A stretch of 64,000 nucleotides of DNA. Origin: Rhodoferax mekongensis. Its GTDB lineage: Bacteria > Pseudomonadota > Gammaproteobacteria > Burkholderiales > Burkholderiaceae_C. The stretch covers positions 2,009,001 to 2,073,000 of the forward strand of contig NZ_CP132507.1 in the NCBI RefSeq assembly GCF_032191775.1. The letters run 5' to 3'. The notes beneath the pieces were generated by a model that saw only the letters and a program-made list of their open reading frames with translations, did no database searches and was not told the DNA's origin. Below, in pieces: positions 1 through 64,000 of this stretch (the first letter of the stretch is position 1; the number at the start of each line of letters is the position of its first letter). The translations under genes and the position numbers were made by a program.

Positions 1-171
1 GGTCCAGACCTCGGCGTTGGAGGCCGAAAGTTGGCCGCCGTTGGCATAGGACGTTTCCATGCCCGCGTAGCGGTTCTTCTCGATCAGGGTGACCTTGTAG
101 CCGGCCTTGGCCAAGGTGTAGGCGCTGGTAACGCCGGTGATGCCGCCGCCGATGATGGCAATGTGTTTCAT
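1..171 (-). CDS. FAD-dependent oxidoreductase, DadA-like (partial, N-terminal 57 residues)
   Basis: Only the first 57 residues lie in the window; the gene runs off the left edge. The start is the ATG whose complement is at 169-171, preceded on the minus strand by a GAGAGAG purine stretch. The N-terminus has a Rossmann FAD-binding motif (IAIIGGGITGVTSAY) followed by ETSYANGGQLSASNAEVW, typical of the D-amino-acid dehydrogenase small-subunit family. That family oxidises D-amino acids, sometimes glycine, and passes electrons to the respiratory chain. A tandem glycine riboswitch about 70 bases upstream suggests control by glycine, so the substrate may be glycine or a related amine rather than D-alanine. 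The substrate assignment is inference. Confidence 0.8.
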   Translation of the reverse strand, partial: MKHIAIIGGGITGVTSAYTLAKAGYKVTLIEKNRYAGMETSYANGGQLSASNAEVWT

Positions 172-239
172 AAAGAGCTCTCTCGCAAATCAGTCGCAAA
201 CATTGAAGTCGCCCACCCGCACACCATGTGCAGGTGACG

Positions 240-450
240 ACCCCCTCTGTTTGAGACCTGAGAGATTCACCCGCTGTCTTGTGGACGGCGGGCTTGCTCC
301 TGCGGTGTGCCGGCGGACAAGTGCGCGGCAGCTCTTCAGAGTGCAAAGGGACTTTCGTCCCAGATCGCAGCGGTCCTGGGTGCCTGAGAGTTTCCGGGGT
401 GGTTGCTCCTTCGGCGCTGCTGCCCGGGTGGGCGGCAGGCTCTCCCGCTG
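240..450 (-). promoter_or_regulatory. Tandem glycine riboswitch upstream of the DadA-like gene
   Basis: Read on the minus strand there are two consecutive glycine aptamer signatures. The first has GGGAGAG near 447, CGCCGAAGGAGCAA near 405-418 and AAACTCTCAGG near 380-390. The second has GCAGGAGCAAG near 290-305 and GAATCTCTCAGGT near 254-268. GGAGAG, GAAGGAGCAA and CTCTCAGG are the conserved joins of the gcvT-type aptamer. The array lies between gcvP and the next minus-strand gene, so it most simply controls the DadA-like gene. A stable hairpin (arms CACCTGCACA and TGTGCGGGTG, at 214-236) sits between it and the ribosome binding site. Confidence 0.85.
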
Positions 451-535
451 CGATGCCGGGGCCAGCCCGGCAAGGGCGGCGGCATGCAATGCACAGCCGC
501 CCTGAAAACCATGGTGAATGGTCGATGCAGCTCCC

Positions 536-3427
536 TTAGGACGCGGCGTATTCACCCACCGGAACGCAACTGCAGAACAGATTGCGATCGCCATACACGT
601 TGTCCACCCGACCTACGGTAGGCCAGTATTTGGCCGCCTTCAGGGTCGCTACCGGGAAGGCGCCGACCTCACGGCTGTAGGGGCGGTCCCACGCGGCGCC
701 GATCACACTGGCAGCGGTGTGGGGAGCATGCTTCAAAGGGTTGTTGTCCTGGGGCCAGACGCCGGCCTCGACTTGCGCAATTTCGCCACGGATGGCGATC
801 ATGGCGTCGATGAAGCGGTCCAGCTCGGCCAGTGTCTCGCTCTCGGTGGGTTCCACCATCAAGGTGTTGGGCACGGGGAAGGACAGCGTGGGCGCGTGGA
901 AGCCATAGTCCATCAGGCGCTTGGCCACGTCCTCGGCCATCACGCCGCAGGTTTCCTTGAAGTGGCGCAAATCCAGGATGCACTCGTGCGCCACGTGCCC
1001 ATTGGCCGATGCGTAAAGCGTGGGGTAGTGGTCGGCCAGGCGGGCGCTGATGTAGTTGGCGCTCAGGATGGCCACTTCGGTCGCTTGCTGCAGGCCGTCC
1101 GGGCCCATCATGCGGCAGTACATCCAGCTGATGGGCAGCACGGCTGCGTTGCCCAAAGGTGCGGCGCTCACCGCGCCTGTGCCGGGCACACCGCCGGTAG
1201 CGTGGCCGGGCAGGTACGGCACCAGGTCTTCCACCACGCACACAGGGCCCACGCCGGGGCCGCCACCGCCGTGGGGGATGCAGAAGGTCTTGTGCAGGTT
1301 CAGGTGGCTCACATCGCCGCCGAACTCGCCGGGAGCCGCAGTGCCCACCAATGCGTTCATGTTGGCGCCGTCCACATACACGCGGCCGCCGTGCTGGTGC
1401 ACCAGGGCGCACAGCTCTTTGACCGAAGTTTCAAACACACCGTGGGTGCTGGGGTAGGTGATCATCACCGCCGCCAGGTTGGCGCTGTGCTGCTCGCACT
1501 TGGCCTGCAGGTCGGCCATGTCCACGTTGCCGTTGTCGTCGCACTTGGTGACCACCACCGTCATGCCGACCATCATGGCGCTGGCAGGGTTGGTGCCGTG
1601 TGCGCTGCTGGGGATCAGGCAGATGTTGCGGTGGCCCTGGCCACGGGCCTCGTGGTAGGCCTTGATGACCAACAAGCCAGCGTATTCGCCCTGGCTGCCC
1701 GCGTTGGGCTGCAGGCTGATGCCTGCGTAGCCGGTGGCGGCGCACAGCCAGGCGCGCAACTGCGCGTCCAGCTCGGCATAGCCTTCGCGCTGGTCAGCGG
1801 GTGCGAAGGGGTGGATGTTGGCGAACTCGGGCCAGGTGATGGGGATCATCTCGCTGGTGGCGTTGAGCTTCATGGTGCAGGAGCCCAGCGGGATCATGCT
1901 GCGGTCCAGCGCCAAATCTTTGTCACTCAGCATGCGGATGTAGCGCAGCATGCCGGTCTCGGAGTGGTGGGTGTTGAACACCGGGTGGGTCAAAAACTTG
2001 CTGGTGCGACGCAGTTCCGCGGGAATGCGCGGCGCTGCAGTGGCTTCAAAGTCCTCGACCTTCGGCGTCGCCTGTCCGGGCTCTGCAAAGAAAGACCAGA
2101 TCAGCGCCACATCCTCGCGTGTGCTGGTTTCGTCCAGCGACACGCAGATGTAGTCTTTCCAGGCTTTTCGCACGTTGGCGCCCATGGATAGTGCGCGGGC
2201 AGCTATCGAATCGGTAGCGCCATCGGTCTTCATGCACAAGGTGTCGAACGCCGTTTCGTGGTGCATGGCGGTAAAGCCCAGCTTGGCCAGGCCCTGTGCC
2301 AGGATGCTGGTCAAGGTGGCAACGCGGGTGGCAATGCGGATCAGGCCTTCGGGGCCATGGTAGACCGCGTACATGCTGGCCACGACGGCGGGCAGCACCT
2401 GCGCAGTGCAGATGTTGGAGGTGGCTTTTTCGCGGCGGATGTGCTGCTCGCGGGTTTGCAAGGCCAGGCGGTAGGCCGGGTTGCCATGCACATCCACACT
2501 CACACCCACCAAACGGCCGGGCAAGGAGCGCTTGTACTCATCGCGGCAGGCCATGTAAGCGGCATGCGGGCCACCATTGCACAGGGGCATGCCGAAGCGC
2601 TGGGTGGTACCGACCACGATGTCGGCGCCCATTTCGCCTGGGGATACCAAGAGTGTCAGGGCGAGAAGGTCCGCAGCCATGATGACCACGCCACCTTTGC
2701 TCTTGTACTTTTCAATCCAGGCGCGGTCGTCGCGGATCACGCCATCCACGCCGGGGTACTGCAGCAGGACCGCAAAGCTCTCGTTTTCCAGCGCTTCTGG
2801 TCCTGAGCAGGTGCGCACTTCAATGCCCAAGGGCATTGCCCGTGTCTGGATGACTTCGAGTGTCTGCGGCAGCACCTGGTCGTCCACGTAAAACACATTG
2901 CTCTTGCTCTTGACCGAGCGTTTGGCCAGCGTCATGGCTTCGGCAGCGGCTGTGGCCTCGTCCAGCATCGACGCATTGGCAATGGGCATGCCGGTCAGGT
3001 CGCACACCATGGTCTGGAAGTTGACCAGCGCTTCCATGCGGCCCTGGCTGATCTCGGCCTGGTAGGGCGTGTAAGCGGTGTACCAGGCGGGGTTCTCCAG
3101 GATGTTGCGCAGGATCACGCCGGGGGTGTGGGTGCCGTAGTAGCCCTGGCCAATGAAGCTCTTGAGTACCTTGTTTTTGCCTGCAACCGCCTTGAGTTCT
3201 GCAAGCGCAGCTGCCTCGGTGATGGCCGCCGGAATCGCCATGGCGCTCTTGCGCGCAATGCTGGCAGGCACGATGCTGGCAATCAGGTCGCTGCGCGACT
3301 TTTCGCCGATGGCTTGCAGCATGACGGCTTCGTCATCCGCAAAGATGCCAATGTGGCGGGCCTGGAATTCGCTGGCGTTTTCCAGCTGGGCCAAGGTGGG
3401 CGTGGATGTGGTGGCAGAAGTGGACAT
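536..3427 (-). CDS. gcvP: Glycine dehydrogenase (decarboxylating), P-protein
   Basis: P-protein of the cytoplasmic glycine cleavage system. It uses pyridoxal phosphate to decarboxylate glycine and loads the aminomethyl group onto lipoyl-GcvH. The protein has 963 residues (E. coli 957), with both halves of the family present and the PLP lysine in [16 protein letters not shown] near residue 715. The ATG at 3427 (MSTSATTS) was chosen over an in-frame GTG at 3457, because neither has a strong ribosome site and the former fits family N-termini. It is the last gene of gcvT-gcvH-gcvP, about 100 bases after gcvH. A copy of the 41-bp interspersed element lies inside at 2178-2218 and encodes [13 protein letters not shown]. 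Confidence 0.97.
2178..2218 (+). repeat. 41-bp interspersed element, copy 1 (in gcvP)
   Basis: Matches GCGC-N10-TGCGC-N2-GCAGCTA-N9-TAGC at every fixed position. gcvP reads it antisense as [13 protein letters not shown]. Confidence 0.75.
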
Positions 3428-3527
3428 GGCGGTGGCGTTCGGTGGTGGTCGGTTCACACAAACGGGTAGCCTGCTGGTTCAGGGCCGGCTCCCGGAGACT
3501 TCGCAGGCGGGGCCTGCGATGCGGCGT

Positions 3528-3899
3528 TTAAGCGTTGGCGGAAAACGCGGTGTAGCTGGTTTCGTCCATCAGGCCGTCGAGTTCGGCCGGGTTGGACAGC
3601 TTGACCTTGAAGAACCAGCCGGCACCCAGCGGGTCGGTGTTGGCCAGCGAAGGGTCATCGCGCAGGGTTTCGTTGACCTCAAGGATCTCGCCGGTGACGG
3701 GCATGTAGACGTCGGCAGCCGCCTTCACGGACTCGACCACGCCGGCCACGGCCTTGGCGTCAATGCTGGCGCCCACGGCGGGCAGATCCACAAACACCAC
3801 GTCGCCCAGCGCGTCCTGCGCGTGGTGGGTGATACCGACGGTGGCGATATCGCCTTCGACCTGGAGCCATTCGTGATCGGCTGTGTACTTGATAGACAT
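3528..3899 (-). CDS. gcvH: Glycine cleavage system H protein
   Basis: Lipoyl carrier protein that shuttles the aminomethyl intermediate between GcvP, GcvT and the lipoamide dehydrogenase. It has 123 residues (E. coli 129). The start at 3899 ([11 protein letters not shown]) follows a textbook AGGAG ribosome site. The lipoylation region is [16 protein letters not shown], with the lysine of ESVKAA as acceptor (near residue 64), and [11 protein letters not shown] upstream of it is typical. It lies between gcvT and gcvP; the 121-base gap to gcvT contains no gene. Confidence 0.97.
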
Positions 3900-4020
3900 A
3901 ACGTTCTCCTGAAACTTGAAAAAAGGGTTTGCGGTAAAGGGTTGAACCACCGGAACTGGAACCTGCCAGACGCCACTGTAGCGGCTGAATGTGCAGTTTT
4001 CAGTCTCTAGCAGCCTTGGA

Positions 4021-5181
4021 TCAGCCGCGGTAGTAGTTGGTGGGCACAAAGGGCATGGCGCTGACCACCATGGGCACCGGCTTGCCGCGGACTATGGCCA
4101 CCACCGGGGTGCCCAAAGCCGCCAGCGAAGCGTCGATATAGCCCATGGCCACGCACTGGTTAACGGTGGGGCCGAGCAGACCGCTGGTGACTTCGCCGAT
4201 ACGGTTGCCCGCGCCGTCTTGCAGCTCGGTGTGCTCGCGCACCGGAATGCGCTCCTGCGCAATCAGGCCGACCCGCTTTTTAGTGCCTTTTGTGCCGCTG
4301 GCGCCCGTGGAATCTGCGAGAGCAGCTAGGATTTTTGTAGCGCATGGGAATCCGCCTTCGCGTGCGCCACCGGTGCGGCGCACCTTCTGGATGGCCCAGT
4401 TCAGGCTGGCTTCGACCGGTGTGGTGCGGGTGTCAATGTCGTTGCCGTACAGGCACAAGCCGGCTTCCAGGCGCAGGGAGTTGCGGGCGCCCAAGCCGAT
4501 AGGTTGCACTTCGGGTTGCGCCAGCAGGGCGCGGGCCAGGGCCTCAGCATGGTCGTTGTGGACCGAGATCTCAAAACCGTCTTCCCCGGTGTAGCCGCTG
4601 CGGGTGAGGAACACGTTGATCTTTTGGGTGCCGGTATCGACCGTGAAGTCTCCGCCCGTCATGAACACCAGCTTTTCCACGCCGGGGGCCAAGCGGGCCA
4701 GCGCCGTCACCGCCTGGGGACCTTGGAGGGCCAGCAGCGCGTAGTCGGGCAGGGGGTTGACCTGGCAGCGCTTGCCGATCTGGGCTTGAATGTGGGCTAT
4801 ATCCCCCGCCTTGCAGGCACCGTTCACGATGACGAAGAGTTCGTCTTGCGCCTTTTTGAAGAACATCAGGTCATCAATGATGGTGCCCTCTTCGGTGAGC
4901 AGCAGGCCGTAACGCTGCTTGCCCACGGGCAGATCGATCACGTCTACCGGCATCAGGCTCTCAAACGCCGCGCAGGCGTCCGGGCCCCTCAGGCGCAACT
5001 GACCCATGTGGGACACATCAAACAGGCCGGCCGCTTTGCGCGTGTGGTGGTGTTCGGCCATCAGGCCGGTGGGGTACTGAACCGGCATGGAATAGCCGGC
5101 GAACGGCACCATGCGCGCGCCCAGCTCGATGTGCAGGGCGTTGAGCGGTGTGGTCAACAAGGTGGTGTCATTAGCGGACAT
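4021..5181 (-). CDS. gcvT: Aminomethyltransferase, T-protein
   Basis: Transfers the one-carbon unit from aminomethyl-GcvH to tetrahydrofolate and releases ammonia. It has 386 residues against 364 in E. coli. Conserved regions are the early [20 protein letters not shown] and the Asp-containing [11 protein letters not shown]. The start at 5181 (MSANDTTLL) was chosen over a GTG at 5214 that lacks a ribosome site. A copy of the 41-bp element at 4301-4341 encodes [14 protein letters not shown] and, with flanking residues (SGTKGTKK), accounts for part of the extra length. First gene of the gcv operon, controlled by the riboswitch at 5275-5515. Confidence 0.96.
4301..4341 (+). repeat. 41-bp interspersed element, copy 2 (in gcvT)
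   Basis: Same pattern with TGCGA in place of TGCGC. gcvT reads it antisense as [14 protein letters not shown], the same phase as in gcvP. Confidence 0.78.
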
Positions 5182-5274
5182 GGCGGCGATCCAATTAGTC
5201 CCGGCGCAATGCACCGGAGGGGCAAATCAAACCCGGATGCACGCTGACTCGCGCCCATCCGGTGCTGCCCCCGC

Positions 5275-5515
5275 TGTCCGCTTTACCTGAGAGATTCGCC
5301 GGGCCTGCGTGCACGGTGTGGCGTGCGCAGACTGCGGGTTGCTCCTTCGGTGGTTTGCAGGCCGCTGTGCGGTGCAAACTCTCTCCAGTGGGGTGTTGCC
5401 GCCGGCGCAATGGCCGGGTGGCAGTTGTCAGTCCTTTTGCCTGAGCGTTCAGACCGCTGCAATCAGCCGTCCTGCGCCTTCGGCGGCCCGTAATGGGCTC
5501 TCTCCTGAACGGGAT
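5275..5515 (-). promoter_or_regulatory. Tandem glycine riboswitch of the gcvTHP operon
   Basis: Two glycine aptamers in series on the minus strand. The first begins CAGGAGAGAGCCC near 5508, with CGCCGAAGGCGCAGG near 5475 and CGCTCAGGCAAAAGG near 5440. The second has TGGAGAGAG near 5385, CACCGAAGGAGCAA near 5345 and GAATCTCTCAGGTAAAG near 5284. This is the classical arrangement of a glycine-activated switch ahead of gcvT. The rest of the 412-base gap between gcvT and plsC holds the leader and the two divergent promoters. Confidence 0.93.
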
Positions 5516-5593
5516 GGATTCTAAACCAGCCAAAGCGCTGGCGGGCCACTTGTTACCATTCGGCGGACATTTGCCCATTTTTACCTTCTTTGC

Positions 5594-6313
5594 ATGCTTT
5601 ACCTTTTAAGGCTGGTGCTGATCAGCATCCAGTTCCTGCTGGCCTCTGTGGTCAACCTCCTGATTTGTTTTGCTAGGCCCTTCAATCCCGACAATTCCCG
5701 GCTCTCGGGGTGGATGTTTTCAGTCCCCGCGCTGAAGATTCTGGGTCTGAAGATGTGCCTGGAGACGGAGGGCTTGAAAACCCAGCCCAACCCCTTTGTG
5801 ATCGTGGCCAACCACCAGTCCAACTGGGACTTGTTTGTGCTGGGTTGCGCGGTGCCACGGCGCACGGTATCGCTGGGCAAAAAGAGCCTGAAGTGGATTC
5901 CCTTTTTCGGCCAGATTTACTGGCTGGCCGGCAACATCCTGATCGACCGGGATAACGCAGTCAAAGCCAAGGCGGCCATGTTGCACACTACGGTGGTGAT
6001 GCAGGAGCACGACACGTCGATCTGGGTGTTTGCCGAAGGCACCCGCAACCTCGGCCGGGGCATGCTGCCGTTCAAAAAGGGCGCCTTCCAGATGGCCATT
6101 AACGCGGGCGTGCCCATCGTGCCCCTGTGCTGCAGCAACTACAAAAAGACCATGCGCCTGAACCGCTGGAACAGCGGCAACATCATCGTCAAGACACTGG
6201 CACCCATTCCCACCACGGGCGTGACGCTAGACGACATGCCTGCCTTGATGGAGAAATGCAGGGCGCAAATGGAGGCGTGCATCGCCGAGCTGGACGCCCG
6301 CGCCGCCCTCTGA
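5594..6313 (+). CDS. plsC: 1-acyl-sn-glycerol-3-phosphate acyltransferase
   Basis: Membrane acyltransferase that converts lysophosphatidate to phosphatidate in phospholipid synthesis. It has 239 residues. The N-terminal hydrophobic stretch (residues 1-26) is a membrane anchor. The catalytic NHQSNWD block (HX4D, near residue 73) and the FAEGTRN block (near residue 145) are intact, as is a VPIVPL motif near residue 175. Transcribed divergently from the gcv operon. An OlsA-type lyso-ornithine lipid O-acyltransferase would belong to the same family, but nothing here separates the two roles; the lysophosphatidate role is the default. Confidence 0.9.
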   Translation: MLYLLRLVLISIQFLLASVVNLLICFARPFNPDNSRLSGWMFSVPALKILGLKMCLETEGLKTQPNPFVIVANHQSNWDLFVLGCAVPRRTVSLGKKSLKWIPFFGQIYWLAGNILIDRDNAVKAKAAMLHTTVVMQEHDTSIWVFAEGTRNLGRGMLPFKKGAFQMAINAGVPIVPLCCSNYKKTMRLNRWNSGNIIVKTLAPIPTTGVTLDDMPALMEKCRAQMEACIAELDARAAL

Positions 6314-6315
6314 AT

Positions 6316-7179
6316 TCAGCGGGCAGTCTGATGCTCGCCGAACCAGCGGAGCACGTCGTTCCACAAAGGCTGTGCCTGTCTGCGGAAGTAGCCCATGTGG
6401 CCGATGGGCCCTATGCCCTGTTGACCGGGGTGGATGTCTACCTTGCTCACGGTAGTGTTGCTGTAGGCGGCCATAAAGGCATCGCGTGACGCGGGTGGCG
6501 CCCAAAGGTCATCGGTCGCATTGGCGGCGATGATGGGGGTGCGCACCCGCCCGAACAAACCGGCCACATGCTGCATGCCGGGGTCATCAAAGAAGTAGCG
6601 CGGAAACTTGCACCAACGCTTCCAGTCCCGGTAAACGCCTAGTGGCAAGTCCTCGCCCATCTGGAGCTTGCTCCAGGCCAGATAGCCCTTCCAGCGGGTG
6701 AGCAGCGGGCCGATGACGTGCCACATCAGCAGCACCTTGAATTGCTCGGTACGTGGCATCCAGCCGTGCCAGCCCGCCCCGGTGGCAAAGGTATAAAACC
6801 GCGCGACCTTGTCGTGGTTGGGGAGCAGGCCGAATGCATGGCCACCGAACGAGTGCCCCACCATGAACAGAGGAACGGTGTCATCCGCCATGGCGTCTAC
6901 CGCAGCCGCAACATCGTGGAAGGCCCAATCCAGATAGTCCATCTGAAAGCCGCGCAGTTCGGCGGGTTTGGAGAGGCCAATGCCGCGGTAATCCACCGTC
7001 AGGGTGGTGTAGCCCTGCTGTGCGGCGAAAAGTGCGAAGTTCTTGTAAAACAGCTGCGGAACGCCAGTGGCACCTGCGACCACCAGATGCCCGCGCAGAG
7101 GGCCTGTTGCTGGGTAACGCAAGGCCTGCAGGGTGTAGCTGTCGCGGGTCGTGAGGGTCAGGGCTTCTGGTGTGTTCAT
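6316..7179 (-). CDS. Alpha/beta-fold hydrolase
   Basis: A 287-residue serine hydrolase of unknown substrate. It has the nucleophile elbow GHSFGG near residue 108, an oxyanion region VVAGATGVPQLFYKNFA near residues 33-49, and a C-terminal His region (GPIGHMGYFR). It resembles the group of bacterial predicted alpha/beta hydrolases with a VxGATGV motif instead of HGG. Start at 7179 with a GAGGCA-type ribosome site. It lies convergent with plsC, two bases apart, and downstream of the ETF dehydrogenase gene but separated from it by a terminator. Confidence 0.8.
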   Translation of the reverse strand: MNTPEALTLTTRDSYTLQALRYPATGPLRGHLVVAGATGVPQLFYKNFALFAAQQGYTTLTVDYRGIGLSKPAELRGFQMDYLDWAFHDVAAAVDAMADDTVPLFMVGHSFGGHAFGLLPNHDKVARFYTFATGAGWHGWMPRTEQFKVLLMWHVIGPLLTRWKGYLAWSKLQMGEDLPLGVYRDWKRWCKFPRYFFDDPGMQHVAGLFGRVRTPIIAANATDDLWAPPASRDAFMAAYSNTTVSKVDIHPGQQGIGPIGHMGYFRRQAQPLWNDVLRWFGEHQTAR

Positions 7180-7193
7180 GGGCTGCCTCGATG

Positions 7194-7222
7194 TCCAAAA
7201 AAACGGGACCCTGAGGTCCCGT
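7194..7222 (-). terminator. Rho-independent terminator after the ETF:ubiquinone oxidoreductase gene
   Basis: On the minus strand ACGGGACC and GGTCCCGT form the arms around a three-base loop, followed by seven T. It lies 20 bases past the stop codon at 7242. Confidence 0.88.
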
Positions 7223-7241
7223 TCGTGCTTTCAAGCGTGTT

Positions 7242-8933
7242 TTACATGCCCGCGTAGTTAGGGCCGCCACCGCCTTCAGGCGTAACCCAGACGATGTTCT
7301 GGGTCGGGTCCTTGATGTCGCAGGTCTTGCAGTGCACACAGTTCTGGGCGTTGATCTGCAAGCGGTCGGTGTTGTCTTCGTTCTTGACGAACTCATACAC
7401 ACCGGCCGGGCAGTAGCGGGCTTCGGGGCCCGCGTACTTGGCCAAGTTGATGTTCACAGGCACCGAGGCGTCCTTGAGCGTCAAGTGCGCGGGTTGCTGC
7501 TCCTCGTGGTTGGTGTTGCTGATGAACACGCTGCTCAAGCGGTCGAAGGTGAGCTTGCCGTCCGGTTTGGGGTAGACGATGGGCTTGCACTCGGCCGCAG
7601 GCTTGAGGTAAGCGTGGTCGGGCTTGTCGCGGCGCAGGGTCCAGGGGATGTGTCCGCGCAGCACGAATTGTTCAAAACCGTTCATTAGCGTCGCGGTGGT
7701 CAGGCCGTACTTGAACCAGTTTTTAAAGTTGCGGTCTTTGTTCAGTTCGGTGTGCAGCCAGCTCTTATCAAACGCTTCGGGGTAAGCGATCAGCTCGTCG
7801 TGCTGGCGTCCGCCCACCACGGCGTCATAAGCCGCTTCTGCGGCCAGCATGCCGGTCTTGATGGCGGCGTGGCTGCCCTTGATACGACCAACGTTCAGAT
7901 AGCCTGCATTGCAGCCGACCAGGCAGCCACCGGGGAATACCGTTTTGGGCAGGGCATTGATGCCGCTGGCGTTGATGGCGCGAGCGCCGTACGACAGGCG
8001 CTTGCCGGTGATCTCACCTTTGTCGTTCTCGAAGTAGTAACGCACATTCGGGTGGGTCTTCCAGCGCTGGAACTCTTCAAACGGGCTGAGATAGGGGTTG
8101 CTGTAGCCCAAGCCTGTGACAAAGCCCAGAGCGACCTTGTTGCCCTCGAGGTGGTACAGGAAAGCGCCACCGTAGGTGTCGGACTCCATGGGCCAGCCGG
8201 CGGTGTGCATCACAAAGCCGGGCTTGTGGCGGCTGGGGTCGATTTCCCACAACTCCTTGATGCCGATGCCGAAGCTTTGCGGGTCGCGACCCTCGTCAAG
8301 CTTGTATTTGGCGATGAGCTGTTTGCCCAAGTGGCCGCGGGCGCCTTCAGCAAACACGGTGTATTTGCCCAGCAGCTCCATACCAAGCTGGAAGCTTTCC
8401 ATCGGCTCGCCGTCTTTGCCCACCCCCATGTTGCCGGTGGCCACACCCTTGACGGAGCCATCGTCGTTGTAAAGCACTTCAGCCGCAGTGAAGCCGGGGA
8501 AAATTTCCACGCCAAGACTCTCCGCTTGCTCTGCGAGCCATTTGGTGACAGCGCCCAGGCTGATGATGTAGTTGCCATCGTTGTGCGCGAAGGGCGGCAA
8601 CACCATGTTGGGCACGCGAAAGCCGGACTTTTCGCTCAGGAAAATATAGGCGTCGTCAGTCACCGGTTGGTTCAGGGGGGCGCCCAAGGCCTTCCAGTCG
8701 GGAATCAGTTCGGTCAGCGCTTTGGGGTCCATGATCGCGCCGGACAAAATGTGTGCGCCGGGCTCAGAGCCTTTTTCGAGTACGACCACCGAAACATCGG
8801 TGCCTTTCTCGGCCGCCAGCTGTTTGAGGCGTATCGCTGTTGCCAGACCGCCGGGGCCTCCACCAACGACGACCACGTCGTATTCCATGGATTCACGGGG
8901 GCCGAATTGAGCCAGTATTTCCTGGTTTGTCAT
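7242..8933 (-). CDS. Electron transfer flavoprotein-ubiquinone oxidoreductase
   Basis: Inner-membrane flavoprotein that passes electrons from reduced ETF (beta-oxidation, branched-chain acyl-CoA and dimethylglycine dehydrogenases) to ubiquinone. It has 563 residues, close to the family norm of about 550. The FAD-binding VVVVGGGPGGLATAIRL starts at residue 20. The C-terminal ferredoxin-like domain carries the four 4Fe-4S cysteines in CPAGVY and NCVHCKTCDIKDP, and the protein ends PEGGGGPNYAGM, as usual. Start at 8933 after CTCCCC. A perfect palindrome lies about 95 bases upstream. Confidence 0.96.
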   Translation of the reverse strand: MTNQEILAQFGPRESMEYDVVVVGGGPGGLATAIRLKQLAAEKGTDVSVVVLEKGSEPGAHILSGAIMDPKALTELIPDWKALGAPLNQPVTDDAYIFLSEKSGFRVPNMVLPPFAHNDGNYIISLGAVTKWLAEQAESLGVEIFPGFTAAEVLYNDDGSVKGVATGNMGVGKDGEPMESFQLGMELLGKYTVFAEGARGHLGKQLIAKYKLDEGRDPQSFGIGIKELWEIDPSRHKPGFVMHTAGWPMESDTYGGAFLYHLEGNKVALGFVTGLGYSNPYLSPFEEFQRWKTHPNVRYYFENDKGEITGKRLSYGARAINASGINALPKTVFPGGCLVGCNAGYLNVGRIKGSHAAIKTGMLAAEAAYDAVVGGRQHDELIAYPEAFDKSWLHTELNKDRNFKNWFKYGLTTATLMNGFEQFVLRGHIPWTLRRDKPDHAYLKPAAECKPIVYPKPDGKLTFDRLSSVFISNTNHEEQQPAHLTLKDASVPVNINLAKYAGPEARYCPAGVYEFVKNEDNTDRLQINAQNCVHCKTCDIKDPTQNIVWVTPEGGGGPNYAGM

Positions 8934-9026
8934 GGGGAGTCTCGCTTAATAATGGGTGGTCTTCTTGTCAGCGTTCGCGCGCTGGAGCGCACGCGACCGG
9001 CAGCAGATTTTATTCGCTGATTTTCA

Positions 9027-9050
9027 AAAAAAGAACGACCGTTCTTTTTT
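9027..9050. promoter_or_regulatory. Perfect palindrome, candidate TetR-type operator between the ETF dehydrogenase and an SDR gene
   Basis: Arms AAAAAAGAACG (9027-9037) and CGTTCTTTTTT (9040-9050) are perfect inverted repeats with a two-base spacer. The site lies in the 137-base divergent region, 21 bases upstream of the SDR start and about 95 upstream of the ETF dehydrogenase start. Symmetry and placement fit a dimeric repressor. From memory this resembles sites of TetR-family fatty-acid regulators of beta-proteobacteria (FadP-like); the regulator itself is not in the window. Confidence 0.6.
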
Positions 9051-9070
9051 AATTTGTGGAGGCACTCTAA

Positions 9071-9853
9071 ATGGCATACAGCATCGATCTTTCCGGGCGC
9101 ATTGCTTTCATCACAGGTGCTTCCGGCGGGCTGGGGGCGCAGTTTGCCCGCACCTTGTCGGCAGCTGGCGCCGCCGTCGTGTTGGCCAGCCGCCGCATCG
9201 ACAAGCTCAAGGACTTGCGCGCCGAAATTGAAGGGCAGGGCGGTGATGCCCATGTCATCGAATTGGATGTGACCGACCACGATTCGATCAAGTCGGCGGT
9301 AGCCCATGCCGAGACGGAGGTGGGCTCGATTGACATCCTTATCAACAACTCCGGGGTAAGCACTACGCAGCGCCTCCAGGACGTGAGTCCGGAAGACTAC
9401 GACTTCATGTTTGACACCAATGTGAAAGGTGCCTTTTTTGTGGCCCAGGAAGTCGGCAAGCGGATGCTGGCCCGCGCAAAAGGTGCTGCACCCGGCAGCT
9501 ACACCGGCGGACGCATCATCAATATCGCGTCCATGGCGGGACTGCGGGTGTTGCCCCAGATAGGGGTGTATTGCATGAGCAAAGCGGCGGTGATCCAGAT
9601 GACCAAGGCCCAGGCGTTGGAGTGGGGCAAGTTCGGGATCAACGTCAACGCGCTGTGCCCGGGCTACATCGACACCGAGATCAACCACCACCATTGGCAG
9701 ACTGAGGGCGGTCAGAAACTGGTGCAAATGCTGCCGCGCAAGCGCATCGGCCACCCGACCGACTTGGACGCCATGTTGGTGACTCTGTGCTCTGACCAGA
9801 GCCACTTTATCAATGGAGCGGTGATTGCGGCGGATGATGGATTTGGAATTTGA
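9071..9853 (+). CDS. SDR family NAD(P)-dependent oxidoreductase
   Basis: Classical short-chain dehydrogenase of 260 residues. The nucleotide-binding TGASGGLG is at residues 16-23, the NNSG motif near 94, the catalytic Ser in NIASMAG near 155 and the YCMSK catalytic pair near 169. The start is preceded by GTGGAGG. Shared divergent control with the ETF:ubiquinone oxidoreductase suggests a role in acyl-CoA breakdown, for example a 3-hydroxyacyl-CoA dehydrogenase. That is inference; the substrate cannot be read from the sequence. Confidence 0.85.
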   Translation: MAYSIDLSGRIAFITGASGGLGAQFARTLSAAGAAVVLASRRIDKLKDLRAEIEGQGGDAHVIELDVTDHDSIKSAVAHAETEVGSIDILINNSGVSTTQRLQDVSPEDYDFMFDTNVKGAFFVAQEVGKRMLARAKGAAPGSYTGGRIINIASMAGLRVLPQIGVYCMSKAAVIQMTKAQALEWGKFGINVNALCPGYIDTEINHHHWQTEGGQKLVQMLPRKRIGHPTDLDAMLVTLCSDQSHFINGAVIAADDGFGI

Positions 9854-9898
9854 GTTCCGCCGGAGGATAAAGAGTCGTTTGCCAGTCATGGTGGCTGT

Positions 9899-10801
9899 TT
9901 GCTAGCCGGGGTGATTGCCGGTCTGGCGGCCGGTGCCCTGTGGGGCTTGGTGTTTGTGGCGCCTGCGATGGCACCGGGTTTGTCACCGGTAGATCTCACA
10001 GCCGGACGCTTTGTAGTTTTCGGTCTCACATCGCTGTGCATGATCGGCTTTGGCCGGTTGAATGGAAGTTCACGTCTGCCTAGCCTGAAGCAAGCGGGGA
10101 CTGCACTGCTACTGAGCGTATTGGGCTTCTCCGGTTATTACCTGCTGCTGGTCTACGCCATCCGGGATGCTGGTGTGGAAGTGCCCACCATGATCATCGG
10201 GACCATTCCCGTGTGGGTGATGTTGCTCGGTAAGCCTGTGGGGTTGCGCTGGCGCAGCCTGATTCCGGGCTTGCTACTCACACTGGCAGGTGTCACCACA
10301 ATGATGGCGGCTGAAAGCAGTGGCAGCGACATTCAAATGCACGGTTGGATATTCTGGCGCGGGGTGCTTTATGGCTTGTCGGCCATGGTCTTGTGGGTGG
10401 CCTTCGCGATCATCAATTCGGCTTGGCTCAAACAGCACACCAATGTGAACTTGAGGGACTGGACAAGTTGGATGGGCATCAACGCTGGCTTGGCGGCGTG
10501 GTTGCTGTGGGTGGCCTTGGGAACACCTGCTGAAGACCTGCTGGCGCACGCAGATGTTGCGCGGGCAGCTATGGTTTGTATAGCAACGGGCATCGGTTCA
10601 GCATGGATCGCGGCCGTGCTGTGGAATTTTGCCAGCCGGCGATTGAGTGCCAGTTTGTGCGGGCAACTTATCGTCTCTGAAACTTTGTTCGCACTCGTCT
10701 ATGCGTTTCTGGTGCACGGAGACTGGCCCTCCGCCTTGCAATGGCTGGCCAGTGCGATTTTCATCTTGGGGATGGTGTCTTCGATCCGGGCGCACCGATA
10801 A
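9899..10801 (+). CDS. DMT-superfamily (EamA) transporter
   Basis: A 300-residue integral membrane protein with about ten hydrophobic segments and two EamA-type repeats, the usual layout for drug/metabolite exporters. The start is uncertain. The frame is open back to the SDR stop at 9851 but has no ATG or GTG there, so TTG at 9899 is the only standard start. The AGGA sequence at 9863 is too far away for normal use. A copy of the 41-bp element at 10544-10584 encodes AHADVARAAMVCIA in a loop before a membrane helix. The substrate is unknown. Confidence 0.8.
   Translation: MLAGVIAGLAAGALWGLVFVAPAMAPGLSPVDLTAGRFVVFGLTSLCMIGFGRLNGSSRLPSLKQAGTALLLSVLGFSGYYLLLVYAIRDAGVEVPTMIIGTIPVWVMLLGKPVGLRWRSLIPGLLLTLAGVTTMMAAESSGSDIQMHGWIFWRGVLYGLSAMVLWVAFAIINSAWLKQHTNVNLRDWTSWMGINAGLAAWLLWVALGTPAEDLLAHADVARAAMVCIATGIGSAWIAAVLWNFASRRLSASLCGQLIVSETLFALVYAFLVHGDWPSALQWLASAIFILGMVSSIRAHR
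10544..10584 (+). repeat. 41-bp interspersed element, copy 3 (in the DMT transporter gene)
   Basis: All fixed positions match. Read in sense as AHADVARAAMVCIA. Confidence 0.72.
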
Positions 10802-10849
10802 GGGTTGCACGCCCGGAGCGAGAAGTCTTCTTCTACACAGGAACCCGAC

Positions 10850-11608
10850 TTACTTCGGTGCCAGGCGAATGGCTCCGTCCAATCGAATCACTTCGCCATT
10901 GAGCATATCGTTCTCAAAAATGTGGATCGCAAGTTTGGCGTAGTCCTGCGGAGTGCCCAGGCGTGAAGGGAATGGAACGCCAGCAGCCAATGAATCCTGC
11001 ACTTCCTGAGGCATGCTGAACAGCATGGGAGTACCAAAGATGCCGGGGGCGATGGTCATGTTGCGGATGCCGTTACGTGCCAGGTCGCGTGCAATGGGAA
11101 GGGTCATGCCCACCACACCACCTTTGGACGCACTGTAGGCGGCTTGGCCGATTTGCCCATCGTAGGCTGCAACTGATGCTGTGGAGATCATGACGCCGCG
11201 CTCACCTGTGGATTCGGGGTCGTTTTTGCTCATGGCGTCTGCAGCCAGGCGGATCATGTTGAAGCTGCCGATCAGGTTCACGGTGATGGTTTTGCTGAAT
11301 GAGGCGAGGGCATGTGCGCCGTTTTTCCCCACCGTCTTTTCGGCCGGTGCAATGCCGGCGCAATTCACCAAGCCCATGAGCTTGCCCAGTGACAGGGCCT
11401 TGGCAACCACGGCCTGACCATCGGCTTCATTGCTGACATCGCACTTCACGAAGGCGCCGCCCAATTCGTTGGCGATCGCCTCACCTTTCTCGACTTGCAT
11501 GTCCGCGATGACAACCTTGCCACCTTTGGAGGTGAGCATGCGTGCGGTGCCTTCGCCCAAGCCGGACGCGCCACCGGTCACGATGAAGACTTTTCCTGCG
11601 ATATCCAT
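10850..11608 (-). CDS. 3-hydroxyacyl-CoA dehydrogenase, type II HSD10-like SDR
   Basis: A 252-residue short-chain dehydrogenase with [15 protein letters not shown] at residues 11-25, a NCAG motif near 82, catalytic Ser in [11 protein letters not shown] and YSASKGG near 154. The pattern ([34 protein letters not shown]) is that of 17-beta-HSD type 10 / 3-hydroxy-2-methylbutyryl-CoA dehydrogenases, which act in isoleucine and fatty-acid breakdown. A LiuR-like palindrome 29 bases upstream supports this role. The ribosome site is AAGGAG (AAGGAGTACCTC). Confidence 0.88.
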
Positions 11609-11636
11609 GAGGTACTCCTTGTAGAACTGAAAGTGT

Positions 11637-11658
11637 TTGACGTTTACGTAAACGTCAA
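11637..11658. promoter_or_regulatory. 22-bp perfect palindrome, candidate LiuR operator
   Basis: TTGACGTTTAC followed by its exact inverted complement GTAAACGTCAA, 29-50 bases upstream of the HSD10-like start. Sequence and context resemble sites of the MerR-family regulator LiuR of branched-chain amino acid catabolism in beta- and gamma-proteobacteria (from memory). No regulator gene is adjacent. Confidence 0.65.
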
Positions 11659-11758
11659 TTATGGCCTAGCGGGATTGCTGGTTTTTTGGAACTTTCTGAA
11701 GTGGTTTGTCTGGAAGGCGATTTTTATGCTGCTATACTTCGGCCTCTCGGATAAATGT

Positions 11759-11835
11759 AGGCGCATAGCTCAGCTGGTTAGAGCACCACCTTGACATGGT
11801 GGGGGTCGTTGGTTCGAGTCCAATTGCGCCTACCA
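11759..11835 (+). tRNA. tRNA-Val (GAC)
   Basis: A complete 77-base cloverleaf including an encoded CCA. The acceptor stem AGGCGCA pairs with TGCGCCT. The anticodon stem CCACC/GGTGG encloses TTGACAT, so the anticodon is GAC (Val). The T-loop is GGTTCGAGTCC. It stands alone, with no adjacent tRNA. Confidence 0.95.
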
Positions 11836-11956
11836 AATTTTTCCGAATGCTTCTTTTCACTAGGGTAATCCTAGGTCAGCATCAGCCGGTCCCTCTCTAG
11901 AATGTGCTGCAGTGCAACACTAACTTGGCTCTCACATTACGTGCTGAGTGATCGCA

Positions 11957-12406
11957 ATGCAAAAAAACTCCACCAAAGATCCCAAATCATCCCAACGGGT
12001 AATCAAAAAGTACCCGAATCGTCGTCTTTACGACACTGATACCTCCACGTACATCACACTGGCTGAGATCAAGCAGTTGGTCATGGATAGCGAGGCTTTC
12101 ATGGTCGTGGATGCCAAGACAGGTGATGATCTGACGCGAAGTATTCTGCTGCAAATCATCCTGGAGGAAGAGGCCAATGGTTCGCCCATGTTCACGACCC
12201 CAGTGCTATCCAGCATCATTCGTTTCTATGGGCATGCCATGCAAGGTTTTATGGGTGGGTATTTGGAAAAGAACATGCAGGCGCTCATGGAGATGCAAGC
12301 CCCCATGGTGCAGGGCGTCATGGGCAACAATATGTTCCAGCAGATGCAGGAACAAATGCAAAAACAAACCGAGCAATTCCTCGGCACATTCGGCCTCAAG
12401 CGCTAA
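11957..12406 (+). CDS. phaR: Polyhydroxyalkanoate synthesis repressor PhaR
   Basis: DNA-binding regulator that represses phasin genes and its own gene and senses PHB granules by binding them. It has 149 residues from ATG 11957; a GTG at 11948 is also in frame. The N-terminal PHB/PHA-accumulation regulator domain is recognisable by RVIKKYPNRRLYDTDTSTYI (residues 14-33). It is followed by the second conserved region and a Met/Gln-rich tail. About 50 bases upstream, TGCTGCAGTGCA (11905-11916) is TGC-rich like reported PhaR targets, so autoregulation is possible. No other pha gene is in the window. Confidence 0.93.
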   Translation: MQKNSTKDPKSSQRVIKKYPNRRLYDTDTSTYITLAEIKQLVMDSEAFMVVDAKTGDDLTRSILLQIILEEEANGSPMFTTPVLSSIIRFYGHAMQGFMGGYLEKNMQALMEMQAPMVQGVMGNNMFQQMQEQMQKQTEQFLGTFGLKR

Positions 12407-12451
12407 ACGCTAGGGCCGGTGTCTGGCAGGCGGGCTCCGGAACTTCGCTAT

Positions 12452-13855
12452 ATGACTGATATTTTGACCCCCACCCAGACAGCGCAAGCTGCCCCCAAAG
12501 TCGGTTTTGTGAGCCTGGGTTGCCCCAAGGCTTTGACCGACTCCGAACTCATCCTGACCCAGCTGAGCGCCGAGGGCTACCAAACATCCAAAACCTTCCA
12601 GGGCGCGGATTTGGTCATCGTCAACACCTGCGGATTTATTGACGATGCGGTCAAAGAAAGCCTGGACACCATCGGTGAGGCGTTGGCCGAAAACGGGCGC
12701 GTGATCGTGACGGGTTGCCTGGGTGCAAAGACCACCGATGGCGGGGAAAACATGGTTCGCCAGATGCACCCCAAAGTGCTTGCCGTCACCGGCCCGCATG
12801 CAACCCAAGAGGTGATGGATGCGGTGCACTTGAATCTGCCCAAGCCGCACGACCCATTTCTGGATTTGGTGCCGCAGTCTTTTGGTGTGGCAGGTGTCAA
12901 GCTCACGCCACGGCACTACGCATATTTGAAGATCAGCGAAGGGTGCAATCATCGCTGCACCTTCTGCATCATCCCCAGCATGCGCGGCGACTTGGTGTCC
13001 CGTCCCATTGGAGATGTACTGAGCGAAGCTCGGGCATTGTTTGAAGGCGGTGTGAAAGAGCTGTTAGTCATCAGTCAAGACACATCGGCTTACGGTGTGG
13101 ATGTGAAGTACCGCACGGGTTTCTGGGACGGAAAGCCTGTCAAGACCCGCATGCTTGAGCTGGTCCAAGCCTTGGGTGATATTGCCGAGCCTTATGGTGC
13201 TTGGGTTCGTTTGCACTATGTATACCCCTATCCCAGCGTGGATGAGATTGTCCCCTTGATGGCAACAGGCCGTGTATTGCCTTACTTGGACGTTCCCTTG
13301 CAACACAGTCACCCTGATGTGTTGCGTCGCATGAAGCGGCCGGCCAGCGGTGAAAAGAACCTCGAGCGTTTGCAGCAGTGGCGTGAAGCGTGCCCGGAGT
13401 TGGTGGTGCGCAGCACGTTCATTGCGGGCTTTCCCGGCGAGACAGAAGAAGAATTTGAGCACTTGCTCGACTTTGTGCGTGAAGCCCAGATTGACCGCGC
13501 GGGCTGCTTTGCCTACAGCGCAGTGAATGGTGCAACTGCCAACGATTTGCCGGGCATGTTGCCCGTGGAAGTACGGGAGGAGCGCCGCGCCAGATTCATG
13601 CAGGTTGCAGAAGAAGTATCTGCGGCCCGGTTACAGCGCCGTGTCGGCTCTGTGATGCAAGTTCTGGTGGATTCCGCGCCGGCTTTGGGTCGCAAGGGCG
13701 GTGTCGGTCGCAGCTATGCGGATGCCCCTGAAATTGATGGCGTGGTGCGTCTGTTGCCACCCGAAAAAATCAGCAAGACACTCAAGGTGGGCGAATTCAC
13801 CAGGGCCCGCATCGTGAGCGCGCAAGGTCACGATCTGGTCGCACTTCCCATCTGA
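12452..13855 (+). CDS. rimO: Ribosomal protein S12 methylthiotransferase RimO
   Basis: Radical-SAM enzyme that methylthiolates the conserved aspartate of ribosomal protein S12. It has 467 residues from ATG 12452. The N-terminal UPF0004 domain has [12 protein letters not shown] and the cysteines of NTCGF and TGCLG. The radical-SAM motif CNHRCTFC (near residue 167) binds the second 4Fe-4S cluster. The C-terminal part is a TRAM domain. [11 protein letters not shown] distinguishes RimO from MiaB. It follows phaR at a short distance and converges with tRNA-Leu. Confidence 0.96.
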
Positions 13856-13912
13856 TTTTTTGCCACTGACACATGCATCAAATGGTCAGTGGCACGAATC
13901 ACACAAGCAAAA

Positions 13913-13940
13913 AAAAGCCGCTGTTTTCACAGCGGCTTTT
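13913..13940 (-). terminator. Terminator after tRNA-Leu, convergent with rimO
   Basis: Arms AAAAGCCGCTG (13913-13923) and CAGCGGCTTTT (13930-13940) with a six-base loop; on the minus strand the hairpin is followed by a long T run. It may also serve rimO from the other side. A second inverted repeat, TGCCACTGAC/GTCAGTGGCA at 13861-13894, lies directly after the rimO stop without a T run downstream on the plus strand. Confidence 0.8.
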
Positions 13941-13961
13941 CATTAACTACATTACCATTGT

Positions 13962-14047
<86 letters not shown>

Positions 14048-14095
14048 TCTCAGGAAAGAGAGAAGTATATCAAACATTTAGGCCAAAACAGCAGT

Positions 14096-16363
14096 TTGCT
14101 GGAAGAAGTTGAAGGAATTGTTCAGGGGCATCGTGATGGACACGGCTTCGTGTCCCGCGATGACGGTGCTCCCGACATTTACCTTCCCCCCAATGAAATG
14201 CGGGCGGTGCTGCACAAAGACCGCGTCAAGGTCCGCATCGTGCGAAGTGACCGCAAAGGTCGCCCCGAAGGACGGGTGGTGGAAATCACAGAGCGTTCCA
14301 AACAACCCATCATCGGCAGGCTGTTGCAGGAAAGCGGTGTCTGGCTGGTAGCGCCTGAAGACAAGCGTTATGGGCAAGACGTATTGATCCCGAAAGGCGC
14401 CACCAGCGTGGCCAAGCCGGGGCAAGTGGTGGTGGTGGAACTTATCGAACCTCCCGCCCTGTTTGGTCAGCCGGTGGGGCGCATCAAGGAAGTGCTTGGC
14501 GAGGTGGACGACCCCGGCATGGAAATTGAAATCGCGGTGCGCAAGTACAGCGTACCGCATGAATTTTCTGATGCATGCGTAGCGCTCGCGCGGACTCTGC
14601 CGGACAAGGTCCGACCCCAAGACAAGTTGCACAGGATTGACCTGACTGATATTCCTTTGGTCACCATCGACGGTGAAGATGCCCGCGACTTTGATGATGC
14701 GGTGTATTGCGAGCCCGCCAGCAAAGGGCGTGGCAAGACGGCTCTCAAAGGTTGGCGTTTGTTGGTGGCAATTGCGGACGTCAGTCACTATGTGGAGACA
14801 GGTAATGCCATTGATGTGGATGCCTATGACCGCGCGACCAGCGTGTACTTTCCACGCCGCGTCATTCCGATGCTGCCGGAGAAATTGTCCAATGGCTTGT
14901 GCTCGCTGAACCCTGAAGTCGAGCGACTTTGCATGGTGTGCGATATGTTTGTCACCGAAGACGGCGAGGTGGATGCTTACCAGTTCTATCCCGCCGTGAT
15001 GTGGAGCCACGCAAGGTTCACCTACACAGAGGTGGCCGCCATTCTCGGCAACACGCGTGGTCCTGAAGCAAGCAAACGCAAGGAGCGAGTGCAAGATCTG
15101 TTGAACTTGCATGGTGTCTACCAGGCATTGCTCAAGTCCCGCCACAAACGGGGCGCTGTGGATTTTGAGACCACCGAGACGCAGATTGTTTGTGATGAAA
15201 ACGGGCGCATTGAGAAAATCGTTCCCCGTACCCGCAACACGGCGCACCGGTTGATTGAAGAGGCCATGTTGGCTGCGAACGTCTGCAGTGCAGACTTCAT
15301 TGCCCAGAACAAACACCAAGGCCTCTTCCGCGTGCACGAAGGTCCTACGCCTGAAAAGCAGGAGACGCTTCGCAATTACCTGAAGGCGAGCGGCATCGGC
15401 ATGTCAATCAGCGATAAGCCTGCCCCTGGCGAGTTTCAAGCGATCGCCGAAGCCACCAAAGACCGGCCGGATGCGCAGCAGATCCACTCGATGCTCTTGC
15501 GCTCCATGTCGCAGGCGATTTATACGCCTATCAACAGCGGCCACTTTGGTTTGGCGTTTGATGCCTACACCCACTTCACCAGCCCGATCCGGCGCTATCC
15601 GGATTTGCTGGTACACCGTGTGATCAAAGCGATCCTCGCCAAGAGCAAATACCAGTTGCCAACGTTGCCGACGCCGGGTGAGGCACACGCCAAGCTCGCC
15701 CGACGCCTGGAGAAGAATCTGGCGTCGCGGGTGGCCAATCCGGAAACCAAACCCAAAAAACTCAATGCGGAAGGCACTGCCTGGCAGGCGGCCGGTTTGC
15801 ACTGCAGTGCGAACGAGCGCCGCGCTGACGAAGCCAGCCGCGATGTGGAGGCATGGCTCAAATGCAAGTACATGCGCGAGCACTTGGGCGAAGAGTATTC
15901 GGGTGTCGTGTCCTCAGCGACAAGCTTCGGACTGTTCGTGACCTTGGACGCCATGTACGTGGAGGGCCTTGTTCATATCACTGAGCTGGGAGGCGAGTAC
16001 TTCCGGTTCGACGAAGCCCGCCAGGAGCTGAGAGGTGAGCGCACAGGTATCCGCTACGCGATCGGTACACGGGTCCGCATCCAAGTGAGCCGAGTGGACC
16101 TCGATGGGCGGAAGATCGATTTCCGTTTGGTGCAAGAAGGGGCGGGATCCATTCCCAGACTGCCTCCTGAAAAGGGCGTCGGCCGCGACATCAAGCCGGG
16201 TCGCGCTGACTTCGCGGGGCGTTCAGATTCGGACGCCGGTGCGGGCGTCGCCTTCAAAGGCAAGGTTCGCCAACAGCGAAGTGCCGCGAAGTCTTCGCGC
16301 AGCAGTCGAGGTGTGGAAAAGGTGAGTCCATCAACGAAGAAGACTACCAAGAAGCGCAGATAG
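14096..16363 (+). CDS. rnr: Ribonuclease R
   Basis: Processive 3'-5' exoribonuclease of the RNase II/R family that degrades structured RNA and matures rRNA and tmRNA. It has 755 residues from TTG 14096. Cold-shock domain, RNB domain with the metal-binding IDGEDARDFDDAVYC and HFTSPIRRYPDLL motifs, S1 domain (EEYSGVVSSATSFGLFV) and a basic tail follow in order. The N-terminal helix-turn-helix region of E. coli RNase R (first 80 residues or so) is absent: homology begins at VEGIVQGHRDGHGF, just after tRNA-Leu. The frame stays open further upstream, but only through the tRNA gene. There is no ATG or GTG between the tRNA and the conserved region, so the start is uncertain. Confidence 0.93.
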   Translation: MLEEVEGIVQGHRDGHGFVSRDDGAPDIYLPPNEMRAVLHKDRVKVRIVRSDRKGRPEGRVVEITERSKQPIIGRLLQESGVWLVAPEDKRYGQDVLIPKGATSVAKPGQVVVVELIEPPALFGQPVGRIKEVLGEVDDPGMEIEIAVRKYSVPHEFSDACVALARTLPDKVRPQDKLHRIDLTDIPLVTIDGEDARDFDDAVYCEPASKGRGKTALKGWRLLVAIADVSHYVETGNAIDVDAYDRATSVYFPRRVIPMLPEKLSNGLCSLNPEVERLCMVCDMFVTEDGEVDAYQFYPAVMWSHARFTYTEVAAILGNTRGPEASKRKERVQDLLNLHGVYQALLKSRHKRGAVDFETTETQIVCDENGRIEKIVPRTRNTAHRLIEEAMLAANVCSADFIAQNKHQGLFRVHEGPTPEKQETLRNYLKASGIGMSISDKPAPGEFQAIAEATKDRPDAQQIHSMLLRSMSQAIYTPINSGHFGLAFDAYTHFTSPIRRYPDLLVHRVIKAILAKSKYQLPTLPTPGEAHAKLARRLEKNLASRVANPETKPKKLNAEGTAWQAAGLHCSANERRADEASRDVEAWLKCKYMREHLGEEYSGVVSSATSFGLFVTLDAMYVEGLVHITELGGEYFRFDEARQELRGERTGIRYAIGTRVRIQVSRVDLDGRKIDFRLVQEGAGSIPRLPPEKGVGRDIKPGRADFAGRSDSDAGAGVAFKGKVRQQRSAAKSSRSSRGVEKVSPSTKKTTKKRR

Positions 16364-16377
16364 CCTGATGACTATTT

Positions 16378-16418
16378 GCTATTAAAATGGTAGCTGCTAG
16401 CGCATATTGCATGAGCGC
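16378..16418 (-). repeat. 41-bp interspersed element, copy 4 (between rnr and nnr)
   Basis: All fixed positions match on the minus strand. Its flank (TAGCTGCTAGCGC) is the exact inverse complement of its inner GCGCTAGCAGCTA, making the rnr terminator. Confidence 0.82.
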
Positions 16419-16432
16419 TAGCAGCTATTTTT
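16391..16432 (+). terminator. Terminator after rnr, formed by a copy of the 41-bp element
   Basis: TAGCTGCTAGCGC (16391-16403) and GCGCTAGCAGCTA (16415-16427) are perfect 13-base arms with an 11-base loop, followed by five T. Most of the hairpin is an interspersed element copy (16378-16418). The tail reaches the stop codon of the convergent nnr gene. Confidence 0.8.
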
Positions 16433-17885
16433 ATATGGATTCCAGCAGTCCGCTGGCAGTGAGCGATGTGCGCTTTACCCACTGGTCCGCTAGCGCACCG
16501 TGGTGGTAGCAGGCTGCGCATGCCGCTTTCCACGCACTTGCGTGGCGCGCCAGTGCGGCGCCTGTCATGCCAGCAAGCACGTCACCCGTGCCGGCGATGG
16601 CCAGTTTGCCGTTTCCGGAGGGGTTGATGTGCGGTAAGCGATCTGGCGCTGCGATGATGCTCCCCGAACCTTTGAGAATCACGGTGCACTTGAACTGCTT
16701 CGCTAGAAGTTGCGCGGTACGTAAGCGGTCTGCTTGCACTTCGCCGACGCTGCAGCCCAGCAAACGTGCTGCCTCCAAGGGGTGAGGGGTGATCACTGTT
16801 GTGTCCACATCGCGACCCTGAAGCAGTGTTTGGAGGTCGGCGGAAGCCGCAATCGCGTTGAGCGCGTCGGCGTCCAAAACCAAGTGTTTTGATTCCAGGA
16901 GCCAACGTGGGAGGGGATGTGCAATTTCCTCGCCACCGCCACAACCGGCGACCAGAGTCAGCTGTTGCGGCTGCAGTGCGTCTGTATGGCGTTGCATCAG
17001 GTCTGCAGGCACCTTGACCGAAGCCTCTCCATTTGCCGAAGGCAGCAAAGCCAGATACACCCTGCCAGCACCAGACTGCAGCGCGGCCCTGGCCGCCAAG
17101 ACAGCGGCGCCTTGCATGCCTCGCGTGCCACCCGCGACGGCAACATCCCCAAAACTGCCTTTGTGGGAGAGATGGGGGCGGTGGTACGCCGCAGGCATGG
17201 GGTTGAGCCACGCTGTTGGTTCAGCAGTTGATTCCAATCCCAAAGTGTTCAGCCACAGGTTACCGCAGACATCCCGTCCGTGAAGGGTCAGCAATCCAGG
17301 CTTCAAACGCAACATTGACAAGGTGTGTGTGGCATTCACGCAGGCGCCAGGCGCATCACCGGTGTCAGCCATCAGTCCGCTGGGAATGTCGGCGGATATC
17401 ACGTCGCATGATCGTGAATTGATGAGACCTATCCAATCAGCGTATGTCCCGGTTGGCGCATGAGTCAGTCCGATACCCAGCAACGCATCAATGCATATAT
17501 CCCAGTGATCTGGAGCGTGGTCATGTATGGCCACCCCTGCTTGTCGTGCCCTTGCGAAGGCCAGTCCAGCGTCAGTGGGCAAGGGCTTGTCTGCGGCTGG
17601 CATGCTGACATGGATTTCCTTGCCCCACTGATGTAGATGGATGGCAGCCTCTAATCCATCGCCGCCGTTATTACCGCGCCCGCAGGCGATCCAAAAAACG
17701 TGTGCATGTGGCGCTACTGCTAGCGAAAGCTTTGCCAAAGCCAAGCCGGCCCGTTGCATAAGGTAGCCCGGCGGGTGGTTCTGTATCGCGTTTTCCTCAA
17801 GAGTTCTTGAGGCGGTTGTGCCGAGTATGGGCAGGCGCGCAAAAGTCTTGGGGCCTTGGGTGGAAAGAATCCACTCAGAATTCAT
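16431..17885 (-). CDS. nnr: Bifunctional NAD(P)H-hydrate epimerase / ADP-dependent NAD(P)H-hydrate dehydratase
   Basis: Cytoplasmic repair enzyme. The N-terminal epimerase domain interconverts R- and S-NAD(P)HX, and the C-terminal domain dehydrates S-NAD(P)HX. It has 484 residues from ATG 17885, preceded by GAGGGCGACACC. The YjeF-N domain carries CGRGNNGGDGLEAA near residue 75. The carbohydrate-kinase-like domain carries KGSFGDVAVAGGTRGMQGA and NPSGNGKLAIAGTGDVLAGM. The start overlaps the end of the upstream hydrolase gene by 11 bases, so the two are probably co-transcribed. Confidence 0.93.
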   Translation of the reverse strand: MNSEWILSTQGPKTFARLPILGTTASRTLEENAIQNHPPGYLMQRAGLALAKLSLAVAPHAHVFWIACGRGNNGGDGLEAAIHLHQWGKEIHVSMPAADKPLPTDAGLAFARARQAGVAIHDHAPDHWDICIDALLGIGLTHAPTGTYADWIGLINSRSCDVISADIPSGLMADTGDAPGACVNATHTLSMLRLKPGLLTLHGRDVCGNLWLNTLGLESTAEPTAWLNPMPAAYHRPHLSHKGSFGDVAVAGGTRGMQGAAVLAARAALQSGAGRVYLALLPSANGEASVKVPADLMQRHTDALQPQQLTLVAGCGGGEEIAHPLPRWLLESKHLVLDADALNAIAASADLQTLLQGRDVDTTVITPHPLEAARLLGCSVGEVQADRLRTAQLLAKQFKCTVILKGSGSIIAAPDRLPHINPSGNGKLAIAGTGDVLAGMTGAALARHASAWKAACAACYHHGALADQWVKRTSLTASGLLESI

Positions 17886-18762
17886 AGGTGTCGCCCTCTC
17901 GCGCAAGCCGTATATCCATGCCTGTGCTCAAGTGGGCGTTTTGTTCCAATGCGTCGGCAAAAGCCAATTCCAGGGCGTCGTCACTCCGGGTCGGCTCGTG
18001 ATGTGTGCAAAAGAGCACTTTGGCCCCCGCAGCATGAGCAGACGCAATGCTGGTGCTGAAGGTGCCATGCCCCCAACCTTTTTTGGCAGGGTACTCGGCA
18101 TCGGTGTAGGAGGTGTCAGCGATGTACACTTCCACTCCCTTGATAGCCTCCAGGATGGCATTGTTCTTTTCATCGACGAATGCCTGATAGTCCTCGAAGC
18201 CTTCGTCGCCGGGTTCGTAGATGTTGTAAGGGGGCTCATGGTCGCCGGTGAAGAACACAGACTTTCCGTTGCATTCGATGCGGTAGCCGAAATCCACTAC
18301 CGGATGATTCAGGAGGCACGGTGTCACAGTGGCACTTCCAATCTGGATCGGCTGGTCAGGCATGAGAGTGACGTACTCGATGCGGGCTTTCATCTCTTCC
18401 TCACGCACCGGAAAGTAGCTGTACTGCAGTTGCACCGCCATCACCTGCTCGATGCCCTTGCCAGAGACCGGGTCGAAGCCACCATGCAATCGCAGGGTGT
18501 TTCCGGGGATGAAATTCGGGATAAAAAATGGAAGCCCCTGAATGTGATCCCAATGAGAGTGGGTGATCAGTACATTGGCGGTTACCGGCATTTCTGCCAG
18601 CAAGGTCTGGGAGAGTGGGAAGATGCCGGTGCCTGCGTCCAGAATGATCAATTCGTTGTTGTCTGTACGGATTTCAATGCAGGTCGTATTGCCGCCGTAC
18701 CGCACGGTTTTGGGACCGGGCGAAGCTATGGAACCGCGTACTCCCCAAAACCTGACCTTCAT
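17875..18762 (-). CDS. MBL-fold metallo-hydrolase
   Basis: A 295-residue metallo-beta-lactamase-fold enzyme. The zinc ligands are visible in THSHWDHIQG (near residue 68), FTGDHEP (near 172) and FCTHHEP (near 250); the N-terminus MKVRFWGVRGS is typical of the family containing phosphodiesterase-like and PqsE-like proteins. Its partners are nnr downstream (overlapping) and an HDOD protein upstream (12 bases). The substrate cannot be named; a cyclic nucleotide or RNA phosphodiester is possible. Confidence 0.85.
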   Translation of the reverse strand: MKVRFWGVRGSIASPGPKTVRYGGNTTCIEIRTDNNELIILDAGTGIFPLSQTLLAEMPVTANVLITHSHWDHIQGLPFFIPNFIPGNTLRLHGGFDPVSGKGIEQVMAVQLQYSYFPVREEEMKARIEYVTLMPDQPIQIGSATVTPCLLNHPVVDFGYRIECNGKSVFFTGDHEPPYNIYEPGDEGFEDYQAFVDEKNNAILEAIKGVEVYIADTSYTDAEYPAKKGWGHGTFSTSIASAHAAGAKVLFCTHHEPTRSDDALELAFADALEQNAHLSTGMDIRLAREGDTYEF

Positions 18763-18773
18763 AAGTCTGTCCT

Positions 18774-19616
18774 TTATAACTTCGCGAATACTTGTGCTTC
18801 TTCAAACAAGCCTGTCAGATCACCCAAAGAGGCAATGACCTGCTCCAAATCGCCGCCCAAGCGCTTCTGTAATGGTGCTGGAAGTTCGTCAATGCAGTGG
18901 TTGCCGGCAAAGCCAAAAGCCAAACGCTTGCTGATTTGATTTGCAGCAAAAACGCAAGCGATCATGTCGGTATCTTTCAGGTTGTCTGCTTTTTGATGTC
19001 GGATGGTGTCTACCAGTGCAGGGGCAAAACGCCATTTCTCCACAAGCATGGCGCCTACCACCGCATGGTCTGCGCCGATGGTGATTTGCAAGGCGTTATG
19101 CAAAGAACTGTTGTCTGCGGCACTTATGGCTAGAGCCGCTTTGAATTCCTGTGGCATGAATTGGGCGAAAACCATCTTGCCAAAATCATGAAGGAGACCT
19201 GCAATGAAGCAATCCATCGGATCTGCGTCGTCCAGCTTCAACGCAAGTTGCTTGGCAATATTGGCGGTGGCCAATGAATGCAAAAGATACTGCTGGACGT
19301 CAAACCCAGCGTGGTTATCTTTGGGAAGCATGCCAATGGCCGCAATACTCAGTGCCAGATTCTTGATGGTGTTAAAGCCTAGGTACACCACGGCATGGCC
19401 GATGGACGTTACTTGCCGCGGAAGGCTGTAGTACGCCGAATTGACTACCTTCAGAATTTTGACCGTGACCACCGGATCTTTGTCAATGACGTCAACCAGA
19501 TCCTTGGGCGTGCTGTTGACATCCCGGGTCAGTTCCAAAATACGTTGGACGCTTTTCGGAAAAGCGGGCATTCCGTCTACCGCGGCGGCAAGTCGTTGTG
19601 ACAGTTCTGGGCTCAT
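18774..19616 (-). CDS. HDOD domain-containing protein
   Basis: A 280-residue signalling-type protein made almost entirely of an HDOD domain: IDKDPVVTVKILKVVNSAYY (residues 43-62) and FIAGLLHDFGKMVF (near 134). HDOD proteins are HD-like but usually lack full phosphodiesterase activity, and they often act with chemotaxis or c-di-GMP systems. The start at 19616 (MSPELSQRL) has a GAAAGAGA ribosome site. It sits 12 bases upstream of the MBL hydrolase gene, and the pair may be functionally linked. Confidence 0.87.
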   Translation of the reverse strand: MSPELSQRLAAAVDGMPAFPKSVQRILELTRDVNSTPKDLVDVIDKDPVVTVKILKVVNSAYYSLPRQVTSIGHAVVYLGFNTIKNLALSIAAIGMLPKDNHAGFDVQQYLLHSLATANIAKQLALKLDDADPMDCFIAGLLHDFGKMVFAQFMPQEFKAALAISAADNSSLHNALQITIGADHAVVGAMLVEKWRFAPALVDTIRHQKADNLKDTDMIACVFAANQISKRLAFGFAGNHCIDELPAPLQKRLGGDLEQVIASLGDLTGLFEEAQVFAKL

Positions 19617-19669
19617 GATGTCTCTTTCCCTGTGCTGCTTTGCCTGCCGGAGAACAAGGCTCGCAAAGC

Positions 19670-20923
19670 CTATCGGTTGAAGCGATGCGGACTCAGAAGT
19701 TCGCTTGGCAAACTGGTGGATTGGCCTGAGATTTGTTCGGATAGTAACCGCGCGCTGGCGGTCGCCAGTGTCCAGCCATTGGCTCCATGGGCCAAGTTGA
19801 GCCAAACACCTGGAAGTCCGGCATTTCCGATCAACGGAAGGCCGTCATGGGTAAAAGTGCGACTGCCTCGCCATATTTGTGTTCCAGCCGGGTAATTGGC
19901 GGCGCCGGGAAAGTATTGATCCAGTGTGCGGAATAGCTTGTTGACAAGGCGCTTGTCGTGCTCCTTCGTCGCCGTTTTGTTTAGTTCGGCCCCGCCGCAA
20001 ACCCGCAATCTCTTGCCAATGCGGGCGATAGTGATACCGGACTTGCAATCCTGCAGGGCACTTCGCGGGGCATTTAGCGGCTCGCGGATGGCAGCACTGA
20101 GTGCATAGCTGTCGATCCGTGCGGTAGAGGCGTGGAAGTTGGTTTTCAAAATCTCTTCCGGTGGAAGGGATTCTGTACAGAGCACAACATGATCAAAAGA
20201 CTGGATGTCACCGTTCTTGAGTCGAACTTGCGGCTTGCCCTGAGATACCAGCGCTGCGACTTCAGTGTCAAATTGAAAATCCACTCCGTTGCGTTGTGCT
20301 GCATGTTTGACCAGCAGCGAGAATTGGCGGCAGTTCATGACGCGGTCGCCCGGCAAGTAGATCGCCTTGAACACACTATCCGCCCCATGCAGGGCCGGTT
20401 CATGGGCTTCTAACTCCTCCCGTTCCAATAATCGATAACTTTGTCCCGCGTCCTTCAGTGACTGGAGTCTTGCAACATGCCTGTTCAGTTCTGATTCATT
20501 GCTTAGCAATATGAGCTGCCCTTGACTCTGTTCAACTTCCCATTGGTGATGCGAGATCAGTGCATCTGTAATCTCCATCCCCCAAAAAGCCATTTTTTGC
20601 CCGAACGACTGAATGGCGCTCACCTTATCGATTTCTGCTTCTGAACACTGTGACCACAGCCAGCGAAAGTTGACCGGCCTGGCCCAGCGCGAATACGACA
20701 TTTGTCGGCTGCTCTGCCAAAAGCGGCGTAACCTGTGCCCTGAAAACATGGAAGTCGATAAAGGCAAGGTAAAGCTGTTGCAGTGCATGCCGCCATTTGC
20801 AAAACTCGAGGATTCACTGGCTGCACCGTTTTTCTCAAATACGGTGACAGCATGGCCGGCTTCGGCCAATTCATGGGCAGTCGTTATTCCGACGACTCCC
20901 GCGCCCACAATGGCTATTTTCAT
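19670..20923 (-). CDS. FAD-dependent oxidoreductase, D-amino-acid dehydrogenase family
   Basis: A 417-residue DadA-family flavoprotein. The FAD-binding MKIAIVGAGVVGITTAHELAE is at the N-terminus, SSSFANGGMHC follows near residue 40, and the C-terminal GSRTFTHDGLPLIGN and NLAHGANGWTLATASARLL motifs match the family. ATG 20923 was chosen over TTG 20935. It probably oxidises a D-amino acid and passes electrons to quinone. It differs from the partial DadA-like protein at the left edge (SSSFANGGMHC against ETSYANGGQLS), so the two are paralogues and may have different substrates. Divergent from rpsB. Confidence 0.85.
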   Translation of the reverse strand: MKIAIVGAGVVGITTAHELAEAGHAVTVFEKNGAASESSSFANGGMHCNSFTLPLSTSMFSGHRLRRFWQSSRQMSYSRWARPVNFRWLWSQCSEAEIDKVSAIQSFGQKMAFWGMEITDALISHHQWEVEQSQGQLILLSNESELNRHVARLQSLKDAGQSYRLLEREELEAHEPALHGADSVFKAIYLPGDRVMNCRQFSLLVKHAAQRNGVDFQFDTEVAALVSQGKPQVRLKNGDIQSFDHVVLCTESLPPEEILKTNFHASTARIDSYALSAAIREPLNAPRSALQDCKSGITIARIGKRLRVCGGAELNKTATKEHDKRLVNKLFRTLDQYFPGAANYPAGTQIWRGSRTFTHDGLPLIGNAGLPGVWLNLAHGANGWTLATASARLLSEQISGQSTSLPSELLSPHRFNR

Positions 20924-21185
20924 TTCAACTTTCAATTTTGGATGCGTCTCTCGCTAGTCCTTATTTTTTCATAGGTTTCGGGCTGCCTGACGGAAATACT
21001 CCAACCATTGGATAAATGGGGCGCGGAAGGGCGGGGCGTTTGAAGTCCGCGCGTGCTATACTCGATGGGCTTTGGTGGGTGCGCCCGCGGAGCAAATCAC
21101 AAACCACCCCCACAAGGTGTTGCCCAAGGTGCGTTCTGAGGGTAATCAGCGGGGTGGATTTCAGACCCAACCTTCGGAGTTAAAT

Positions 21186-21938
21186 ATGGCAGTAACAATG
21201 CGCGAAATGCTGGAAGCCGGTGTCCACTTTGGTCACCAAACCCGCTTCTGGAACCCCAAGATGGCCCCGTTCATCTTCGGTCACCGTAACAAAATCCACA
21301 TCATCAACCTGGAAAAATCGCTTCCGATGTTCCAGGAGGCGGCCAAGTTTGTGCGCCAACTGTCTGCAAAGCGCGGCACCATTTTGATGGTGGGTACCAA
21401 GCGCCAAGCACGCGAAATCGTGGCGGCAGAAGCCCAGCGCGCCGGTGTTCCTTTTGTCGATCAGCGTTGGTTGGGCGGTATGTTGACGAACTTCAAGACC
21501 GTCAAGACTTCCATCAAGCGTCTGAAAGACATGAAAGTTCAGCAGGAAGCTGGTTTGGACAGCATGAGCAAGAAAGAGCAACTGATGTTCGCTCGCGAGC
21601 TCGAAAAGCTGGAAAAAGACATTGGCGGTATTCAAGACATGAACACGCTGCCTGATGCTATTTTTGTGATCGACGTGGGTTACCACAAGATTGCCATTGC
21701 GGAAGCACGCAAGCTTGGCATTCCTTTGATCGGCGTGGTGGACTCTAACCACTCTCCCGAAGGGATTGACTATGTGATTCCTGGTAACGACGACTCTTCC
21801 AAGGCAGTGACTTTGTACGCTCGTGGAATTGCTGACGCGATCCTCGAAGGCCGTGCTAACGCTGTGGATGATGTTGTCAAGGCGGTTGCCGCCGAAGGTG
21901 ATGACGAATTCGTTGAAGTGAGCGAAGCTTCCGCTTAA
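21186..21938 (+). CDS. rpsB: 30S ribosomal protein S2
   Basis: Small-subunit protein of 250 residues (E. coli 241). The family signatures [26 protein letters not shown] and [25 protein letters not shown] are intact. The start at 21186 follows CGGAGTTAAAT. A TATACT at 21057-21062 may be the -10 box, leaving a leader of about 115 bases. First gene of the long plus-strand cluster; a terminator-like hairpin separates it from tsf. Confidence 0.98.
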
Positions 21939-21953
21939 GCACTTTTGCACCCG

Positions 21954-21983
21954 AAAAAGGGGGCTTCGTTGCCCCTTTTTTTT
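21954..21983 (+). terminator. Terminator/attenuator between rpsB and tsf
   Basis: AAAAAGGGGGC, loop TTCG, then TGCCCC with eight T following (21954-21983). A partial terminator here is a common way to make more S2 than EF-Ts. Confidence 0.85.
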
Positions 21984-22020
21984 AGCCCTTATTAAAACTG
22001 TTGAAATTCGGAGAATACAA

Positions 22021-22944
22021 ATGGCAGCAATTACAGCGAGCATGGTGGCAGAACTGCGTGGCAAGACAGATGCGCCTATGATGGAATGCAAGAAAGCTTT
22101 GACGGAAGCTGATGGCGATATGGCAAAGGCGGAAGAGATTCTGCGTGTCAAGTTGGGTAGCAAAGCTGGCAAAGCCGCCGCGCGCGTGACGGCTGAAGGC
22201 GTTGTTGCTACGAGCATCGCCAATGGCGTCGGCGCGTTGATCGAAGTGAATTGTGAAACGGACTTCGTCACCAAGAATGACAGCTTTCTCGCACTGGCAA
22301 ATGCTGCAGCCAATCTGGTAGCCGTGAACAATCCTGCCGACGTTGCTGCGTTAGGCGCACTGGCCTACGAGCAAGACGGCTTCGGACCTACCTTGGAAGA
22401 TGTTCGCAAGGGCCTCATTGGCAAGATTGGCGAGAACATGACCTTCCGCCGTTTCCAACGTTTTGATGGTTCCAGCAAGCTGGCCTCTTATCTGCACGGT
22501 ACACGCATCGGTGTGGTGGTTGAGTTCGACGGTGATGAGGCTGCTGCGAAGGACGTCGCCATGCACGTAGCGGCGATGAAACCTGTGTCTTTGTCTGCGG
22601 ACCAGGTTCCTGCAGAGTTGGTTGAGCGTGAGCGTTCGGTAGCTGCAGCAAAGGCCGCGGAAGACGCAGCTATCGCTACCGCTGCCGGCAAGCCTGTGCA
22701 ATCTGCAGAGATTGTTGCCAAGCGCATTGAGGGTGGTGTTCAGAAATTCCTGAAGGAAGTTTCTTTGTTCAACCAGCCTTTCGTCAAGAACGACAAGCAG
22801 ACTGTTGAGCAAATGCTCAAGGCGGCGTCTACCACCGTGAAGGGTTTCACACTGTACGTGGTAGGGGAAGGTATAGAGAAGAAAGTAGACGATTTCGCTG
22901 CAGAAGTTGCTGCACAAGTGGCAGCGGCCAAGCAGTCTGCTTGA
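22021..22944 (+). CDS. tsf: Elongation factor Ts
   Basis: Nucleotide exchange factor for EF-Tu. It has 307 residues (E. coli 283). The N-terminal UBA-like domain with [16 protein letters not shown] (residues 13-28) is followed by the EF-Tu-contacting [11 protein letters not shown] (near residue 80). The ribosome site CGGAGA precedes the start. Second gene of the rpsB cluster. Confidence 0.98.
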
Positions 22945-22984
22945 TCTGCAAAGAAAGTTGTTAGTCACCGAACGGGAGTCGTCC

Positions 22985-23707
22985 ATGAGTCAAACCAAAC
23001 CTGCTTACAAGAGAATCTTGCTCAAGTTGTCCGGCGAGGCATTGATGGGCGACGATCAGTTCGGTATCAACCGGGACACTATCGTCCGCATGGTTGATGA
23101 AATTGCGGAAGTTACCCGTTTAGGTGTGGAAGTTGCCGTTGTGATTGGTGGCGGCAACATCTTCCGAGGTGTTGCAGGTGGTTCTGTGGGGATGGATCGT
23201 GCAACTGCTGATTACATGGGCATGTTGGCGACGGTGATGAATGCACTTGCTTTGGGTGACACCATGAACAAGGCCGGTCTAACAGCACGTGTGATGTCCG
23301 CTATCGGCATCGAGCAAGTGGTGGAGCCCTATGTCCGTCCCAAGGCCTTGCAATACCTCGAAGAAGGCAAGGTAGTGATTTTCGCTGCGGGTACAGGGAA
23401 TCCATTTTTTACAACGGATACTGCCGCAGCGTTGCGCGGAGCAGAGATTGGTGCCGAGATGGTGTTGAAGGCGACGAAAGTCGATGGTGTTTACACAGCG
23501 GACCCCAAAAAGGATCCCTCGGCAACCCGCTACTCGAAGATTACGTTCAATGACGCGATGACCCAAAACTTGGGCATCATGGATGCTGCTGCATTCGCCC
23601 TCTGCCGTGACCAAAAGCTGCCGATCAAGGTTTTTTCCATCTTCAAGCACGGAGCACTGAAACGTGTGGTGATGGGTGAAGACGAAGGAACCCTGGTGCA
23701 CGTGTAA
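22985..23707 (+). CDS. pyrH: Uridylate kinase (UMP kinase)
   Basis: Hexameric amino-acid-kinase-fold enzyme that phosphorylates UMP to UDP. It has 240 residues from ATG 22985 after GGGAGTCGTCC. The ATP site is [14 protein letters not shown] (residues 9-22), followed by [11 protein letters not shown] and [15 protein letters not shown]. Lies between tsf and frr, as in most proteobacteria. Confidence 0.98.
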
Positions 23708-23748
23708 GCAGAGTAAAGGCATAGTGATCGCTTAGGAGCTAATAAACC

Positions 23749-24309
23749 ATGTCCATTGAAGAAATCAAGAAAACATTGGATGCCAAGATGGATCAGTCCA
23801 TTGCATCCCTCAAGAATAACTTGACGAAGATCCGCACAGGTCGTGCGAATCCCGCATTGTTGGATACAGTGCACGTGGATTACTACGGTTCCATGGTCCC
23901 CTTGAGTCAAGTAGCGAACCTTTCGCTCATTGACGCTCGAACGATTAGTGTCCAACCTTGGGAAAAGAATATGGCTCCCAAGATTGAAAAGGCCATTCGC
24001 GACTCAGATTTGGGTTTGAACCCCTCCAGCATGGGTGAACTGATTCGGGTCCCCATGCCTGCGATGACTGAAGAGCGTCGAAGAGAATTGACGAAAGTGG
24101 TCCGTGGTGAAGGAGAGGGTGCCAAAGTAGCGGTTCGCAATTTGCGTCGTGACGCCAACGAGGCTGTCAAAAAGCTGGTCAAGGAAAAGCTGGCGTCTGA
24201 GGATGATCAAAAGCGTTGTGAGGCCGATGTGCAGAAAACGACGGACAAGCACATAGCAGAGATTGATCGTTTGGTGGCTTCCAAAGAACAAGACATCATG
24301 GCCGTGTAA
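23749..24309 (+). CDS. frr: Ribosome recycling factor
   Basis: Releases ribosomes from mRNA after termination, together with EF-G. It has 186 residues, one longer than in E. coli. Visible signatures are [21 protein letters not shown] (residues 26-46) and the C-terminal helix with [19 protein letters not shown]. Ribosome site AGGAG at 23732. Followed after 11 bases by uppS. Confidence 0.98.
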
Positions 24310-24320
24310 CGCGGTATTGC

Positions 24321-25028
24321 ATGTCGGCATCAGTTGCACCCGGACCATTGCATGTGGCCATCGTGATGGATGGGAACGGGCGATGGGCATCCAAGCGCTT
24401 TCTTCCTCGGTTGGCGGGACACAAACAGGGCGTTGACACACTGAAGCGAGTTGTCAGGGCCTGTTCCACTAGGGGAATATCAACGCTGACGGTGTTTGCG
24501 TTCTCTTCCGAGAACTGGAATCGTCCTACAGACGAGGTATCGGGGCTGATGGATTTGCTGGCAGGCGCCTTGGCTCGTGAAGTGTCGCAGCTCAAGCAGG
24601 AGGGTGTTCGCCTCAGGTTTGTCGGCAGTAGGACAGCGCTTTCCGAGAAGGTACAGCAAGGCCTACAACAAGCGGAATCAGAAACAGCGATCAACACCGG
24701 GTTGACGCTCAACGTTTGCTTTAACTACGGCGGACGATGGGATATTGTCCAGGCAGCCAGCGCCCTCGCGAAACGCGGGGAGGCTATCACTGAGGATAGC
24801 CTTGACAAGATGATGGCGCTCGCTCCATGTGCAGACCCCGATCTTTTTATCCGTACGGGGGGTGAATACCGAATCAGCAATTTCTTGCTGTGGCAATCGG
24901 CCTATGCAGAGTTTGTTTTTAGCCCCGTTTTGTGGCCCGATTTCAGTGAAGATGACCTCGATACGGCACTGACTGAGTATCGAAGCCGTGAAAGGCGATT
25001 TGGTAAGACTTCTGAGCAGCTTCGCTAG
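24321..25028 (+). CDS. uppS: Isoprenyl transferase (undecaprenyl diphosphate synthase)
   Basis: Makes the C55 carrier lipid for peptidoglycan and O-antigen synthesis. It has 235 residues. The catalytic Asp lies in IVMDGNGRWA (near residue 17), FAFSSENWNRP follows near residue 68, and the substrate-binding DLFIRTGGEYRISNFLLWQ is near residue 173. The start has no strong ribosome site and probably relies on coupling to frr. Confidence 0.97.
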   Translation: MSASVAPGPLHVAIVMDGNGRWASKRFLPRLAGHKQGVDTLKRVVRACSTRGISTLTVFAFSSENWNRPTDEVSGLMDLLAGALAREVSQLKQEGVRLRFVGSRTALSEKVQQGLQQAESETAINTGLTLNVCFNYGGRWDIVQAASALAKRGEAITEDSLDKMMALAPCADPDLFIRTGGEYRISNFLLWQSAYAEFVFSPVLWPDFSEDDLDTALTEYRSRERRFGKTSEQLR

Positions 25029-25058
25029 GCGTGCGTTGCTCTTTCTGAAGGGTTTTCT

Positions 25059-25919
25059 ATGCTGCGCTTGCGCGTCCTTACTGCGATCGCCTTACTGGCT
25101 GTCTTGGTTCCTGCTGTCTTTTATCCGGCCGTCGTCGCTTTCGCCAGTGTTGCGGGTCTATTGATGGCCTGTGGAGCCTGGGAGTGGTTTCGGCTGAATG
25201 GAGCAGGTCGATTCCAATCTGTGATTGCTGGTGCTGGATGTGCAGTGACTTGTGGCGTTTTATGGGGTTTACACCCACCTGCTTTTGTCTTGCAGTGGGT
25301 CTGGTCTGCAAGCGCGGTGATCTGGGTCGCCGGTGGAGTCGCTTTGATCCGTGCCGGTGTGCCGGCTTGGACGGCGCTCGATCAAAATTTCCGGCAGTTG
25401 ACTGGTTTCGCCGTTTTGTGCGCGGCGTGGCTGGCAGTGGTGTCTGCGCGCATCCAGGGCGTGAATTTTCTTTTCTCAGTTTTGGCCTTGGTCTGGGTCG
25501 CTGATATAGGTGCTTACTTCGTAGGGCGCTCGCTGGGAGGGCGCTTTTTCAAACAGAAATTGGCACCAGATATCAGCCCAGGAAAAACCCGAGAGGGAGC
25601 TGTGGGTGGAATCGTCGGGGTGCTGTTGTTGGCGGTTCTTTGGATTCATGTTGACCGGAGCTGGGTGTTGGATTCACCCAGCATTTACACCATTCTCGCC
25701 GCCAAACACTGGGTATTCCTGGTTCTCGCTGCTCTTTTCCTGGGCGTAATGAGCATCTCTGGAGATCTTCTGGAGTCTTTGGTGAAGCGGGCTGCGGGCG
25801 CTAAAGACAGCAGCCAACTCTTGCCGGGTCATGGCGGAGTATTGGACAGGGTGGATGCGTTGCTGCCAGTAGTGCCACTGGCCATGTTTTTGCAGTCTTT
25901 TTCATCGCTACCTCTATGA
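25059..25919 (+). CDS. cdsA: Phosphatidate cytidylyltransferase
   Basis: Integral membrane enzyme that makes CDP-diacylglycerol from phosphatidate and CTP. It has 286 residues (E. coli 285) with several membrane helices. The signature ESLVKRAAGAKDSSQLLPGHGGVLDRVD lies near residues 245-272, and SPGKTREGAVGG near residue 170. Its stop overlaps the dxr start as ATGA. Confidence 0.96.
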   Translation: MLRLRVLTAIALLAVLVPAVFYPAVVAFASVAGLLMACGAWEWFRLNGAGRFQSVIAGAGCAVTCGVLWGLHPPAFVLQWVWSASAVIWVAGGVALIRAGVPAWTALDQNFRQLTGFAVLCAAWLAVVSARIQGVNFLFSVLALVWVADIGAYFVGRSLGGRFFKQKLAPDISPGKTREGAVGGIVGVLLLAVLWIHVDRSWVLDSPSIYTILAAKHWVFLVLAALFLGVMSISGDLLESLVKRAAGAKDSSQLLPGHGGVLDRVDALLPVVPLAMFLQSFSSLPL

Positions 25920-27102
25920 AGCAAATCGCTGTGCTGGGATCAACCGGCTCCATCGGTGTCAATACCCTTGATGTGTTGAGGCGGCATCCTGAGAACTTTT
26001 CTGTTTTCGCGCTCACTGCTTCGACCAATGTGGAGGTGATTCACGCGCAATGCTTGGAGTTTCGTCCGCGATTTGCGGTGATGGTGAGCCCCAAGCATGC
26101 GATGGCGCTTCAGGAACGGCTCAAGAAGTCCGGAGCCAGCACCGAAGTGCTATCGGGGCCTGCCGCACTTGATGAGGTCGCCGCGCATGCCGATGTTGAT
26201 ATGGTTATGGCCGCCATTGTTGGGGCGGCAGGGTTATCGTCTTGCATCGCTGCCGCATCTGCAGGAAAGCGCTTGCTTTTGGCCAACAAAGAGGCACTCG
26301 TGGTGGGGGGGAAGTGTTCATGTCGGCGGTGAAGCAAGGTAGGGCTGTTTTGTTGCCCATCGATAGCGAACACTCCGCCATTTTTCAGTCGCTCCCGGAT
26401 AGTCGGGAGCACTGGCCATCCGTGATAGACAAACTGATCTTGACGGCATCGGGTGGCCCTTTCCGTACTTGGAGCCCAACTCAAATTCGGGAGGCGACAC
26501 CTGAGCAAGCTTGCGCTCATCCCAATTGGGTCATGGGGCGCAAGATATCGGTGGACTCCGCGACCATGATGAACAAGGCGCTCGAGGTCATTGAGGCCAA
26601 GTTTTTATTCGATGTGCTTCCCCAGCAAGTGGACGTCATTATTCATCCCCAAAGTGTGGTGCACTCCATGGTGCAGTACGTGGACCATTCAGTCGTGGCC
26701 CAGTTGGGTACCCCCGACATGCGTGGTCCCATTGCTTATGGCTTGGCTTGGCCGCAGCGAGTTGCATCGGGGTCAGCCGCCTTGGATTTTTCCACGATGG
26801 CGTCGCTGACCTTTGAATCCATTCACTCACAGGATCATCAAGCACGATTCCCCGGTTTGAAGCTGGCTTGGGAAACTTTAACGGGCCAAGCGGGATCAAC
26901 TGTTCTATTGAATGCCGCTAATGAAGTTGCGGTGGCAGCATTTTTGGATCGTCGCATTCGTTTCGATCAAATCCATATTGTGAACACACGCACCTTGAAC
27001 CAGATGAGCTTCGTTTCCCCGGATGATTTGTCCTCTTTGATGACTTTGGATGCAGATGCTCGAAGGTTGGCTGAGCACATTTGCACATCACTGCGGCAGT
27101 AA
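25916..27102 (+). pseudogene. dxr: 1-deoxy-D-xylulose 5-phosphate reductoisomerase, frameshifted as sequenced
   Basis: Second enzyme of the MEP isoprenoid pathway. The first frame (from ATG 25916) reads GSTGSIGVNTLDVL, the NADPH site, up to LLLANKEALVVGGK, then runs into a stop near 26332. The rest of the protein (GEVFMSAVKQ, then IDSEHSAIFQ, TASGGPFR, SVDSATMMNKALE) continues in another frame to 27102. The break is a run of seven G at 26305-26311. With eight G the frame closes to 395 residues, almost exactly the E. coli length (398). As dxr should be essential in a bacterium using this pathway, a sequencing or assembly error is likeliest. Confidence 0.93.
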
Positions 27103-27120
27103 ATAGATATCAGGTACCGT

Positions 27121-28479
27121 ATGCAAACAATTTTGGCTTTCCTCGTTGCCATTGGTTTGCTAGTTGCCGTGCATGAGTGGGGGCATTTTTGTGCAGCCCG
27201 TCTTTGCGGGGTCAAGGTTCTCCGATTTTCCATCGGATTTGGGCCTAAATTGTGGGGGTGGTCATCCCGTCGGACGGGTACTGAGTTCGTCCTGAGTGCT
27301 ATTCCCCTGGGTGGCTACGTCAAGATGCTCGATGGTCGCGAGGGACCAGTTGCAGCGTACGAAGCATCGCGGGCTTTTGACAAGCAGTCCTTGCGCCGTC
27401 GATCGTTCATCGTTGCAGCCGGGCCGCTAGCCAATTTGGTGTTGGCGATTGGTCTTTACTCCCTCGTTAATTGGCAGCCAGTTGATGCGGCCGCACCTGT
27501 TCTCCCGACGCCTGTTGCCTCCTCTTTGGCCGATAAGGAAGGTTGGGTAGGTGGGGAGCGCATCCTGGAGGTGGGTGTGTCGCAAGACGCGCTGACCCCC
27601 ATAAGCACTTTCGACGAATTCCGATGGTGGCTTACCACGGCCAGCTTGGATCGCGAGGTTCTGTACGTAAGGTTTAGTGAGTCAGGTCACGACGGATCCA
27701 TAAGCAGTCAGTTGCGTTCGCTGGATCTCAGATCTCTGGGCGGCGGCGCTACAGATGCCTCGCTTTTTAAGAAGATCGGCTGGCCCTCTCCTTTTTCCAA
27801 ACCGGTCATGGGTGACCTCAGCGCTGAGGGGCGTGCTGCTGCAGCGGGGCTGATGTCCGGTGATGTGGTGTTGGCGGTAGATGGAAAATCCATGCGCGAT
27901 GCACACCAGCTCAGGGCATTGATACGCAGTTCTCCTGAAGTAATGATGGCATGGCAAGTGAAGCGCTCAGGCCAGGTACTAAGCTTCGCTGTAACTCCAA
28001 AAGCCGAAAAAGAGGGTGTGGAAGTGGTCGGTCGTGTGGGCGCGTTCATTGGTGGCACTCCGGATACGGTGTCGGTTCAATATGGGTTCGCGGAGGGAAT
28101 TACGCGGGCTGTCGGGAAGACTTGGGACATTGCCCGCATGTCTTTGGTTGCGATGGGGCAAATGATCACAGGTCAGGTGTCGCTTCGTAATTTGAATGGA
28201 CCATTGGCAATCGCAGACTATGCCGGCAAATCTGCTGCCCTGGGTTTTGTGCAGTTTTTGAGCTTTTTGGCGCTTATCAGCATCAGTCTCGGGGTGTTGA
28301 ACCTGCTCCCCTTGCCGGTCTTGGATGGTGGGCACCTGATGTATTATCTTTGGGAGGGGCTGACCGGTATACCGGTGCCCGAGAAATGGTGGGAAGTGCT
28401 TCAACGCGCTGGTGTTGCGTTGTTGCTGGTGATGATGTCTATCGCCTTCTATAACGATGTTTTGCATATCTTGGGTTAA
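27121..28479 (+). CDS. rseP: RIP metalloprotease RseP (site-2 protease)
   Basis: Inner-membrane zinc protease that cleaves RseA and signal peptides to release sigma-E. It has 452 residues (E. coli 450). The zinc motif HEWGH is near residue 18 in the first membrane helix, a PDZ region lies near residues 215-290 (GRAAAAGLMSGDVVLAVDGK), and the second metal ligand motif NLLPLPVLDGGHLMYYL is near residue 395. Lies between dxr and bamA. Confidence 0.97.
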   Translation: MQTILAFLVAIGLLVAVHEWGHFCAARLCGVKVLRFSIGFGPKLWGWSSRRTGTEFVLSAIPLGGYVKMLDGREGPVAAYEASRAFDKQSLRRRSFIVAAGPLANLVLAIGLYSLVNWQPVDAAAPVLPTPVASSLADKEGWVGGERILEVGVSQDALTPISTFDEFRWWLTTASLDREVLYVRFSESGHDGSISSQLRSLDLRSLGGGATDASLFKKIGWPSPFSKPVMGDLSAEGRAAAAGLMSGDVVLAVDGKSMRDAHQLRALIRSSPEVMMAWQVKRSGQVLSFAVTPKAEKEGVEVVGRVGAFIGGTPDTVSVQYGFAEGITRAVGKTWDIARMSLVAMGQMITGQVSLRNLNGPLAIADYAGKSAALGFVQFLSFLALISISLGVLNLLPLPVLDGGHLMYYLWEGLTGIPVPEKWWEVLQRAGVALLLVMMSIAFYNDVLHILG

Positions 28480-28519
28480 GACGCCTTGCCGCTCTTGACC
28501 CGACCCCCGGAGATTCAAC

Positions 28520-30825
28520 TTGAGTACTTTGAAAAATTCTCGTCGCAGCGTTCGGTATGCTGCTTGCAGCGGCTTGCTTGCCATGCTGTTGCAATCTGCT
28601 TGGGCGCTGGAACCATTCGCGGTTCGTGATATCCGGGTAGAGGGTCTTCAGCGTGTGGAAGCCGGTACGGTGTTTGCCTCCATGCCCGTTCGTGTGGGTG
28701 ATACCTATACCGATGAGAAAGCGGCAGCCTCTATTCGCTCGTTGTTCGCCCTCGGACTTTTCAAGGATGTGCGAATCGAGAGCAAGGATGGCGTTGTCAT
28801 CGTTATCGTGGAGGAGCGCCCCAATGTCGCGGATGTTGATTTCTCCGGGAATCGGGAGTTTGACAAAGAATTGCTCAAGCGTGCCTTGCGGGATATCGGT
28901 CTGTCAGAAGGGCGTCCGTTCGACAAGGCGCTGGTTGACAGGGCAGAGCAAGAACTCAAAAAGCAATACATCAGCAAAAGCATGTACGCTGTGGACATTG
29001 TGACCACAGTGACACCGATTGAGCGGAACCGTGTGAACGTCAGTTTTGCGGTCTCCGAAGGTGAAACTGCAAAAATCAGTGAAATCAATATTGTCGGGAA
29101 CAAGAGCTTCCCCGCAAGCACACTTCGTGGCCTATTCGATTCCGATACCGGAAACTGGCTGAGCTGGTACACGAAGTCCAACCGCTATGCCCGCACCAAG
29201 CTGAATGCAGATATAGAAACCTTGCGGTCTTATTACCTCGCGCGCGGCTTTCTCGAATTCAAGGTCGACTCCACCCAGGTTGCAATTTCTCCGGACAAGA
29301 AGGATATTGCCATCACGATCAACATTACCGAAGGGGATCAATTCGCTGTTTCGAAGATCAAGCTGGCTGGCAACTTTCTGGGGAAAGAGCAAGAGTTCCA
29401 GTCATTGGTGACCATCAAGGCAGGTGAGCCTTATAACGCCACGGATGTGGCTCAGACCACCAAGGCATTTACCGATTACTTCGCCAATTTCGGGTATGCG
29501 TTTGCGCGGGCCGAAGCGCGTACCGACATTGACCGTGCCACGAACCGTGTGGAAATTACCTTGGTCGGTGAACCGTCTCGTCGGGTCTATGTCCGACGGA
29601 TTAACGTCGCTGGCAATGACCGAACTCGTGATGAAGTGATTCGCCGCGAATTTCGACAACTGGAGGCAGCTTGGTATGACGGAGAGAAAATCCGTCAGTC
29701 GCGCAACCGCGTGGACAGGCTGGGTTATTTCACCAATGTGGGCATTGATACCCAAGAGGTAGCAGGATCCCCTGATCAGGTGGATCTGACGATCACAGTT
29801 GCGGAAAAACCTACGGGCAGTATCAGCTTGGGTGCAGGCATCTCCAGCGCAGATGGACTGGGGCTTTCATTCGGCTTCAAGCAGGAAAACGCATTCGGTT
29901 CCGGAAACTCTTTGGGAATCGAAGTCAATACCAGCAGGGCCAACCGTACCTTGGTACTCAGCACCACCAATCCCTACTTCACCGACGATGGGGTTTCGCG
30001 CACCTTCGATCTGTACCAGCGTACGTCCCGGCCCTACGATGACGTGGACACTTACGCGATTGAAACGACGGGCGTTGGAATACGTTTTGGGGTGCCCTTC
30101 TCGGATTCGGATACCGTGTATTTTGGCCTGGGGGCGGACAAGACCCGTATTATTCCGGGCACCTATTTACCTACGGTGTACCAGGATTACGCCAACGAGT
30201 TCGGTTACAGCGCAACGGCAATCCCGCTGACCGTAGGCTGGTCCAGAGATACGCGTGACAGTGCGCTGGTGCCTAGCACCGGTCGGGTCATCCGCACGAA
30301 TGCCGAATGGAGCGTGGGGGGGACATGCGATACGTACGTGGCACGGCGCAATATCAGCAATTTGTTCCCGTTACCCGAACAGTGACGGCAGCATTCAACA
30401 CGGAGTTGTCGATGGGGGCAGCTACCGGTTCTGGTTCCTATCCGATTTTCAAGAATTACTATTTGGGTGGATTGGGTTCGGTACGCGGATTCGAGCAGGG
30501 CAGTTTGACCACTGCTGCACAGCGCGCCGCGTCACTGGCGGCTACGGGCGGAGCCAAAAAAGTGGTGTTCAACGCCGAGTTGCTTTCGCCGCTTCCGGGC
30601 GGCGGCAACGACCGCACATTGCGGGGCTTTGCGTTTGTAGACGCTGGGGGTATCTATGGCGTTGATGAGGCGATTCAGCTATCGGACATGCGGGCATCTT
30701 TCGGTGTGGGCATCAGTTGGATATCTCCGGTAGGCCCACTGCGTCTGGCCCTCGCTCGGCCTTTGTCCAAGTTTGACGCGGATAAAATGCAAAACGTTCA
30801 ATTTCAAATCGGAACAACCTTTTAA
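28520..30825 (+). pseudogene. bamA: Outer membrane protein assembly factor BamA, frameshifted as sequenced
   Basis: Core of the BAM complex that inserts beta-barrel proteins. The start is TTG 28520 with GGAG nine bases upstream. A signal peptide (cut near ALLQSAWA) is followed by five POTRA domains and the Omp85 barrel. The first frame ends near 30385 after EWSVGG. The second frame continues DMRYVRGTAQYQQFVPV to a C-terminal TF at 30825, including the conserved VRGFE. The break is a run of seven G at 30316-30322. Eight G gives a 768-residue protein, the usual size. The gene is essential, so the lesion is probably an artefact. Its stop overlaps the skp start as TAATG. Confidence 0.93.
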
Positions 30826-31334
30826 TGAAAACAGTACAAGTGAAATGGGCGTTGGCGGCTGCGTTGGTAGTGGCATTGGGCAGCAGTTTCGCCCAAGAGT
30901 CCAAGGTGGGCTACATCAACACGCAACGAATCACCACAGAGTCGGCACCCGCAAAGGCAGCACAAGCCAAGCTGGAGCAAGAATTCTCCAAGCGACAGAA
31001 AGATTTGGCTGACTTGCAGCAGTCGCTCAAGTCCATGAGCGAAAAGTTTGAACGTGATGCACCCGCCATGTCGGAAGCACAGCGCGCGGCACGCCAGAAG
31101 GAATTTGCCGAGCAAAACCGCGACTTTCAACGCAAACAGCGCGAGTTCCAAGAAGACTTGAACGGCCGTCGCAACGAAGAGCTCCAGAAAGTACTGGATG
31201 CGGCTAACCGGGCCGTCAAGCAGGTCGCAGAAGGTGAGAAATACGACTTGGTGCTGCAAGAAGTTGTCTACAGCAGTGCGCGCCATGACATTACCGAAAA
31301 GGTTTTGAAGATTCTCAACGCCGGTGCCAAGTAA
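30825..31334 (+). CDS. skp: OmpH/Skp family periplasmic chaperone
   Basis: Periplasmic chaperone for unfolded outer-membrane proteins. It has 169 residues. The signal peptide is residues 1 to about 23 (ALGSSFAQ), then KVGYINTQRI and a long Lys/Glu/Gln-rich coiled coil (residues 40-130) forming the tentacles, and a C-terminal KYDLVLQEVVYSS strand. Lies between bamA and lpxD, the usual site. Confidence 0.94.
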   Translation: MKTVQVKWALAAALVVALGSSFAQESKVGYINTQRITTESAPAKAAQAKLEQEFSKRQKDLADLQQSLKSMSEKFERDAPAMSEAQRAARQKEFAEQNRDFQRKQREFQEDLNGRRNEELQKVLDAANRAVKQVAEGEKYDLVLQEVVYSSARHDITEKVLKILNAGAK

Positions 31335-31337
31335 GCT

Positions 31338-32340
31338 TTGACGACACAGGCTGTTCATGTGAAGTCCTTGACGCTCGCGGCACTGGTTGAACAGCTGGGG
31401 GGAGCTTGTAGGATCGTCAGATGTGATGATTACGGGCCTGGCTCCATTGGAAACGGCCACCGGTACGGATATCAGTTTCCTCAGCAATCCCAAGTACCAG
31501 CAGCAACTCACCCAGACACTGGCCGGGTGTGTGATTGTGGGGCCTGCCATGGCGGCTTTGGCATCGACGCGCGGCCCGTGCATCGTTACGCCCAATCCTT
31601 ACCACTATTTCGCCCGCCTGACACAACTTTGGCGGCGGCAGATCGCGCGTGATGTTTCCGGATTGCCGGCCATCCATCCCAGTGCCGTGGTCGACCCCGA
31701 GGCCCGAATTGCAGGAACGGCCCGTATTGGGCCTCTGTGCGTCATCGAGGCCGGCGCAACGGTCGGCGAAGGCACAGTGCTAAAGGCCCGCGTAACCTTA
31801 GGCGAAGACTGCCATATTGGCGAACGCTGCATCGTGCACTCAGGAGTGGTGATTGGTGCCGATGGTTTTGGGTTCGCACCGGATGACGGGCGTTGGGAAA
31901 AGATTGAGCAATTGGGGGCTGTCCGCATCGGAAACGACGTGGAAATTGGTGCCAACACCTGCATCGACCGAGGTGCGTTGAGTGACACCATCATCGAAGA
32001 TGGTGTGAAGCTGGACAACCTGATCCAGATCGGTCACAACGTGCGCATCGGGGCGCATACCGCCATGGCAGGTTGTGTCGGTGTCGCAGGTTCCGCGAAC
32101 ATCGGGTCACACTGCACTGTAGGTGGTGGTGCAATCATTCTGGGGCACCTCACCCTGGCTTCCGGCGTGCACATCTCAGCAGCGACGGTGGTCAGCAAGT
32201 CGATTCACAAGCCGGGCAACTACACCGGTATCTTCCCACTCGATGAAAATGCAAACTGGGAGCGCAACGCTGCATCATTGAAGCAGCTCCATAGTTTGCG
32301 CGACCGAATCAAAACCTTAGAAAAAGAGAACAAGCCATGA
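31338..32340 (+). CDS. lpxD: UDP-3-O-(3-hydroxyacyl)glucosamine N-acyltransferase, frameshifted near the N-terminus as sequenced
   Basis: Third acylation step of lipid A synthesis. The N-terminal [13 protein letters not shown] (frame from TTG 31338 or GTG 31359) and the following [17 protein letters not shown] are in different frames, separated by six G at 31397-31402. Eight G restores [12 protein letters not shown] with spacing matching other LpxD proteins and gives about 334 residues (E. coli 341). The rest is intact: left-handed helix hexapeptide repeats and the catalytic His in [15 protein letters not shown]. The uninterrupted frame alone runs from TTG 31387. The last base pairs overlap fabZ. 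Confidence 0.93.
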
Positions 32341-32777
32341 TGGATATCCACAAAATTCTGAAGCAACTGCCGCATCGTTACCCCTTCTTGTTGGTGGATC
32401 GTGTGCTGGAGTTGGACAAAGGCAAGACCATCAAGGCGCTGAAGAACGTCACCATCAACGAACCCTTTTTTGAAGGCCACTTCCCCCATCGGCCGGTGAT
32501 GCCGGGTGTGTTGATGCTCGAAGCATTGGCTCAGGCAGCAGCGCTATTGGCATTTGATGCCTTGGACACAGCACCCAATGACCAGATGGTCTATTACTTT
32601 GCTGGCATCGACGGCGCCCGCTTCAAGCGACCTGTGGAGCCGGGCGACCAGCTCCACCTGAATGTGGAAATGCTGCGCATGAAGGCGGGCATTTTCAAGT
32701 TCAAGGCGAGTGCCACTGTAGGCGATGAACTGGCCTGCGAGGCCGAATTGACCTGCGCGATGCGCGCCATCAGCTAA
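32337..32777 (+). CDS. fabZ: 3-hydroxyacyl-ACP dehydratase FabZ
   Basis: Hot-dog-fold dehydratase of fatty-acid synthesis that acts on 3-hydroxyacyl-ACP, the same pool used by LpxA and LpxD. It has 146 residues. The [12 protein letters not shown] motif and the active-site [17 protein letters not shown] (His near residue 48, Glu near 62) are intact. The start overlaps the lpxD stop (ATGATG), indicating translational coupling. Confidence 0.97.
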
Positions 32778-32787
32778 GGGGCGGGAC

Positions 32788-33582
32788 GTGTCTAACGTTC
32801 ACCCCACTGCGATCATTGCGCCCGGCGCCGAGCTCGACAGCTCGGTCACGGTGGGCCCGTATACGGTCATCGGGCCTCATGTGCGAATCGGTGCCGGCAC
32901 CACGGTGGGACCGCACTGCGTGATCGAGGGGCACACCACCATTGGTGAGAACAACCGGATTTTCCAGTTCAACTCCTTGGGGGCGATTCCGCAGGACAAA
33001 AAATATGCTGGTGAGCCCTGCGAGCTGATCATCGGCGACCGCAACACCATTCGTGAGTTTTGCACCTTCAACATCGGCTCCCCCGGGGATGCCGGCGTTA
33101 CCAAAGTGGGAAACGACAACTGGATCATGGCCTACGTTCATCTTGCACACGACTGCATGGTGGGCAATAACGTGATTTTTGCCAATAACTCCCAGCTTGC
33201 CGGCCACGTGCATGTGGGTGACTGGGTGATTCTGGGGGGCTTCACCGTGGTGCATCAGTTTGTCCGTTTGGGCGCGCACAGCATGAGCGCCATGTGCTCA
33301 TTGTTGTTTGCGGATCTCCCGCCCTTTGTGATGTGCCAGGGACAGCCGGCCAACGCCAGGTCCATGAATTTTGAAGGCCTGCGTCGCCGAGGCTGGACTC
33401 CCGAGCGCATTTCCGGTGTGAAGGCCATTCACAAGGCCTTGTACCGGGACGACCTCACGCTGGAGCAGGCCAAAGAGCGCATTGCCACCATGGCCTTGGA
33501 GCGCCCTGAAACTGCGCCTGACGTGGCGATGATGAACGACTTCCTGGCTGGCGTATCCGCGAACCGCGGCATCGTGCGCTGA
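32788..33582 (+). CDS. lpxA: UDP-N-acetylglucosamine acyltransferase
   Basis: First step of lipid A synthesis, a cytoplasmic trimer. It has 264 residues from GTG 32788 after AAGGGGCGGGAC. Hexapeptide repeats ([21 protein letters not shown]) run through the N-terminal two thirds. The catalytic His is in [14 protein letters not shown] (near residue 125), and a helical C-terminal domain starts near residue 190. Confidence 0.97.
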
Positions 33583-33604
33583 GCGTTAGCGTTCACTGCT
33601 TGTG

Positions 33605-34780
33605 ATGGACAGCAGCCCCCGTGCGAAGGATGCGCCTGTCATCGCGATGGTGGCGGGCGAGGCATCGGGCGACTTGCTGGCGGGGTTGCTACTGGCAGGC
33701 GTGCGTCAACGCTGGCAGGGAGCGATCGCTCACGGCATAGGCGGCCCGCAGATGGCTAAGCAGGGCTTCCGAGCCTGGTGGCCACACCACAAGTTGGCCG
33801 TGCATGGCTTCAGCTGGGAGCTGTTGCGACGTTACCGTGAAATCGTGGGCATCCGCGCTGCATTGGGGGACCGGCTTTTGGCGGCGAAACCCGATGTCTT
33901 CATTGGTGTCGATGCGCCGGATTTCAATCTCGATTTGGAAGCCCGCCTCAAGGCTCAGGGAGTCAAGACGGTGCATTTCGTCTGCCCCTCCATCTGGGCT
34001 TGGCGTCCGGAGCGGGTAGAGAAACTACGCCGCAGCACCGACCATGTGCTGTGCATTTTTCCCTTTGAGCCGGAATTACTGGCTTCTCATGGGATTGCCG
34101 CGACCTATGTCGGTCATCCTTTGGCTAACGTCATTCCCATGGAGCCGGACAGGGCAGCCGCGCGCCGCGGGCTGGGCCTATCCGACACTGACGAGGTGGT
34201 GGCCATTCTGCCGGGCAGCCGCCAGTCGGAAATCCGTCACTTGGCTTTCAGGTTCTTTAGGGCTGCAGCGCTTATCCAATCTGCGCGACCAGCTATCAAA
34301 TTCATAGTGCCAGCAGTTCCCGGTTTGTTGCCTGAAATAGAAGCGATTGCGCTGCGCAGTGGCATGGCCGGGCGCTTGCAGCTACTGACAGGCCAGTCCC
34401 ACACGGCTTTGGCCGCCTGTGATGTCACCCTGATTGCCAGCGGCACCGCCACCTTGGAGGCCGCCTTGTTCAAGCGCCCCATGGTGATCGGGTACCACAT
34501 GTCCTGGTTGTCGTGGCAGATCATGTGCCGCAAGCGGCTGCAGCCCTGGGTAGGATTGCCCAATATCTTGTGTCGCGACTTTGTGGTGCCTGAGCTGCTG
34601 CAGGATGCTGCTACTCCGGAAGCACTCGCGGCTAGCGTGTTGCAATGGTTGGATGCGGCGCGTCAGGAGCCTGCGAAAATAGCCGTTCTCGAATCCACCT
34701 TCCGCGCGTTGCACACCGAGTTGCTGCGCGACACCGCTTCTCTTGCCACCGATGCCATTGAAAAAGTCCTCCAAAGCTAA
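33605..34780 (+). CDS. lpxB: Lipid-A-disaccharide synthase
   Basis: GT19 glycosyltransferase that joins UDP-diacylglucosamine and lipid X. It has 391 residues (E. coli 382). Conserved [13 protein letters not shown] (residues 18-30), [23 protein letters not shown] and LPGSRQSEI are present. ATG 33605 was preferred over the adjacent GTG 33602. A copy of the 41-bp element at 34268-34308 encodes [14 protein letters not shown], a segment before the VPAVPGL strand. Overlaps rnhB by 29 bases. Confidence 0.97.
34268..34308 (+). repeat. 41-bp interspersed element, copy 5 (in lpxB)
   Basis: Pattern matches except CCAGCTA and final TAGT. Read in sense as [14 protein letters not shown]. Confidence 0.75.
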
Positions 34781-35390
34781 AAGCACCGTCGCTGCCAAGG
34801 TGCAGCAAGTGGCCTTCAGCTGGGACATTCCGGGACTGGTAGCCGGAGTGGATGAGGCCGGTCGCGGCCCCTTGGCCGGGCCGGTAGTGGCTGCTGCGGT
34901 CATTCTGGATGACCTGCGCCCGATTGCGGGATTGAACGACTCCAAGAAGCTCAGCGCTGCGCGCCGAGAAAAGCTCTTTGACGAAATTCGCGCCAAAGCC
35001 CTGTGCTGCTCCATCGCACAGGCCAGTGTGGAAGAGATCGACGAGATCAACATCCTGCAAGCTACGCTGCTCGCCATGCGTCGCGCGGTAGAAGGTCTGC
35101 GCCTTAAGCCGGCCAAGGTGCTGGTCGATGGCAACCGCCTGCCGGTACTGGATGTGTTGGCTGAAGCCATCGTCAAGGGCGATGCCACGGTGCCCGCCAT
35201 TTCTGCTGCCTCCATCCTCGCCAAGGTCACCCGCGACCGTTGGTGCGCCGAGTTGGACGCTCGATACCCCCAATACGGCTTTGCCACCCACAAGGGCTAT
35301 GGCACTGCCGAGCACCTGGCCGCCTTGCAGACCCACGGTGCCTGCCCGGAGCATCGCAAAACTTTTGCGCCGGTGACCCGCGTGCTCTGA
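34752..35390 (+). CDS. rnhB: Ribonuclease HII
   Basis: Removes RNA from RNA-DNA hybrids and single ribonucleotides from DNA. It has 212 residues. The acidic catalytic residues are visible in [19 protein letters not shown], with the GRG motif, and in [18 protein letters not shown] lies further on. ATG 34752 was chosen over TTG 34743. It overlaps the end of lpxB, as in many Burkholderiales. Confidence 0.96.
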
Positions 35391-35397
35391 AGCTTTT

Positions 35398-36168
35398 ATG
35401 ACCGAACCCATCCTCATCAGCTCCCGCGAGAACGCGCTCCTCAAGGAGCTGCGCAAGCTCAGTACCGACAACACTGCGTACCGCAAGGCGGGGCGCTTCT
35501 GGATTGAGGGTGACCACTTGTGCAGTGCCGCACTGGCGCGGGGCGTGGTCCCATCAGTGCTGGTGGTTTCTGAGTCTTTCTGGCCTGCAGCGCTCGTGGA
35601 GTATGCGCGAGCAGCTATCAAAACAGTAGTGATTCCGGATGCCTTGTTTCGCGAAATCAGTGGGTTGGAGTCGCCTGCCAAGATTGGTTTTTTGGTGGAT
35701 TTGCCGGAGGTGGTAGGCATCGAACCTATGGCCGCCACCGTCATTCTCGACCGGGTGCAGGATGCCGGGAACGTGGGTTCCATCCTGCGCAGTGCAGGGG
35801 CCTTCGGTTTTCGTCAGGTGCTCGCGCTCAAAGGATCGGCCGCGCTCTGGAGCCCCAAAGTATTGCGGGCAGGGATGGGCTCGCACTTTGGCCTTCGATT
35901 GATCGAGGGGCTGGAACTGCAAGACTTGGATGCGTTGAAAGTGCCCTTGGTCGTGACAAGTTCACACCAAGGCGCTCTGGTGCAAAAGCTGGACTTGCCT
36001 CATCCCTGTGCATGGGCCATGGGGCACGAAGGGCAGGGCGTCTCCGAGGCGCTCATGGCCAAAGCTTCGGTCTTCGCGCGCATAGGTCAGCCGGGCGGGG
36101 AAGAGTCCCTCAATGTGGCAGCGGCAGCGGCCATTTGCTTGCATGCAAGCAGCTTGAAGCTTGCCTGA
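35398..36168 (+). CDS. TrmH/SpoU family RNA 2'-O-methyltransferase
   Basis: A 256-residue SPOUT methyltransferase. An N-terminal substrate-binding region is followed by the catalytic knot: motif 1 VILDRVQDAGNVGSILRSA near residue 116, motif 2 AMGHEGQGVSEALM near 205, motif 3 ESLNVAAAAAICLHA near 237. The target RNA (23S rRNA or tRNA) cannot be told from sequence. A copy of the 41-bp element at 35590-35630 encodes ALVEYARAAIKTVV in the N-terminal domain. It starts eight bases after rnhB. Confidence 0.92.
   Translation: MTEPILISSRENALLKELRKLSTDNTAYRKAGRFWIEGDHLCSAALARGVVPSVLVVSESFWPAALVEYARAAIKTVVIPDALFREISGLESPAKIGFLVDLPEVVGIEPMAATVILDRVQDAGNVGSILRSAGAFGFRQVLALKGSAALWSPKVLRAGMGSHFGLRLIEGLELQDLDALKVPLVVTSSHQGALVQKLDLPHPCAWAMGHEGQGVSEALMAKASVFARIGQPGGEESLNVAAAAAICLHASSLKLA
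35590..35630 (+). repeat. 41-bp interspersed element, copy 6 (in the TrmH-family gene)
   Basis: Pattern matches except final TAGT. Nearly identical in its first half to copy 8. Read in sense as ALVEYARAAIKTVV. Confidence 0.8.
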
Positions 36169-36193
36169 AACTGAATTCGGGTTTGCCCTCGGC

Positions 36194-36199
36194 TATAAT
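36194..36199 (+). promoter_or_regulatory. Candidate -10 box of the carA promoter
   Basis: A consensus TATAAT lies 151 bases upstream of the carA start; the corresponding -35 (CTGAAT at 36171) is weak. The leader of about 140 bases could hold pyrimidine or arginine control, but I see no clear operator. Confidence 0.4.
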
Positions 36200-36349
36200 C
36201 AGAGGCTTTCCAGAAAACAGCCGTCCCAAGCGCACCTCTGCACATTCCCTCGTAAAAAGCAACCGCTAGGAGTCACCTCCCGCGCGGTACCCGCCAAGAG
36301 CCTGTCTTGAGCGCGTTTGGGCGTACCCGTAAAACATTCGGAGAAACCA

Positions 36350-37519
36350 GTGCTTTTGTCTCTCAAGGGAACCACCCCACCCGCCATCCTGGCGCTCGCA
36401 GACGGCACGGTCTACATTGGCAATTCCATTGGAGCCGCAGGCTCTACCGTCGGTGAAGTCGTGTTCAACACCTCCATGACCGGCTACCAGGAGATCCTCA
36501 CCGATCCCAGCTATTGCCAGCAGATCGTCACCCTGACCTACCCCCATATCGGCAACTACGGTGTCAACCCCGAAGACGTGGAGTCCAACAAGGTCCACGC
36601 CGCCGGCTTGATCATCAAGGACCTGCCATTGGTGGCCAGCAACTTCCGCAAGACCCAGACGCTGACCGAGTACCTGGTCGCTGAAGGCACCGTGGCGATT
36701 GCCAACATCGACACCCGCCAGCTGACCCGCCAGCTGCGCACGCAAGGCGCGCAAAACGGCTGCATCATGGCCTTGGCTGCCGGCGAAACGGTGACCAAGG
36801 AAGCCATTGAAAAAGCCGTGGCTGCCGCCAAAGGCGCGCCCAGCATGGCGGGCTTGGATTTGGCCAAGGTGGTTTCCAGCGCCAGCAGCTATGCGTGGAC
36901 GGAGGCTGAATGGACCCTGGGCCAAGGCTACGGCCAGCAAACCGCCCCCAAATTCCATGTCGTAGCCTATGACTTCGGTGTAAAGAAAAACATTCTACGC
37001 ATGTTGGCCGAGCGCGGCTGCAAGGTGACGGTGGTACCTGCGCAAACCTCCGCTGCCGAGGTGCTCAAGCTCAACCCGAACGGCATCTTCCTGTCCAACG
37101 GCCCCGGTGACCCGGAGCCTTGCGATTACGCGATTGCTGCGGCCAAAGAACTGATCGAGACCGGCACCCCCACGTTTGGCATTTGCCTGGGTCACCAGAT
37201 CATGGCGCTGGCGAGCGGTGCCAAGACCTTCAAGATGAAATTCGGCCATCACGGTGCCAACCATCCGGTCAAAGACTTGGACAGCGGCCGCGTGTCCATA
37301 ACCAGTCAGAACCATGGCTTTGCGGTGGATGAGAAGTCCTTGCCTGCCAACCTGCGCCCCACGCACGTCAGCTTGTTTGACGGCACCTTGCAGGGTCTGG
37401 AGCGCACTGACAAGCCGGCTTTCTGCTTCCAGGGGCACCCTGAAGCATCGCCGGGTCCGCACGACATCGGCTACCTGTTTGACCGCTTCATCACAGAGAT
37501 GGAAAAGAAGGCAGGCTGA
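36350..37519 (+). CDS. carA: Carbamoyl-phosphate synthase small subunit (glutaminase)
   Basis: Supplies ammonia from glutamine to CarB for arginine and pyrimidine synthesis. It has 389 residues (E. coli 382). GTG 36350 was chosen because GGAGAAACCA precedes it directly. The class I amidotransferase domain has the nucleophile in [14 protein letters not shown] (near residue 279) and the His-x-Glu partner in [11 protein letters not shown] (near 363). One small gene separates it from carB. Confidence 0.97.
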
Positions 37520-37524
37520 GCAGC

Positions 37525-38187
37525 ATGAGCTTCTACGGCGTCACTGATCTCTGGACCTACGTGATAGGCGCTTTGGGCATCATTTTGTTGCCCGGGCCGA
37601 ATTCACTGTTCGTGCTGTCAGTGGCTACCGTGCGCGGAGTCAAGGCCGGCTACCAGGGCGCCATGGGCGTGTTTGTAGGTGACACCATCTTGCTGCTACT
37701 CACTGCGCTGGGGGCAGCAGGTTTGTTGCGTACTTACCCTGCCTTGTTCATGGTAGTGAAGTACGCGGGTGCTGCCTACCTGACTTGGGTAGGTGTCAAC
37801 CTCGTGATCTCTGCCATTCGCAAATGGCGCAGCGAGGCTCCGGTTGCGGCCGAAGCTGCCGTGGCAGAAGCCGCAAGCAACTTGCAACAGCCTTTCAAGC
37901 GGGCGCTGGTGATCAGCTTGCTGAACCCCAAGGCGATTCTGTTCCTGCTTTCCTTCTTCGTGCAGTTCATCGATCCCGGTTACGACACCCCGGCTGTGCC
38001 ATTCCTGATTCTGAGCGCCATCATCATGGTGTTCAGTTCTATGTATCTGTCTGCCCTGATTTTTGCAGGCGCCCGCCTGGCTCAAGGTTTCAGCCGTCGG
38101 AAGCGGCTGAGCGCCACCTTGTCCAGTGCTGTGGGTGGCCTGTTTGTCTGGTTCGGCGCCAAGTTGGCAACCGCCAGCTTGAACTGA
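37525..38187 (+). CDS. LysE/RhtB family amino-acid exporter (LeuE-like)
   Basis: A 220-residue inner-membrane exporter with six predicted helices. The family signature GIILLPGPNSLFVLSVATVRG (residues 16-36) and the LLNPKAILFLLSFFVQF segment (near 131) are typical of RhtB proteins, closest in feel to LeuE. The substrate is not certain. It lies between carA and carB, six bases after carA, so it is probably co-transcribed with them. Confidence 0.9.
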   Translation: MSFYGVTDLWTYVIGALGIILLPGPNSLFVLSVATVRGVKAGYQGAMGVFVGDTILLLLTALGAAGLLRTYPALFMVVKYAGAAYLTWVGVNLVISAIRKWRSEAPVAAEAAVAEAASNLQQPFKRALVISLLNPKAILFLLSFFVQFIDPGYDTPAVPFLILSAIIMVFSSMYLSALIFAGARLAQGFSRRKRLSATLSSAVGGLFVWFGAKLATASLN

Positions 38188-38238
38188 CCCCGATTGATTT
38201 GATTAAAAAGTAAAAAGCCCTAAAGCTAAGAGTCCACC

Positions 38239-41200
38239 ATGCCAAAACGTACCGACATCAAAAGCATTCTCATCATCGGCGCCGGCCCCATCATCATCGG
38301 GCAGGCCTGTGAGTTCGACTACTCCGGCGTGCAAGCATGCAAGGCTTTGCGTGAAGAGGGCTACAAGGTCATCCTGATCAACAGCAACCCTGCCACGATC
38401 ATGACCGACCCGGCCACCGCCGATGTGACTTACATCGAGCCCATCACTTGGCAGACGGTGGAAAAGATCATCGCCAAGGAAACGCCTGACGCAATCCTGC
38501 CCACCATGGGTGGCCAGACCGCGCTGAACTGCGCGCTGGACCTGTGGCACCACGGCGTGCTGGACAAGTACAAGGTCGAACTGATCGGCGCCACGCCTGA
38601 AGCCATCGACAAGGCGGAAGACCGCCTCAAGTTCAAGGACGCCATGACCAAGATCGGTCTGGGTTCTGCGCGCTCCGGTATTGCCCACAGCATGGACGAA
38701 GCCTGGGCGGTGCAAAAGACGGTGGGCTTTCCCACCGTCATCCGCCCCAGCTTCACCTTGGGCGGCACCGGTGGCGGTATCGCCTACAACTCCGAAGAGT
38801 TCGAGACCATCTGCAAGCGTGGCTTGGAGGCTTCGCCTACCAACGAGCTGCTGATTGAAGAGTCTCTGCTCGGTTGGAAAGAGTACGAGATGGAAGTGGT
38901 TCGCGACAAGGCGGACAACTGCATCATCGTCTGCTCCATCGAGAACCTGGACCCCATGGGCGTGCACACCGGTGACTCCATCACTGTGGCCCCCGCACAG
39001 ACCCTGACCGACAAGGAATATCAGATCCTGCGTAACGCCTCGTTGGCTGTGCTGCGTGAAATCGGCGTGGACACCGGTGGCTCTAACGTGCAGTTCTCTA
39101 TCAACCCCAAGGACGGCCGCATGGTTGTCATCGAGATGAACCCCCGCGTGTCGCGTTCCTCCGCATTGGCCTCCAAGGCGACGGGTTTCCCGATTGCCAA
39201 AGTGGCGGCCAAGCTGGCGGTGGGCTTCACGCTGGACGAGCTGCGCAACGACATCACCGGCGGTGCCACCCCCGCATCGTTCGAGCCTTCCATCGATTAC
39301 GTGGTTACCAAGATTCCGCGTTTCGCGTTCGAAAAATTCCCCGCTGCCGACAGTCGCCTGACCACGCAGATGAAGAGCGTGGGTGAGGTGATGGCCATGG
39401 GTCGCACCTTCCAGGAATCCTTCCAAAAAGCCCTGCGTGGTCTGGAAGTGGGCGTCGACGGCATGAACGAGAAGACCCAGGACCGTGAAGTGCTGGAAAA
39501 AGAGCTGGGCGAGCCCGGCCCCGAGCGTATCTGGTACGTGGGTGACGCATTCGCCCAAGGCATGAGCGTGGACGAAGTGTTTGCGTTGACCAAAATCGAC
39601 CCCTGGTTCTTGGTGCAGATCGAGCAGATCGTGAAGCTGGAACTCGAAATCGAACGTCTTCCCCGGCCCGCCAGCGGATCTGCGTTGGACAAGATTGATG
39701 CGCCCACACTGCGTGCTTTGAAGCAAAAAGGCTTCTCGGACCGCCGCTTGGCGCGCCAGTTCAAGACCACCGACAAGGCCGTGCGCGAAAAGCGCCGTGC
39801 CTTGGGTGTGCGCCCCGTCTACAAGCGTGTGGATACCTGTGCCGCCGAGTTCGCGACCAACACGGCATACATGTACTCCACTTACGAGGCAGATGGCTCC
39901 GAGTGCGAAGCTGCGCCCACCGACAAGAAGAAGATCATGGTGCTGGGCGGTGGCCCCAACCGCATCGGCCAGGGTATCGAGTTTGACTACTGCTGCGTGC
40001 ACGCGGCATTGGCCATGCGCGAGGACGGTTACGAGACCATCATGGTCAACTGCAACCCTGAAACCGTGTCCACCGACTACGACACCTCTGACCGTCTGTA
40101 CTTTGAACCCTTGACGCTCGAAGACGTGCTGGAAATCGTAGACAAGGAAAAGCCGGTCGGCGTGATCGTGCAGTACGGTGGTCAGACGCCTTTGAAGTTG
40201 GCGCTGGACCTCGAAGCCAACGGAGTGCCCATCATCGGCACCACACCCGACATGATCGACGCGGCCGAAGACCGCGAGCGCTTCCAGAAGCTGCTGCATG
40301 CCCTGAACCTGCGTCAGCCACCCAATGCCACGGCCCGTACCGAAGCTGAGGCCCTGGAAAAGGCAGCTGCCCTAGGTTACCCCTTGGTGGTTCGCCCCAG
40401 CTATGTGCTGGGTGGCCGCGCAATGGAAATCGTGCACGAGCAGCGCGACCTGGAGCGCTACATGCGCGAAGCCGTGAAGGTGAGTAATGACAGCCCCGTG
40501 CTGCTGGACCGCTTCCTGAACGACGCTATTGAGTGCGATGTGGATTGCATCCGCGATGCGACCGGAGAGACATTCATCGGTGGCGTAATGGAACACATCG
40601 AACAAGCCGGCGTGCACAGCGGCGACTCGGCGTGCTCCTTGCCGCCCTACAGCCTGCATGCAGACACCGTGAGCGAGATCAAGCGCCAAACCAAAGCCAT
40701 GGCCGGTGCCCTGAATGTGGTCGGTTTGATGAACGTGCAGTTCGCCATCCAGAACGTGGACGGCAAGGACGTGATCTACGTGCTGGAAGTGAACCCACGC
40801 GCCAGCCGTACCGTGCCTTTCGTCTCCAAGGCGACTGGTATTCAGTTGGCCAAGGTGGCCGCACGCTGCATGGCTGGCCAATCCTTGGCGAGCCAGGGCA
40901 TCAGCAAAGAAGTGACTCCCCCTTACTTCAGTGTGAAAGAGGCCGTGTTCCCCTTCGTCAAGTTCCCCGGTGTGGACACCATCCTCGGACCTGAGATGAA
41001 GTCCACCGGTGAGGTGATGGGCGTGGGCAAGACCTTCGGGGAAGCTTTCGTGAAGAGCCAGTTGGGCGCAGGCGCCAAGCTGCCCCGAGGTGGCAAGGCG
41101 TTTATCTCGGTCAAGCAGACCGACAAGCCCCGCGCTGTGGAAGTGGCGCGAAAACTGGTGTCCCTGGGCTTTGAAGTGGTGGCGACCAAGGGCACCGCAG

Positions 41201-41493
41201 CGGCCATCAACGCTGCTGGTGTGACCTGCGGTGTGGTCAACAAGGTGACCGAGGGTCGCCCGCACATCGTAGACATGATCAAGAACGAAGAAATTTCCAT
41301 GGTGGTGAACACCGTGGAAGAGCGCCGCAATGCGATTGCGGACTCGCGTTTGATCCGTACTTCCGCCTTGCTGGCCCGCGTGACCACCTACACCACCATT
41401 GCGGGTGCTGAAGCTGCCGTAGAGGGCATGAAATATCTGGACAGCTTGGGCGTGATCTCTTTGCAGGACATGCACGCAGAACTTCAGGCTTGA
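38239..41493 (+). CDS. carB: Carbamoyl-phosphate synthase large subunit
   Basis: Makes carbamoyl phosphate from bicarbonate, ATP and ammonia. It has 1084 residues (E. coli 1073). Two homologous ATP-grasp halves begin [18 protein letters not shown] (residue 14) and [18 protein letters not shown] (near 571). The C-terminal MGS-like domain (from about residue 945) is the allosteric region. It is followed by a terminator at 41512. Confidence 0.98.
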
Positions 41494-41511
41494 AGGGGCT
41501 GTTTTAGTGCC

Positions 41512-41547
41512 GGGCCGCCGCAAGCTGAAACGCGGCCCCCTTTTTTT
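41512..41547 (+). terminator. Rho-independent terminator after carB
   Basis: GGGCCGC (41512-41518) and GCGGCCC (41532-41538) pair around a 13-base loop, followed by CC and seven T. Confidence 0.85.
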
Positions 41548-41692
41548 GGGGGGGGCAGCGAACCGCACAGCGGCGGAGCGTTGGGGGTCAATAACTTGGC
41601 ATAATCGAGGCCAACCGCATAGGACAGTGCCGCGCGCAAGCGCCGCACTGTCCTTGTACTTTGAGGCCCCATAAAACCTGGCTAGAGACACC

Positions 41693-42169
41693 ATGGCAAC
41701 TTATCCCATTACCAAGCGCGGCGCTGAAATGCTCAAGGCCGAGCTGCACAAACTCAAGACCGTGGAGCGTCCCTCGGTGATTCAGGCGATCGCTGAAGCC
41801 CGCGCCCAAGGCGACCTGAGCGAAAACGCCGACTACGACGCCGCCAAAGAGCGCCAAGGCTTTATTGAAGGCCGGATTCAGGAAATCGAAGGCAAACTTT
41901 CTGCGGCCCAAGTGATAGACCCGGCTTCCATCCAGGCCGATGGCCGCGTGGTGTTTGGATCCACCGTAGAGTTAGAGGATGAGGACAGTGGCCAGCAGGT
42001 CAAGTACCAGATCGTCGGGGAAGACGAGGCGGATCTGAAGCAAGGCCTGATCAACATCAGCAGCCCGATTGCCCGTGCCCTCATCGGCAAAGAAGTTGGC
42101 GATACAGCCGTCGTGCAAGCCCCCGGAGGCGAGCGCGCCTACGAGGTCGTTGCGGTTCACTACGTCTGA
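41693..42169 (+). CDS. greA: Transcription elongation factor GreA
   Basis: Rescues backtracked RNA polymerase by stimulating transcript cleavage. It has 158 residues, the same as E. coli. The N-terminal coiled coil has the acidic tip region [20 protein letters not shown] (near residues 36-55), and the C-terminal FKBP-like domain ends VVAVHYV. The stop overlaps the next start as TGATG. Confidence 0.97.
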
Positions 42170-42609
42170 TGCGGCAACTCCCGATCTGGTTGGCGGCAGC
42201 GTGGGCCATGAGCCTGACGATGCTAGGCTTTATGGTGGTGCCCATGTTGTTTGTGCACCTGCCTACCCCGGCCATGGCCGGCCAGATGGCGGCCAAACTC
42301 TTCAGTGCCCAGACTTGGATTTCGGTGGCTTGCGGTGCCATGCTCCTAATGACTTTCAGGTCAAATCGCCTGTTGGTGCCCGTAGAATCTGCGCGGGCAG
42401 CTACACTTTTTATAGTGGGTGGAGTGTTGCTGGCCTTGTTGGTGGAGCTGGCAGTGGCACCCCGCATCGTTGCCCGAGAAAACTTGGCCTTGTGGCACCG
42501 CTGGGGTAGCGCGATGTACTTCGCGCAGTGGGTGTGCGCTCTGGTGGTGTTCAAGAAAATGATCAGTGCACTCTTGCCAGCGAATGCCGGAAGCGACGTT
42601 CAGGCATAA
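42169..42609 (+). CDS. DUF4149 family membrane protein
   Basis: A 146-residue protein with four hydrophobic helices (about residues 5-30, 45-62, 80-100 and 118-140). It matches the DUF4149 (TMEM205-like) pattern of uncharacterised beta-proteobacterial proteins found next to greA. A 41-bp element copy at 42376-42416 encodes [14 protein letters not shown] just before the third helix. The start overlaps greA, so expression is probably coupled. No function is known. Confidence 0.8.
   Translation: MRQLPIWLAAAWAMSLTMLGFMVVPMLFVHLPTPAMAGQMAAKLFSAQTWISVACGAMLLMTFRSNRLLVPVESARAATLFIVGGVLLALLVELAVAPRIVARENLALWHRWGSAMYFAQWVCALVVFKKMISALLPANAGSDVQA
42376..42416 (+). repeat. 41-bp interspersed element, copy 7 (in the DUF4149 gene)
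   Basis: Begins GTGC and ends TAGT, otherwise matches. Read in sense as [14 protein letters not shown]. Confidence 0.78.
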
Positions 42610-42636
42610 AAAAACCGGAGCTTTCGGCTCCGGTTG
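42608..42636 (-). terminator. Terminator between the DUF4149 gene and yhbY (convergent)
   Basis: AACCGGAGC and GCTCCGGTT arms with a four-base loop. The T run lies on the minus-strand side (seven A on the plus strand), so it terminates yhbY, and it may stop plus-strand transcription as well. Confidence 0.82.
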
Positions 42637-42654
42637 TCAGTAGAAGAATCCGTA

Positions 42655-43128
42655 TCAGGTCTGGCTGCGTTTCTTGACGCTGGTCTTTGGCTTCGGCTTG
42701 GCGCGCTTGATATTGCCGCCGGGTGTGAGGCGCTGGTTACCCAATACGCGCAGTGTCTTGACTTCGGGGCGGGTGCCGGGGCGGCCGAACTTCAAGACCT
42801 TGAAGTCACGAGGGCCGGGCATGCGGTCTTCGTCAACCGCTTTTTCCTTGGCCGGCTTGGGGCGCCAGAGCACCAGCAGTTTGCCGATGTGCTGGATGGG
42901 CGCAGCATTGAGTTCTTCCGCCAGGGTTTTGAACATCTCGTCGCGGGCGGTGCGGTCATCTGAAAACACGCGGACTTTGATCAGTCCGTGAGCGTTCAGG
43001 GCAGCGTCGATTTCTTTTTTTACGTTGGCAGTCAGGCCATCGCCACCGACCAGAACCACGGGGTCCAGGTGGTGGGCTTCAGCGCGGTGTTCTTTGCGCT
43101 GAGCGGGTGTCAATTGGATTTGAGGCAT
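42655..43128 (-). CDS. yhbY: YhbY family RNA-binding (CRM domain) protein
   Basis: A 157-residue protein whose first 97 residues form a CRS1/YhbY domain: [28 protein letters not shown] and [13 protein letters not shown]. coli YhbY associates with pre-50S particles. The basic tail (residues 100-157, rich in Lys, Arg and Pro) is longer than in E. coli (97 residues in all). Start ATG 43128. It diverges from rlmE with only 18 bases between the start codons, so promoters and ribosome sites must overlap. Confidence 0.92.
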
Positions 43129-43146
43129 GTGGGTATTATCAACGCA

Positions 43147-43833
43147 ATGAAAACGCAGAGCAAAAGTAACAAGCCCGACAACAAGGCAGGCAACAAAAAG
43201 GTCAACAAGGCATGGTTGTACGACCATATCAATGACCCCTGGGTCAAGCTCGCGAACAAAGAGGGCTACCGCGCCCGGGCCGCCTACAAACTCAAAGAGA
43301 TTGACGAAACCCTGCACCTGGTCAAGCCGGGGCAGTTGGTGGTGGACCTGGGGTGCACTCCGGGGGCCTGGAGCCAGTATTTGCGGCGCCGCATGTCGCC
43401 CCAGGGCGCGGCGGTCGGTGCAATGAATGGCACCATCATCGGCCTGGATTTGCTCCCGATGGAACCCATTGAGGGGGTGACCTTTATCCAAGGGGATTTC
43501 CGGGAAGCCGAAACCTTGGCGCAACTCGAAGCGGCATTGGCGGGGCAGAAGGCCGATCTAGTGGTCTCTGACATGGCGCCCAACCTCTCGGGCATCTCGT
43601 CGGCCGATGCAGCACGGGTGGAGTACTTGATCGAGTTGGCCATTGAATTTGCCCAGAACCACATGAAGCCGCAAGGTGCACTGGTGGCCAAAGTGTTCCA
43701 TGGCGGCAGTTACAACGAAGTGGTGCAGCGCTTCAAGCAGGCGTTTGTCACGGTCAAGCCGCTCAAGCCCAAAGCCTCGCGCGACCGTTCGTCAGAAACT
43801 TTCCTCATAGGTCTGGGGCTCAAGGGTTTTTAG
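43147..43833 (+). CDS. rlmE: 23S rRNA (uridine-2552) 2'-O-methyltransferase RlmE
   Basis: FtsJ-type SAM-dependent methyltransferase acting on U2552 in the ribosomal A-loop. It has 228 residues from ATG 43147. SAM motif [15 protein letters not shown] (near residue 60), catalytic K-D-K-E residues in [20 protein letters not shown] and VAKVFHGG. An insertion in the middle ([14 protein letters not shown]) makes it slightly longer than E. coli RlmE (209). Usual neighbour of ftsH. Confidence 0.96.
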
Positions 43834-43897
43834 GCCCTTCTTGACAAAACCCATGCCTTTTCTATGGCCGCAATAGTTTAAAAAACGACGGTCCATG

Positions 43898-43925
43898 CTT
43901 GAAAGGCCTAAAATGGGTCCCATGT
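43898..43925 (+). promoter_or_regulatory. Candidate sigma-32 (heat-shock) promoter of ftsH
   Basis: CTTGAAA (43898-43904), a 13-base spacer and TCCCATGT (43918-43925) match the sigma-32 pattern CTTGAAA-N(11-16)-CCCCATNT at all but one position. It lies about 40 bases upstream of the ftsH start and fits the known heat-shock control of ftsH. A second possibility is a sigma-70 TTGACA at 43841. Confidence 0.72.
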
Positions 43926-43965
43926 ACGCGGAGCACGGGCCTTCGCGTCCTTATTGGAGCTTCGC

Positions 43966-45879
43966 TTGAATAATCAGTGGTTTTCTAAAGTTGCAGTGTG
44001 GTTGGTGATCGCCTTGGTGCTGTTCACCGTGTTCAAGCAATTTGACTCACGCACGGCAGCGTCGGGCACGGTCGGTTATTCCGATTTCCTGGAGCAGGTG
44101 CGGAACAAGCAGATCAAAAGCGCCATCATCCAGGAAGGGCAGGGCGGCACCGAGATCCTGGCCGTCACGGCTGATGACCGCAAGGTACGCACCACGGCCA
44201 CCTATCTGGACCGCGGTCTGGTGGGTGACCTCATTAATAACGGCGTGAAATTTGACGTCAAGCCCCGCGAAGAAGGCTCTTTGCTCATGACATTGCTGGT
44301 CAGCTGGGGCCCCATGTTGCTGTTGATCGGCGTGTGGGTGTACTTCATGCGCCAGATGCAAGGTGGCGGCAAAGGCGGAGCCTTCAGCTTCGGCAAGAGC
44401 AAGGCCCGCTTGTTGGACGAAAACACCAATACCGTGACCTTTGCCGATGTGGCAGGTTGCGACGAAGCCAAAGAGGAAGTGAAGGAAGTCGTCGACTTCC
44501 TGAAGGACCCCAGCAAGTTCCAAAAGCTGGGTGGCCGTATTCCCCGTGGTTTGTTGCTGGTCGGCCCTCCCGGTACCGGTAAAACGCTGCTTGCCAAGTC
44601 GATTGCCGGTGAAGCCAAGGTGCCCTTCTTCAGCATTTCCGGCTCCGATTTTGTGGAAATGTTCGTGGGCGTGGGTGCATCCCGTGTGCGCGACATGTTC
44701 GAAAACGCCAAGAAGAACGCACCTTGCATCATCTTTATCGATGAAATCGACGCCGTAGGCCGTCAACGCGGCGCTGGCTTGGGCGGCGGCAACGATGAGC
44801 GCGAACAGACCCTTAACCAGATGCTGGTGGAGATGGACGGCTTTGAGACCAACGTCGGCGTGATCGTGGTGGCTGCTACCAACCGCCCTGACATTCTGGA
44901 TGCCGCTTTGCTGCGCCCCGGCCGATTCGACCGCCAAGTGTATGTGACCCTGCCCGATATCCGCGGCCGCGAGCAGATCCTGAATGTGCATATGCGCAAA
45001 GTGCCCTTGGGCCAGGACGTGAGCGCCAGCGTGATTGCCCGCGGCACCCCCGGCATGAGTGGTGCTGATCTGGCCAACCTTTGCAATGAAGCCGCCCTGA
45101 TGGCCGCGCGCCGCAATGCGCGACTGGTCGAAATGCAGGATTTCGAGAAGGCCAAAGACAAAATCATCATGGGCCCCGAGCGCAAGACCATGGTCATGCC
45201 CGAGGAAGAGCGCAAGAACACGGCGTACCATGAAGCCGGCCACGCGCTGATCGGCAAGCTCTTGCCGAAATGTGACCCGGTGCACAAGGTCACCATCATT
45301 CCCCGCGGTCGCGCCCTGGGTGTGACCATGAGCCTTCCTGCGCAAGACCGTTACTCCTACGACAGCGAATACATGCTGAATCAGATCAGCATGTTGTTTG
45401 GCGGCCGTATTGCCGAAGAAGTGTTCATGAAGCAGATGACCACCGGCGCATCCAACGACTTCGAGCGTGCTACCTCCATCGCCCGTGACATGGTGACCCG
45501 CTACGGCATGACCGATGCCTTGGGCCCCATGGTCTACGCCGAGAACGAAGGCGAAGTGTTCCTGGGCCGCAGCGTGACCAAGACCACCAGCATGAGCGAG
45601 CAGACCATGCAAAAGGTCGATTCAGAAGTGCGCCGCATCATCGACCAGCAATACTCTCTGGCCCGCAAGCTGATAGAGGACAACCAGGACAAAATGCATG
45701 CCATGGCCAAGGCCTTGCTGGAATGGGAAACCATCGACAGCGACCAGCTCGACGACATCATGGCCGGCCGTGAACCCCGTCCTCCCAAGGACTGGACGCC
45801 GCGTACGCCCCCCAACAATGGTGGCGGCAGTGGCGGTGCCACCCCGGTGACTGCGGACCCCGCGCCGAACGCGGCTTGA
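43966..45879 (+). CDS. ftsH: ATP-dependent zinc metalloprotease FtsH
   Basis: Inner-membrane AAA+ protease that degrades LpxC, sigma-32 and unassembled membrane proteins. It has 637 residues (E. coli 644). TTG 43966 ([12 protein letters not shown]) was chosen because TTGGAGC lies six bases upstream. Two membrane helices (near residues 6-24 and 103-122), Walker A GPPGTGKT near 198, Walker [12 protein letters not shown] region [20 protein letters not shown] and the zinc site HEAGH near 422. Lies next to lipid A genes whose flux FtsH regulates in E. coli through LpxC. Confidence 0.98.
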
Positions 45880-45895
45880 TTCGCTGCTATTCACA

Positions 45896-45923
45896 AAACA
45901 GCAGGGCCTTCGGGCCCTGTTGT
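45896..45923 (+). terminator. Hairpin after ftsH
   Basis: CAGGGCC (45902-45908), loop TTCG, GGCCCTG (45913-45919), followed by TTGT only. A weak T run, so termination is probably partial. Confidence 0.6.
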
Positions 45924-45944
45924 CATTGGGGATAATCAAACGCT

Positions 45945-46853
45945 ATGCATTGGCAAACCACCCGTTACTCCCTGGACCTCAGTCGTCCCCACGTCATGGG
46001 GATCGTCAACGTCACCCCGGATTCATTTTCTGACGGCGGTCTGCACGCCACCAGCCATACAGCGATCGCCCATTGCGAGGAATTGCTGAAAGACGGAGCC
46101 GATATTCTTGACATTGGTGGCGAATCCACCCGCCCCGGAGCGCCTCCGGTATCGCAAGAGGAAGAGCTCGCCCGTGTGTTGCCGGTGATTCGCCATGCGG
46201 TGACCTTGGGCGTGCCGATTTCTGTGGATACCTATAAGCCGGCCGTCATGCAGGCGGCGCTGGATTTGGGGGCAGACATCATCAATGACGTATGGGCCTT
46301 GCGCTGGGCGGGCGATGCACAGGGCAAAACCGGCCAAGACGTCATTGCAGCGCACCCCCACTGCGGCGTGTGCCTGATGCATATGCACCGCGACCCGCAG
46401 ACCATGCAGGCAGCACCCATGGAAGGCGATGTGGTCCCACAGGTGCTATCGTTTTTGGAGCGTTCGGCGAAGGATTTGCGGGCGCTGGGGGTCGATAAGT
46501 CTCGGATTTGCCTGGATCCTGGCATAGGATTCGGAAAAACCGTCAAGCAGAATTTTTCACTGCTGGCCCGCCAGGAACAAGCTATTCCTCAGGGTTATGC
46601 CGTGTTGGCTGGTTGGTCGCGCAAATCATCACTGGCGGCCATTGCTCACACCTCGCTGGCGCAAGCCGCCGGCATGAACATCGAACTGCGCCGTGCGCCC
46701 AGCGTCACTGCAGCGGTGTTGGCTGTGCAGAACGGCGCGCATGTGGTGCGCGTGCATGATGTGCGTGATACGGTCAGTGCCCTGCGGGTGCTGGCTGCCA
46801 TGCAGGCTGAAAAAATGCCCCCACTCTCCAAAGCAGCTCTCGCAAATACATAA
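45945..46853 (+). CDS. folP: Dihydropteroate synthase
   Basis: Joins p-aminobenzoate and dihydropterin diphosphate in folate synthesis; target of sulfonamides. It has 302 residues. GIVNVTPDSFSDGG (residues 19-32), DIGGESTRPGAPPV (near 63) and a C-terminal RVHDVRD are the family motifs. Lies between ftsH and glmM, as in E. coli. Confidence 0.97.
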   Translation: MHWQTTRYSLDLSRPHVMGIVNVTPDSFSDGGLHATSHTAIAHCEELLKDGADILDIGGESTRPGAPPVSQEEELARVLPVIRHAVTLGVPISVDTYKPAVMQAALDLGADIINDVWALRWAGDAQGKTGQDVIAAHPHCGVCLMHMHRDPQTMQAAPMEGDVVPQVLSFLERSAKDLRALGVDKSRICLDPGIGFGKTVKQNFSLLARQEQAIPQGYAVLAGWSRKSSLAAIAHTSLAQAAGMNIELRRAPSVTAAVLAVQNGAHVVRVHDVRDTVSALRVLAAMQAEKMPPLSKAALANT

Positions 46854-46871
46854 AAGAACAGGAATTTCATC

Positions 46872-48203
46872 ATGGGACGACAATATTTCGGCACCGACGG
46901 CATACGCGGCACCGTGGGCCAAGCCCCCATCACCCCCGACTTTGTGCTGCGCCTTGCGCATGCCGTAGGCCATGTACTCAAGGAAACCGAGGCGCGCCCC
47001 ACGGTGCTGATCGGCAAAGACACGCGCATTTCCGGCTACATGCTGGAGAGCGCGCTGGAAAGCGGCTTCAACTCTGCAGGTGTGGATGTGGTGCTGTTGG
47101 GCCCCTTGCCCACGCCGGGCGTTGCTTATTTGACTCGCGCGCAGCGCGCCTCGCTGGGCGTGGTGATCAGTGCCAGCCACAACCCGTTCGCTGATAACGG
47201 CATCAAGTTTTTCAGCGCCAAGGGTAGCAAGCTGCCTGACGCCTGGGAGCTGGCGGTGGAGGCAGCCCTTGAGAAACCACCCGTGTGGGTGGAATCCGCC
47301 CACCTGGGCAAGAGCCGCCGGCTGGACGATGCGGCCGGCCGCTATATCGAATTCTGCAAGAGCACGTTCGCCAATGACCTGACCTTGAAGGGCATGAAGA
47401 TCGTGGTGGACGCGGCCCATGGCGCGGCATATCACATTGCGCCCAAAGTCTTTCACGAGCTGGGTGCCGAAGTGATTGCCATCGGCTGCTCGCCGGATGG
47501 GCTCAACATCAACAAAGGCGTGGGCGCCACCCACCCCGAAGCGCTGGTGCAGGCCGTGAAAGATCATCGCGCCGATTTCGGCGTGGCGCTTGATGGTGAT
47601 GCCGATCGCTTGCAACTGGTAGACGCCAGCGGCCGGTTGTTCAATGGCGATGAGCTGTTGTATTTGATGGCAGATGACCGCTTGGGCCGCGACGAACATG
47701 TGCCTGGCGTGGTGGGCACGCTCATGACCAACATGGCGGTGGAAGTGGCGCTCAAGAAGCGAGGTGTGCAGTTCGTGCGGGCCAAGGTGGGTGACCGTTA
47801 TGTGCTCGAAGAGCTGGAAAAGCACCAATGGATCTTGGGTGGCGAGGGCTCTGGTCACTTGCTCGCGCTGGACAAACACACTACCGGCGACGGGCTGGTA
47901 TCCGCCTTGCAGGTGCTGCAAGCTTGCGCGCGCAGCGGCAAGACCATGGCCGAGTTGCTGGCCGGCGTGACCCTGTTCCCTCAGACCCTGATCAATGTGC
48001 GTCTGACCCCCGGTCAGGACTGGAAGAGCAACACCCGCATGGCCGAAGAAACCAAGGCCGCCGAAGCGGCGCTGGGCGACAGTGGCCGCGTGCTCATCCG
48101 CGCCAGTGGTACCGAGCCTCTGGTGCGCGTGATGGTCGAAGCTCGCGATGCGGCACTGGCCCAAAGCTGCGCCCAGCGCATTGCAGACACCTTGAAGGCC
48201 TGA
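46872..48203 (+). CDS. glmM: Phosphoglucosamine mutase
   Basis: Converts glucosamine 6-phosphate to glucosamine 1-phosphate for UDP-GlcNAc, feeding peptidoglycan and LpxA. It has 443 residues (E. coli 445). GTDGIRG (residues 7-13), the phosphoserine loop [13 protein letters not shown] (near 98-110), the metal-binding DGDADR (near 240) and the sugar-binding GEGSGH are all intact. Ribosome site ACAGGAA. Confidence 0.98.
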
Positions 48204-48206
48204 GCC

Positions 48207-48707
48207 ATGAGCCACTCTATTCGCGTCGTGCGTGCGGATTACGCTAACCCCGTACATGCAGCGGCGCTGGTCATGCTGCTGGACGCCTACGCCAGCGACC
48301 CCATGGGTGGCGGTGAGCCCCTGAGCGACTTTGCAAAGGCGCAGTTGGTGCCGGCATTGGCGGCGCGTCCGCAAGCCTACAGCGTGCTGGCCTTTGCATC
48401 GGCAGACGACTCGGTGCCCGTTGGTTTGGTGAATTGCATCGAAGGTTTTTCGACGTTCAAATGCCTGCCACTGGTCAACGTGCACGATGTGGCCGTGTTG
48501 GCGGGCTACCGCGGCCAACGCATCGGGGAACAGATGCTGGCCTTGGTGGAAGACATCGCACGCGAGCGCGGCGCCTGCAAGCTCACGCTTGAAGTGCTGT
48601 CGGGCAACACGGTCGCCGAAAAGTTGTATCGCCGCGTGGGCTTTGCCTACTACGAGCTGGATCCCGCCATGGGGCAGGCCGGCTTCATGCAAAAGTGGCT
48701 GGACTGA
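48207..48707 (+). CDS. GNAT family N-acetyltransferase
   Basis: A 166-residue acetyltransferase. The acetyl-CoA pyrophosphate-binding loop is RGQRIGEQML (near residue 100), preceded by a VHDVAVLAGYR strand and followed by LEVLSGNTVAEKLYRRVGFAYYEL. The substrate is unknown. It starts three bases after glmM and is probably in the same transcript. Confidence 0.87.
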   Translation: MSHSIRVVRADYANPVHAAALVMLLDAYASDPMGGGEPLSDFAKAQLVPALAARPQAYSVLAFASADDSVPVGLVNCIEGFSTFKCLPLVNVHDVAVLAGYRGQRIGEQMLALVEDIARERGACKLTLEVLSGNTVAEKLYRRVGFAYYELDPAMGQAGFMQKWLD

Positions 48708-48739
48708 GCAGCCAAGCGCTGAATGGAAGAGGGCTCCCC

Positions 48740-49015
48740 ATGTTCAAAATCTACTGGACCGACACCGAGGGCCAATCCCACGGCGCTGAGACCGCTGACC
48801 TGGTGCAGGCCTTGCAGATCACCAAGGAAAAGCGCGATGCCGGCTACACCTTTGTGACCATGGCCAGCGAGAACCCACACAACGTGGGCAAGCAGGGCGT
48901 GGACGCCGTGGTGGACGGCAAAACCCCGGACGGCCAGGACTACGACTGGTCCAAAGCCGGGCGCGCGGGCAAACCCCGCAGGGGCGACAAGGTCATCACA
49001 AACAAAGACCATTGA
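48740..49015 (+). CDS. Conserved hypothetical protein (small, soluble)
   Basis: A 91-residue protein, not assigned to any family I can name. ATG 48740 (MFKIYWTD) follows GGAAGAGGGC. It has no signal peptide or membrane segment. The sequence is Lys/Asp/Gly-rich with a conserved-looking QALQITKEKRDAGYTFVTMASENP block. Position after glmM and an acetyltransferase suggests co-transcription and nothing about function. Confidence 0.65.
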   Translation: MFKIYWTDTEGQSHGAETADLVQALQITKEKRDAGYTFVTMASENPHNVGKQGVDAVVDGKTPDGQDYDWSKAGRAGKPRRGDKVITNKDH

Positions 49016-49043
49016 AAACTTGGGCCCCATTTTTCGCTGAACC

Positions 49044-49430
49044 ATGAACCTCCTCTTCGCCCTTTACACCCTCGCCAGCCTCACGCACTTTGCGCACAAC
49101 GCCGAATACATCGCGTTCTATCCCGGTTTGCCGGTGTGGATGACGTGGGAGTCGGTGTACCTGGCCTGGTTGGCAGTGGCCGCGGTGGGTGGCCTGTCCT
49201 TGATGGCTAGCCGGCTGGGATGGTCGCGGTTGGCGGGTGTTTTGTTGGTGGCTTATGGCTTGCTTGGCGTAGACGGCCTGCTGCACTACACCCTGGGCCT
49301 GTGCTCGGAGCACACGCTGGCAACCAACCTCACCATCTGGGCGGAAGTGCTGCTCGGCGTGACGCTGGCATGTGCGGCGGCGCTGCGTTTAAAGCGGCTG
49401 GGGTTTCGCAAGGCAGCTGCCGAGTTTTAA
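49044..49430 (+). CDS. Hypothetical membrane protein, four helices
   Basis: A 128-residue protein with four hydrophobic segments: residues 1-20, 33-54, 60-78 and 90-113. The first helix region contains LTHFAHNAEYIAFYPGLPVW, with two histidines beside the membrane. No family recognised. It converges with arsA; a 41-bp element copy lies between them at 49447-49487. Confidence 0.65.
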   Translation: MNLLFALYTLASLTHFAHNAEYIAFYPGLPVWMTWESVYLAWLAVAAVGGLSLMASRLGWSRLAGVLLVAYGLLGVDGLLHYTLGLCSEHTLATNLTIWAEVLLGVTLACAAALRLKRLGFRKAAAEF

Positions 49431-49446
49431 ATAAAAAATGCCTCTA

Positions 49447-49487
49447 GCGCTGGTGGAATATGCGCGAGCAGCTACTCTTTTGATAGC
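49447..49487 (+). repeat. 41-bp interspersed element, copy 8 (arsA 3' end)
   Basis: All fixed positions match. The CTA of its GCAGCTA gives the TAG stop of minus-strand arsA, and its last 16 bases encode the arsA C-terminus. Confidence 0.82.
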
Positions 49488-51268
49488 GTAGTCAAGGCCC
49501 CCAGCGCTGCAAGGCCCACCGGCCGATCGGCCATCCAGGGTACGACATAGCTGTGCTGTGACAAACCGTGGGCAATCCGGTCCATCTGTTTTACTTCCCC
49601 GGCCAGTCGTGCTGCCAACAGCGGGTCCTGCGTGCCGGCCGCGGACATGCTTTTGTTGATGACCCACGCATAGGGCTCCATCTTGGCGCGGCGCAGGTCG
49701 TCCTGCAGCGCGGCCGCTTGCGACACGGGCGTGACTTCGGGCAGCGTGACCAGCACGATCTTCGTGTGTTGCGGGTCTTGCAGGCGCATCAGCGGAGTAA
49801 CCAAGCGGCCAGGGTTGGCATCGCCGTACTCACGCAGCATCTGGCGGTGGTAGGCGCCGGTGGCGTCCATCAGCAGCAGGCTGTGGCCGGTGGGCGCAGT
49901 GTCCAGCACCACAAAGGCACTGCGCGCCTCACTCACGATACGCGAGAACGCGTGGAACACGGCCACCTCTTCAGTGCAGGGCGACTGCAGGTCTTCGCGC
50001 AACAACGCAATGCCCTCAGCATCCAAGCCGGGTGACTTGGCAGCCATCACTTTGGTGATGTACTTTTCAGTCTCGGCCTTGGGGTCTATGCGGTCCACCT
50101 TGAGGCCAGGCAGGTTGCCGTCCACGGTCACTTGCAGGTGGTCGGCGGGGTCGGTAGTGCTCAGGTGTACCGAGTGACCGCGCTGTACCAAGCCCGCAGC
50201 GATGGCAGCCGCGATGGTGGTTTTGCCCACGCCGCCTTTGCCCATGACCATGATGAGCCCACGGCCGGAGGCGGCGAGCGCGTCTGTGAGCGCAGCAAGC
50301 GTGTGCTCCGAGTGGGCGGCTTGGGGCGCCGCGTGGCTGGCCGAACTGGCAGGAGGCGATGCTGGTGCGCTTGGCGCCGTTTCGTCGTTTGACAGCAGCG
50401 CACGCAGGGCGGGCAAACCCACCGTGTCAAACGCCCGCAGCGCAATGTGGTCTTGCGGCAAGGCCTGCAAGTGTGCTGGCATGGCGGCCAAGGCTTGGGC
50501 ACCCAGTGCTTCAAAGGCAGTCGCCACCTCATCACCCGGGGCACTGGCATGGAACACCCCGTTGATGGCCAGGCGCTGGTTGTGAAGGCCCAGTTCATTG
50601 AGTTCCAGCGAGGTGCGCGCGGCCTCGGCAATCGCACCCACATCCGGCCGGGTGACCAGCACCACGGTGGTTTGCGCCGGGTCACTCAAGGTCTGCAGCG
50701 CTTGGGCAAAGCGAGCCTCTTGCATCTTCAGGCCCGAGTGCGGCCCGAGGCAGGAGGCGCCGCGGTCGTTGTCTGCCAGAAAACCGGTCCAGGCTTTGGG
50801 CAGGCTCAAGAGCCGCAGGGTGTGGCCGGTGGGCGCGGTGTCAAATACCAGATGGTCATAGCCCGCCGCATCCCCGCTGAGCAGGTTGGCAAATTCATCA
50901 AACGCGGCAATCTCAGTAGTGCAGGCGCCTGACAACTGCTCTTGCACCTGGCTGCGCTCGGCCTCGGTACTGGCCGGGTCCATCTGCGCCAGCACCCGCG
51001 CGCGGTAGCTTTGGGCCGCGTTGTCGGGGTCGATGTTGAGCACCGACAAGCCGGGCACTCCGGGTACCGGCACCGGCGTGTTGGCCAGTGTGATCCCCAG
51101 CATTTCGTCCAGGTTGCTCGCTGCATCGGTGCTGACCAGCAGCACTTTTCTGCGCCTGTCGGCCAGCGCAATCGCGCTGGCGGTGGACAGCGAGGTTTTG
51201 CCCACGCCGCCCTTGCCGGTGAAGAACAGGTGACGGGTGGGGTGCTGCAGGAGCTGAAGTGCGTTCAT
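49472..51268 (-). CDS. arsA: Arsenical pump-driving ATPase ArsA
   Basis: As(III)/Sb(III)-stimulated ATPase. It has 598 residues in two homologous halves, each with a P-loop (GKGGVGKTSLST near residue 18, GKGGVGKTTIAA near 343) and a DTAPTGH switch. Cysteines in SGACTTE, GASCLGPH and QSPCTEE match the three metal-binding positions of the R773 ArsA. Normally it energises ArsB, but no arsB or acr3 is in this operon. Last gene after arsH, with a three-base gap. Its last residues and stop codon come from a 41-bp element copy. Confidence 0.95.
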   Translation of the reverse strand: MNALQLLQHPTRHLFFTGKGGVGKTSLSTASAIALADRRRKVLLVSTDAASNLDEMLGITLANTPVPVPGVPGLSVLNIDPDNAAQSYRARVLAQMDPASTEAERSQVQEQLSGACTTEIAAFDEFANLLSGDAAGYDHLVFDTAPTGHTLRLLSLPKAWTGFLADNDRGASCLGPHSGLKMQEARFAQALQTLSDPAQTTVVLVTRPDVGAIAEAARTSLELNELGLHNQRLAINGVFHASAPGDEVATAFEALGAQALAAMPAHLQALPQDHIALRAFDTVGLPALRALLSNDETAPSAPASPPASSASHAAPQAAHSEHTLAALTDALAASGRGLIMVMGKGGVGKTTIAAAIAAGLVQRGHSVHLSTTDPADHLQVTVDGNLPGLKVDRIDPKAETEKYITKVMAAKSPGLDAEGIALLREDLQSPCTEEVAVFHAFSRIVSEARSAFVVLDTAPTGHSLLLMDATGAYHRQMLREYGDANPGRLVTPLMRLQDPQHTKIVLVTLPEVTPVSQAAALQDDLRRAKMEPYAWVINKSMSAAGTQDPLLAARLAGEVKQMDRIAHGLSQHSYVVPWMADRPVGLAALGALTTLSKE

Positions 51269-51271
51269 GGT

Positions 51272-52006
51272 TTACAGGCTACGCTGATTCACCCGCTTCA
51301 TCAGTTGCTCAGCGCTCTCTTTGCGTTCGCTGTAGCGGTCCACCAGATAGTCCGATGCGTCACGGGTAAGCAGTGTGAACTTCATCAGCTCTTCCATTAA
51401 ATCGACCACGCGGTCAAAGTAGGCCGAGGGCTTCATGCGGTCGTCGTCACCAAACTCCATAAAGGCCTTGGCCACGGAGCTTTGGTTGGGGATGGTGACC
51501 ATGCGCATCCAGCGGCCCAGCACGCGCATCTGGTTGACGGCGTTGAAGCTTTGCGAGCCGCCGCTTACCTGCATGACTGCCAGCGTTTTGCCCTGGGTGG
51601 GGCGCACGGCGCCGCTGTTGAGTGGGATCCAGTCGATCTGCGCTTTCATGATGCCGGTCATGGCGCCATGCCGCTCGGGCGAGGTCCAGACCATGCCTTC
51701 ACTCCACTGTGTCAGCTCGCGCAGCTCTTGCACCTTGGGGTGGGTGTCCGGCGCGTCATCGGGCAGGGGCAGGCCGCTGGGGTTGAAGATGCGGGTCTCA
51801 GCGCCCATGGCTTGCAGCAGGCGGGCGGCTTCTTCGGTCAGCAGCCGGCTGAAGGACCGGGGCCGCAACGAGCCATACAGCAGAGCAATGCGCGGTGCGT
51901 GGTTGGAGGGCGCGGGGCGCAGCGCGGCGGCATCCGGCAGGCGAAAGTGCGCAGCCTCCAACTGGGGCAGGGTGCTCAGCAAATCAGACACGTTGGCCCT
52001 TGTCAT
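51272..52006 (-). CDS. arsH: Arsenical resistance protein ArsH
   Basis: NADPH-dependent FMN reductase of the flavodoxin-like family that oxidises trivalent organoarsenicals. It has 244 residues from ATG 52006. The FMN phosphate loop [12 protein letters not shown] lies near residue 44, and [21 protein letters not shown] near 115. The start lies inside the end of arsC (23-base overlap), showing tight coupling. Confidence 0.95.
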
Positions 52007-52403
52007 CCACCACTGCTTCGCCGTCTTCCTTGGTGAAGGCAGCTTGCTGGGCCTGGGGCAGGATGTCCAGCACCAGCTCCGACGGGCGGCAGAGGCGGGT
52101 GCCCAGGGGCGTTTCCACCACGGGGCGGTTGATGAGGATGGGGTGGGCCAGCATGAAGTCCAGCAACTCGTCGTCGGTCCACTTCTCGTTCGCCAAATCC
52201 AGCTCGGCATAGGGCGTGCCTTTTTCGCGCAGCAGCTCACGGGGGCCGGTGCCCATAGCGGCCAGCAGCTCTTGCAGGCGGGCTTTGGTGGGCGGGGTTT
52301 TCAGGTACTCAACGACAGTGGGTTCCACGCCGCTGTTGCGGATCATGGCCAATGTGTTGCGCGAGGTGCCGCAGGCGGGGTTGTGAAAAATGGTGATGGT
52401 CAT
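51984..52403 (-). CDS. arsC: Arsenate reductase, glutaredoxin-linked (ArsC, E. coli type)
   Basis: Reduces arsenate to arsenite with glutathione and glutaredoxin. It has 139 residues (R773 ArsC 141). Catalytic cysteine in [14 protein letters not shown] (Cys 12-13), arginines in [18 protein letters not shown] near residue 94. Start ATG 52403 overlaps the aqpS stop. It is one of two unrelated arsenate reductases in this operon. Confidence 0.94.
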
Positions 52404-53107
52404 ACAGAAGTCTTTTTGGAAGAAAGTGCTTGGGCCAAGGCTACCCCCAGCGCAGCACCCACGGTTTGCGCCAGCACAAAGCCGATGGCGCTTGCCGGTG
52501 CAATACCGGCAAAGGTGTCGCTGAACATGCGGCCCATGACGGCGGCGGGGTTGGCAAACGAGGTGCTGGCGGTGAACCAATAGGCCGCGCCGATGTAGCA
52601 GGCCACCAGCGCGGGCGCTTTGCCCTCGGGCGCGCGCAGGATGGTGAACAGCAGCCCGCCGGTGGCGACCACCTCGGCGACCCATTGGCCCCAGCCGGTG
52701 AATTGGCCGACAGCGTCCCAGCCGCCGCGCAGGTGGTGGCTGAAGTGCAGCAGGGGCAGCTCGAACATGGCGTTGGCAAGCGCCGCACCCGCCACGGCTC
52801 CCGAGAGTTGGGATGCTATAAAAAGAGTAGCTGCTCGCGCACTATTGGCGTGCGTCATTTGCCCTTTTGACCACATCACCAGGGTGACCAGCGGGTTGAA
52901 GTGGGCGCCGCACACGGGCCCCAGGCTTTCGATCAGCACGTAGAGCGCGAACACGGTGGCCAGGGTGTTGGCCAAGAGCGCCACGCCGTCGTTACCAGCG
53001 CTGATGCGTTGGGCCATGATGCCGGAGCCTATGACGGCGCAGAGCAGGGCGGCGGTGCCTGTGAACTCTGCAAGCAGTTGCTTGGGCAGTGGAGTCGGTT
53101 CGCTCAT
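52400..53107 (-). CDS. MIP-family channel (AqpS-like aquaglyceroporin)
   Basis: A 235-residue aquaporin-fold channel with six hydrophobic helices. The second half-helix motif is canonical NPAAV (near residue 180), while the first is NPLVT (near 71) instead of NPA. In Sinorhizobium meliloti the ars-linked AqpS lets arsenite leave the cell down its gradient after reduction. Its place between the two arsC genes and the lack of arsB suggest the same role here (inference). A 41-bp element copy at 52815-52855 encodes THANSARAATLFIA just before a helix. Confidence 0.88.
   Translation of the reverse strand: MSEPTPLPKQLLAEFTGTAALLCAVIGSGIMAQRISAGNDGVALLANTLATVFALYVLIESLGPVCGAHFNPLVTLVMWSKGQMTHANSARAATLFIASQLSGAVAGAALANAMFELPLLHFSHHLRGGWDAVGQFTGWGQWVAEVVATGGLLFTILRAPEGKAPALVACYIGAAYWFTASTSFANPAAVMGRMFSDTFAGIAPASAIGFVLAQTVGAALGVALAQALSSKKTSV
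52815..52855 (-). repeat. 41-bp interspersed element, copy 9 (in the ars-linked channel gene)
   Basis: Begins ACGC, otherwise matches. The channel gene reads it in sense as THANSARAATLFIA; SARAATLFI is identical to copy 7. Confidence 0.8.
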
Positions 53108-53604
53108 GCTGCTGCCAACTCCTTGGCCGTGCGCTGGAGCACCATGGCGTCCAGCTTCTCTTCCGGCAGGTTAACCAACAACTCCAATCGGCGATGGATG
53201 GCGTGCAGGGTGTTTTTGAAGGCATCAGCCTTCTGTTCGTCGCTGCCATCACCCGCAGACGGGTCGGCGTAGCCCCAGTGGGCGGTGGCGGGCTTGCCGG
53301 GCCAGAAGGGACAGACTTCGCCTGCGGCGTTGTCGCACACGGTAATGATCAGGTCCATGTGGGGTGCATCGGGCAGGGCGAACTCGTCCCAGCTTTTGCT
53401 GCGCAGGCCGTCCACACTGATGCCGGCGTTGCGCAGGGTTCGCAGGCCGATGGGGTTGGGCTGCTGGTTCTCGCGCGGGCTGCTGCCGGCCGAGAAGCCT
53501 TGAAAGCGGCCGCCGCCGATGTGGTTGAGCGTGGCCTCAGCCAGGATGCTGCGAGCCGAGTTGTGGGTGCACAAAAAGAGTACGTTGAGGGGTTTGGCAG
53601 ACAT
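53104..53604 (-). CDS. Arsenate reductase, low-molecular-weight tyrosine phosphatase type
   Basis: A 166-residue protein of the LMW-PTP fold. The phosphate-binding loop CTHNSARS (residues 12-19) is the CX5R motif. The reductase cysteines expected further on are plausible in VCDNAAGEVCPFW (Cys near 88 and 96). This class usually uses thioredoxin or mycothiol-type systems. ATGA overlap with the channel gene downstream. Second gene of the ars operon after arsR; the 107-base gap between them holds a 41-bp element copy. Confidence 0.92.
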   Translation of the reverse strand: MSAKPLNVLFLCTHNSARSILAEATLNHIGGGRFQGFSAGSSPRENQQPNPIGLRTLRNAGISVDGLRSKSWDEFALPDAPHMDLIITVCDNAAGEVCPFWPGKPATAHWGYADPSAGDGSDEQKADAFKNTLHAIHRRLELLVNLPEEKLDAMVLQRTAKELAAA

Positions 53605-53643
53605 GGTGGCTTCCTTTGCGAGTGGAACGTAAATGAAAGTTTT

Positions 53644-53684
53644 GCTATGAATTCAGGAGCTGCTTGCGCATGTTTTATGTGCGC
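53644..53684 (-). repeat. 41-bp interspersed element, copy 10 (between arsR and the LMW-PTP arsC)
   Basis: Matches GCGC-N10-TGCGC-N2-GCAGCT-N10-TAGC; GCAGCTC replaces GCAGCTA. Intergenic within the ars operon. Confidence 0.75.
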
Positions 53685-53711
53685 TGGAAGCAGATTTGAT
53701 ATTTGCTATCT

Positions 53712-54065
53712 CTAGCAGGTGGTGCAAGCATTGGCCGTGATGCTCACCTCGCAGGCAGCGCCCTGGCAGCAGTGCTCGGTCAGGTAGGCCAGCACGCCGT
53801 TCATGCGGGCGAAGTTGGCGCGGTAAATCAGGTTGCGTCCGCGCTGTTCGCTGTCAATCAGGCCAGAGTGGGCCAGTTCCTTCAGGTGAAACGACAGGCC
53901 ACTGGGCGTGGAGCCCAGTTGCTCCGCCAGTACGCCGGGGGTTAAACCGTCCTGCCCGGCCACCACCAGTGCCTTGAAGATGCGCAGGCGCTGGGCCTGC
54001 GCCAGGGCGGTCAGGGCTTTGAGGGTCCGGGCTTCGTTCGAAGCGGCATCGATGTCAGTGTTCAT
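53712..54065 (-). CDS. arsR: ArsR-family arsenite-responsive repressor
   Basis: A 117-residue winged-helix repressor. The recognition-helix region is STPSGLSFHLKELAHSGLI (near residues 52-70), then a wing with GRNLIYRAN. It lacks the classical CVC in the recognition helix region but carries cysteines at the C-terminus (HCCQGAAC, then CTTC), resembling the C-terminal site of Acidithiobacillus ferrooxidans ArsR. It heads the ars operon and faces its own operator at 54068. Confidence 0.93.
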   Translation of the reverse strand: MNTDIDAASNEARTLKALTALAQAQRLRIFKALVVAGQDGLTPGVLAEQLGSTPSGLSFHLKELAHSGLIDSEQRGRNLIYRANFARMNGVLAYLTEHCCQGAACEVSITANACTTC

Positions 54066-54067
54066 GT

Positions 54068-54091
54068 TTCAATAATACTTGAAATATTGAA
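54068..54091. promoter_or_regulatory. Candidate ArsR operator
   Basis: An imperfect palindrome, TTCAATAATACT followed by TGAAATATTGAA, with 8 of 12 positions matching. It starts two bases upstream of the arsR start codon, where an autorepressor should bind. Confidence 0.65.
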
Positions 54092-54100
54092 TTGATCGAC

Positions 54101-54130
54101 CTGACGAATGGCATGTCACGAAAACTTCAC
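54101..54130 (+). promoter_or_regulatory. Candidate Pho box upstream of olsB-plcP-agt
   Basis: Three heptamer-like units, CTGACGA (54101), ATGTCAC (54113) and ACTTCAC (54124), spaced 12 and 11 bases. The PhoB pattern is CTGTCAT repeats every 11 bases. Weaker than the ppk boxes, but the operon function fits. Confidence 0.5.
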
Positions 54131-54207
54131 GCTACTGCCACGTCCGGGTCATGGCGTCTGACCACACTTCATGTTCATTGAAACCGCACTCACAGAAGGG
54201 GATAACA

Positions 54208-55044
54208 ATGACAAGTACCGCCATCCACACCACGCCCACGCTGGCTTCGCCCACCATCCAGGCACCCGCCATGCCGGCAGCAGCGGTACCCATTGCCCTG
54301 AAACTGGCCGAGCGCGCCACCGGCATTGAAGTGCAGTGGGCCCGCCATCAGGACGATGTGCGTGCCGCCCAGCGCCTGCGTTTTGATGTGTTTGCCGGCG
54401 AGATGGGTGCCCGACTGAACACTCCCTTGGCCGGACACGATGTCGATTTGTTTGACAACTTCTGCGAGCACCTGCTGGTGCGCGACCAGGCCACCGGTCA
54501 AGTGATAGGCACCTACCGCGTGCTGACCCCTGCCCAGGCCAAGCGCGTGGGCAGCTTCTACAGCGACACCGAATTCGACCTGACCCGCCTGCGTTCCTTG
54601 CGTGAGCGCATGGTGGAACTGGGCCGCAGCTGCGTGCACCCGGATCACCGCCACGGCGGCGTCATCATGGCGCTGTGGGGCGCGTTGGCGGAGTTCATGG
54701 TGCGCAACCAGTTGGACTCCATGATCGGCTGCGCCAGCATCCCCATGCTGCACAACGGTGTGGTGAGCGGCGATGTTGCAGCCAGCATCTGGCGTCAGGT
54801 GCAAGCCACCCACCTGGCACCGATTGACTACCACGTGCGTCCCCGCTTGCCATTGCCGATTGAACAGCTGGACAGCACACTGGACGTGGAGCCGCCTGCA
54901 TTGATCAAAGGCTACTTGCGCTTGGGTGCCAAAGTGCTGGGCGCGCCGGCCTGGGACCCGGATTTCAACACCGCAGACCTGCCGATGCTCATGCGCATCG
55001 CGGACCTGCCGGCCCGTTACCGCAAGCACTTCCTGGGGGCGTAA
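54208..55044 (+). CDS. olsB: L-ornithine N(alpha)-acyltransferase (OlsB-like, GNAT family)
   Basis: Attaches a 3-hydroxyacyl chain from ACP to ornithine, the first step to phosphorus-free ornithine lipid. It has 278 residues from ATG 54208 (GAAGGGGATAACA upstream). The OlsB/hemolysin-like acyltransferase core starts near residue 45: AAQRLRFDVFAGEMGA, DNFCEHLLVRD, GTYRVL, FYSDTEFDL, ELGRSCVHPDHR. No OlsA is adjacent; PlsC-type proteins elsewhere could do the O-acylation. Operon with plcP (ends on its ATG) and agt. Confidence 0.87.
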   Translation: MTSTAIHTTPTLASPTIQAPAMPAAAVPIALKLAERATGIEVQWARHQDDVRAAQRLRFDVFAGEMGARLNTPLAGHDVDLFDNFCEHLLVRDQATGQVIGTYRVLTPAQAKRVGSFYSDTEFDLTRLRSLRERMVELGRSCVHPDHRHGGVIMALWGALAEFMVRNQLDSMIGCASIPMLHNGVVSGDVAASIWRQVQATHLAPIDYHVRPRLPLPIEQLDSTLDVEPPALIKGYLRLGAKVLGAPAWDPDFNTADLPMLMRIADLPARYRKHFLGA

Positions 55045-55919
55045 TGCGCAGCACATTCGACGCCCTGGGAGCCAACTTGCATGGATTGGTGACGGGCGCC
55101 GAAGGCCCCGATACCGACGATGATGTGGGCCACCGCCGCTACCGCGCGGTGTTTGTGTCAGACATCCATTTGGGCACGGCGGGTTGCCAAGCCAAGCCGC
55201 TGCTGGACTTCCTGAAGCACCACCCCAGCGATAACCTGTATCTGGTGGGCGACATCATTGACGGCTGGCAACTGCGCCGCCGCTGGTTCTGGCCCCAGGC
55301 CCACAATGATGTGGTGCAAAAGCTCTTGCGCCGCGCCCGCAAGGGTTGCCGTGTGGTGTTCATTCCCGGTAACCACGACGAGTTTGCACGCGCGTTTGTG
55401 GGTCACCAGTTCGGCGGCATCGAAGTGCACGATGACACGGTGCACACCACCGCCGACGGGCGCAAGCTCTGGGTCACCCATGGCGACTATTTCGACGCGG
55501 TGATTCAGCGCGCCAAGTGGCTGGCCTACACCGGTGACTATGCCTACGAATTCACCCTGCGGATGAACCGCCATTTGAACCATTGGCGTGCCCGCTTGGG
55601 GCTGCCCTATTGGTCACTCTCGGCCTACTTGAAACACAAAGTGAAGATGGCCCTCAACTACGTGACGGACTTTGAAAAGGCAGTGGCCCAGGAGGCCCGC
55701 AACCGGGGGCACGACGGTGTGGTGTGCGGCCATATCCACCGCGCTGAAATGCGCACGATTGACGGCACCTTGTATTGCAACGATGGTGACTGGGTGGAGA
55801 GCCGCACCGCGCTGGTAGAGCATATGGACGGTCAATTGGAATTGGTCCAATGGGGCGACACACCCGCCAAACCGGCGGCGGCTTTGTTGCCTGCACCCTT
55901 GCAGGGAACCGTGGCATGA
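55044..55919 (+). CDS. plcP: PlcP-like metallophosphoesterase (phospholipase C type, lipid remodelling)
   Basis: A 291-residue calcineurin-fold phosphoesterase. Metal motifs in order: SDIHLG (near residue 39), GDIIDGW (near 69), GNHDEF (near 111), HGDYFD (near 150), CGHIHRAE (near 231). It is commonly annotated as LpxH-like UDP-diacylglucosamine hydrolase. However, LRRRWFWPQAHNDVVQKLLRR and the YWSLSAYLK region match the PlcP proteins that degrade phospholipids to diacylglycerol under phosphate starvation. Position between olsB and a glycosyltransferase supports that. The gene symbol is by homology only. Confidence 0.82.
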   Translation: MRSTFDALGANLHGLVTGAEGPDTDDDVGHRRYRAVFVSDIHLGTAGCQAKPLLDFLKHHPSDNLYLVGDIIDGWQLRRRWFWPQAHNDVVQKLLRRARKGCRVVFIPGNHDEFARAFVGHQFGGIEVHDDTVHTTADGRKLWVTHGDYFDAVIQRAKWLAYTGDYAYEFTLRMNRHLNHWRARLGLPYWSLSAYLKHKVKMALNYVTDFEKAVAQEARNRGHDGVVCGHIHRAEMRTIDGTLYCNDGDWVESRTALVEHMDGQLELVQWGDTPAKPAAALLPAPLQGTVA

Positions 55920-56992
55920 AATTGGTATTGGTCACAGACGCCTGGCTTCCGCAGGTGAACGGCGTGGTAACCACGCTGGTTGAGCTGGTGCGCGAGCTGG
56001 AGTCCTTGGGGCATGCGGTACATGTCATCCACCCCGGTTTGTTCCGCACCCGGCCTTGCCCCGGCTACGATGGCATCGACATCGCAGTGCGCCCGGCCAA
56101 GCCCCTGGCTGAGATGCTGGACGCCGCCAATGCCGATGCCATCCACCTGGCCACCGAAGGCCCGCTGGGTTGGGCTGCACGGAGTTACTGCCGCAAGCGG
56201 GGCTTGGCGTTCACCACGGCGTATCACACCCGGTTTCCCGAGATTCTGAAGGCCGCACTCAAAGTGCCTTTGTGGATCGGCTATGCGCTGTTCCGGCATT
56301 TCCACAAACCTTCATCCGGTGTGCTGGTGCCTACCTCTGCCATGCTGCGCCTGCTGCACGACAAAGGCTTTCGCAATTTGCGGAGCTGGACACATGGGGT
56401 GGATACCCGCCTCTTCAGCTACCAGGATGCTCCGCAGGTGTACGCGCCTCTGGGGGCGATGGCACGACCCGTGTCCTTGTTTGTAGGCCGGGCTTCGTAT
56501 GAAAAGAACATCGAAGCTTTTTTGAAGCTCGATGTGCCGGGCACCAAGGTCGTATGCGGCGTCGGGCCGTTGGAAAAAGATCTGCGCGAGCGCTATCCCA
56601 TGGTGCGTTGGTTGGGGGTGTTGCCACGTGCCGAGTTGGCGCAGGTCTACGCCGCGGCCGATGTGTTTGTCATGCCCAGCCAGCACGAAACCTTCGGGCT
56701 GGTGATGTTGGAGGCTATGGCCTGCGGCACACCGGTGGCCGCCTACCCGGTGGAGGGTCCGACCGAAGTGGTGGGTGTGCCACCACAGGGTGGCGTAACG
56801 CACAGTGATTTGCAGCAAGCCTGGTATGGTGCGCTCAGCGTCCCACGCCATGAAGCGCGCAGCCAGGCCCTGCAGTTCAGTTGGGCGTATGCTTCGCTCA
56901 TGTTTGCGGGCCATCTGGTTCCTGCCCGCGCCGGCACACGTCTTCAGCGCGCAGCGGTTGGTGCGGTAGACGTCATAAATATGTCATCTTAA
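55916..56992 (+). CDS. GT4-family glycosyltransferase (Agt-like, glycolipid synthesis)
   Basis: A 358-residue group 1 glycosyltransferase with GT-B fold. N-terminal MKLVLVTDAWLPQVNGVVTT, middle YHTRFPE, C-terminal donor-binding FVGRASYEKNIEAF and MPSQHETFGLVMLEAMACGTPVAAYP (EX7E near residue 264). The ATG overlaps the plcP stop (ATGA). In alpha-proteobacteria and marine bacteria the pair plcP-agt makes glycosyl-diacylglycerols that replace phospholipids; the same role is inferred here. Its 3' end overlaps the Pho boxes of ppk. Confidence 0.82.
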   Translation: MKLVLVTDAWLPQVNGVVTTLVELVRELESLGHAVHVIHPGLFRTRPCPGYDGIDIAVRPAKPLAEMLDAANADAIHLATEGPLGWAARSYCRKRGLAFTTAYHTRFPEILKAALKVPLWIGYALFRHFHKPSSGVLVPTSAMLRLLHDKGFRNLRSWTHGVDTRLFSYQDAPQVYAPLGAMARPVSLFVGRASYEKNIEAFLKLDVPGTKVVCGVGPLEKDLRERYPMVRWLGVLPRAELAQVYAAADVFVMPSQHETFGLVMLEAMACGTPVAAYPVEGPTEVVGVPPQGGVTHSDLQQAWYGALSVPRHEARSQALQFSWAYASLMFAGHLVPARAGTRLQRAAVGAVDVINMSS

Positions 56993-57021
56993 GCGTCAAA
57001 AATCTGACATTTATCAGTCAT
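56970..57021 (+). promoter_or_regulatory. Two Pho boxes upstream of ppk1
   Basis: Box 1: ACGTCAT-AAAT-ATGTCAT at 56970-56987. Box 2: CTGACAT-TTAT-CAGTCAT at 57004-57021. Both have the 7-4-7 structure of PhoB sites (CTGTCAT-A/T4-CTGTCAC) and start 34 bases apart, about three helical turns. The ppk start codon is 12 bases after box 2; TAAAAC at 57025 could be the -10 element. Confidence 0.8.
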
Positions 57022-57033
57022 TTGTAAAACGCT

Positions 57034-59118
57034 ATGTGGACCTCTTTTCAGGATCGCTCCTCCATTGCAGACCCTCGTCTGTTGGACCGCGACCTTAGTC
57101 TTTTAGCTTTCAACGAGCGTGTGCTGGACTGGGCGGTGCGTGAAGACGTGCCGTTGATGGAGCGCCTGCGTTTCCTGTGCATTGTCTCCAGCAACCTCGA
57201 CGAGTTCTTTGAAGTCCGCGCAGAACCGCATTTGAGTGCCGCACGTGCCCGGGACGAAAAAGGCCAGTACTCGGTCGCCAGCTTTGACCGTTTGGCTGAC
57301 TCGCTGCACAAGCTGGTGAGCCGCCAGTACACGCTGTACAACGAACAACTGATGCCGGCCTTCGAGGCACAAGGCATCCGCATCATGTCGCACGGCGAGC
57401 GCAATGCGGCGCAGCGTGCATGGGTGAAGCAGTACTTTGAAAAAGAAGTGCGCCCCTTGCTGATCCCGGTGGGGCTGGACCCTTCGCACCCCTTTCCGCA
57501 GGTAGCCAACAAATCGCTCAACTTCATTGTGCGTTTGACCGGCAAAGACGCCTTCGGTCGCGAAAACGAAATCGCGATTGTGAAAGTACCGCGGGTATTG
57601 CCGCGCCTTATCCGCATGCCTGACAAGGTGGCTGGGGCCAAGGCCTCGTTTGTGTCACTTTCCAGCGTCATTCGTGCGCACTTGGCCGAGCTCTTTACCG
57701 GACGGGAGGTCTGGCAGTTTTCGCAATTCCGCGTGACGCGGCATTCTGATCTGGCGGTGGACGAGGACGATGTACAGAACTTGCGCATGGCGCTGCGCCA
57801 AGGCCTGGAGCACCGGCACTACGGGCAGGCCGTCCGCCTGGAGGTGTCTGCAGGTTGTTCCGAGCACCTCGCGGACTTTTTGCTGAAGCAGTTTGAGTTG
57901 CCAGCGAAAGCGCTGTACCGGGTACATGGCCCGGTGAACCTGGTGCGCCTGACCCAGTTGATCGACTTGGCCGAACGTCCCGATTTGTGCTTCTCACCGT
58001 ACAAGCCTAACTTTCCGGTTCTGATGCATCCGGGGCGCTCCATCTTTGAGCAGCTCAAAGAGCGTGACATCCTGATTCACCAGCCTTATGAAAGCTTCGA
58101 TGGTGTGCTGTCTTTCCTGCGCGAAGCGGTGAACGACCCCAAGGTGCTCGCCATCAAGCAAACTATTTACCGCACGGGCTCAGATTCCGAGCTGATGGAG
58201 TTGCTGCGGGAGGCCGTGCGCCGCGGGAAAGAAGTGACAGTGGTGGTGGAGCTCAAAGCCCGCTTTGACGAAGAAGCCAACATCAACTGGGCGGAGATGC
58301 TCGAATCCATTGGAGCCCAAGTGGTGTACGGGGTGGTGGGCCTCAAAACCCACGCCAAGATGATGCTGATCACCCGCCGTGAGGGCAAAAACCTCAAGCG
58401 CTATGGGCACCTGTCCACCGGTAACTACAACCCGCGCACGGCGCGTTTGTACACCGACATCAGCCACCTGACTGCCGATGCATCCATCACCACCGATATG
58501 GAGCATGTGTTCGTGCACATGGCCAGTCAGAGCAAGCTGCCGCGTTTGTCCAGACTGTGGATGGCGCCTTTCCATTTGCACCGCAACACGATTGCCAAGA
58601 TCGACGCGCTGGGCCGTGCAGCAGCGGCCGGGAAAGACGCTCGCATCGTGGCGAAGATGAACTCGCTGACGGACGAGGCACTGGTCCGAAGCCTGATCGC
58701 TGCCGGTCAGCAGGGCGTCAAGATTGACGTGATCGTGCGGGGTGCCTGCATTCTCCCGGCGCAGGTTCCGGGCTACACCGACAACATCCGGGTCCGCTCG
58801 GTCATTGGCCGGTTGTTGGAGCACTCGCGGGTGTTTTACTTCCGTATCGATGCAGTAGACGAGCTGTACCTCTCGAGTGCAGACTGGATGAACCGCAATA
58901 TGGTGCGCCGTGTAGAAGTGGCGTGGCCGGTCACGGATGAAGGCTTGCGGCAACGCCTGGTAGACGAATGCCTGGTGGCCTATTTGCATGACGGCGTGGA
59001 CGCCTGGGACATGCACGCGGATGGGTTGTACTACCGCAATGGCTCGGTGGAGCAGGGCAACGCCCATAGCGCGCAAAAAGCGCTGATGGACCGCTACGGC
59101 CGCTTCGAGAAACGCTGA
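57034..59118 (+). CDS. ppk1: Polyphosphate kinase 1
   Basis: Polymerises the gamma-phosphate of ATP into polyphosphate. It has 694 residues (E. coli 688). The N domain opens LLDRDLSLLAFNERVL; VSSNLDEFFEVR follows near residue 52. The autophosphorylated-histidine region GLKTHAKMMLITRREG lies near residue 437 and the second HKD-type region near 590. No ribosome site precedes the ATG, and the Pho boxes sit right upstream, so the mRNA may be nearly leaderless. sixA follows after 14 bases. Confidence 0.97.
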   Translation: MWTSFQDRSSIADPRLLDRDLSLLAFNERVLDWAVREDVPLMERLRFLCIVSSNLDEFFEVRAEPHLSAARARDEKGQYSVASFDRLADSLHKLVSRQYTLYNEQLMPAFEAQGIRIMSHGERNAAQRAWVKQYFEKEVRPLLIPVGLDPSHPFPQVANKSLNFIVRLTGKDAFGRENEIAIVKVPRVLPRLIRMPDKVAGAKASFVSLSSVIRAHLAELFTGREVWQFSQFRVTRHSDLAVDEDDVQNLRMALRQGLEHRHYGQAVRLEVSAGCSEHLADFLLKQFELPAKALYRVHGPVNLVRLTQLIDLAERPDLCFSPYKPNFPVLMHPGRSIFEQLKERDILIHQPYESFDGVLSFLREAVNDPKVLAIKQTIYRTGSDSELMELLREAVRRGKEVTVVVELKARFDEEANINWAEMLESIGAQVVYGVVGLKTHAKMMLITRREGKNLKRYGHLSTGNYNPRTARLYTDISHLTADASITTDMEHVFVHMASQSKLPRLSRLWMAPFHLHRNTIAKIDALGRAAAAGKDARIVAKMNSLTDEALVRSLIAAGQQGVKIDVIVRGACILPAQVPGYTDNIRVRSVIGRLLEHSRVFYFRIDAVDELYLSSADWMNRNMVRRVEVAWPVTDEGLRQRLVDECLVAYLHDGVDAWDMHADGLYYRNGSVEQGNAHSAQKALMDRYGRFEKR

Positions 59119-59132
59119 GGGGGAACCAAGGC

Positions 59133-59594
59133 ATGGACCTGATTTTGTGGCGGCACGCAGAGGCCATAGATCTTGACCTGGTCGGTGACGACATGCTGCG
59201 CTCACTGACCAGCAAAGGCGAAAAGCAAGCTGCTCGCATGGCAGCATGGCTGGACCGGCAACTGCCGGATGGCGCGAGGATCTGGGCCAGCCCGGCAACC
59301 CGCACCGAGCAAACGGCCATGGCCTTGCAGCGCAAGTACAAGACCCACTCTTCCTTGGCGCCGCTCAGCAATGTGGATGATTTGTTGCGCTTGGTGCAGT
59401 GGCCCAACGCCAAAGGATGTGTGGTGGTGGTCGGCCACCAACCGACATTGGGGCAGACGATTTCCCGTCTGCTGGGTTTGAACGAGAGCGAGTGCGCCGT
59501 GAAGAAGGGCGCACTCTGGTGGCTGCGCCACCGGGAGCGCGACGGCGTCGGGCAAACGGTGGTGGTGACAGTGCAGTCACCCGAGGTGCTGTGA
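59133..59594 (+). CDS. sixA: Phosphohistidine phosphatase SixA
   Basis: A 153-residue histidine phosphatase. The catalytic RHAEA motif is at residues 7-11 and the second His in VVVGHQPTLGQ near residue 100. E. coli SixA (161) dephosphorylates phosphohistidine in phosphotransfer proteins such as ArcB or NPr. Linkage to ppk1 is frequent in proteobacteria; whether it acts on PPK phosphohistidine is unknown. Ribosome site GAGGGGGAACC. Confidence 0.92.
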   Translation: MDLILWRHAEAIDLDLVGDDMLRSLTSKGEKQAARMAAWLDRQLPDGARIWASPATRTEQTAMALQRKYKTHSSLAPLSNVDDLLRLVQWPNAKGCVVVVGHQPTLGQTISRLLGLNESECAVKKGALWWLRHRERDGVGQTVVVTVQSPEVL

Positions 59595-59624
59595 CCTCGT
59601 CAGCGCACTCAGCACAGGCCTGAA

Positions 59625-60233
59625 TCAGACCTTTTTGCCTTTTGCAGGGCGGCCGGTTTTCAGGCTGGGCACTGCGGACAGGGCAGCCTTGAAAGCTGCG
59701 TCACTCAAGGCGGCGATGGCTTTCATGCCGGCGCGGATCAGTTCGGTTTTCTTGACCGGGCTGCCCAGCTTGGCGGCACGCATTTTCAACACATCCAGCA
59801 CGTCATATTCATTCTTGGGGATGGTGAAGCTGTCACGAACCATCTTGGGTTTCTTCGCTTTTTCCACTTTGGGGGTGGCCACCTTGGCTGCTGGCTTTGC
59901 CACAGGTTTGGTCACTGGCTTTGCAACAGGCTTGGTGGCTTTAGCGACCGGCTTGGTAGCAACTTTGGCCGCAACTGGTTTTGCAGCTGGCTTTGCGGTA
60001 GCTTTGGGTGCTGCCTTTGCAACGGCCTGCGGGGCCGCTTTGGCGGGAGCTTTTGCAGCGGGCTTTGCAGCTACTTTCTTGACAGGCTTGGTCGCAGGTT
60101 TGGCGATGTCTTTTTTAGCAGGCTTGCTTGGCACTGCCTTGGCTACCGGCTTTGCTGCAGTTTTTGCAGGTGCAGCACTTTGCTCAGCAGTAACTGTGGG
60201 GGTGATGGTTGGATTTTGTTCGGTAGTTGTCAT
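59625..60233 (-). CDS. Histone H1-like Ala/Lys/Pro-rich protein with C-terminal RHH-like domain
   Basis: A 202-residue protein. Residues 20-125 are almost only Ala, Lys, Pro, Val and Thr in PAAK/KPVAK repeats, like bacterial H1-type nucleoid proteins. The C-terminal 75 residues are different: VRDSFTIPKNEYDVLDVLKMRAA and KKTELIRAGMKAIAAL look like a ribbon-helix-helix fold (strand, helix, helix). ATG 60233 follows AAAGGAG. It probably binds DNA, and its basic region could also bind polyphosphate, given that it sits between sixA/ppk1 and ppx. A palindrome lies just upstream. Confidence 0.78.
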   Translation of the reverse strand: MTTTEQNPTITPTVTAEQSAAPAKTAAKPVAKAVPSKPAKKDIAKPATKPVKKVAAKPAAKAPAKAAPQAVAKAAPKATAKPAAKPVAAKVATKPVAKATKPVAKPVTKPVAKPAAKVATPKVEKAKKPKMVRDSFTIPKNEYDVLDVLKMRAAKLGSPVKKTELIRAGMKAIAALSDAAFKAALSAVPSLKTGRPAKGKKV

Positions 60234-60251
60234 GCAGGGCACTCCTTTGTT

Positions 60252-60278
60252 AAACGGTATATACAGTTTATACCGTTT
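60252..60278. promoter_or_regulatory. Perfect inverted repeat upstream of the histone-like gene
   Basis: AAACGGTATA (60252-60261) and TATACCGTTT (60269-60278) with a seven-base spacer, 19-45 bases upstream of the minus-strand start at 60233 and 37 bases before the EAL/GGDEF start. Size and placement suit an operator overlapping a promoter; the minus strand also contains TATAAA-like -10 sequences in it. Confidence 0.6.
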
Positions 60279-60314
60279 CATGTTTTGTGTGAATGAAAGC
60301 ACCCGGGATTCAAC

Positions 60315-62207
60315 ATGAATCGGGCAGGGATGAAGAGGTTTTGTCACTTCACTGTCATTCATCGGCGGGAAAATCGCAGCCCCTACGTCGTTTGGAAGCT
60401 CGCCATGCAGTCAACCCAGTTGCGTTTGGTCAAGGGCAACATGCCTACCAACAGCGGGCCAAGACCCCTGGAGGCAATACTGCAACGCAATGCGTTGTAC
60501 CCCGTTTTTCAGCCCATCATTAAATTGGATGATGGGGCTGTTTATGCGCATGAGGCTCTGATACGTGGGCCTCAGGGCAGTGCTCTGCACACTCCGGACA
60601 AGTTGTTGATTGCCGCGGTCCAGGAAGGTCTTTCCTATGAACTGGAGACCGCCTGTGTTGCTGCAACCCTGAGCAGTTGGGGGCGCCTCAAAACCGCGGG
60701 ACGCTTGTTTGTGAACATCAGTGCCGAGGCGCTGATCAAGGCCTTTGATTCGCGTGGGCGCGAAGGCTTGCTGCATTGGATTCAGGATTTCCATGTGATC
60801 CCCCGCATGCTGGTGTTGGAGATTACCGAGCACGAGCGTGTGGAGAACATGGATCGTCTGGCCGAGGTGGTGAATGAGGTCCGTTCTGCGGGCTTGTCTC
60901 TCGCCTTGGATGATTTCGGTGATGGCCGTTCCAGCTTGCGTCTTTGGTCCCAGATCAAGCCGGAGGTAGTGAAGATTGACAAGTACTTCACCCGCAACAT
61001 CAGCGCCCATGGTGACAAGCTCAAAACCATCCAGGCGCTGCAGCAAATTGCCAACATCTTTGGTACCGCCCTGGTCGCGGAGGGCATTGAAACCGCCGAA
61101 GACTTGCGGGTGCTGCGAGACGTGGGCATTGAGTACGGCCAAGGCTATTTTCTGGGGCGCCCTGAGGGGAGTCCGCTACAAACTTTGCCGGAAGAGCCCC
61201 GGCGTGTATTGGCAGAGCGTCAGGTGGTAGTACTGCCGGAGCTGGGCCGCATTTCGCAGGGTGGGCATTTGCGCAGCCTGTCGCTGCTGAAGGCGCCTAC
61301 CGTGACGCCCGACACCAACAATGACACGCTGGCACGGATATTTTTGGAAAACCCGGTTTTGCATGCGGTGGCAGTGCTGCAGGGCGAGCGTCCTGTGGGC
61401 ATTATCAACAGGGCACAGTTCATGAACGAATACACCAAGCTGTATTACCGCGAGGTGTGGGGCCGCAAACCCTGTGTGGTGCACGCCAACCCTGAGCCCC
61501 GCCTGATTGAGCGGGAGCACAGCGTGGATGAGCTGGTGGGCATTCTGACCTCACAGGATCAGCGCTACCTGAGTGATGGTTTTATTGCTACAGAGAACGG
61601 TCGCTATGTGGGCTTGGGCACCGGAGACCAGCTGGTGCGCTCGGTGACCGAGACGCGCATTGAAGCCGCCCGGCACGCCAATCCACTCACGTTTCTGCCG
61701 GGAAATATTCCCATCACCCAGCATATCGAACGCCTTCTCAAGAAGCAGGCGTGCTTTGTGGCTTGTTACGCGGATTTGAATCACTTCAAGCCTTACAACG
61801 ACTATTACGGCTATTGGCGGGGCGACGAGATGATTCGTCTGCTTGCCCGTATCGCGATGGAGCAATGTGATTCCCAGCGGGATTTCCTGGGGCACGTGGG
61901 GGGCGATGACTTTATTTTGTTGTTCCAGAGCACCGATTGGCGTGAACGCTGCGAACGTCTGGTGGCCGAGTTTGCCGAGCGGGCCCGCGCCCTGTTTGAC
62001 GACAACGCGCGTGCGGCGGGGGGAATCGAAGCCGAGGACAGGCACGGGGTACGACGGTTTTTCCCCTGTACCACTTTGTCCATCGGGGCTGTGGTGGTTG
62101 ACGGTCAGCACTTCACCCGTGCGGAGGACGTGGCCAACCTGGCCGCCATGGCCAAGCACGAGGCCAAACTGTCCACTACCGGTTTACACGAAACAGTGCT
62201 GGCTTAG
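60315..62207 (+). CDS. EAL-CBS-GGDEF domain protein (cyclic-di-GMP turnover)
   Basis: A 630-residue protein. The EAL domain (about residues 50-300) keeps its catalytic motifs EALIRG, EITEHERV, LDDFGDG, KIDKYF and EGIET. A CBS-like middle region (about 330-445) precedes a GGDEF domain (about 450-620) whose signature reads GGDDF, with ADLNHFKPYNDYYGY upstream. It therefore probably hydrolyses c-di-GMP; cyclase activity is uncertain. ATG 60315 is used, but ATG 60402 has the better ribosome site (GGAAG). The stop overlaps the ppx stop tail to tail. Confidence 0.88.
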   Translation: MNRAGMKRFCHFTVIHRRENRSPYVVWKLAMQSTQLRLVKGNMPTNSGPRPLEAILQRNALYPVFQPIIKLDDGAVYAHEALIRGPQGSALHTPDKLLIAAVQEGLSYELETACVAATLSSWGRLKTAGRLFVNISAEALIKAFDSRGREGLLHWIQDFHVIPRMLVLEITEHERVENMDRLAEVVNEVRSAGLSLALDDFGDGRSSLRLWSQIKPEVVKIDKYFTRNISAHGDKLKTIQALQQIANIFGTALVAEGIETAEDLRVLRDVGIEYGQGYFLGRPEGSPLQTLPEEPRRVLAERQVVVLPELGRISQGGHLRSLSLLKAPTVTPDTNNDTLARIFLENPVLHAVAVLQGERPVGIINRAQFMNEYTKLYYREVWGRKPCVVHANPEPRLIEREHSVDELVGILTSQDQRYLSDGFIATENGRYVGLGTGDQLVRSVTETRIEAARHANPLTFLPGNIPITQHIERLLKKQACFVACYADLNHFKPYNDYYGYWRGDEMIRLLARIAMEQCDSQRDFLGHVGGDDFILLFQSTDWRERCERLVAEFAERARALFDDNARAAGGIEAEDRHGVRRFFPCTTLSIGAVVVDGQHFTRAEDVANLAAMAKHEAKLSTTGLHETVLA

Positions 62208-63703
62208 ATTCCGCTGATGTGCAGAGTCCATGGCGTTTTTTGCCATGCGAGCTCTTCTTCCCGCAACAGGTGGGCACTTTGCGGGTAGGCAGTCGCCCAA
62301 GCCGTACGGCAATTCAAATGCACCTCGTGGCTGCCTGCAGCTCCGGCTGCCAGGGTCATGCCCTTGAGGTCCGGGTCGCGTCGTGCGTGGCACAGAATCA
62401 CTGCCAAGCGCAGGCAAATCAGTTGCAGCACCAAATCATCCTGGGTGAGCACCGGTTCCAGTTTGCGCAGCTTGCCGCGGTGCCCCAGCACCAGCAGGCT
62501 CAGGCGGTGCATCTCAGACAGCGAGAAGCCGGCAGCATCTGCGTTATCCAGAATGTAGGCCCCATGCTTGTGATAGTCGCTGTGCGAGATATGGCTGCCG
62601 ATTTCGTGCAACTCCGCCGCCCAAGCCAACTTGCGCAACAGGCGTTCCGGCTCAGGAGCTTCATAGGTGCCCAGCATTTGTTGGAGCAATTGCGTCGCGA
62701 CCTTGGCCACGCGTGCGCTGTGGGTGGTGTCCACATTGAATTTGGATGCTAACCGTTGCACGCTTTTGGCACGCAGGTCGCCATAGTCGCGTGCACCGCC
62801 GGTCAGATCGCAGATCAGGCCGTGGCGCAAACCGCCGGTGGCCTGTTGCATTTCTGAAATTCCCAGCAGGCTGAAAATAGCCCGCATCACGCTCAGGCCA
62901 CCGCCAATGATGGCGCGGCGGTCTTCACGCATGCCGGCAATACGCAGGCGGTCCGCACTTTGCGCGCTTACCAGTCGCTCCAGCAGCCAGTCCAAGCCCT
63001 CCTGGGTTAGTACGCCTTCAGGCCAGCCGGCGGCCACCAGCACATCGCCAATGGCGCCCACGGTGCCTGCGGAACCGTATGCGGTGTCCCACAGGTCCGG
63101 GTGGTAGGCATCGAATGCTTCATCCAATACTGCTTTGGCGGCGACTTCGGCAATCTCAAATGCTTTGCGGGAGAAGGTGCCGTCCGGGAAGTAGCGTTTG
63201 GACCACGCAATGCTGCCCACGCGGTAGGACTCCATGGTGCCGGGCACCAGGCCTTGCCCCAGAATGAGTTCGGTGGAGCGGCCCCCCACATCAATGACCA
63301 GTCGGCGTTCATCACTGGCGGGCAGCATGTGTGCCACGCCTTGGTAAATCAGCCGGGCTTCTTCCCGGCCGGAAATCACGTCGATCGGAAAACCCAGCAC
63401 GGCGTTGGCTTTTTCCAGGAATACGTCGCGGTTGCGGGCTTCACGCAAGGTTTGGGTGGCAACTGCTTTGACTTCGTGCGGCTTGAAGCCCGCCAAACGC
63501 TCCCCGAACCGAGCCAGACACTCCCATCCGGCCTGCATGGCGGCCGGGGTGAGGTTGCGCTCTTCGTCGAGCCCGCCCCCTTGGCGCACGGTTTCTTTCA
63601 GGTATTCGGTGCGCTGGAATTCGCCGTGGTCCACCCGTCCGATTTCGAGCCTGAAGCTGTTGGAGCCCAAGTCCACTGCAGCCAGGCGGTTTCCGTTGTT
63701 CAT
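62204..63703 (-). CDS. ppx: Exopolyphosphatase / pppGpp phosphohydrolase, Ppx/GppA family
   Basis: Cleaves terminal phosphate from polyphosphate (or pppGpp). It has 499 residues. The ASKHA phosphate-binding motifs AAVDLGSNSFRLEIGR (residues 8-23) and VIDVGGRSTELILGQG (near 139) are intact, and there is a C-terminal HD-like region with AAELHEIGSHISHSDYHKHG (near 390). Together with ppk1 it sets polyphosphate levels. Here it is transcribed toward ppk1, with sixA, the histone-like gene and the EAL/GGDEF gene between them. Confidence 0.93.
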   Translation of the reverse strand: MNNGNRLAAVDLGSNSFRLEIGRVDHGEFQRTEYLKETVRQGGGLDEERNLTPAAMQAGWECLARFGERLAGFKPHEVKAVATQTLREARNRDVFLEKANAVLGFPIDVISGREEARLIYQGVAHMLPASDERRLVIDVGGRSTELILGQGLVPGTMESYRVGSIAWSKRYFPDGTFSRKAFEIAEVAAKAVLDEAFDAYHPDLWDTAYGSAGTVGAIGDVLVAAGWPEGVLTQEGLDWLLERLVSAQSADRLRIAGMREDRRAIIGGGLSVMRAIFSLLGISEMQQATGGLRHGLICDLTGGARDYGDLRAKSVQRLASKFNVDTTHSARVAKVATQLLQQMLGTYEAPEPERLLRKLAWAAELHEIGSHISHSDYHKHGAYILDNADAAGFSLSEMHRLSLLVLGHRGKLRKLEPVLTQDDLVLQLICLRLAVILCHARRDPDLKGMTLAAGAAGSHEVHLNCRTAWATAYPQSAHLLREEELAWQKTPWTLHISGI

Positions 63704-63745
63704 GAATAAGTCAGGTGAAAAGATTAATCGGCGTGGTGTGCATGG

Positions 63746-63768
63746 TACCCCTGCGCAAAGCAGGGGTA
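63746..63768 (-). terminator. Hairpin between ppx and the partial binding-protein gene
   Basis: TACCCCTGC and GCAGGGGTA pair perfectly around five bases. It lies just after the stop of the upstream minus-strand gene but has no T run, so its role as a terminator is uncertain. Confidence 0.4.
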
Positions 63769-63773
63769 GAGAT

Positions 63774-64000
63774 TCAGCCCACTATTTTGCCGTCTGCGCC
63801 CAACATGCTTTGGGTGACGAGGACACCGGTGCGTTTGCGGGTGTCCGGGTTCAGTCGCAAACCCGCGAGTTCCAAGGGTTGGCGTTTGGCAAAGGCCTGA
63901 AACACATTGGGGCGGTTCAGGCTGCCTTCTACCGTCTGGAGCATCTCAGCACAGTAGCGTGCCGACACAAAGCCGGCCAGGCTTTGGGCGGTGGGCGGCT
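63774..64000 (-). CDS. ABC transporter periplasmic binding protein, branched-chain amino acid type (partial, C-terminal)
   Basis: The last 75 residues of a protein that enters from the right edge. The sequence (TAQSLAGFVSARYCAEML, then LNPDTRKRTGVLVTQSMLGADGKIVG before the stop) fits the C-terminus of Peripla_BP_6 / LivK-like ligand-binding proteins. The ligand is unknown. Confidence 0.65.
   Translation of the reverse strand, partial: PPTAQSLAGFVSARYCAEMLQTVEGSLNRPNVFQAFAKRQPLELAGLRLNPDTRKRTGVLVTQSMLGADGKIVG

Follow-up and report, generated by a model that had tools for sequence, protein, structure and literature searches.

A dispersed 66-bp, two-halved element that overwrites coding sequence in Rhodoferax mekongensis: a candidate genome-wide DNA tag

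Results

The genome of Rhodoferax mekongensis contains a dispersed element of ∼66 bp that, in most of the genes tested, is colinear with ordinary coding sequence, overwriting that sequence rather than being inserted into it. In some Comamonadaceae genomes it recurs at intervals of a few kilobases. The informative bases of the element are held even at synonymous positions, i.e. its copies are kept as DNA, and the overwriting of coding sequence suggests that a protein reads the element as a DNA tag. We consider it probable that the element is a dispersed, double-stranded, in-place recognition site of some kind. That it works like the DNA uptake sequences, as a tag of self-DNA, is a possible reading by analogy, which we favour tentatively.

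A sequence-only reading of the window, a 64,000-nucleotide stretch of this genome, had reported ten copies of a 41-bp pattern with fixed spacing. All ten were found where they had been reported, with ∼0.01 expected from shuffles, and their spacing is indeed invariant, four copies matching the pattern exactly and six with one or two mismatches (Table 1). Seven of them are intragenic, five in the sense and two in the antisense orientation, in the phases described. The 41-bp pattern is real, but it is not the full extent of the unit, the conserved columns spanning approximately −22 to +43 when its first base is taken as the reference. The profile of the longer unit brought up a weak eleventh copy that was absent from the ten; the orthologues of this copy score 27.4 in genome G299 and 35.6 in genome G331.

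Table 1. Copies of the element in the 64-kb window, numbered from its first base
Feature	Position	Strand	Context
Element copy	2154..2223	+	Antisense in gcvP-like gene (536-3457, -); gene named by PDB match
Element copy	4277..4346	+	Antisense in gcvT-like gene (4021-5214, -); gene named by PDB match
Element copy	10520..10589	+	Sense in ORF 9899-10801 (+); colinear in G299, score there 44.6
Element copy	16373..16442	-	Between convergent genes
Element copy	34244..34313	+	Sense in lpxB (33602-34780, +); equal length in 27/27 aligned orthologue entries
Element copy	35566..35635	+	Sense in TrmH/SpoU-type RNA methyltransferase gene (35398-36168, +); equal length in 27/30 aligned orthologue entries
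Element copy	42352..42421	+	Sense in ORF 42169-42609 (+); length difference zero versus homologue in element-free G329
Weak eleventh copy	46440..46509	-	Antisense, phase 2, in ORF 45945-46853 (+); profile score 22.1
Element copy	49423..49492	+	Overlaps 3′ end of ORF 49472-51268 (-)
Element copy	52810..52879	-	Sense in aquaporin-like gene (52400-53107, -)
Element copy	53639..53708	-	Between two same-direction genes

The unit consists of two halves. The right half is strong and reads TGCGC-NN-GCAGCTA, followed by an A/T tract and ATAGC, while the left half is weaker and roughly inverted with respect to the right one, and each arm contains an A/T tract. In the R. mekongensis consensus the centre is flanked by GCGC on both sides. 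The GC content of the element is 49%, and its conserved columns are interleaved, fixed bases standing beside free ones.

Over 424 kb of R. mekongensis sequence, a profile of this ∼66-bp unit recovered 72 copies, versus none in two third-order Markov simulations of the same stretch. The profile was built from 85 of the 87 copies of a core search, two copies with two mismatches being omitted; since the core search was its source, the fixed core columns are partly fixed by construction, while the columns outside the core pattern are unaffected. The exact core, TGCGCNNGCAGCTAN{8,10}TAG, occurs 143 times in the genome (68 times on one strand and 75 on the other) versus 0 times for the reversed pattern, and among the 100 of these 143 places that were listed the spacer is always 9 bases long. 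Copies are denser in the 424-kb stretch than in the genome at large, 22 of the 143 exact cores being located there where 15.6 are expected; allowing for this, we estimate 450–650 copies per genome. The repeat proposed from the window is thus a real and very abundant element.

Based on our own codon-usage gene calls for the 424-kb stretch, 37 of the 72 copies are intragenic (19 sense, 18 antisense) and 35 lie outside genes, with enrichment in intergenic regions and at gene ends; gaps between convergent genes hold copies as often as their length predicts. Coding and non-coding copies are alike. The favoured reading phase was observed for 31 of the 37 intragenic copies, and for 36 of 38 in a second, partly overlapping set (85 copies). 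The original claim that the phase is always the same therefore holds as a strong preference, but not as an absolute rule.

Rickettsia palindromic elements are palindromic repeats that occur in unrelated genes in a preferred frame and add a peptide to the host protein, and peptide insertion of this kind had been proposed from the window. The present element likewise resides in many unrelated host genes with one preferred reading phase, but it adds no length in most of the tested hosts. In the alignment with LpxB of E. coli, the R. mekongensis protein shows no gap across the element peptide, and each of the 27 aligned orthologue entries of lpxB, from 25 genomes that include both bearers and non-bearers, has the same length. 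For 13 of 65 host proteins a usable homologue was obtained from element-poor genomes, one target locus being from G320 (13 matches) and the remainder from genomes with 0–2 matches; matches that had <40% identity or failed to cover the element were discarded without being counted, and some host frames were stop-to-stop reads that possibly start too early. The length difference was ≤4 residues in 11 of these 13 hosts and zero in 7, where an insertion would need ∼20 (20–22 extra residues). The other two hosts differed by +28 residues, in a glycine-rich stretch, and by −8 residues. Orthologue lengths refute insertion for lpxB and the methyltransferase gene, and the copies outside genes, nearly half of all, have the same form as those in genes. 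Peptide insertion is, as such, scarcely credible.

An old miniature mobile element of the MITE type, with insertions long past and copies later used as binding sites, could account for the two arms with their rough inverted symmetry, the hundreds of copies and the patchy distribution; when 11 comparisons were inspected by eye, gcvT with the element was longer by 12–22 nt in 10 of them. However, among 51 R. mekongensis copies for which the flanks were found in G299, no length difference of 60–70 bases, and hence no clean presence/absence pair, was observed. Of these copies, 42 score ≥18 in G299, and the lengths differ by ≤3 bases in 41. The remaining nine, which score below 18, represent losses; three of them (195225, 215464 and 117542, stretch coordinates) are located in poorly aligned gaps, so that their length difference means little. 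At one locus, G299 and G317 are more than 95% identical. Together with the colinearity of the intragenic copies and the interleaving of fixed and free bases, which is unlike neutral decay, this makes a mobile origin improbable. As a protein, GcvT is 11 residues longer than its solved relatives at the element, about half of the expected addition by the unit, and it is the host that comes closest to the peptide-insertion view.

Constraint at the DNA level was apparent from third codon positions ending in A or T. In the high-information columns of 24 genes 21 of 149 such positions differ (14%), versus 1338 of 2750 (49%) in the rest of these genes; in G331 the corresponding values are 7 of 57 versus 392 of 692. 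The sites had been picked in the R. mekongensis genome, a choice that biases against seeing conservation in relatives. TpA steps are, moreover, avoided in the A/T tracts: none was seen in 78 right tracts (20.4 expected) and a single one in 72 left tracts (18.3 expected).

An element that acts as RNA, for instance as a terminator or hairpin, would be in line with the GCGC that flanks the centre on either side, and several intergenic copies are near terminator-like sequence, as judged by eye. Yet compensatory change was seen in 0 of 6 predicted base pairs, with no covariation, and Rfam gave no match at the element places, which led us to reject a structured RNA family. The near equality of sense and antisense copies, the use of convergent gaps at the rate predicted by length, and the left half in Polaromonas, which reads GCCC, equally argue against an element at the RNA level, which we regard as very improbable.

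The Polaromonas form is one of the genus-level variants, the loci for this comparison having been selected by the exact core. Between congeners the element is all-or-none, with 16 bearing and 23 non-bearing genomes; the highest per-genome count is at least 123, and many of the genomes are incomplete. A search of 243 genomes belonging to other families gave no exact core. With one copy as query, plasmids and phages gave no match at an E value of 0.01, a test of little power given how far the copies of the element diverge, and in IMG/VR the exact core was matched in 62 stretches, 42 of which score as elements.

The R. mekongensis genome has matches to ComEC, DprA and the ComP_DUS pilin family. 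The distribution of competence genes over the congeners, however, does not follow that of the element: ComEC was matched in 12 of the 16 genomes that bear it and in 21 of the 23 that do not, and ComP_DUS in 11 and 20, respectively, while the element-rich G323 (99% complete) gave no ComEC match. A tree of 20 ComP_DUS sequences, in which G320 with its 13 matches was labelled non-bearing, did not sort by the element. ComP was rejected as the reader, since neither its presence nor its tree is linked to the element.

An abundant, short and imperfect palindrome that is enriched between genes would be in line with a REP element, for which a Y1 transposase (RAYT) is responsible. Copy number, however, is unlinked to this transposase: Y1_Tnp matches occur in bearing and non-bearing congeners alike (39 of 41), the bearing G328 has none and the R. 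mekongensis genome has one weak match. Clean insertions were not seen, and the intragenic copies are not insertions. We consider such a REP element highly improbable.

In the R. mekongensis stretch the copies are spaced more evenly than random and than three controls (CV 0.70), with 3 spacings <1 kb versus 11.1 expected. This would be explained if a nucleoid, segregation or repair protein bound the in-place element for chromosome architecture or maintenance, with host selection, not uptake, retaining it. Such a site fits nearly as well as an uptake tag, explaining colinearity, DNA-level constraint and A-tracts equally, and it agrees with competence genes that do not track the element. Nonetheless, we hold it to be rather unlikely. 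All-or-none presence in congeners would be surprising for so basic a task of the chromosome, and spacing in G299 is not even (CV 1.17 versus 0.97 random), so that even spacing fails as a general rule. Orientation bias by chromosome half was not seen among the 100 listed of 143 exact cores (37 − / 32 + and 12 − / 19 +); replication polarity was accordingly rejected, and the element is not a polar site.

Discussion

Genome-wide signals that overwrite coding sequence are rare, the known examples being uptake sequences, Chi and segregation sites. In the present case, the length of the element and its base-by-base retention in genes for central enzymes imply a strong driving force. The A/T tracts have a counterpart in the USS of Pasteurellaceae, which carry such tracts beside their core. 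Like these USS and the DUS of Neisseriaceae, the element is dispersed over both strands, within and between genes, without orientation bias and with lineage variants; it shares with them the strong over-representation on both strands, the colinearity with element-free homologues and the synonymous constraint. On the other hand, the DUS/USS core measures 9–12 bp versus ∼66 bp in two halves for the element. The available text of PMC1939737 and PMC3630211 describes the accumulation of DUS/USS by point mutation via molecular drive. It also reports 1471 and 1965 copies for two genomes, the element having fewer per Mb, and, for the overlapping dyad DUS of one species, no reading-frame preference, unlike the element (PMC1939737 / PMC3630211).

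By analogy with Neisseriaceae and Pasteurellaceae, sites would arise by point change and be retained through a putative protein that reads them, and DNA with a better site would be taken up and recombined more often. Under this proposal sites would accumulate where the protein tolerates them, i.e. between genes and in one favoured phase. For the uptake-like reading we count colinearity, the retention of most copies in G299, third-position constraint, TpA avoidance, enrichment between genes and at gene ends, the equivalence of both strands, phase preference, lack of covariation, genus variants, the lack of orientation bias by chromosome half, the matches to ComEC, DprA and ComP_DUS in R. mekongensis and the even spacing there; against it we count the competence genes that do not track the element, the fewer copies, the far longer site, a G299 spacing that is not even, the 11 extra residues of GcvT and the hosts with +28 and −8 residues. 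Tentatively, the element is a candidate for a third family of self-DNA tags spread over whole genomes, with an evolutionary origin of its own. Such a signal, 66 bp long with two halves and A-tracts, may have come into hundreds of sites in Comamonadaceae genomes through point substitutions, even in the cores of housekeeping enzymes; it would have dialects that differ between genera and a putative protein reader.

As an uptake tag the element would bear on the evolution of uptake specificity, and as an architectural site it would mark a novel nucleoid system. On either reading, it illustrates how stretches of unrelated proteins can be dictated by a DNA signal. The all-or-none presence in congeners amounts to a natural experiment that could lead to the reader protein.

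The window reading knew of no described family with this sequence. Our literature searches found no full description and, among the 25 titles listed of 32 papers matched by the motif words, none on such an element, but a published motif is probably its centre. The Beta-proteobacterial repeat element (BRE) is likewise dispersed in Betaproteobacteria, including Polaromonas and Rhodoferax, with some intragenic copies. According to the available part of its description (PMC3110155), BRE is ∼90 bp long with 69% GC, is often tandem with at most 29 copies and is present in Bordetella; in length, GC content and arrangement this differs from the present element, which is single, shorter and of lower GC content, has hundreds of copies and gave no exact core outside the family in the 243-genome search.

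The published motif is that of Tong et al. 2017 (PMC5217627). As far as the available text of that paper goes, its motifs are pairs of short words with mostly intergenic copies and no full element, and Rhodoferax ferrireducens T118 has the most motif pairs among its genomes. For Polaromonas that paper gives the motif ATAGCT(N)22CAAAAG, of which 23 Polaromonas loci contained no instance. The same text presents GCTTAT(N)5AAGCG as an unexplained spaced motif with 114 copies in Acidovorax ebreus, which by letters and spacing is probably the centre of the element. In five Acidovorax-like loci, we found one instance of this motif, inside a profile match.

Copy number and anatomy of the repeat

Ten copies of a 41-base pattern had been counted in the window by the sequence-only reading, and a search allowing up to three mismatches returned exactly those ten places, against 0.01 in shuffled sequences. 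With the copies lined up, the pattern held but the true unit proved longer, running from about -22 to +43 around base 1 of that reading. Its right half is almost invariant (TGCGC-NN-GCAGCTA, an A/T tract, ATAGC), its left half roughly mirrors it in inverted form and carries a second A/T tract, and invariant and free columns are interleaved throughout. Alignment A1, which takes in 85 of the 87 copies, gave a 70-column profile, and with it a weak eleventh copy was found in the window (Table). The core TGCGCNNGCAGCTAN{8,10}TAG occurs exactly 143 times in the own genome, a single contig of 3,889,336 bases (window at 2009001-2073000), and the reversed core not once; the spacer was 9 in every core place among the matches listed (100 of 143). 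Searching 424 kb of this genome with the profile gave 72 copies scoring 18 or more, one per 5.9 kb, while two order-3 Markov simulations of 424 kb gave none at that score. Because this stretch holds 22 of the 143 exact cores, more than its share, the density-corrected estimate for the whole genome is about 450-650 copies.

Coordinates of features in the own genome and in the window
Feature	Coordinates	Strand	Source
Gene with antisense element at 3′ end	genome 1713807-1714229
Gene with antisense element at 3′ end	genome 1725241-1725918
Gene with antisense element at 3′ end	genome 1819588-1820583
Gene with antisense element at 3′ end	genome 1985382-1986911
Gene with antisense element at 3′ end	genome 2058472-2060268
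Weak eleventh element copy	window 46440-46509		profile
Glycine riboswitch tandem pair	window 237-457	-	Rfam RF00504
Glycine riboswitch tandem pair	window 5264-5515	-	Rfam RF00504

Most host proteins tested differ little in length at the element

The proposal that the repeat inserts peptides into proteins was not borne out, as the unit would add some 20-22 residues whereas 11 of 13 tested hosts differed by at most 4. These 13, out of 65 host proteins searched against 925 kb from element-poor genomes, had a usable homologue (at least 40% identity, spanning the element site); seven showed no net difference and four a net change of 1 to 4 residues, while of the last two one was +28 within a glycine-rich segment and the other -8 near the N terminus. 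Among them are putative FabD-, TrpF-, AroA-, PolA- and FolP-like enzymes. All 27 aligned lpxB orthologue entries (25 genomes, the relatives G331 and G299 being entered twice each) had exactly the length of the gene in the window, with or without the element, as did 27 of 30 for the methyltransferase gene. The LpxB element peptide aligned without gaps to the E. coli enzyme, and GcvP differed from a solved relative by one residue within the element, with a further single gap about 15 residues upstream. At the element, the aquaporin was longer than GlpF by 4 residues, the methyltransferase than 7qiu by 4 and GcvT than 3gir by 11.

Flanks were recognisable in G299 for 51 of the 72 own copies, of which 42 still scored 18 or more there. 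Length did not differ in 32 of the 51 comparisons and differed by at most 3 bases in 41; a difference of 60-70 bases was seen in none. Among the nine copies below 18 in G299, the length difference was 0-3 bases in five; in the other four it was 28, 80, 95 and 125 bases. Those of 80 and 125 bases look like losses in G299, because the element is kept in G331 in both cases and the tail of one is seemingly still present in G299; the 95-base case, a comparison of the own genome with G299 alone, may be a gain or a loss. In a 116-kb stretch of G331, all 14 comparable copies were kept. A stretch of about 56 kb in G299 (~2433900-2489900), possibly acquired DNA, is element-free, against one copy per ~8 kb in the rest of 440 kb.

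Key bases are held at the DNA level

At A/T-ending third codon positions of 24 host genes, high-information columns differed from G299 at 21 of 149 sites, compared with 1338 of 2750 elsewhere in these genes (odds ratio 0.17), and across all third positions they were lower in 24/24 genes. Against G331 the A/T-ending values were 7/57 and 392/692, with 7/9 genes lower. Within the element, low-information columns showed no conservation at third positions (0.41 changed vs 0.29 in flanks), and at first and second positions 0.159 had changed vs 0.056. Since these columns change more than the flanks, the comparison indicates that the element lies where the protein tolerates change, with its own key bases conserved. 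This pattern of conserved key bases and free low-information columns would not be left by dead transposon copies.

The A/T tracts point to what may be read. AAA, AAT, ATT and TTT are all allowed, yet the 78 right tracts made up wholly of A and T (positions 32-34) contain no TpA step, where column shuffling predicts 20.4, and the 72 left tracts contain one, against 18.3 predicted. Four-base tracts gave 3/58 on the right (21.2 expected) and 1/62 on the left (16.1 expected). Such avoidance is characteristic of A-tract DNA shape, and the double helix itself is therefore probably the thing read. A role as RNA structure was unsupported: none of six predicted pairs had changed on both sides among 85 copies, Rfam gave no match at element places, and Polaromonas loci have GCCC in the left half, so that pairing with GCGC is lost.

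Placement and spacing

The 72 copies comprise 37 inside genes, 12 across a gene end and 23 intergenic; with 90.7% of the stretch called as genes, intergenic and gene-end copies are over-represented (p ~1e-17). The copies within genes divide into 19 sense and 18 antisense, and the single reading phase claimed earlier applies to 31 of the 37 but fails as an absolute rule, with six in other phases. Eight intergenic copies lie in convergent gaps and two in divergent ones, as gap length predicts, which argues against promoters and terminators. Five antisense copies overlap gene 3′ ends in identical register, such that the element's first codon is the gene's fifth-last, and here the last codons and stop seem to be supplied by the element.

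Distribution among genomes and earlier descriptions

Of 299 genomes in the family, 70 had the exact core (range 0 to 196 copies; reversed-core controls at most 3 per genome). An order-wide scan of 250 genomes gave no match in the 243 that represent 50 other families; the four with matches all belong to the window's own family. Among the matches listed for a stricter pattern (80 of at least 120) were Rhodoferax, Polaromonas, Curvibacter, Comamonas, Acidovorax, Paracidovorax, Simplicispira, Hylemonella, Giesbergeria, Variovorax and unclassified bins. The consensus differs by genus (loci L071-L150), and where the own genome has GCGC on the left, loci of Polaromonas, Rhodoferax and Curvibacter tend to have GCCC. 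By profile search of 41 congeners, 16 had at least 104 matches, 23 had 0-2 and two had 10 and 13; presence within the genus is thus nearly all-or-none. When 30 of these congeners are placed on a tree of the lpxB region, the bearing state needs three changes. In IMG/VR, the exact core lies on 62 viral-contig stretches (L305-L366), 42 of which score as elements, possibly in phage or host flank.

No account of the element as a whole turned up in our literature search. In the available text of Tong et al. 2017 (PMC5217627), GCTTAT(N)5AAGCG is a potential novel motif with 114 copies in Acidovorax ebreus; its letters and spacing match the element's centre, and the one instance present in five Acidovorax-like loci lies inside a profile hit. 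The Polaromonas motif in that text was not found in the Polaromonas loci examined, and Rhodoferax ferrireducens T118 is given there as having the most motif pairs among the genomes of that study. The BRE, as far as described in the accessible part of PMC3110155, is unlike the element in length, composition and arrangement, a distinction drawn from that description.

Possible roles as uptake tag or architecture site

By analogy, the element, as a probable recognition site, may work like uptake sequences, as a predicted tag of self DNA; these have dialects and a stop codon limits their placement, according to the available text of PMC3630211. The own genome has ComEC and DprA matches. ComEC was matched in 12/16 bearing vs 21/23 non-bearing congeners, and was not found in G323, an element-rich relative's genome that is 99% complete. 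ComP_DUS pilins were present in 11/16 and 20/23, respectively, and their tree did not sort by element (8 changes vs a shuffled mean of 6.5). A role in chromosome architecture would fit nearly as well. Copies in the own stretch are spaced more evenly than random (CV 0.70 vs 0.97-1.06 in three controls); those in G299 are not (1.17 vs 0.97 random). REP transposases were rejected as the spreader, as they do not track the element among congeners.

ComP_DUS minor pilins (L367-L386) are strongly divergent between congeners, including G299 and another relative, G317, which are 95% identical in the lpxB region. Separately, the glycine-cleavage gene region has a tandem pair of glycine riboswitch aptamers next to each of its two ends (Table).
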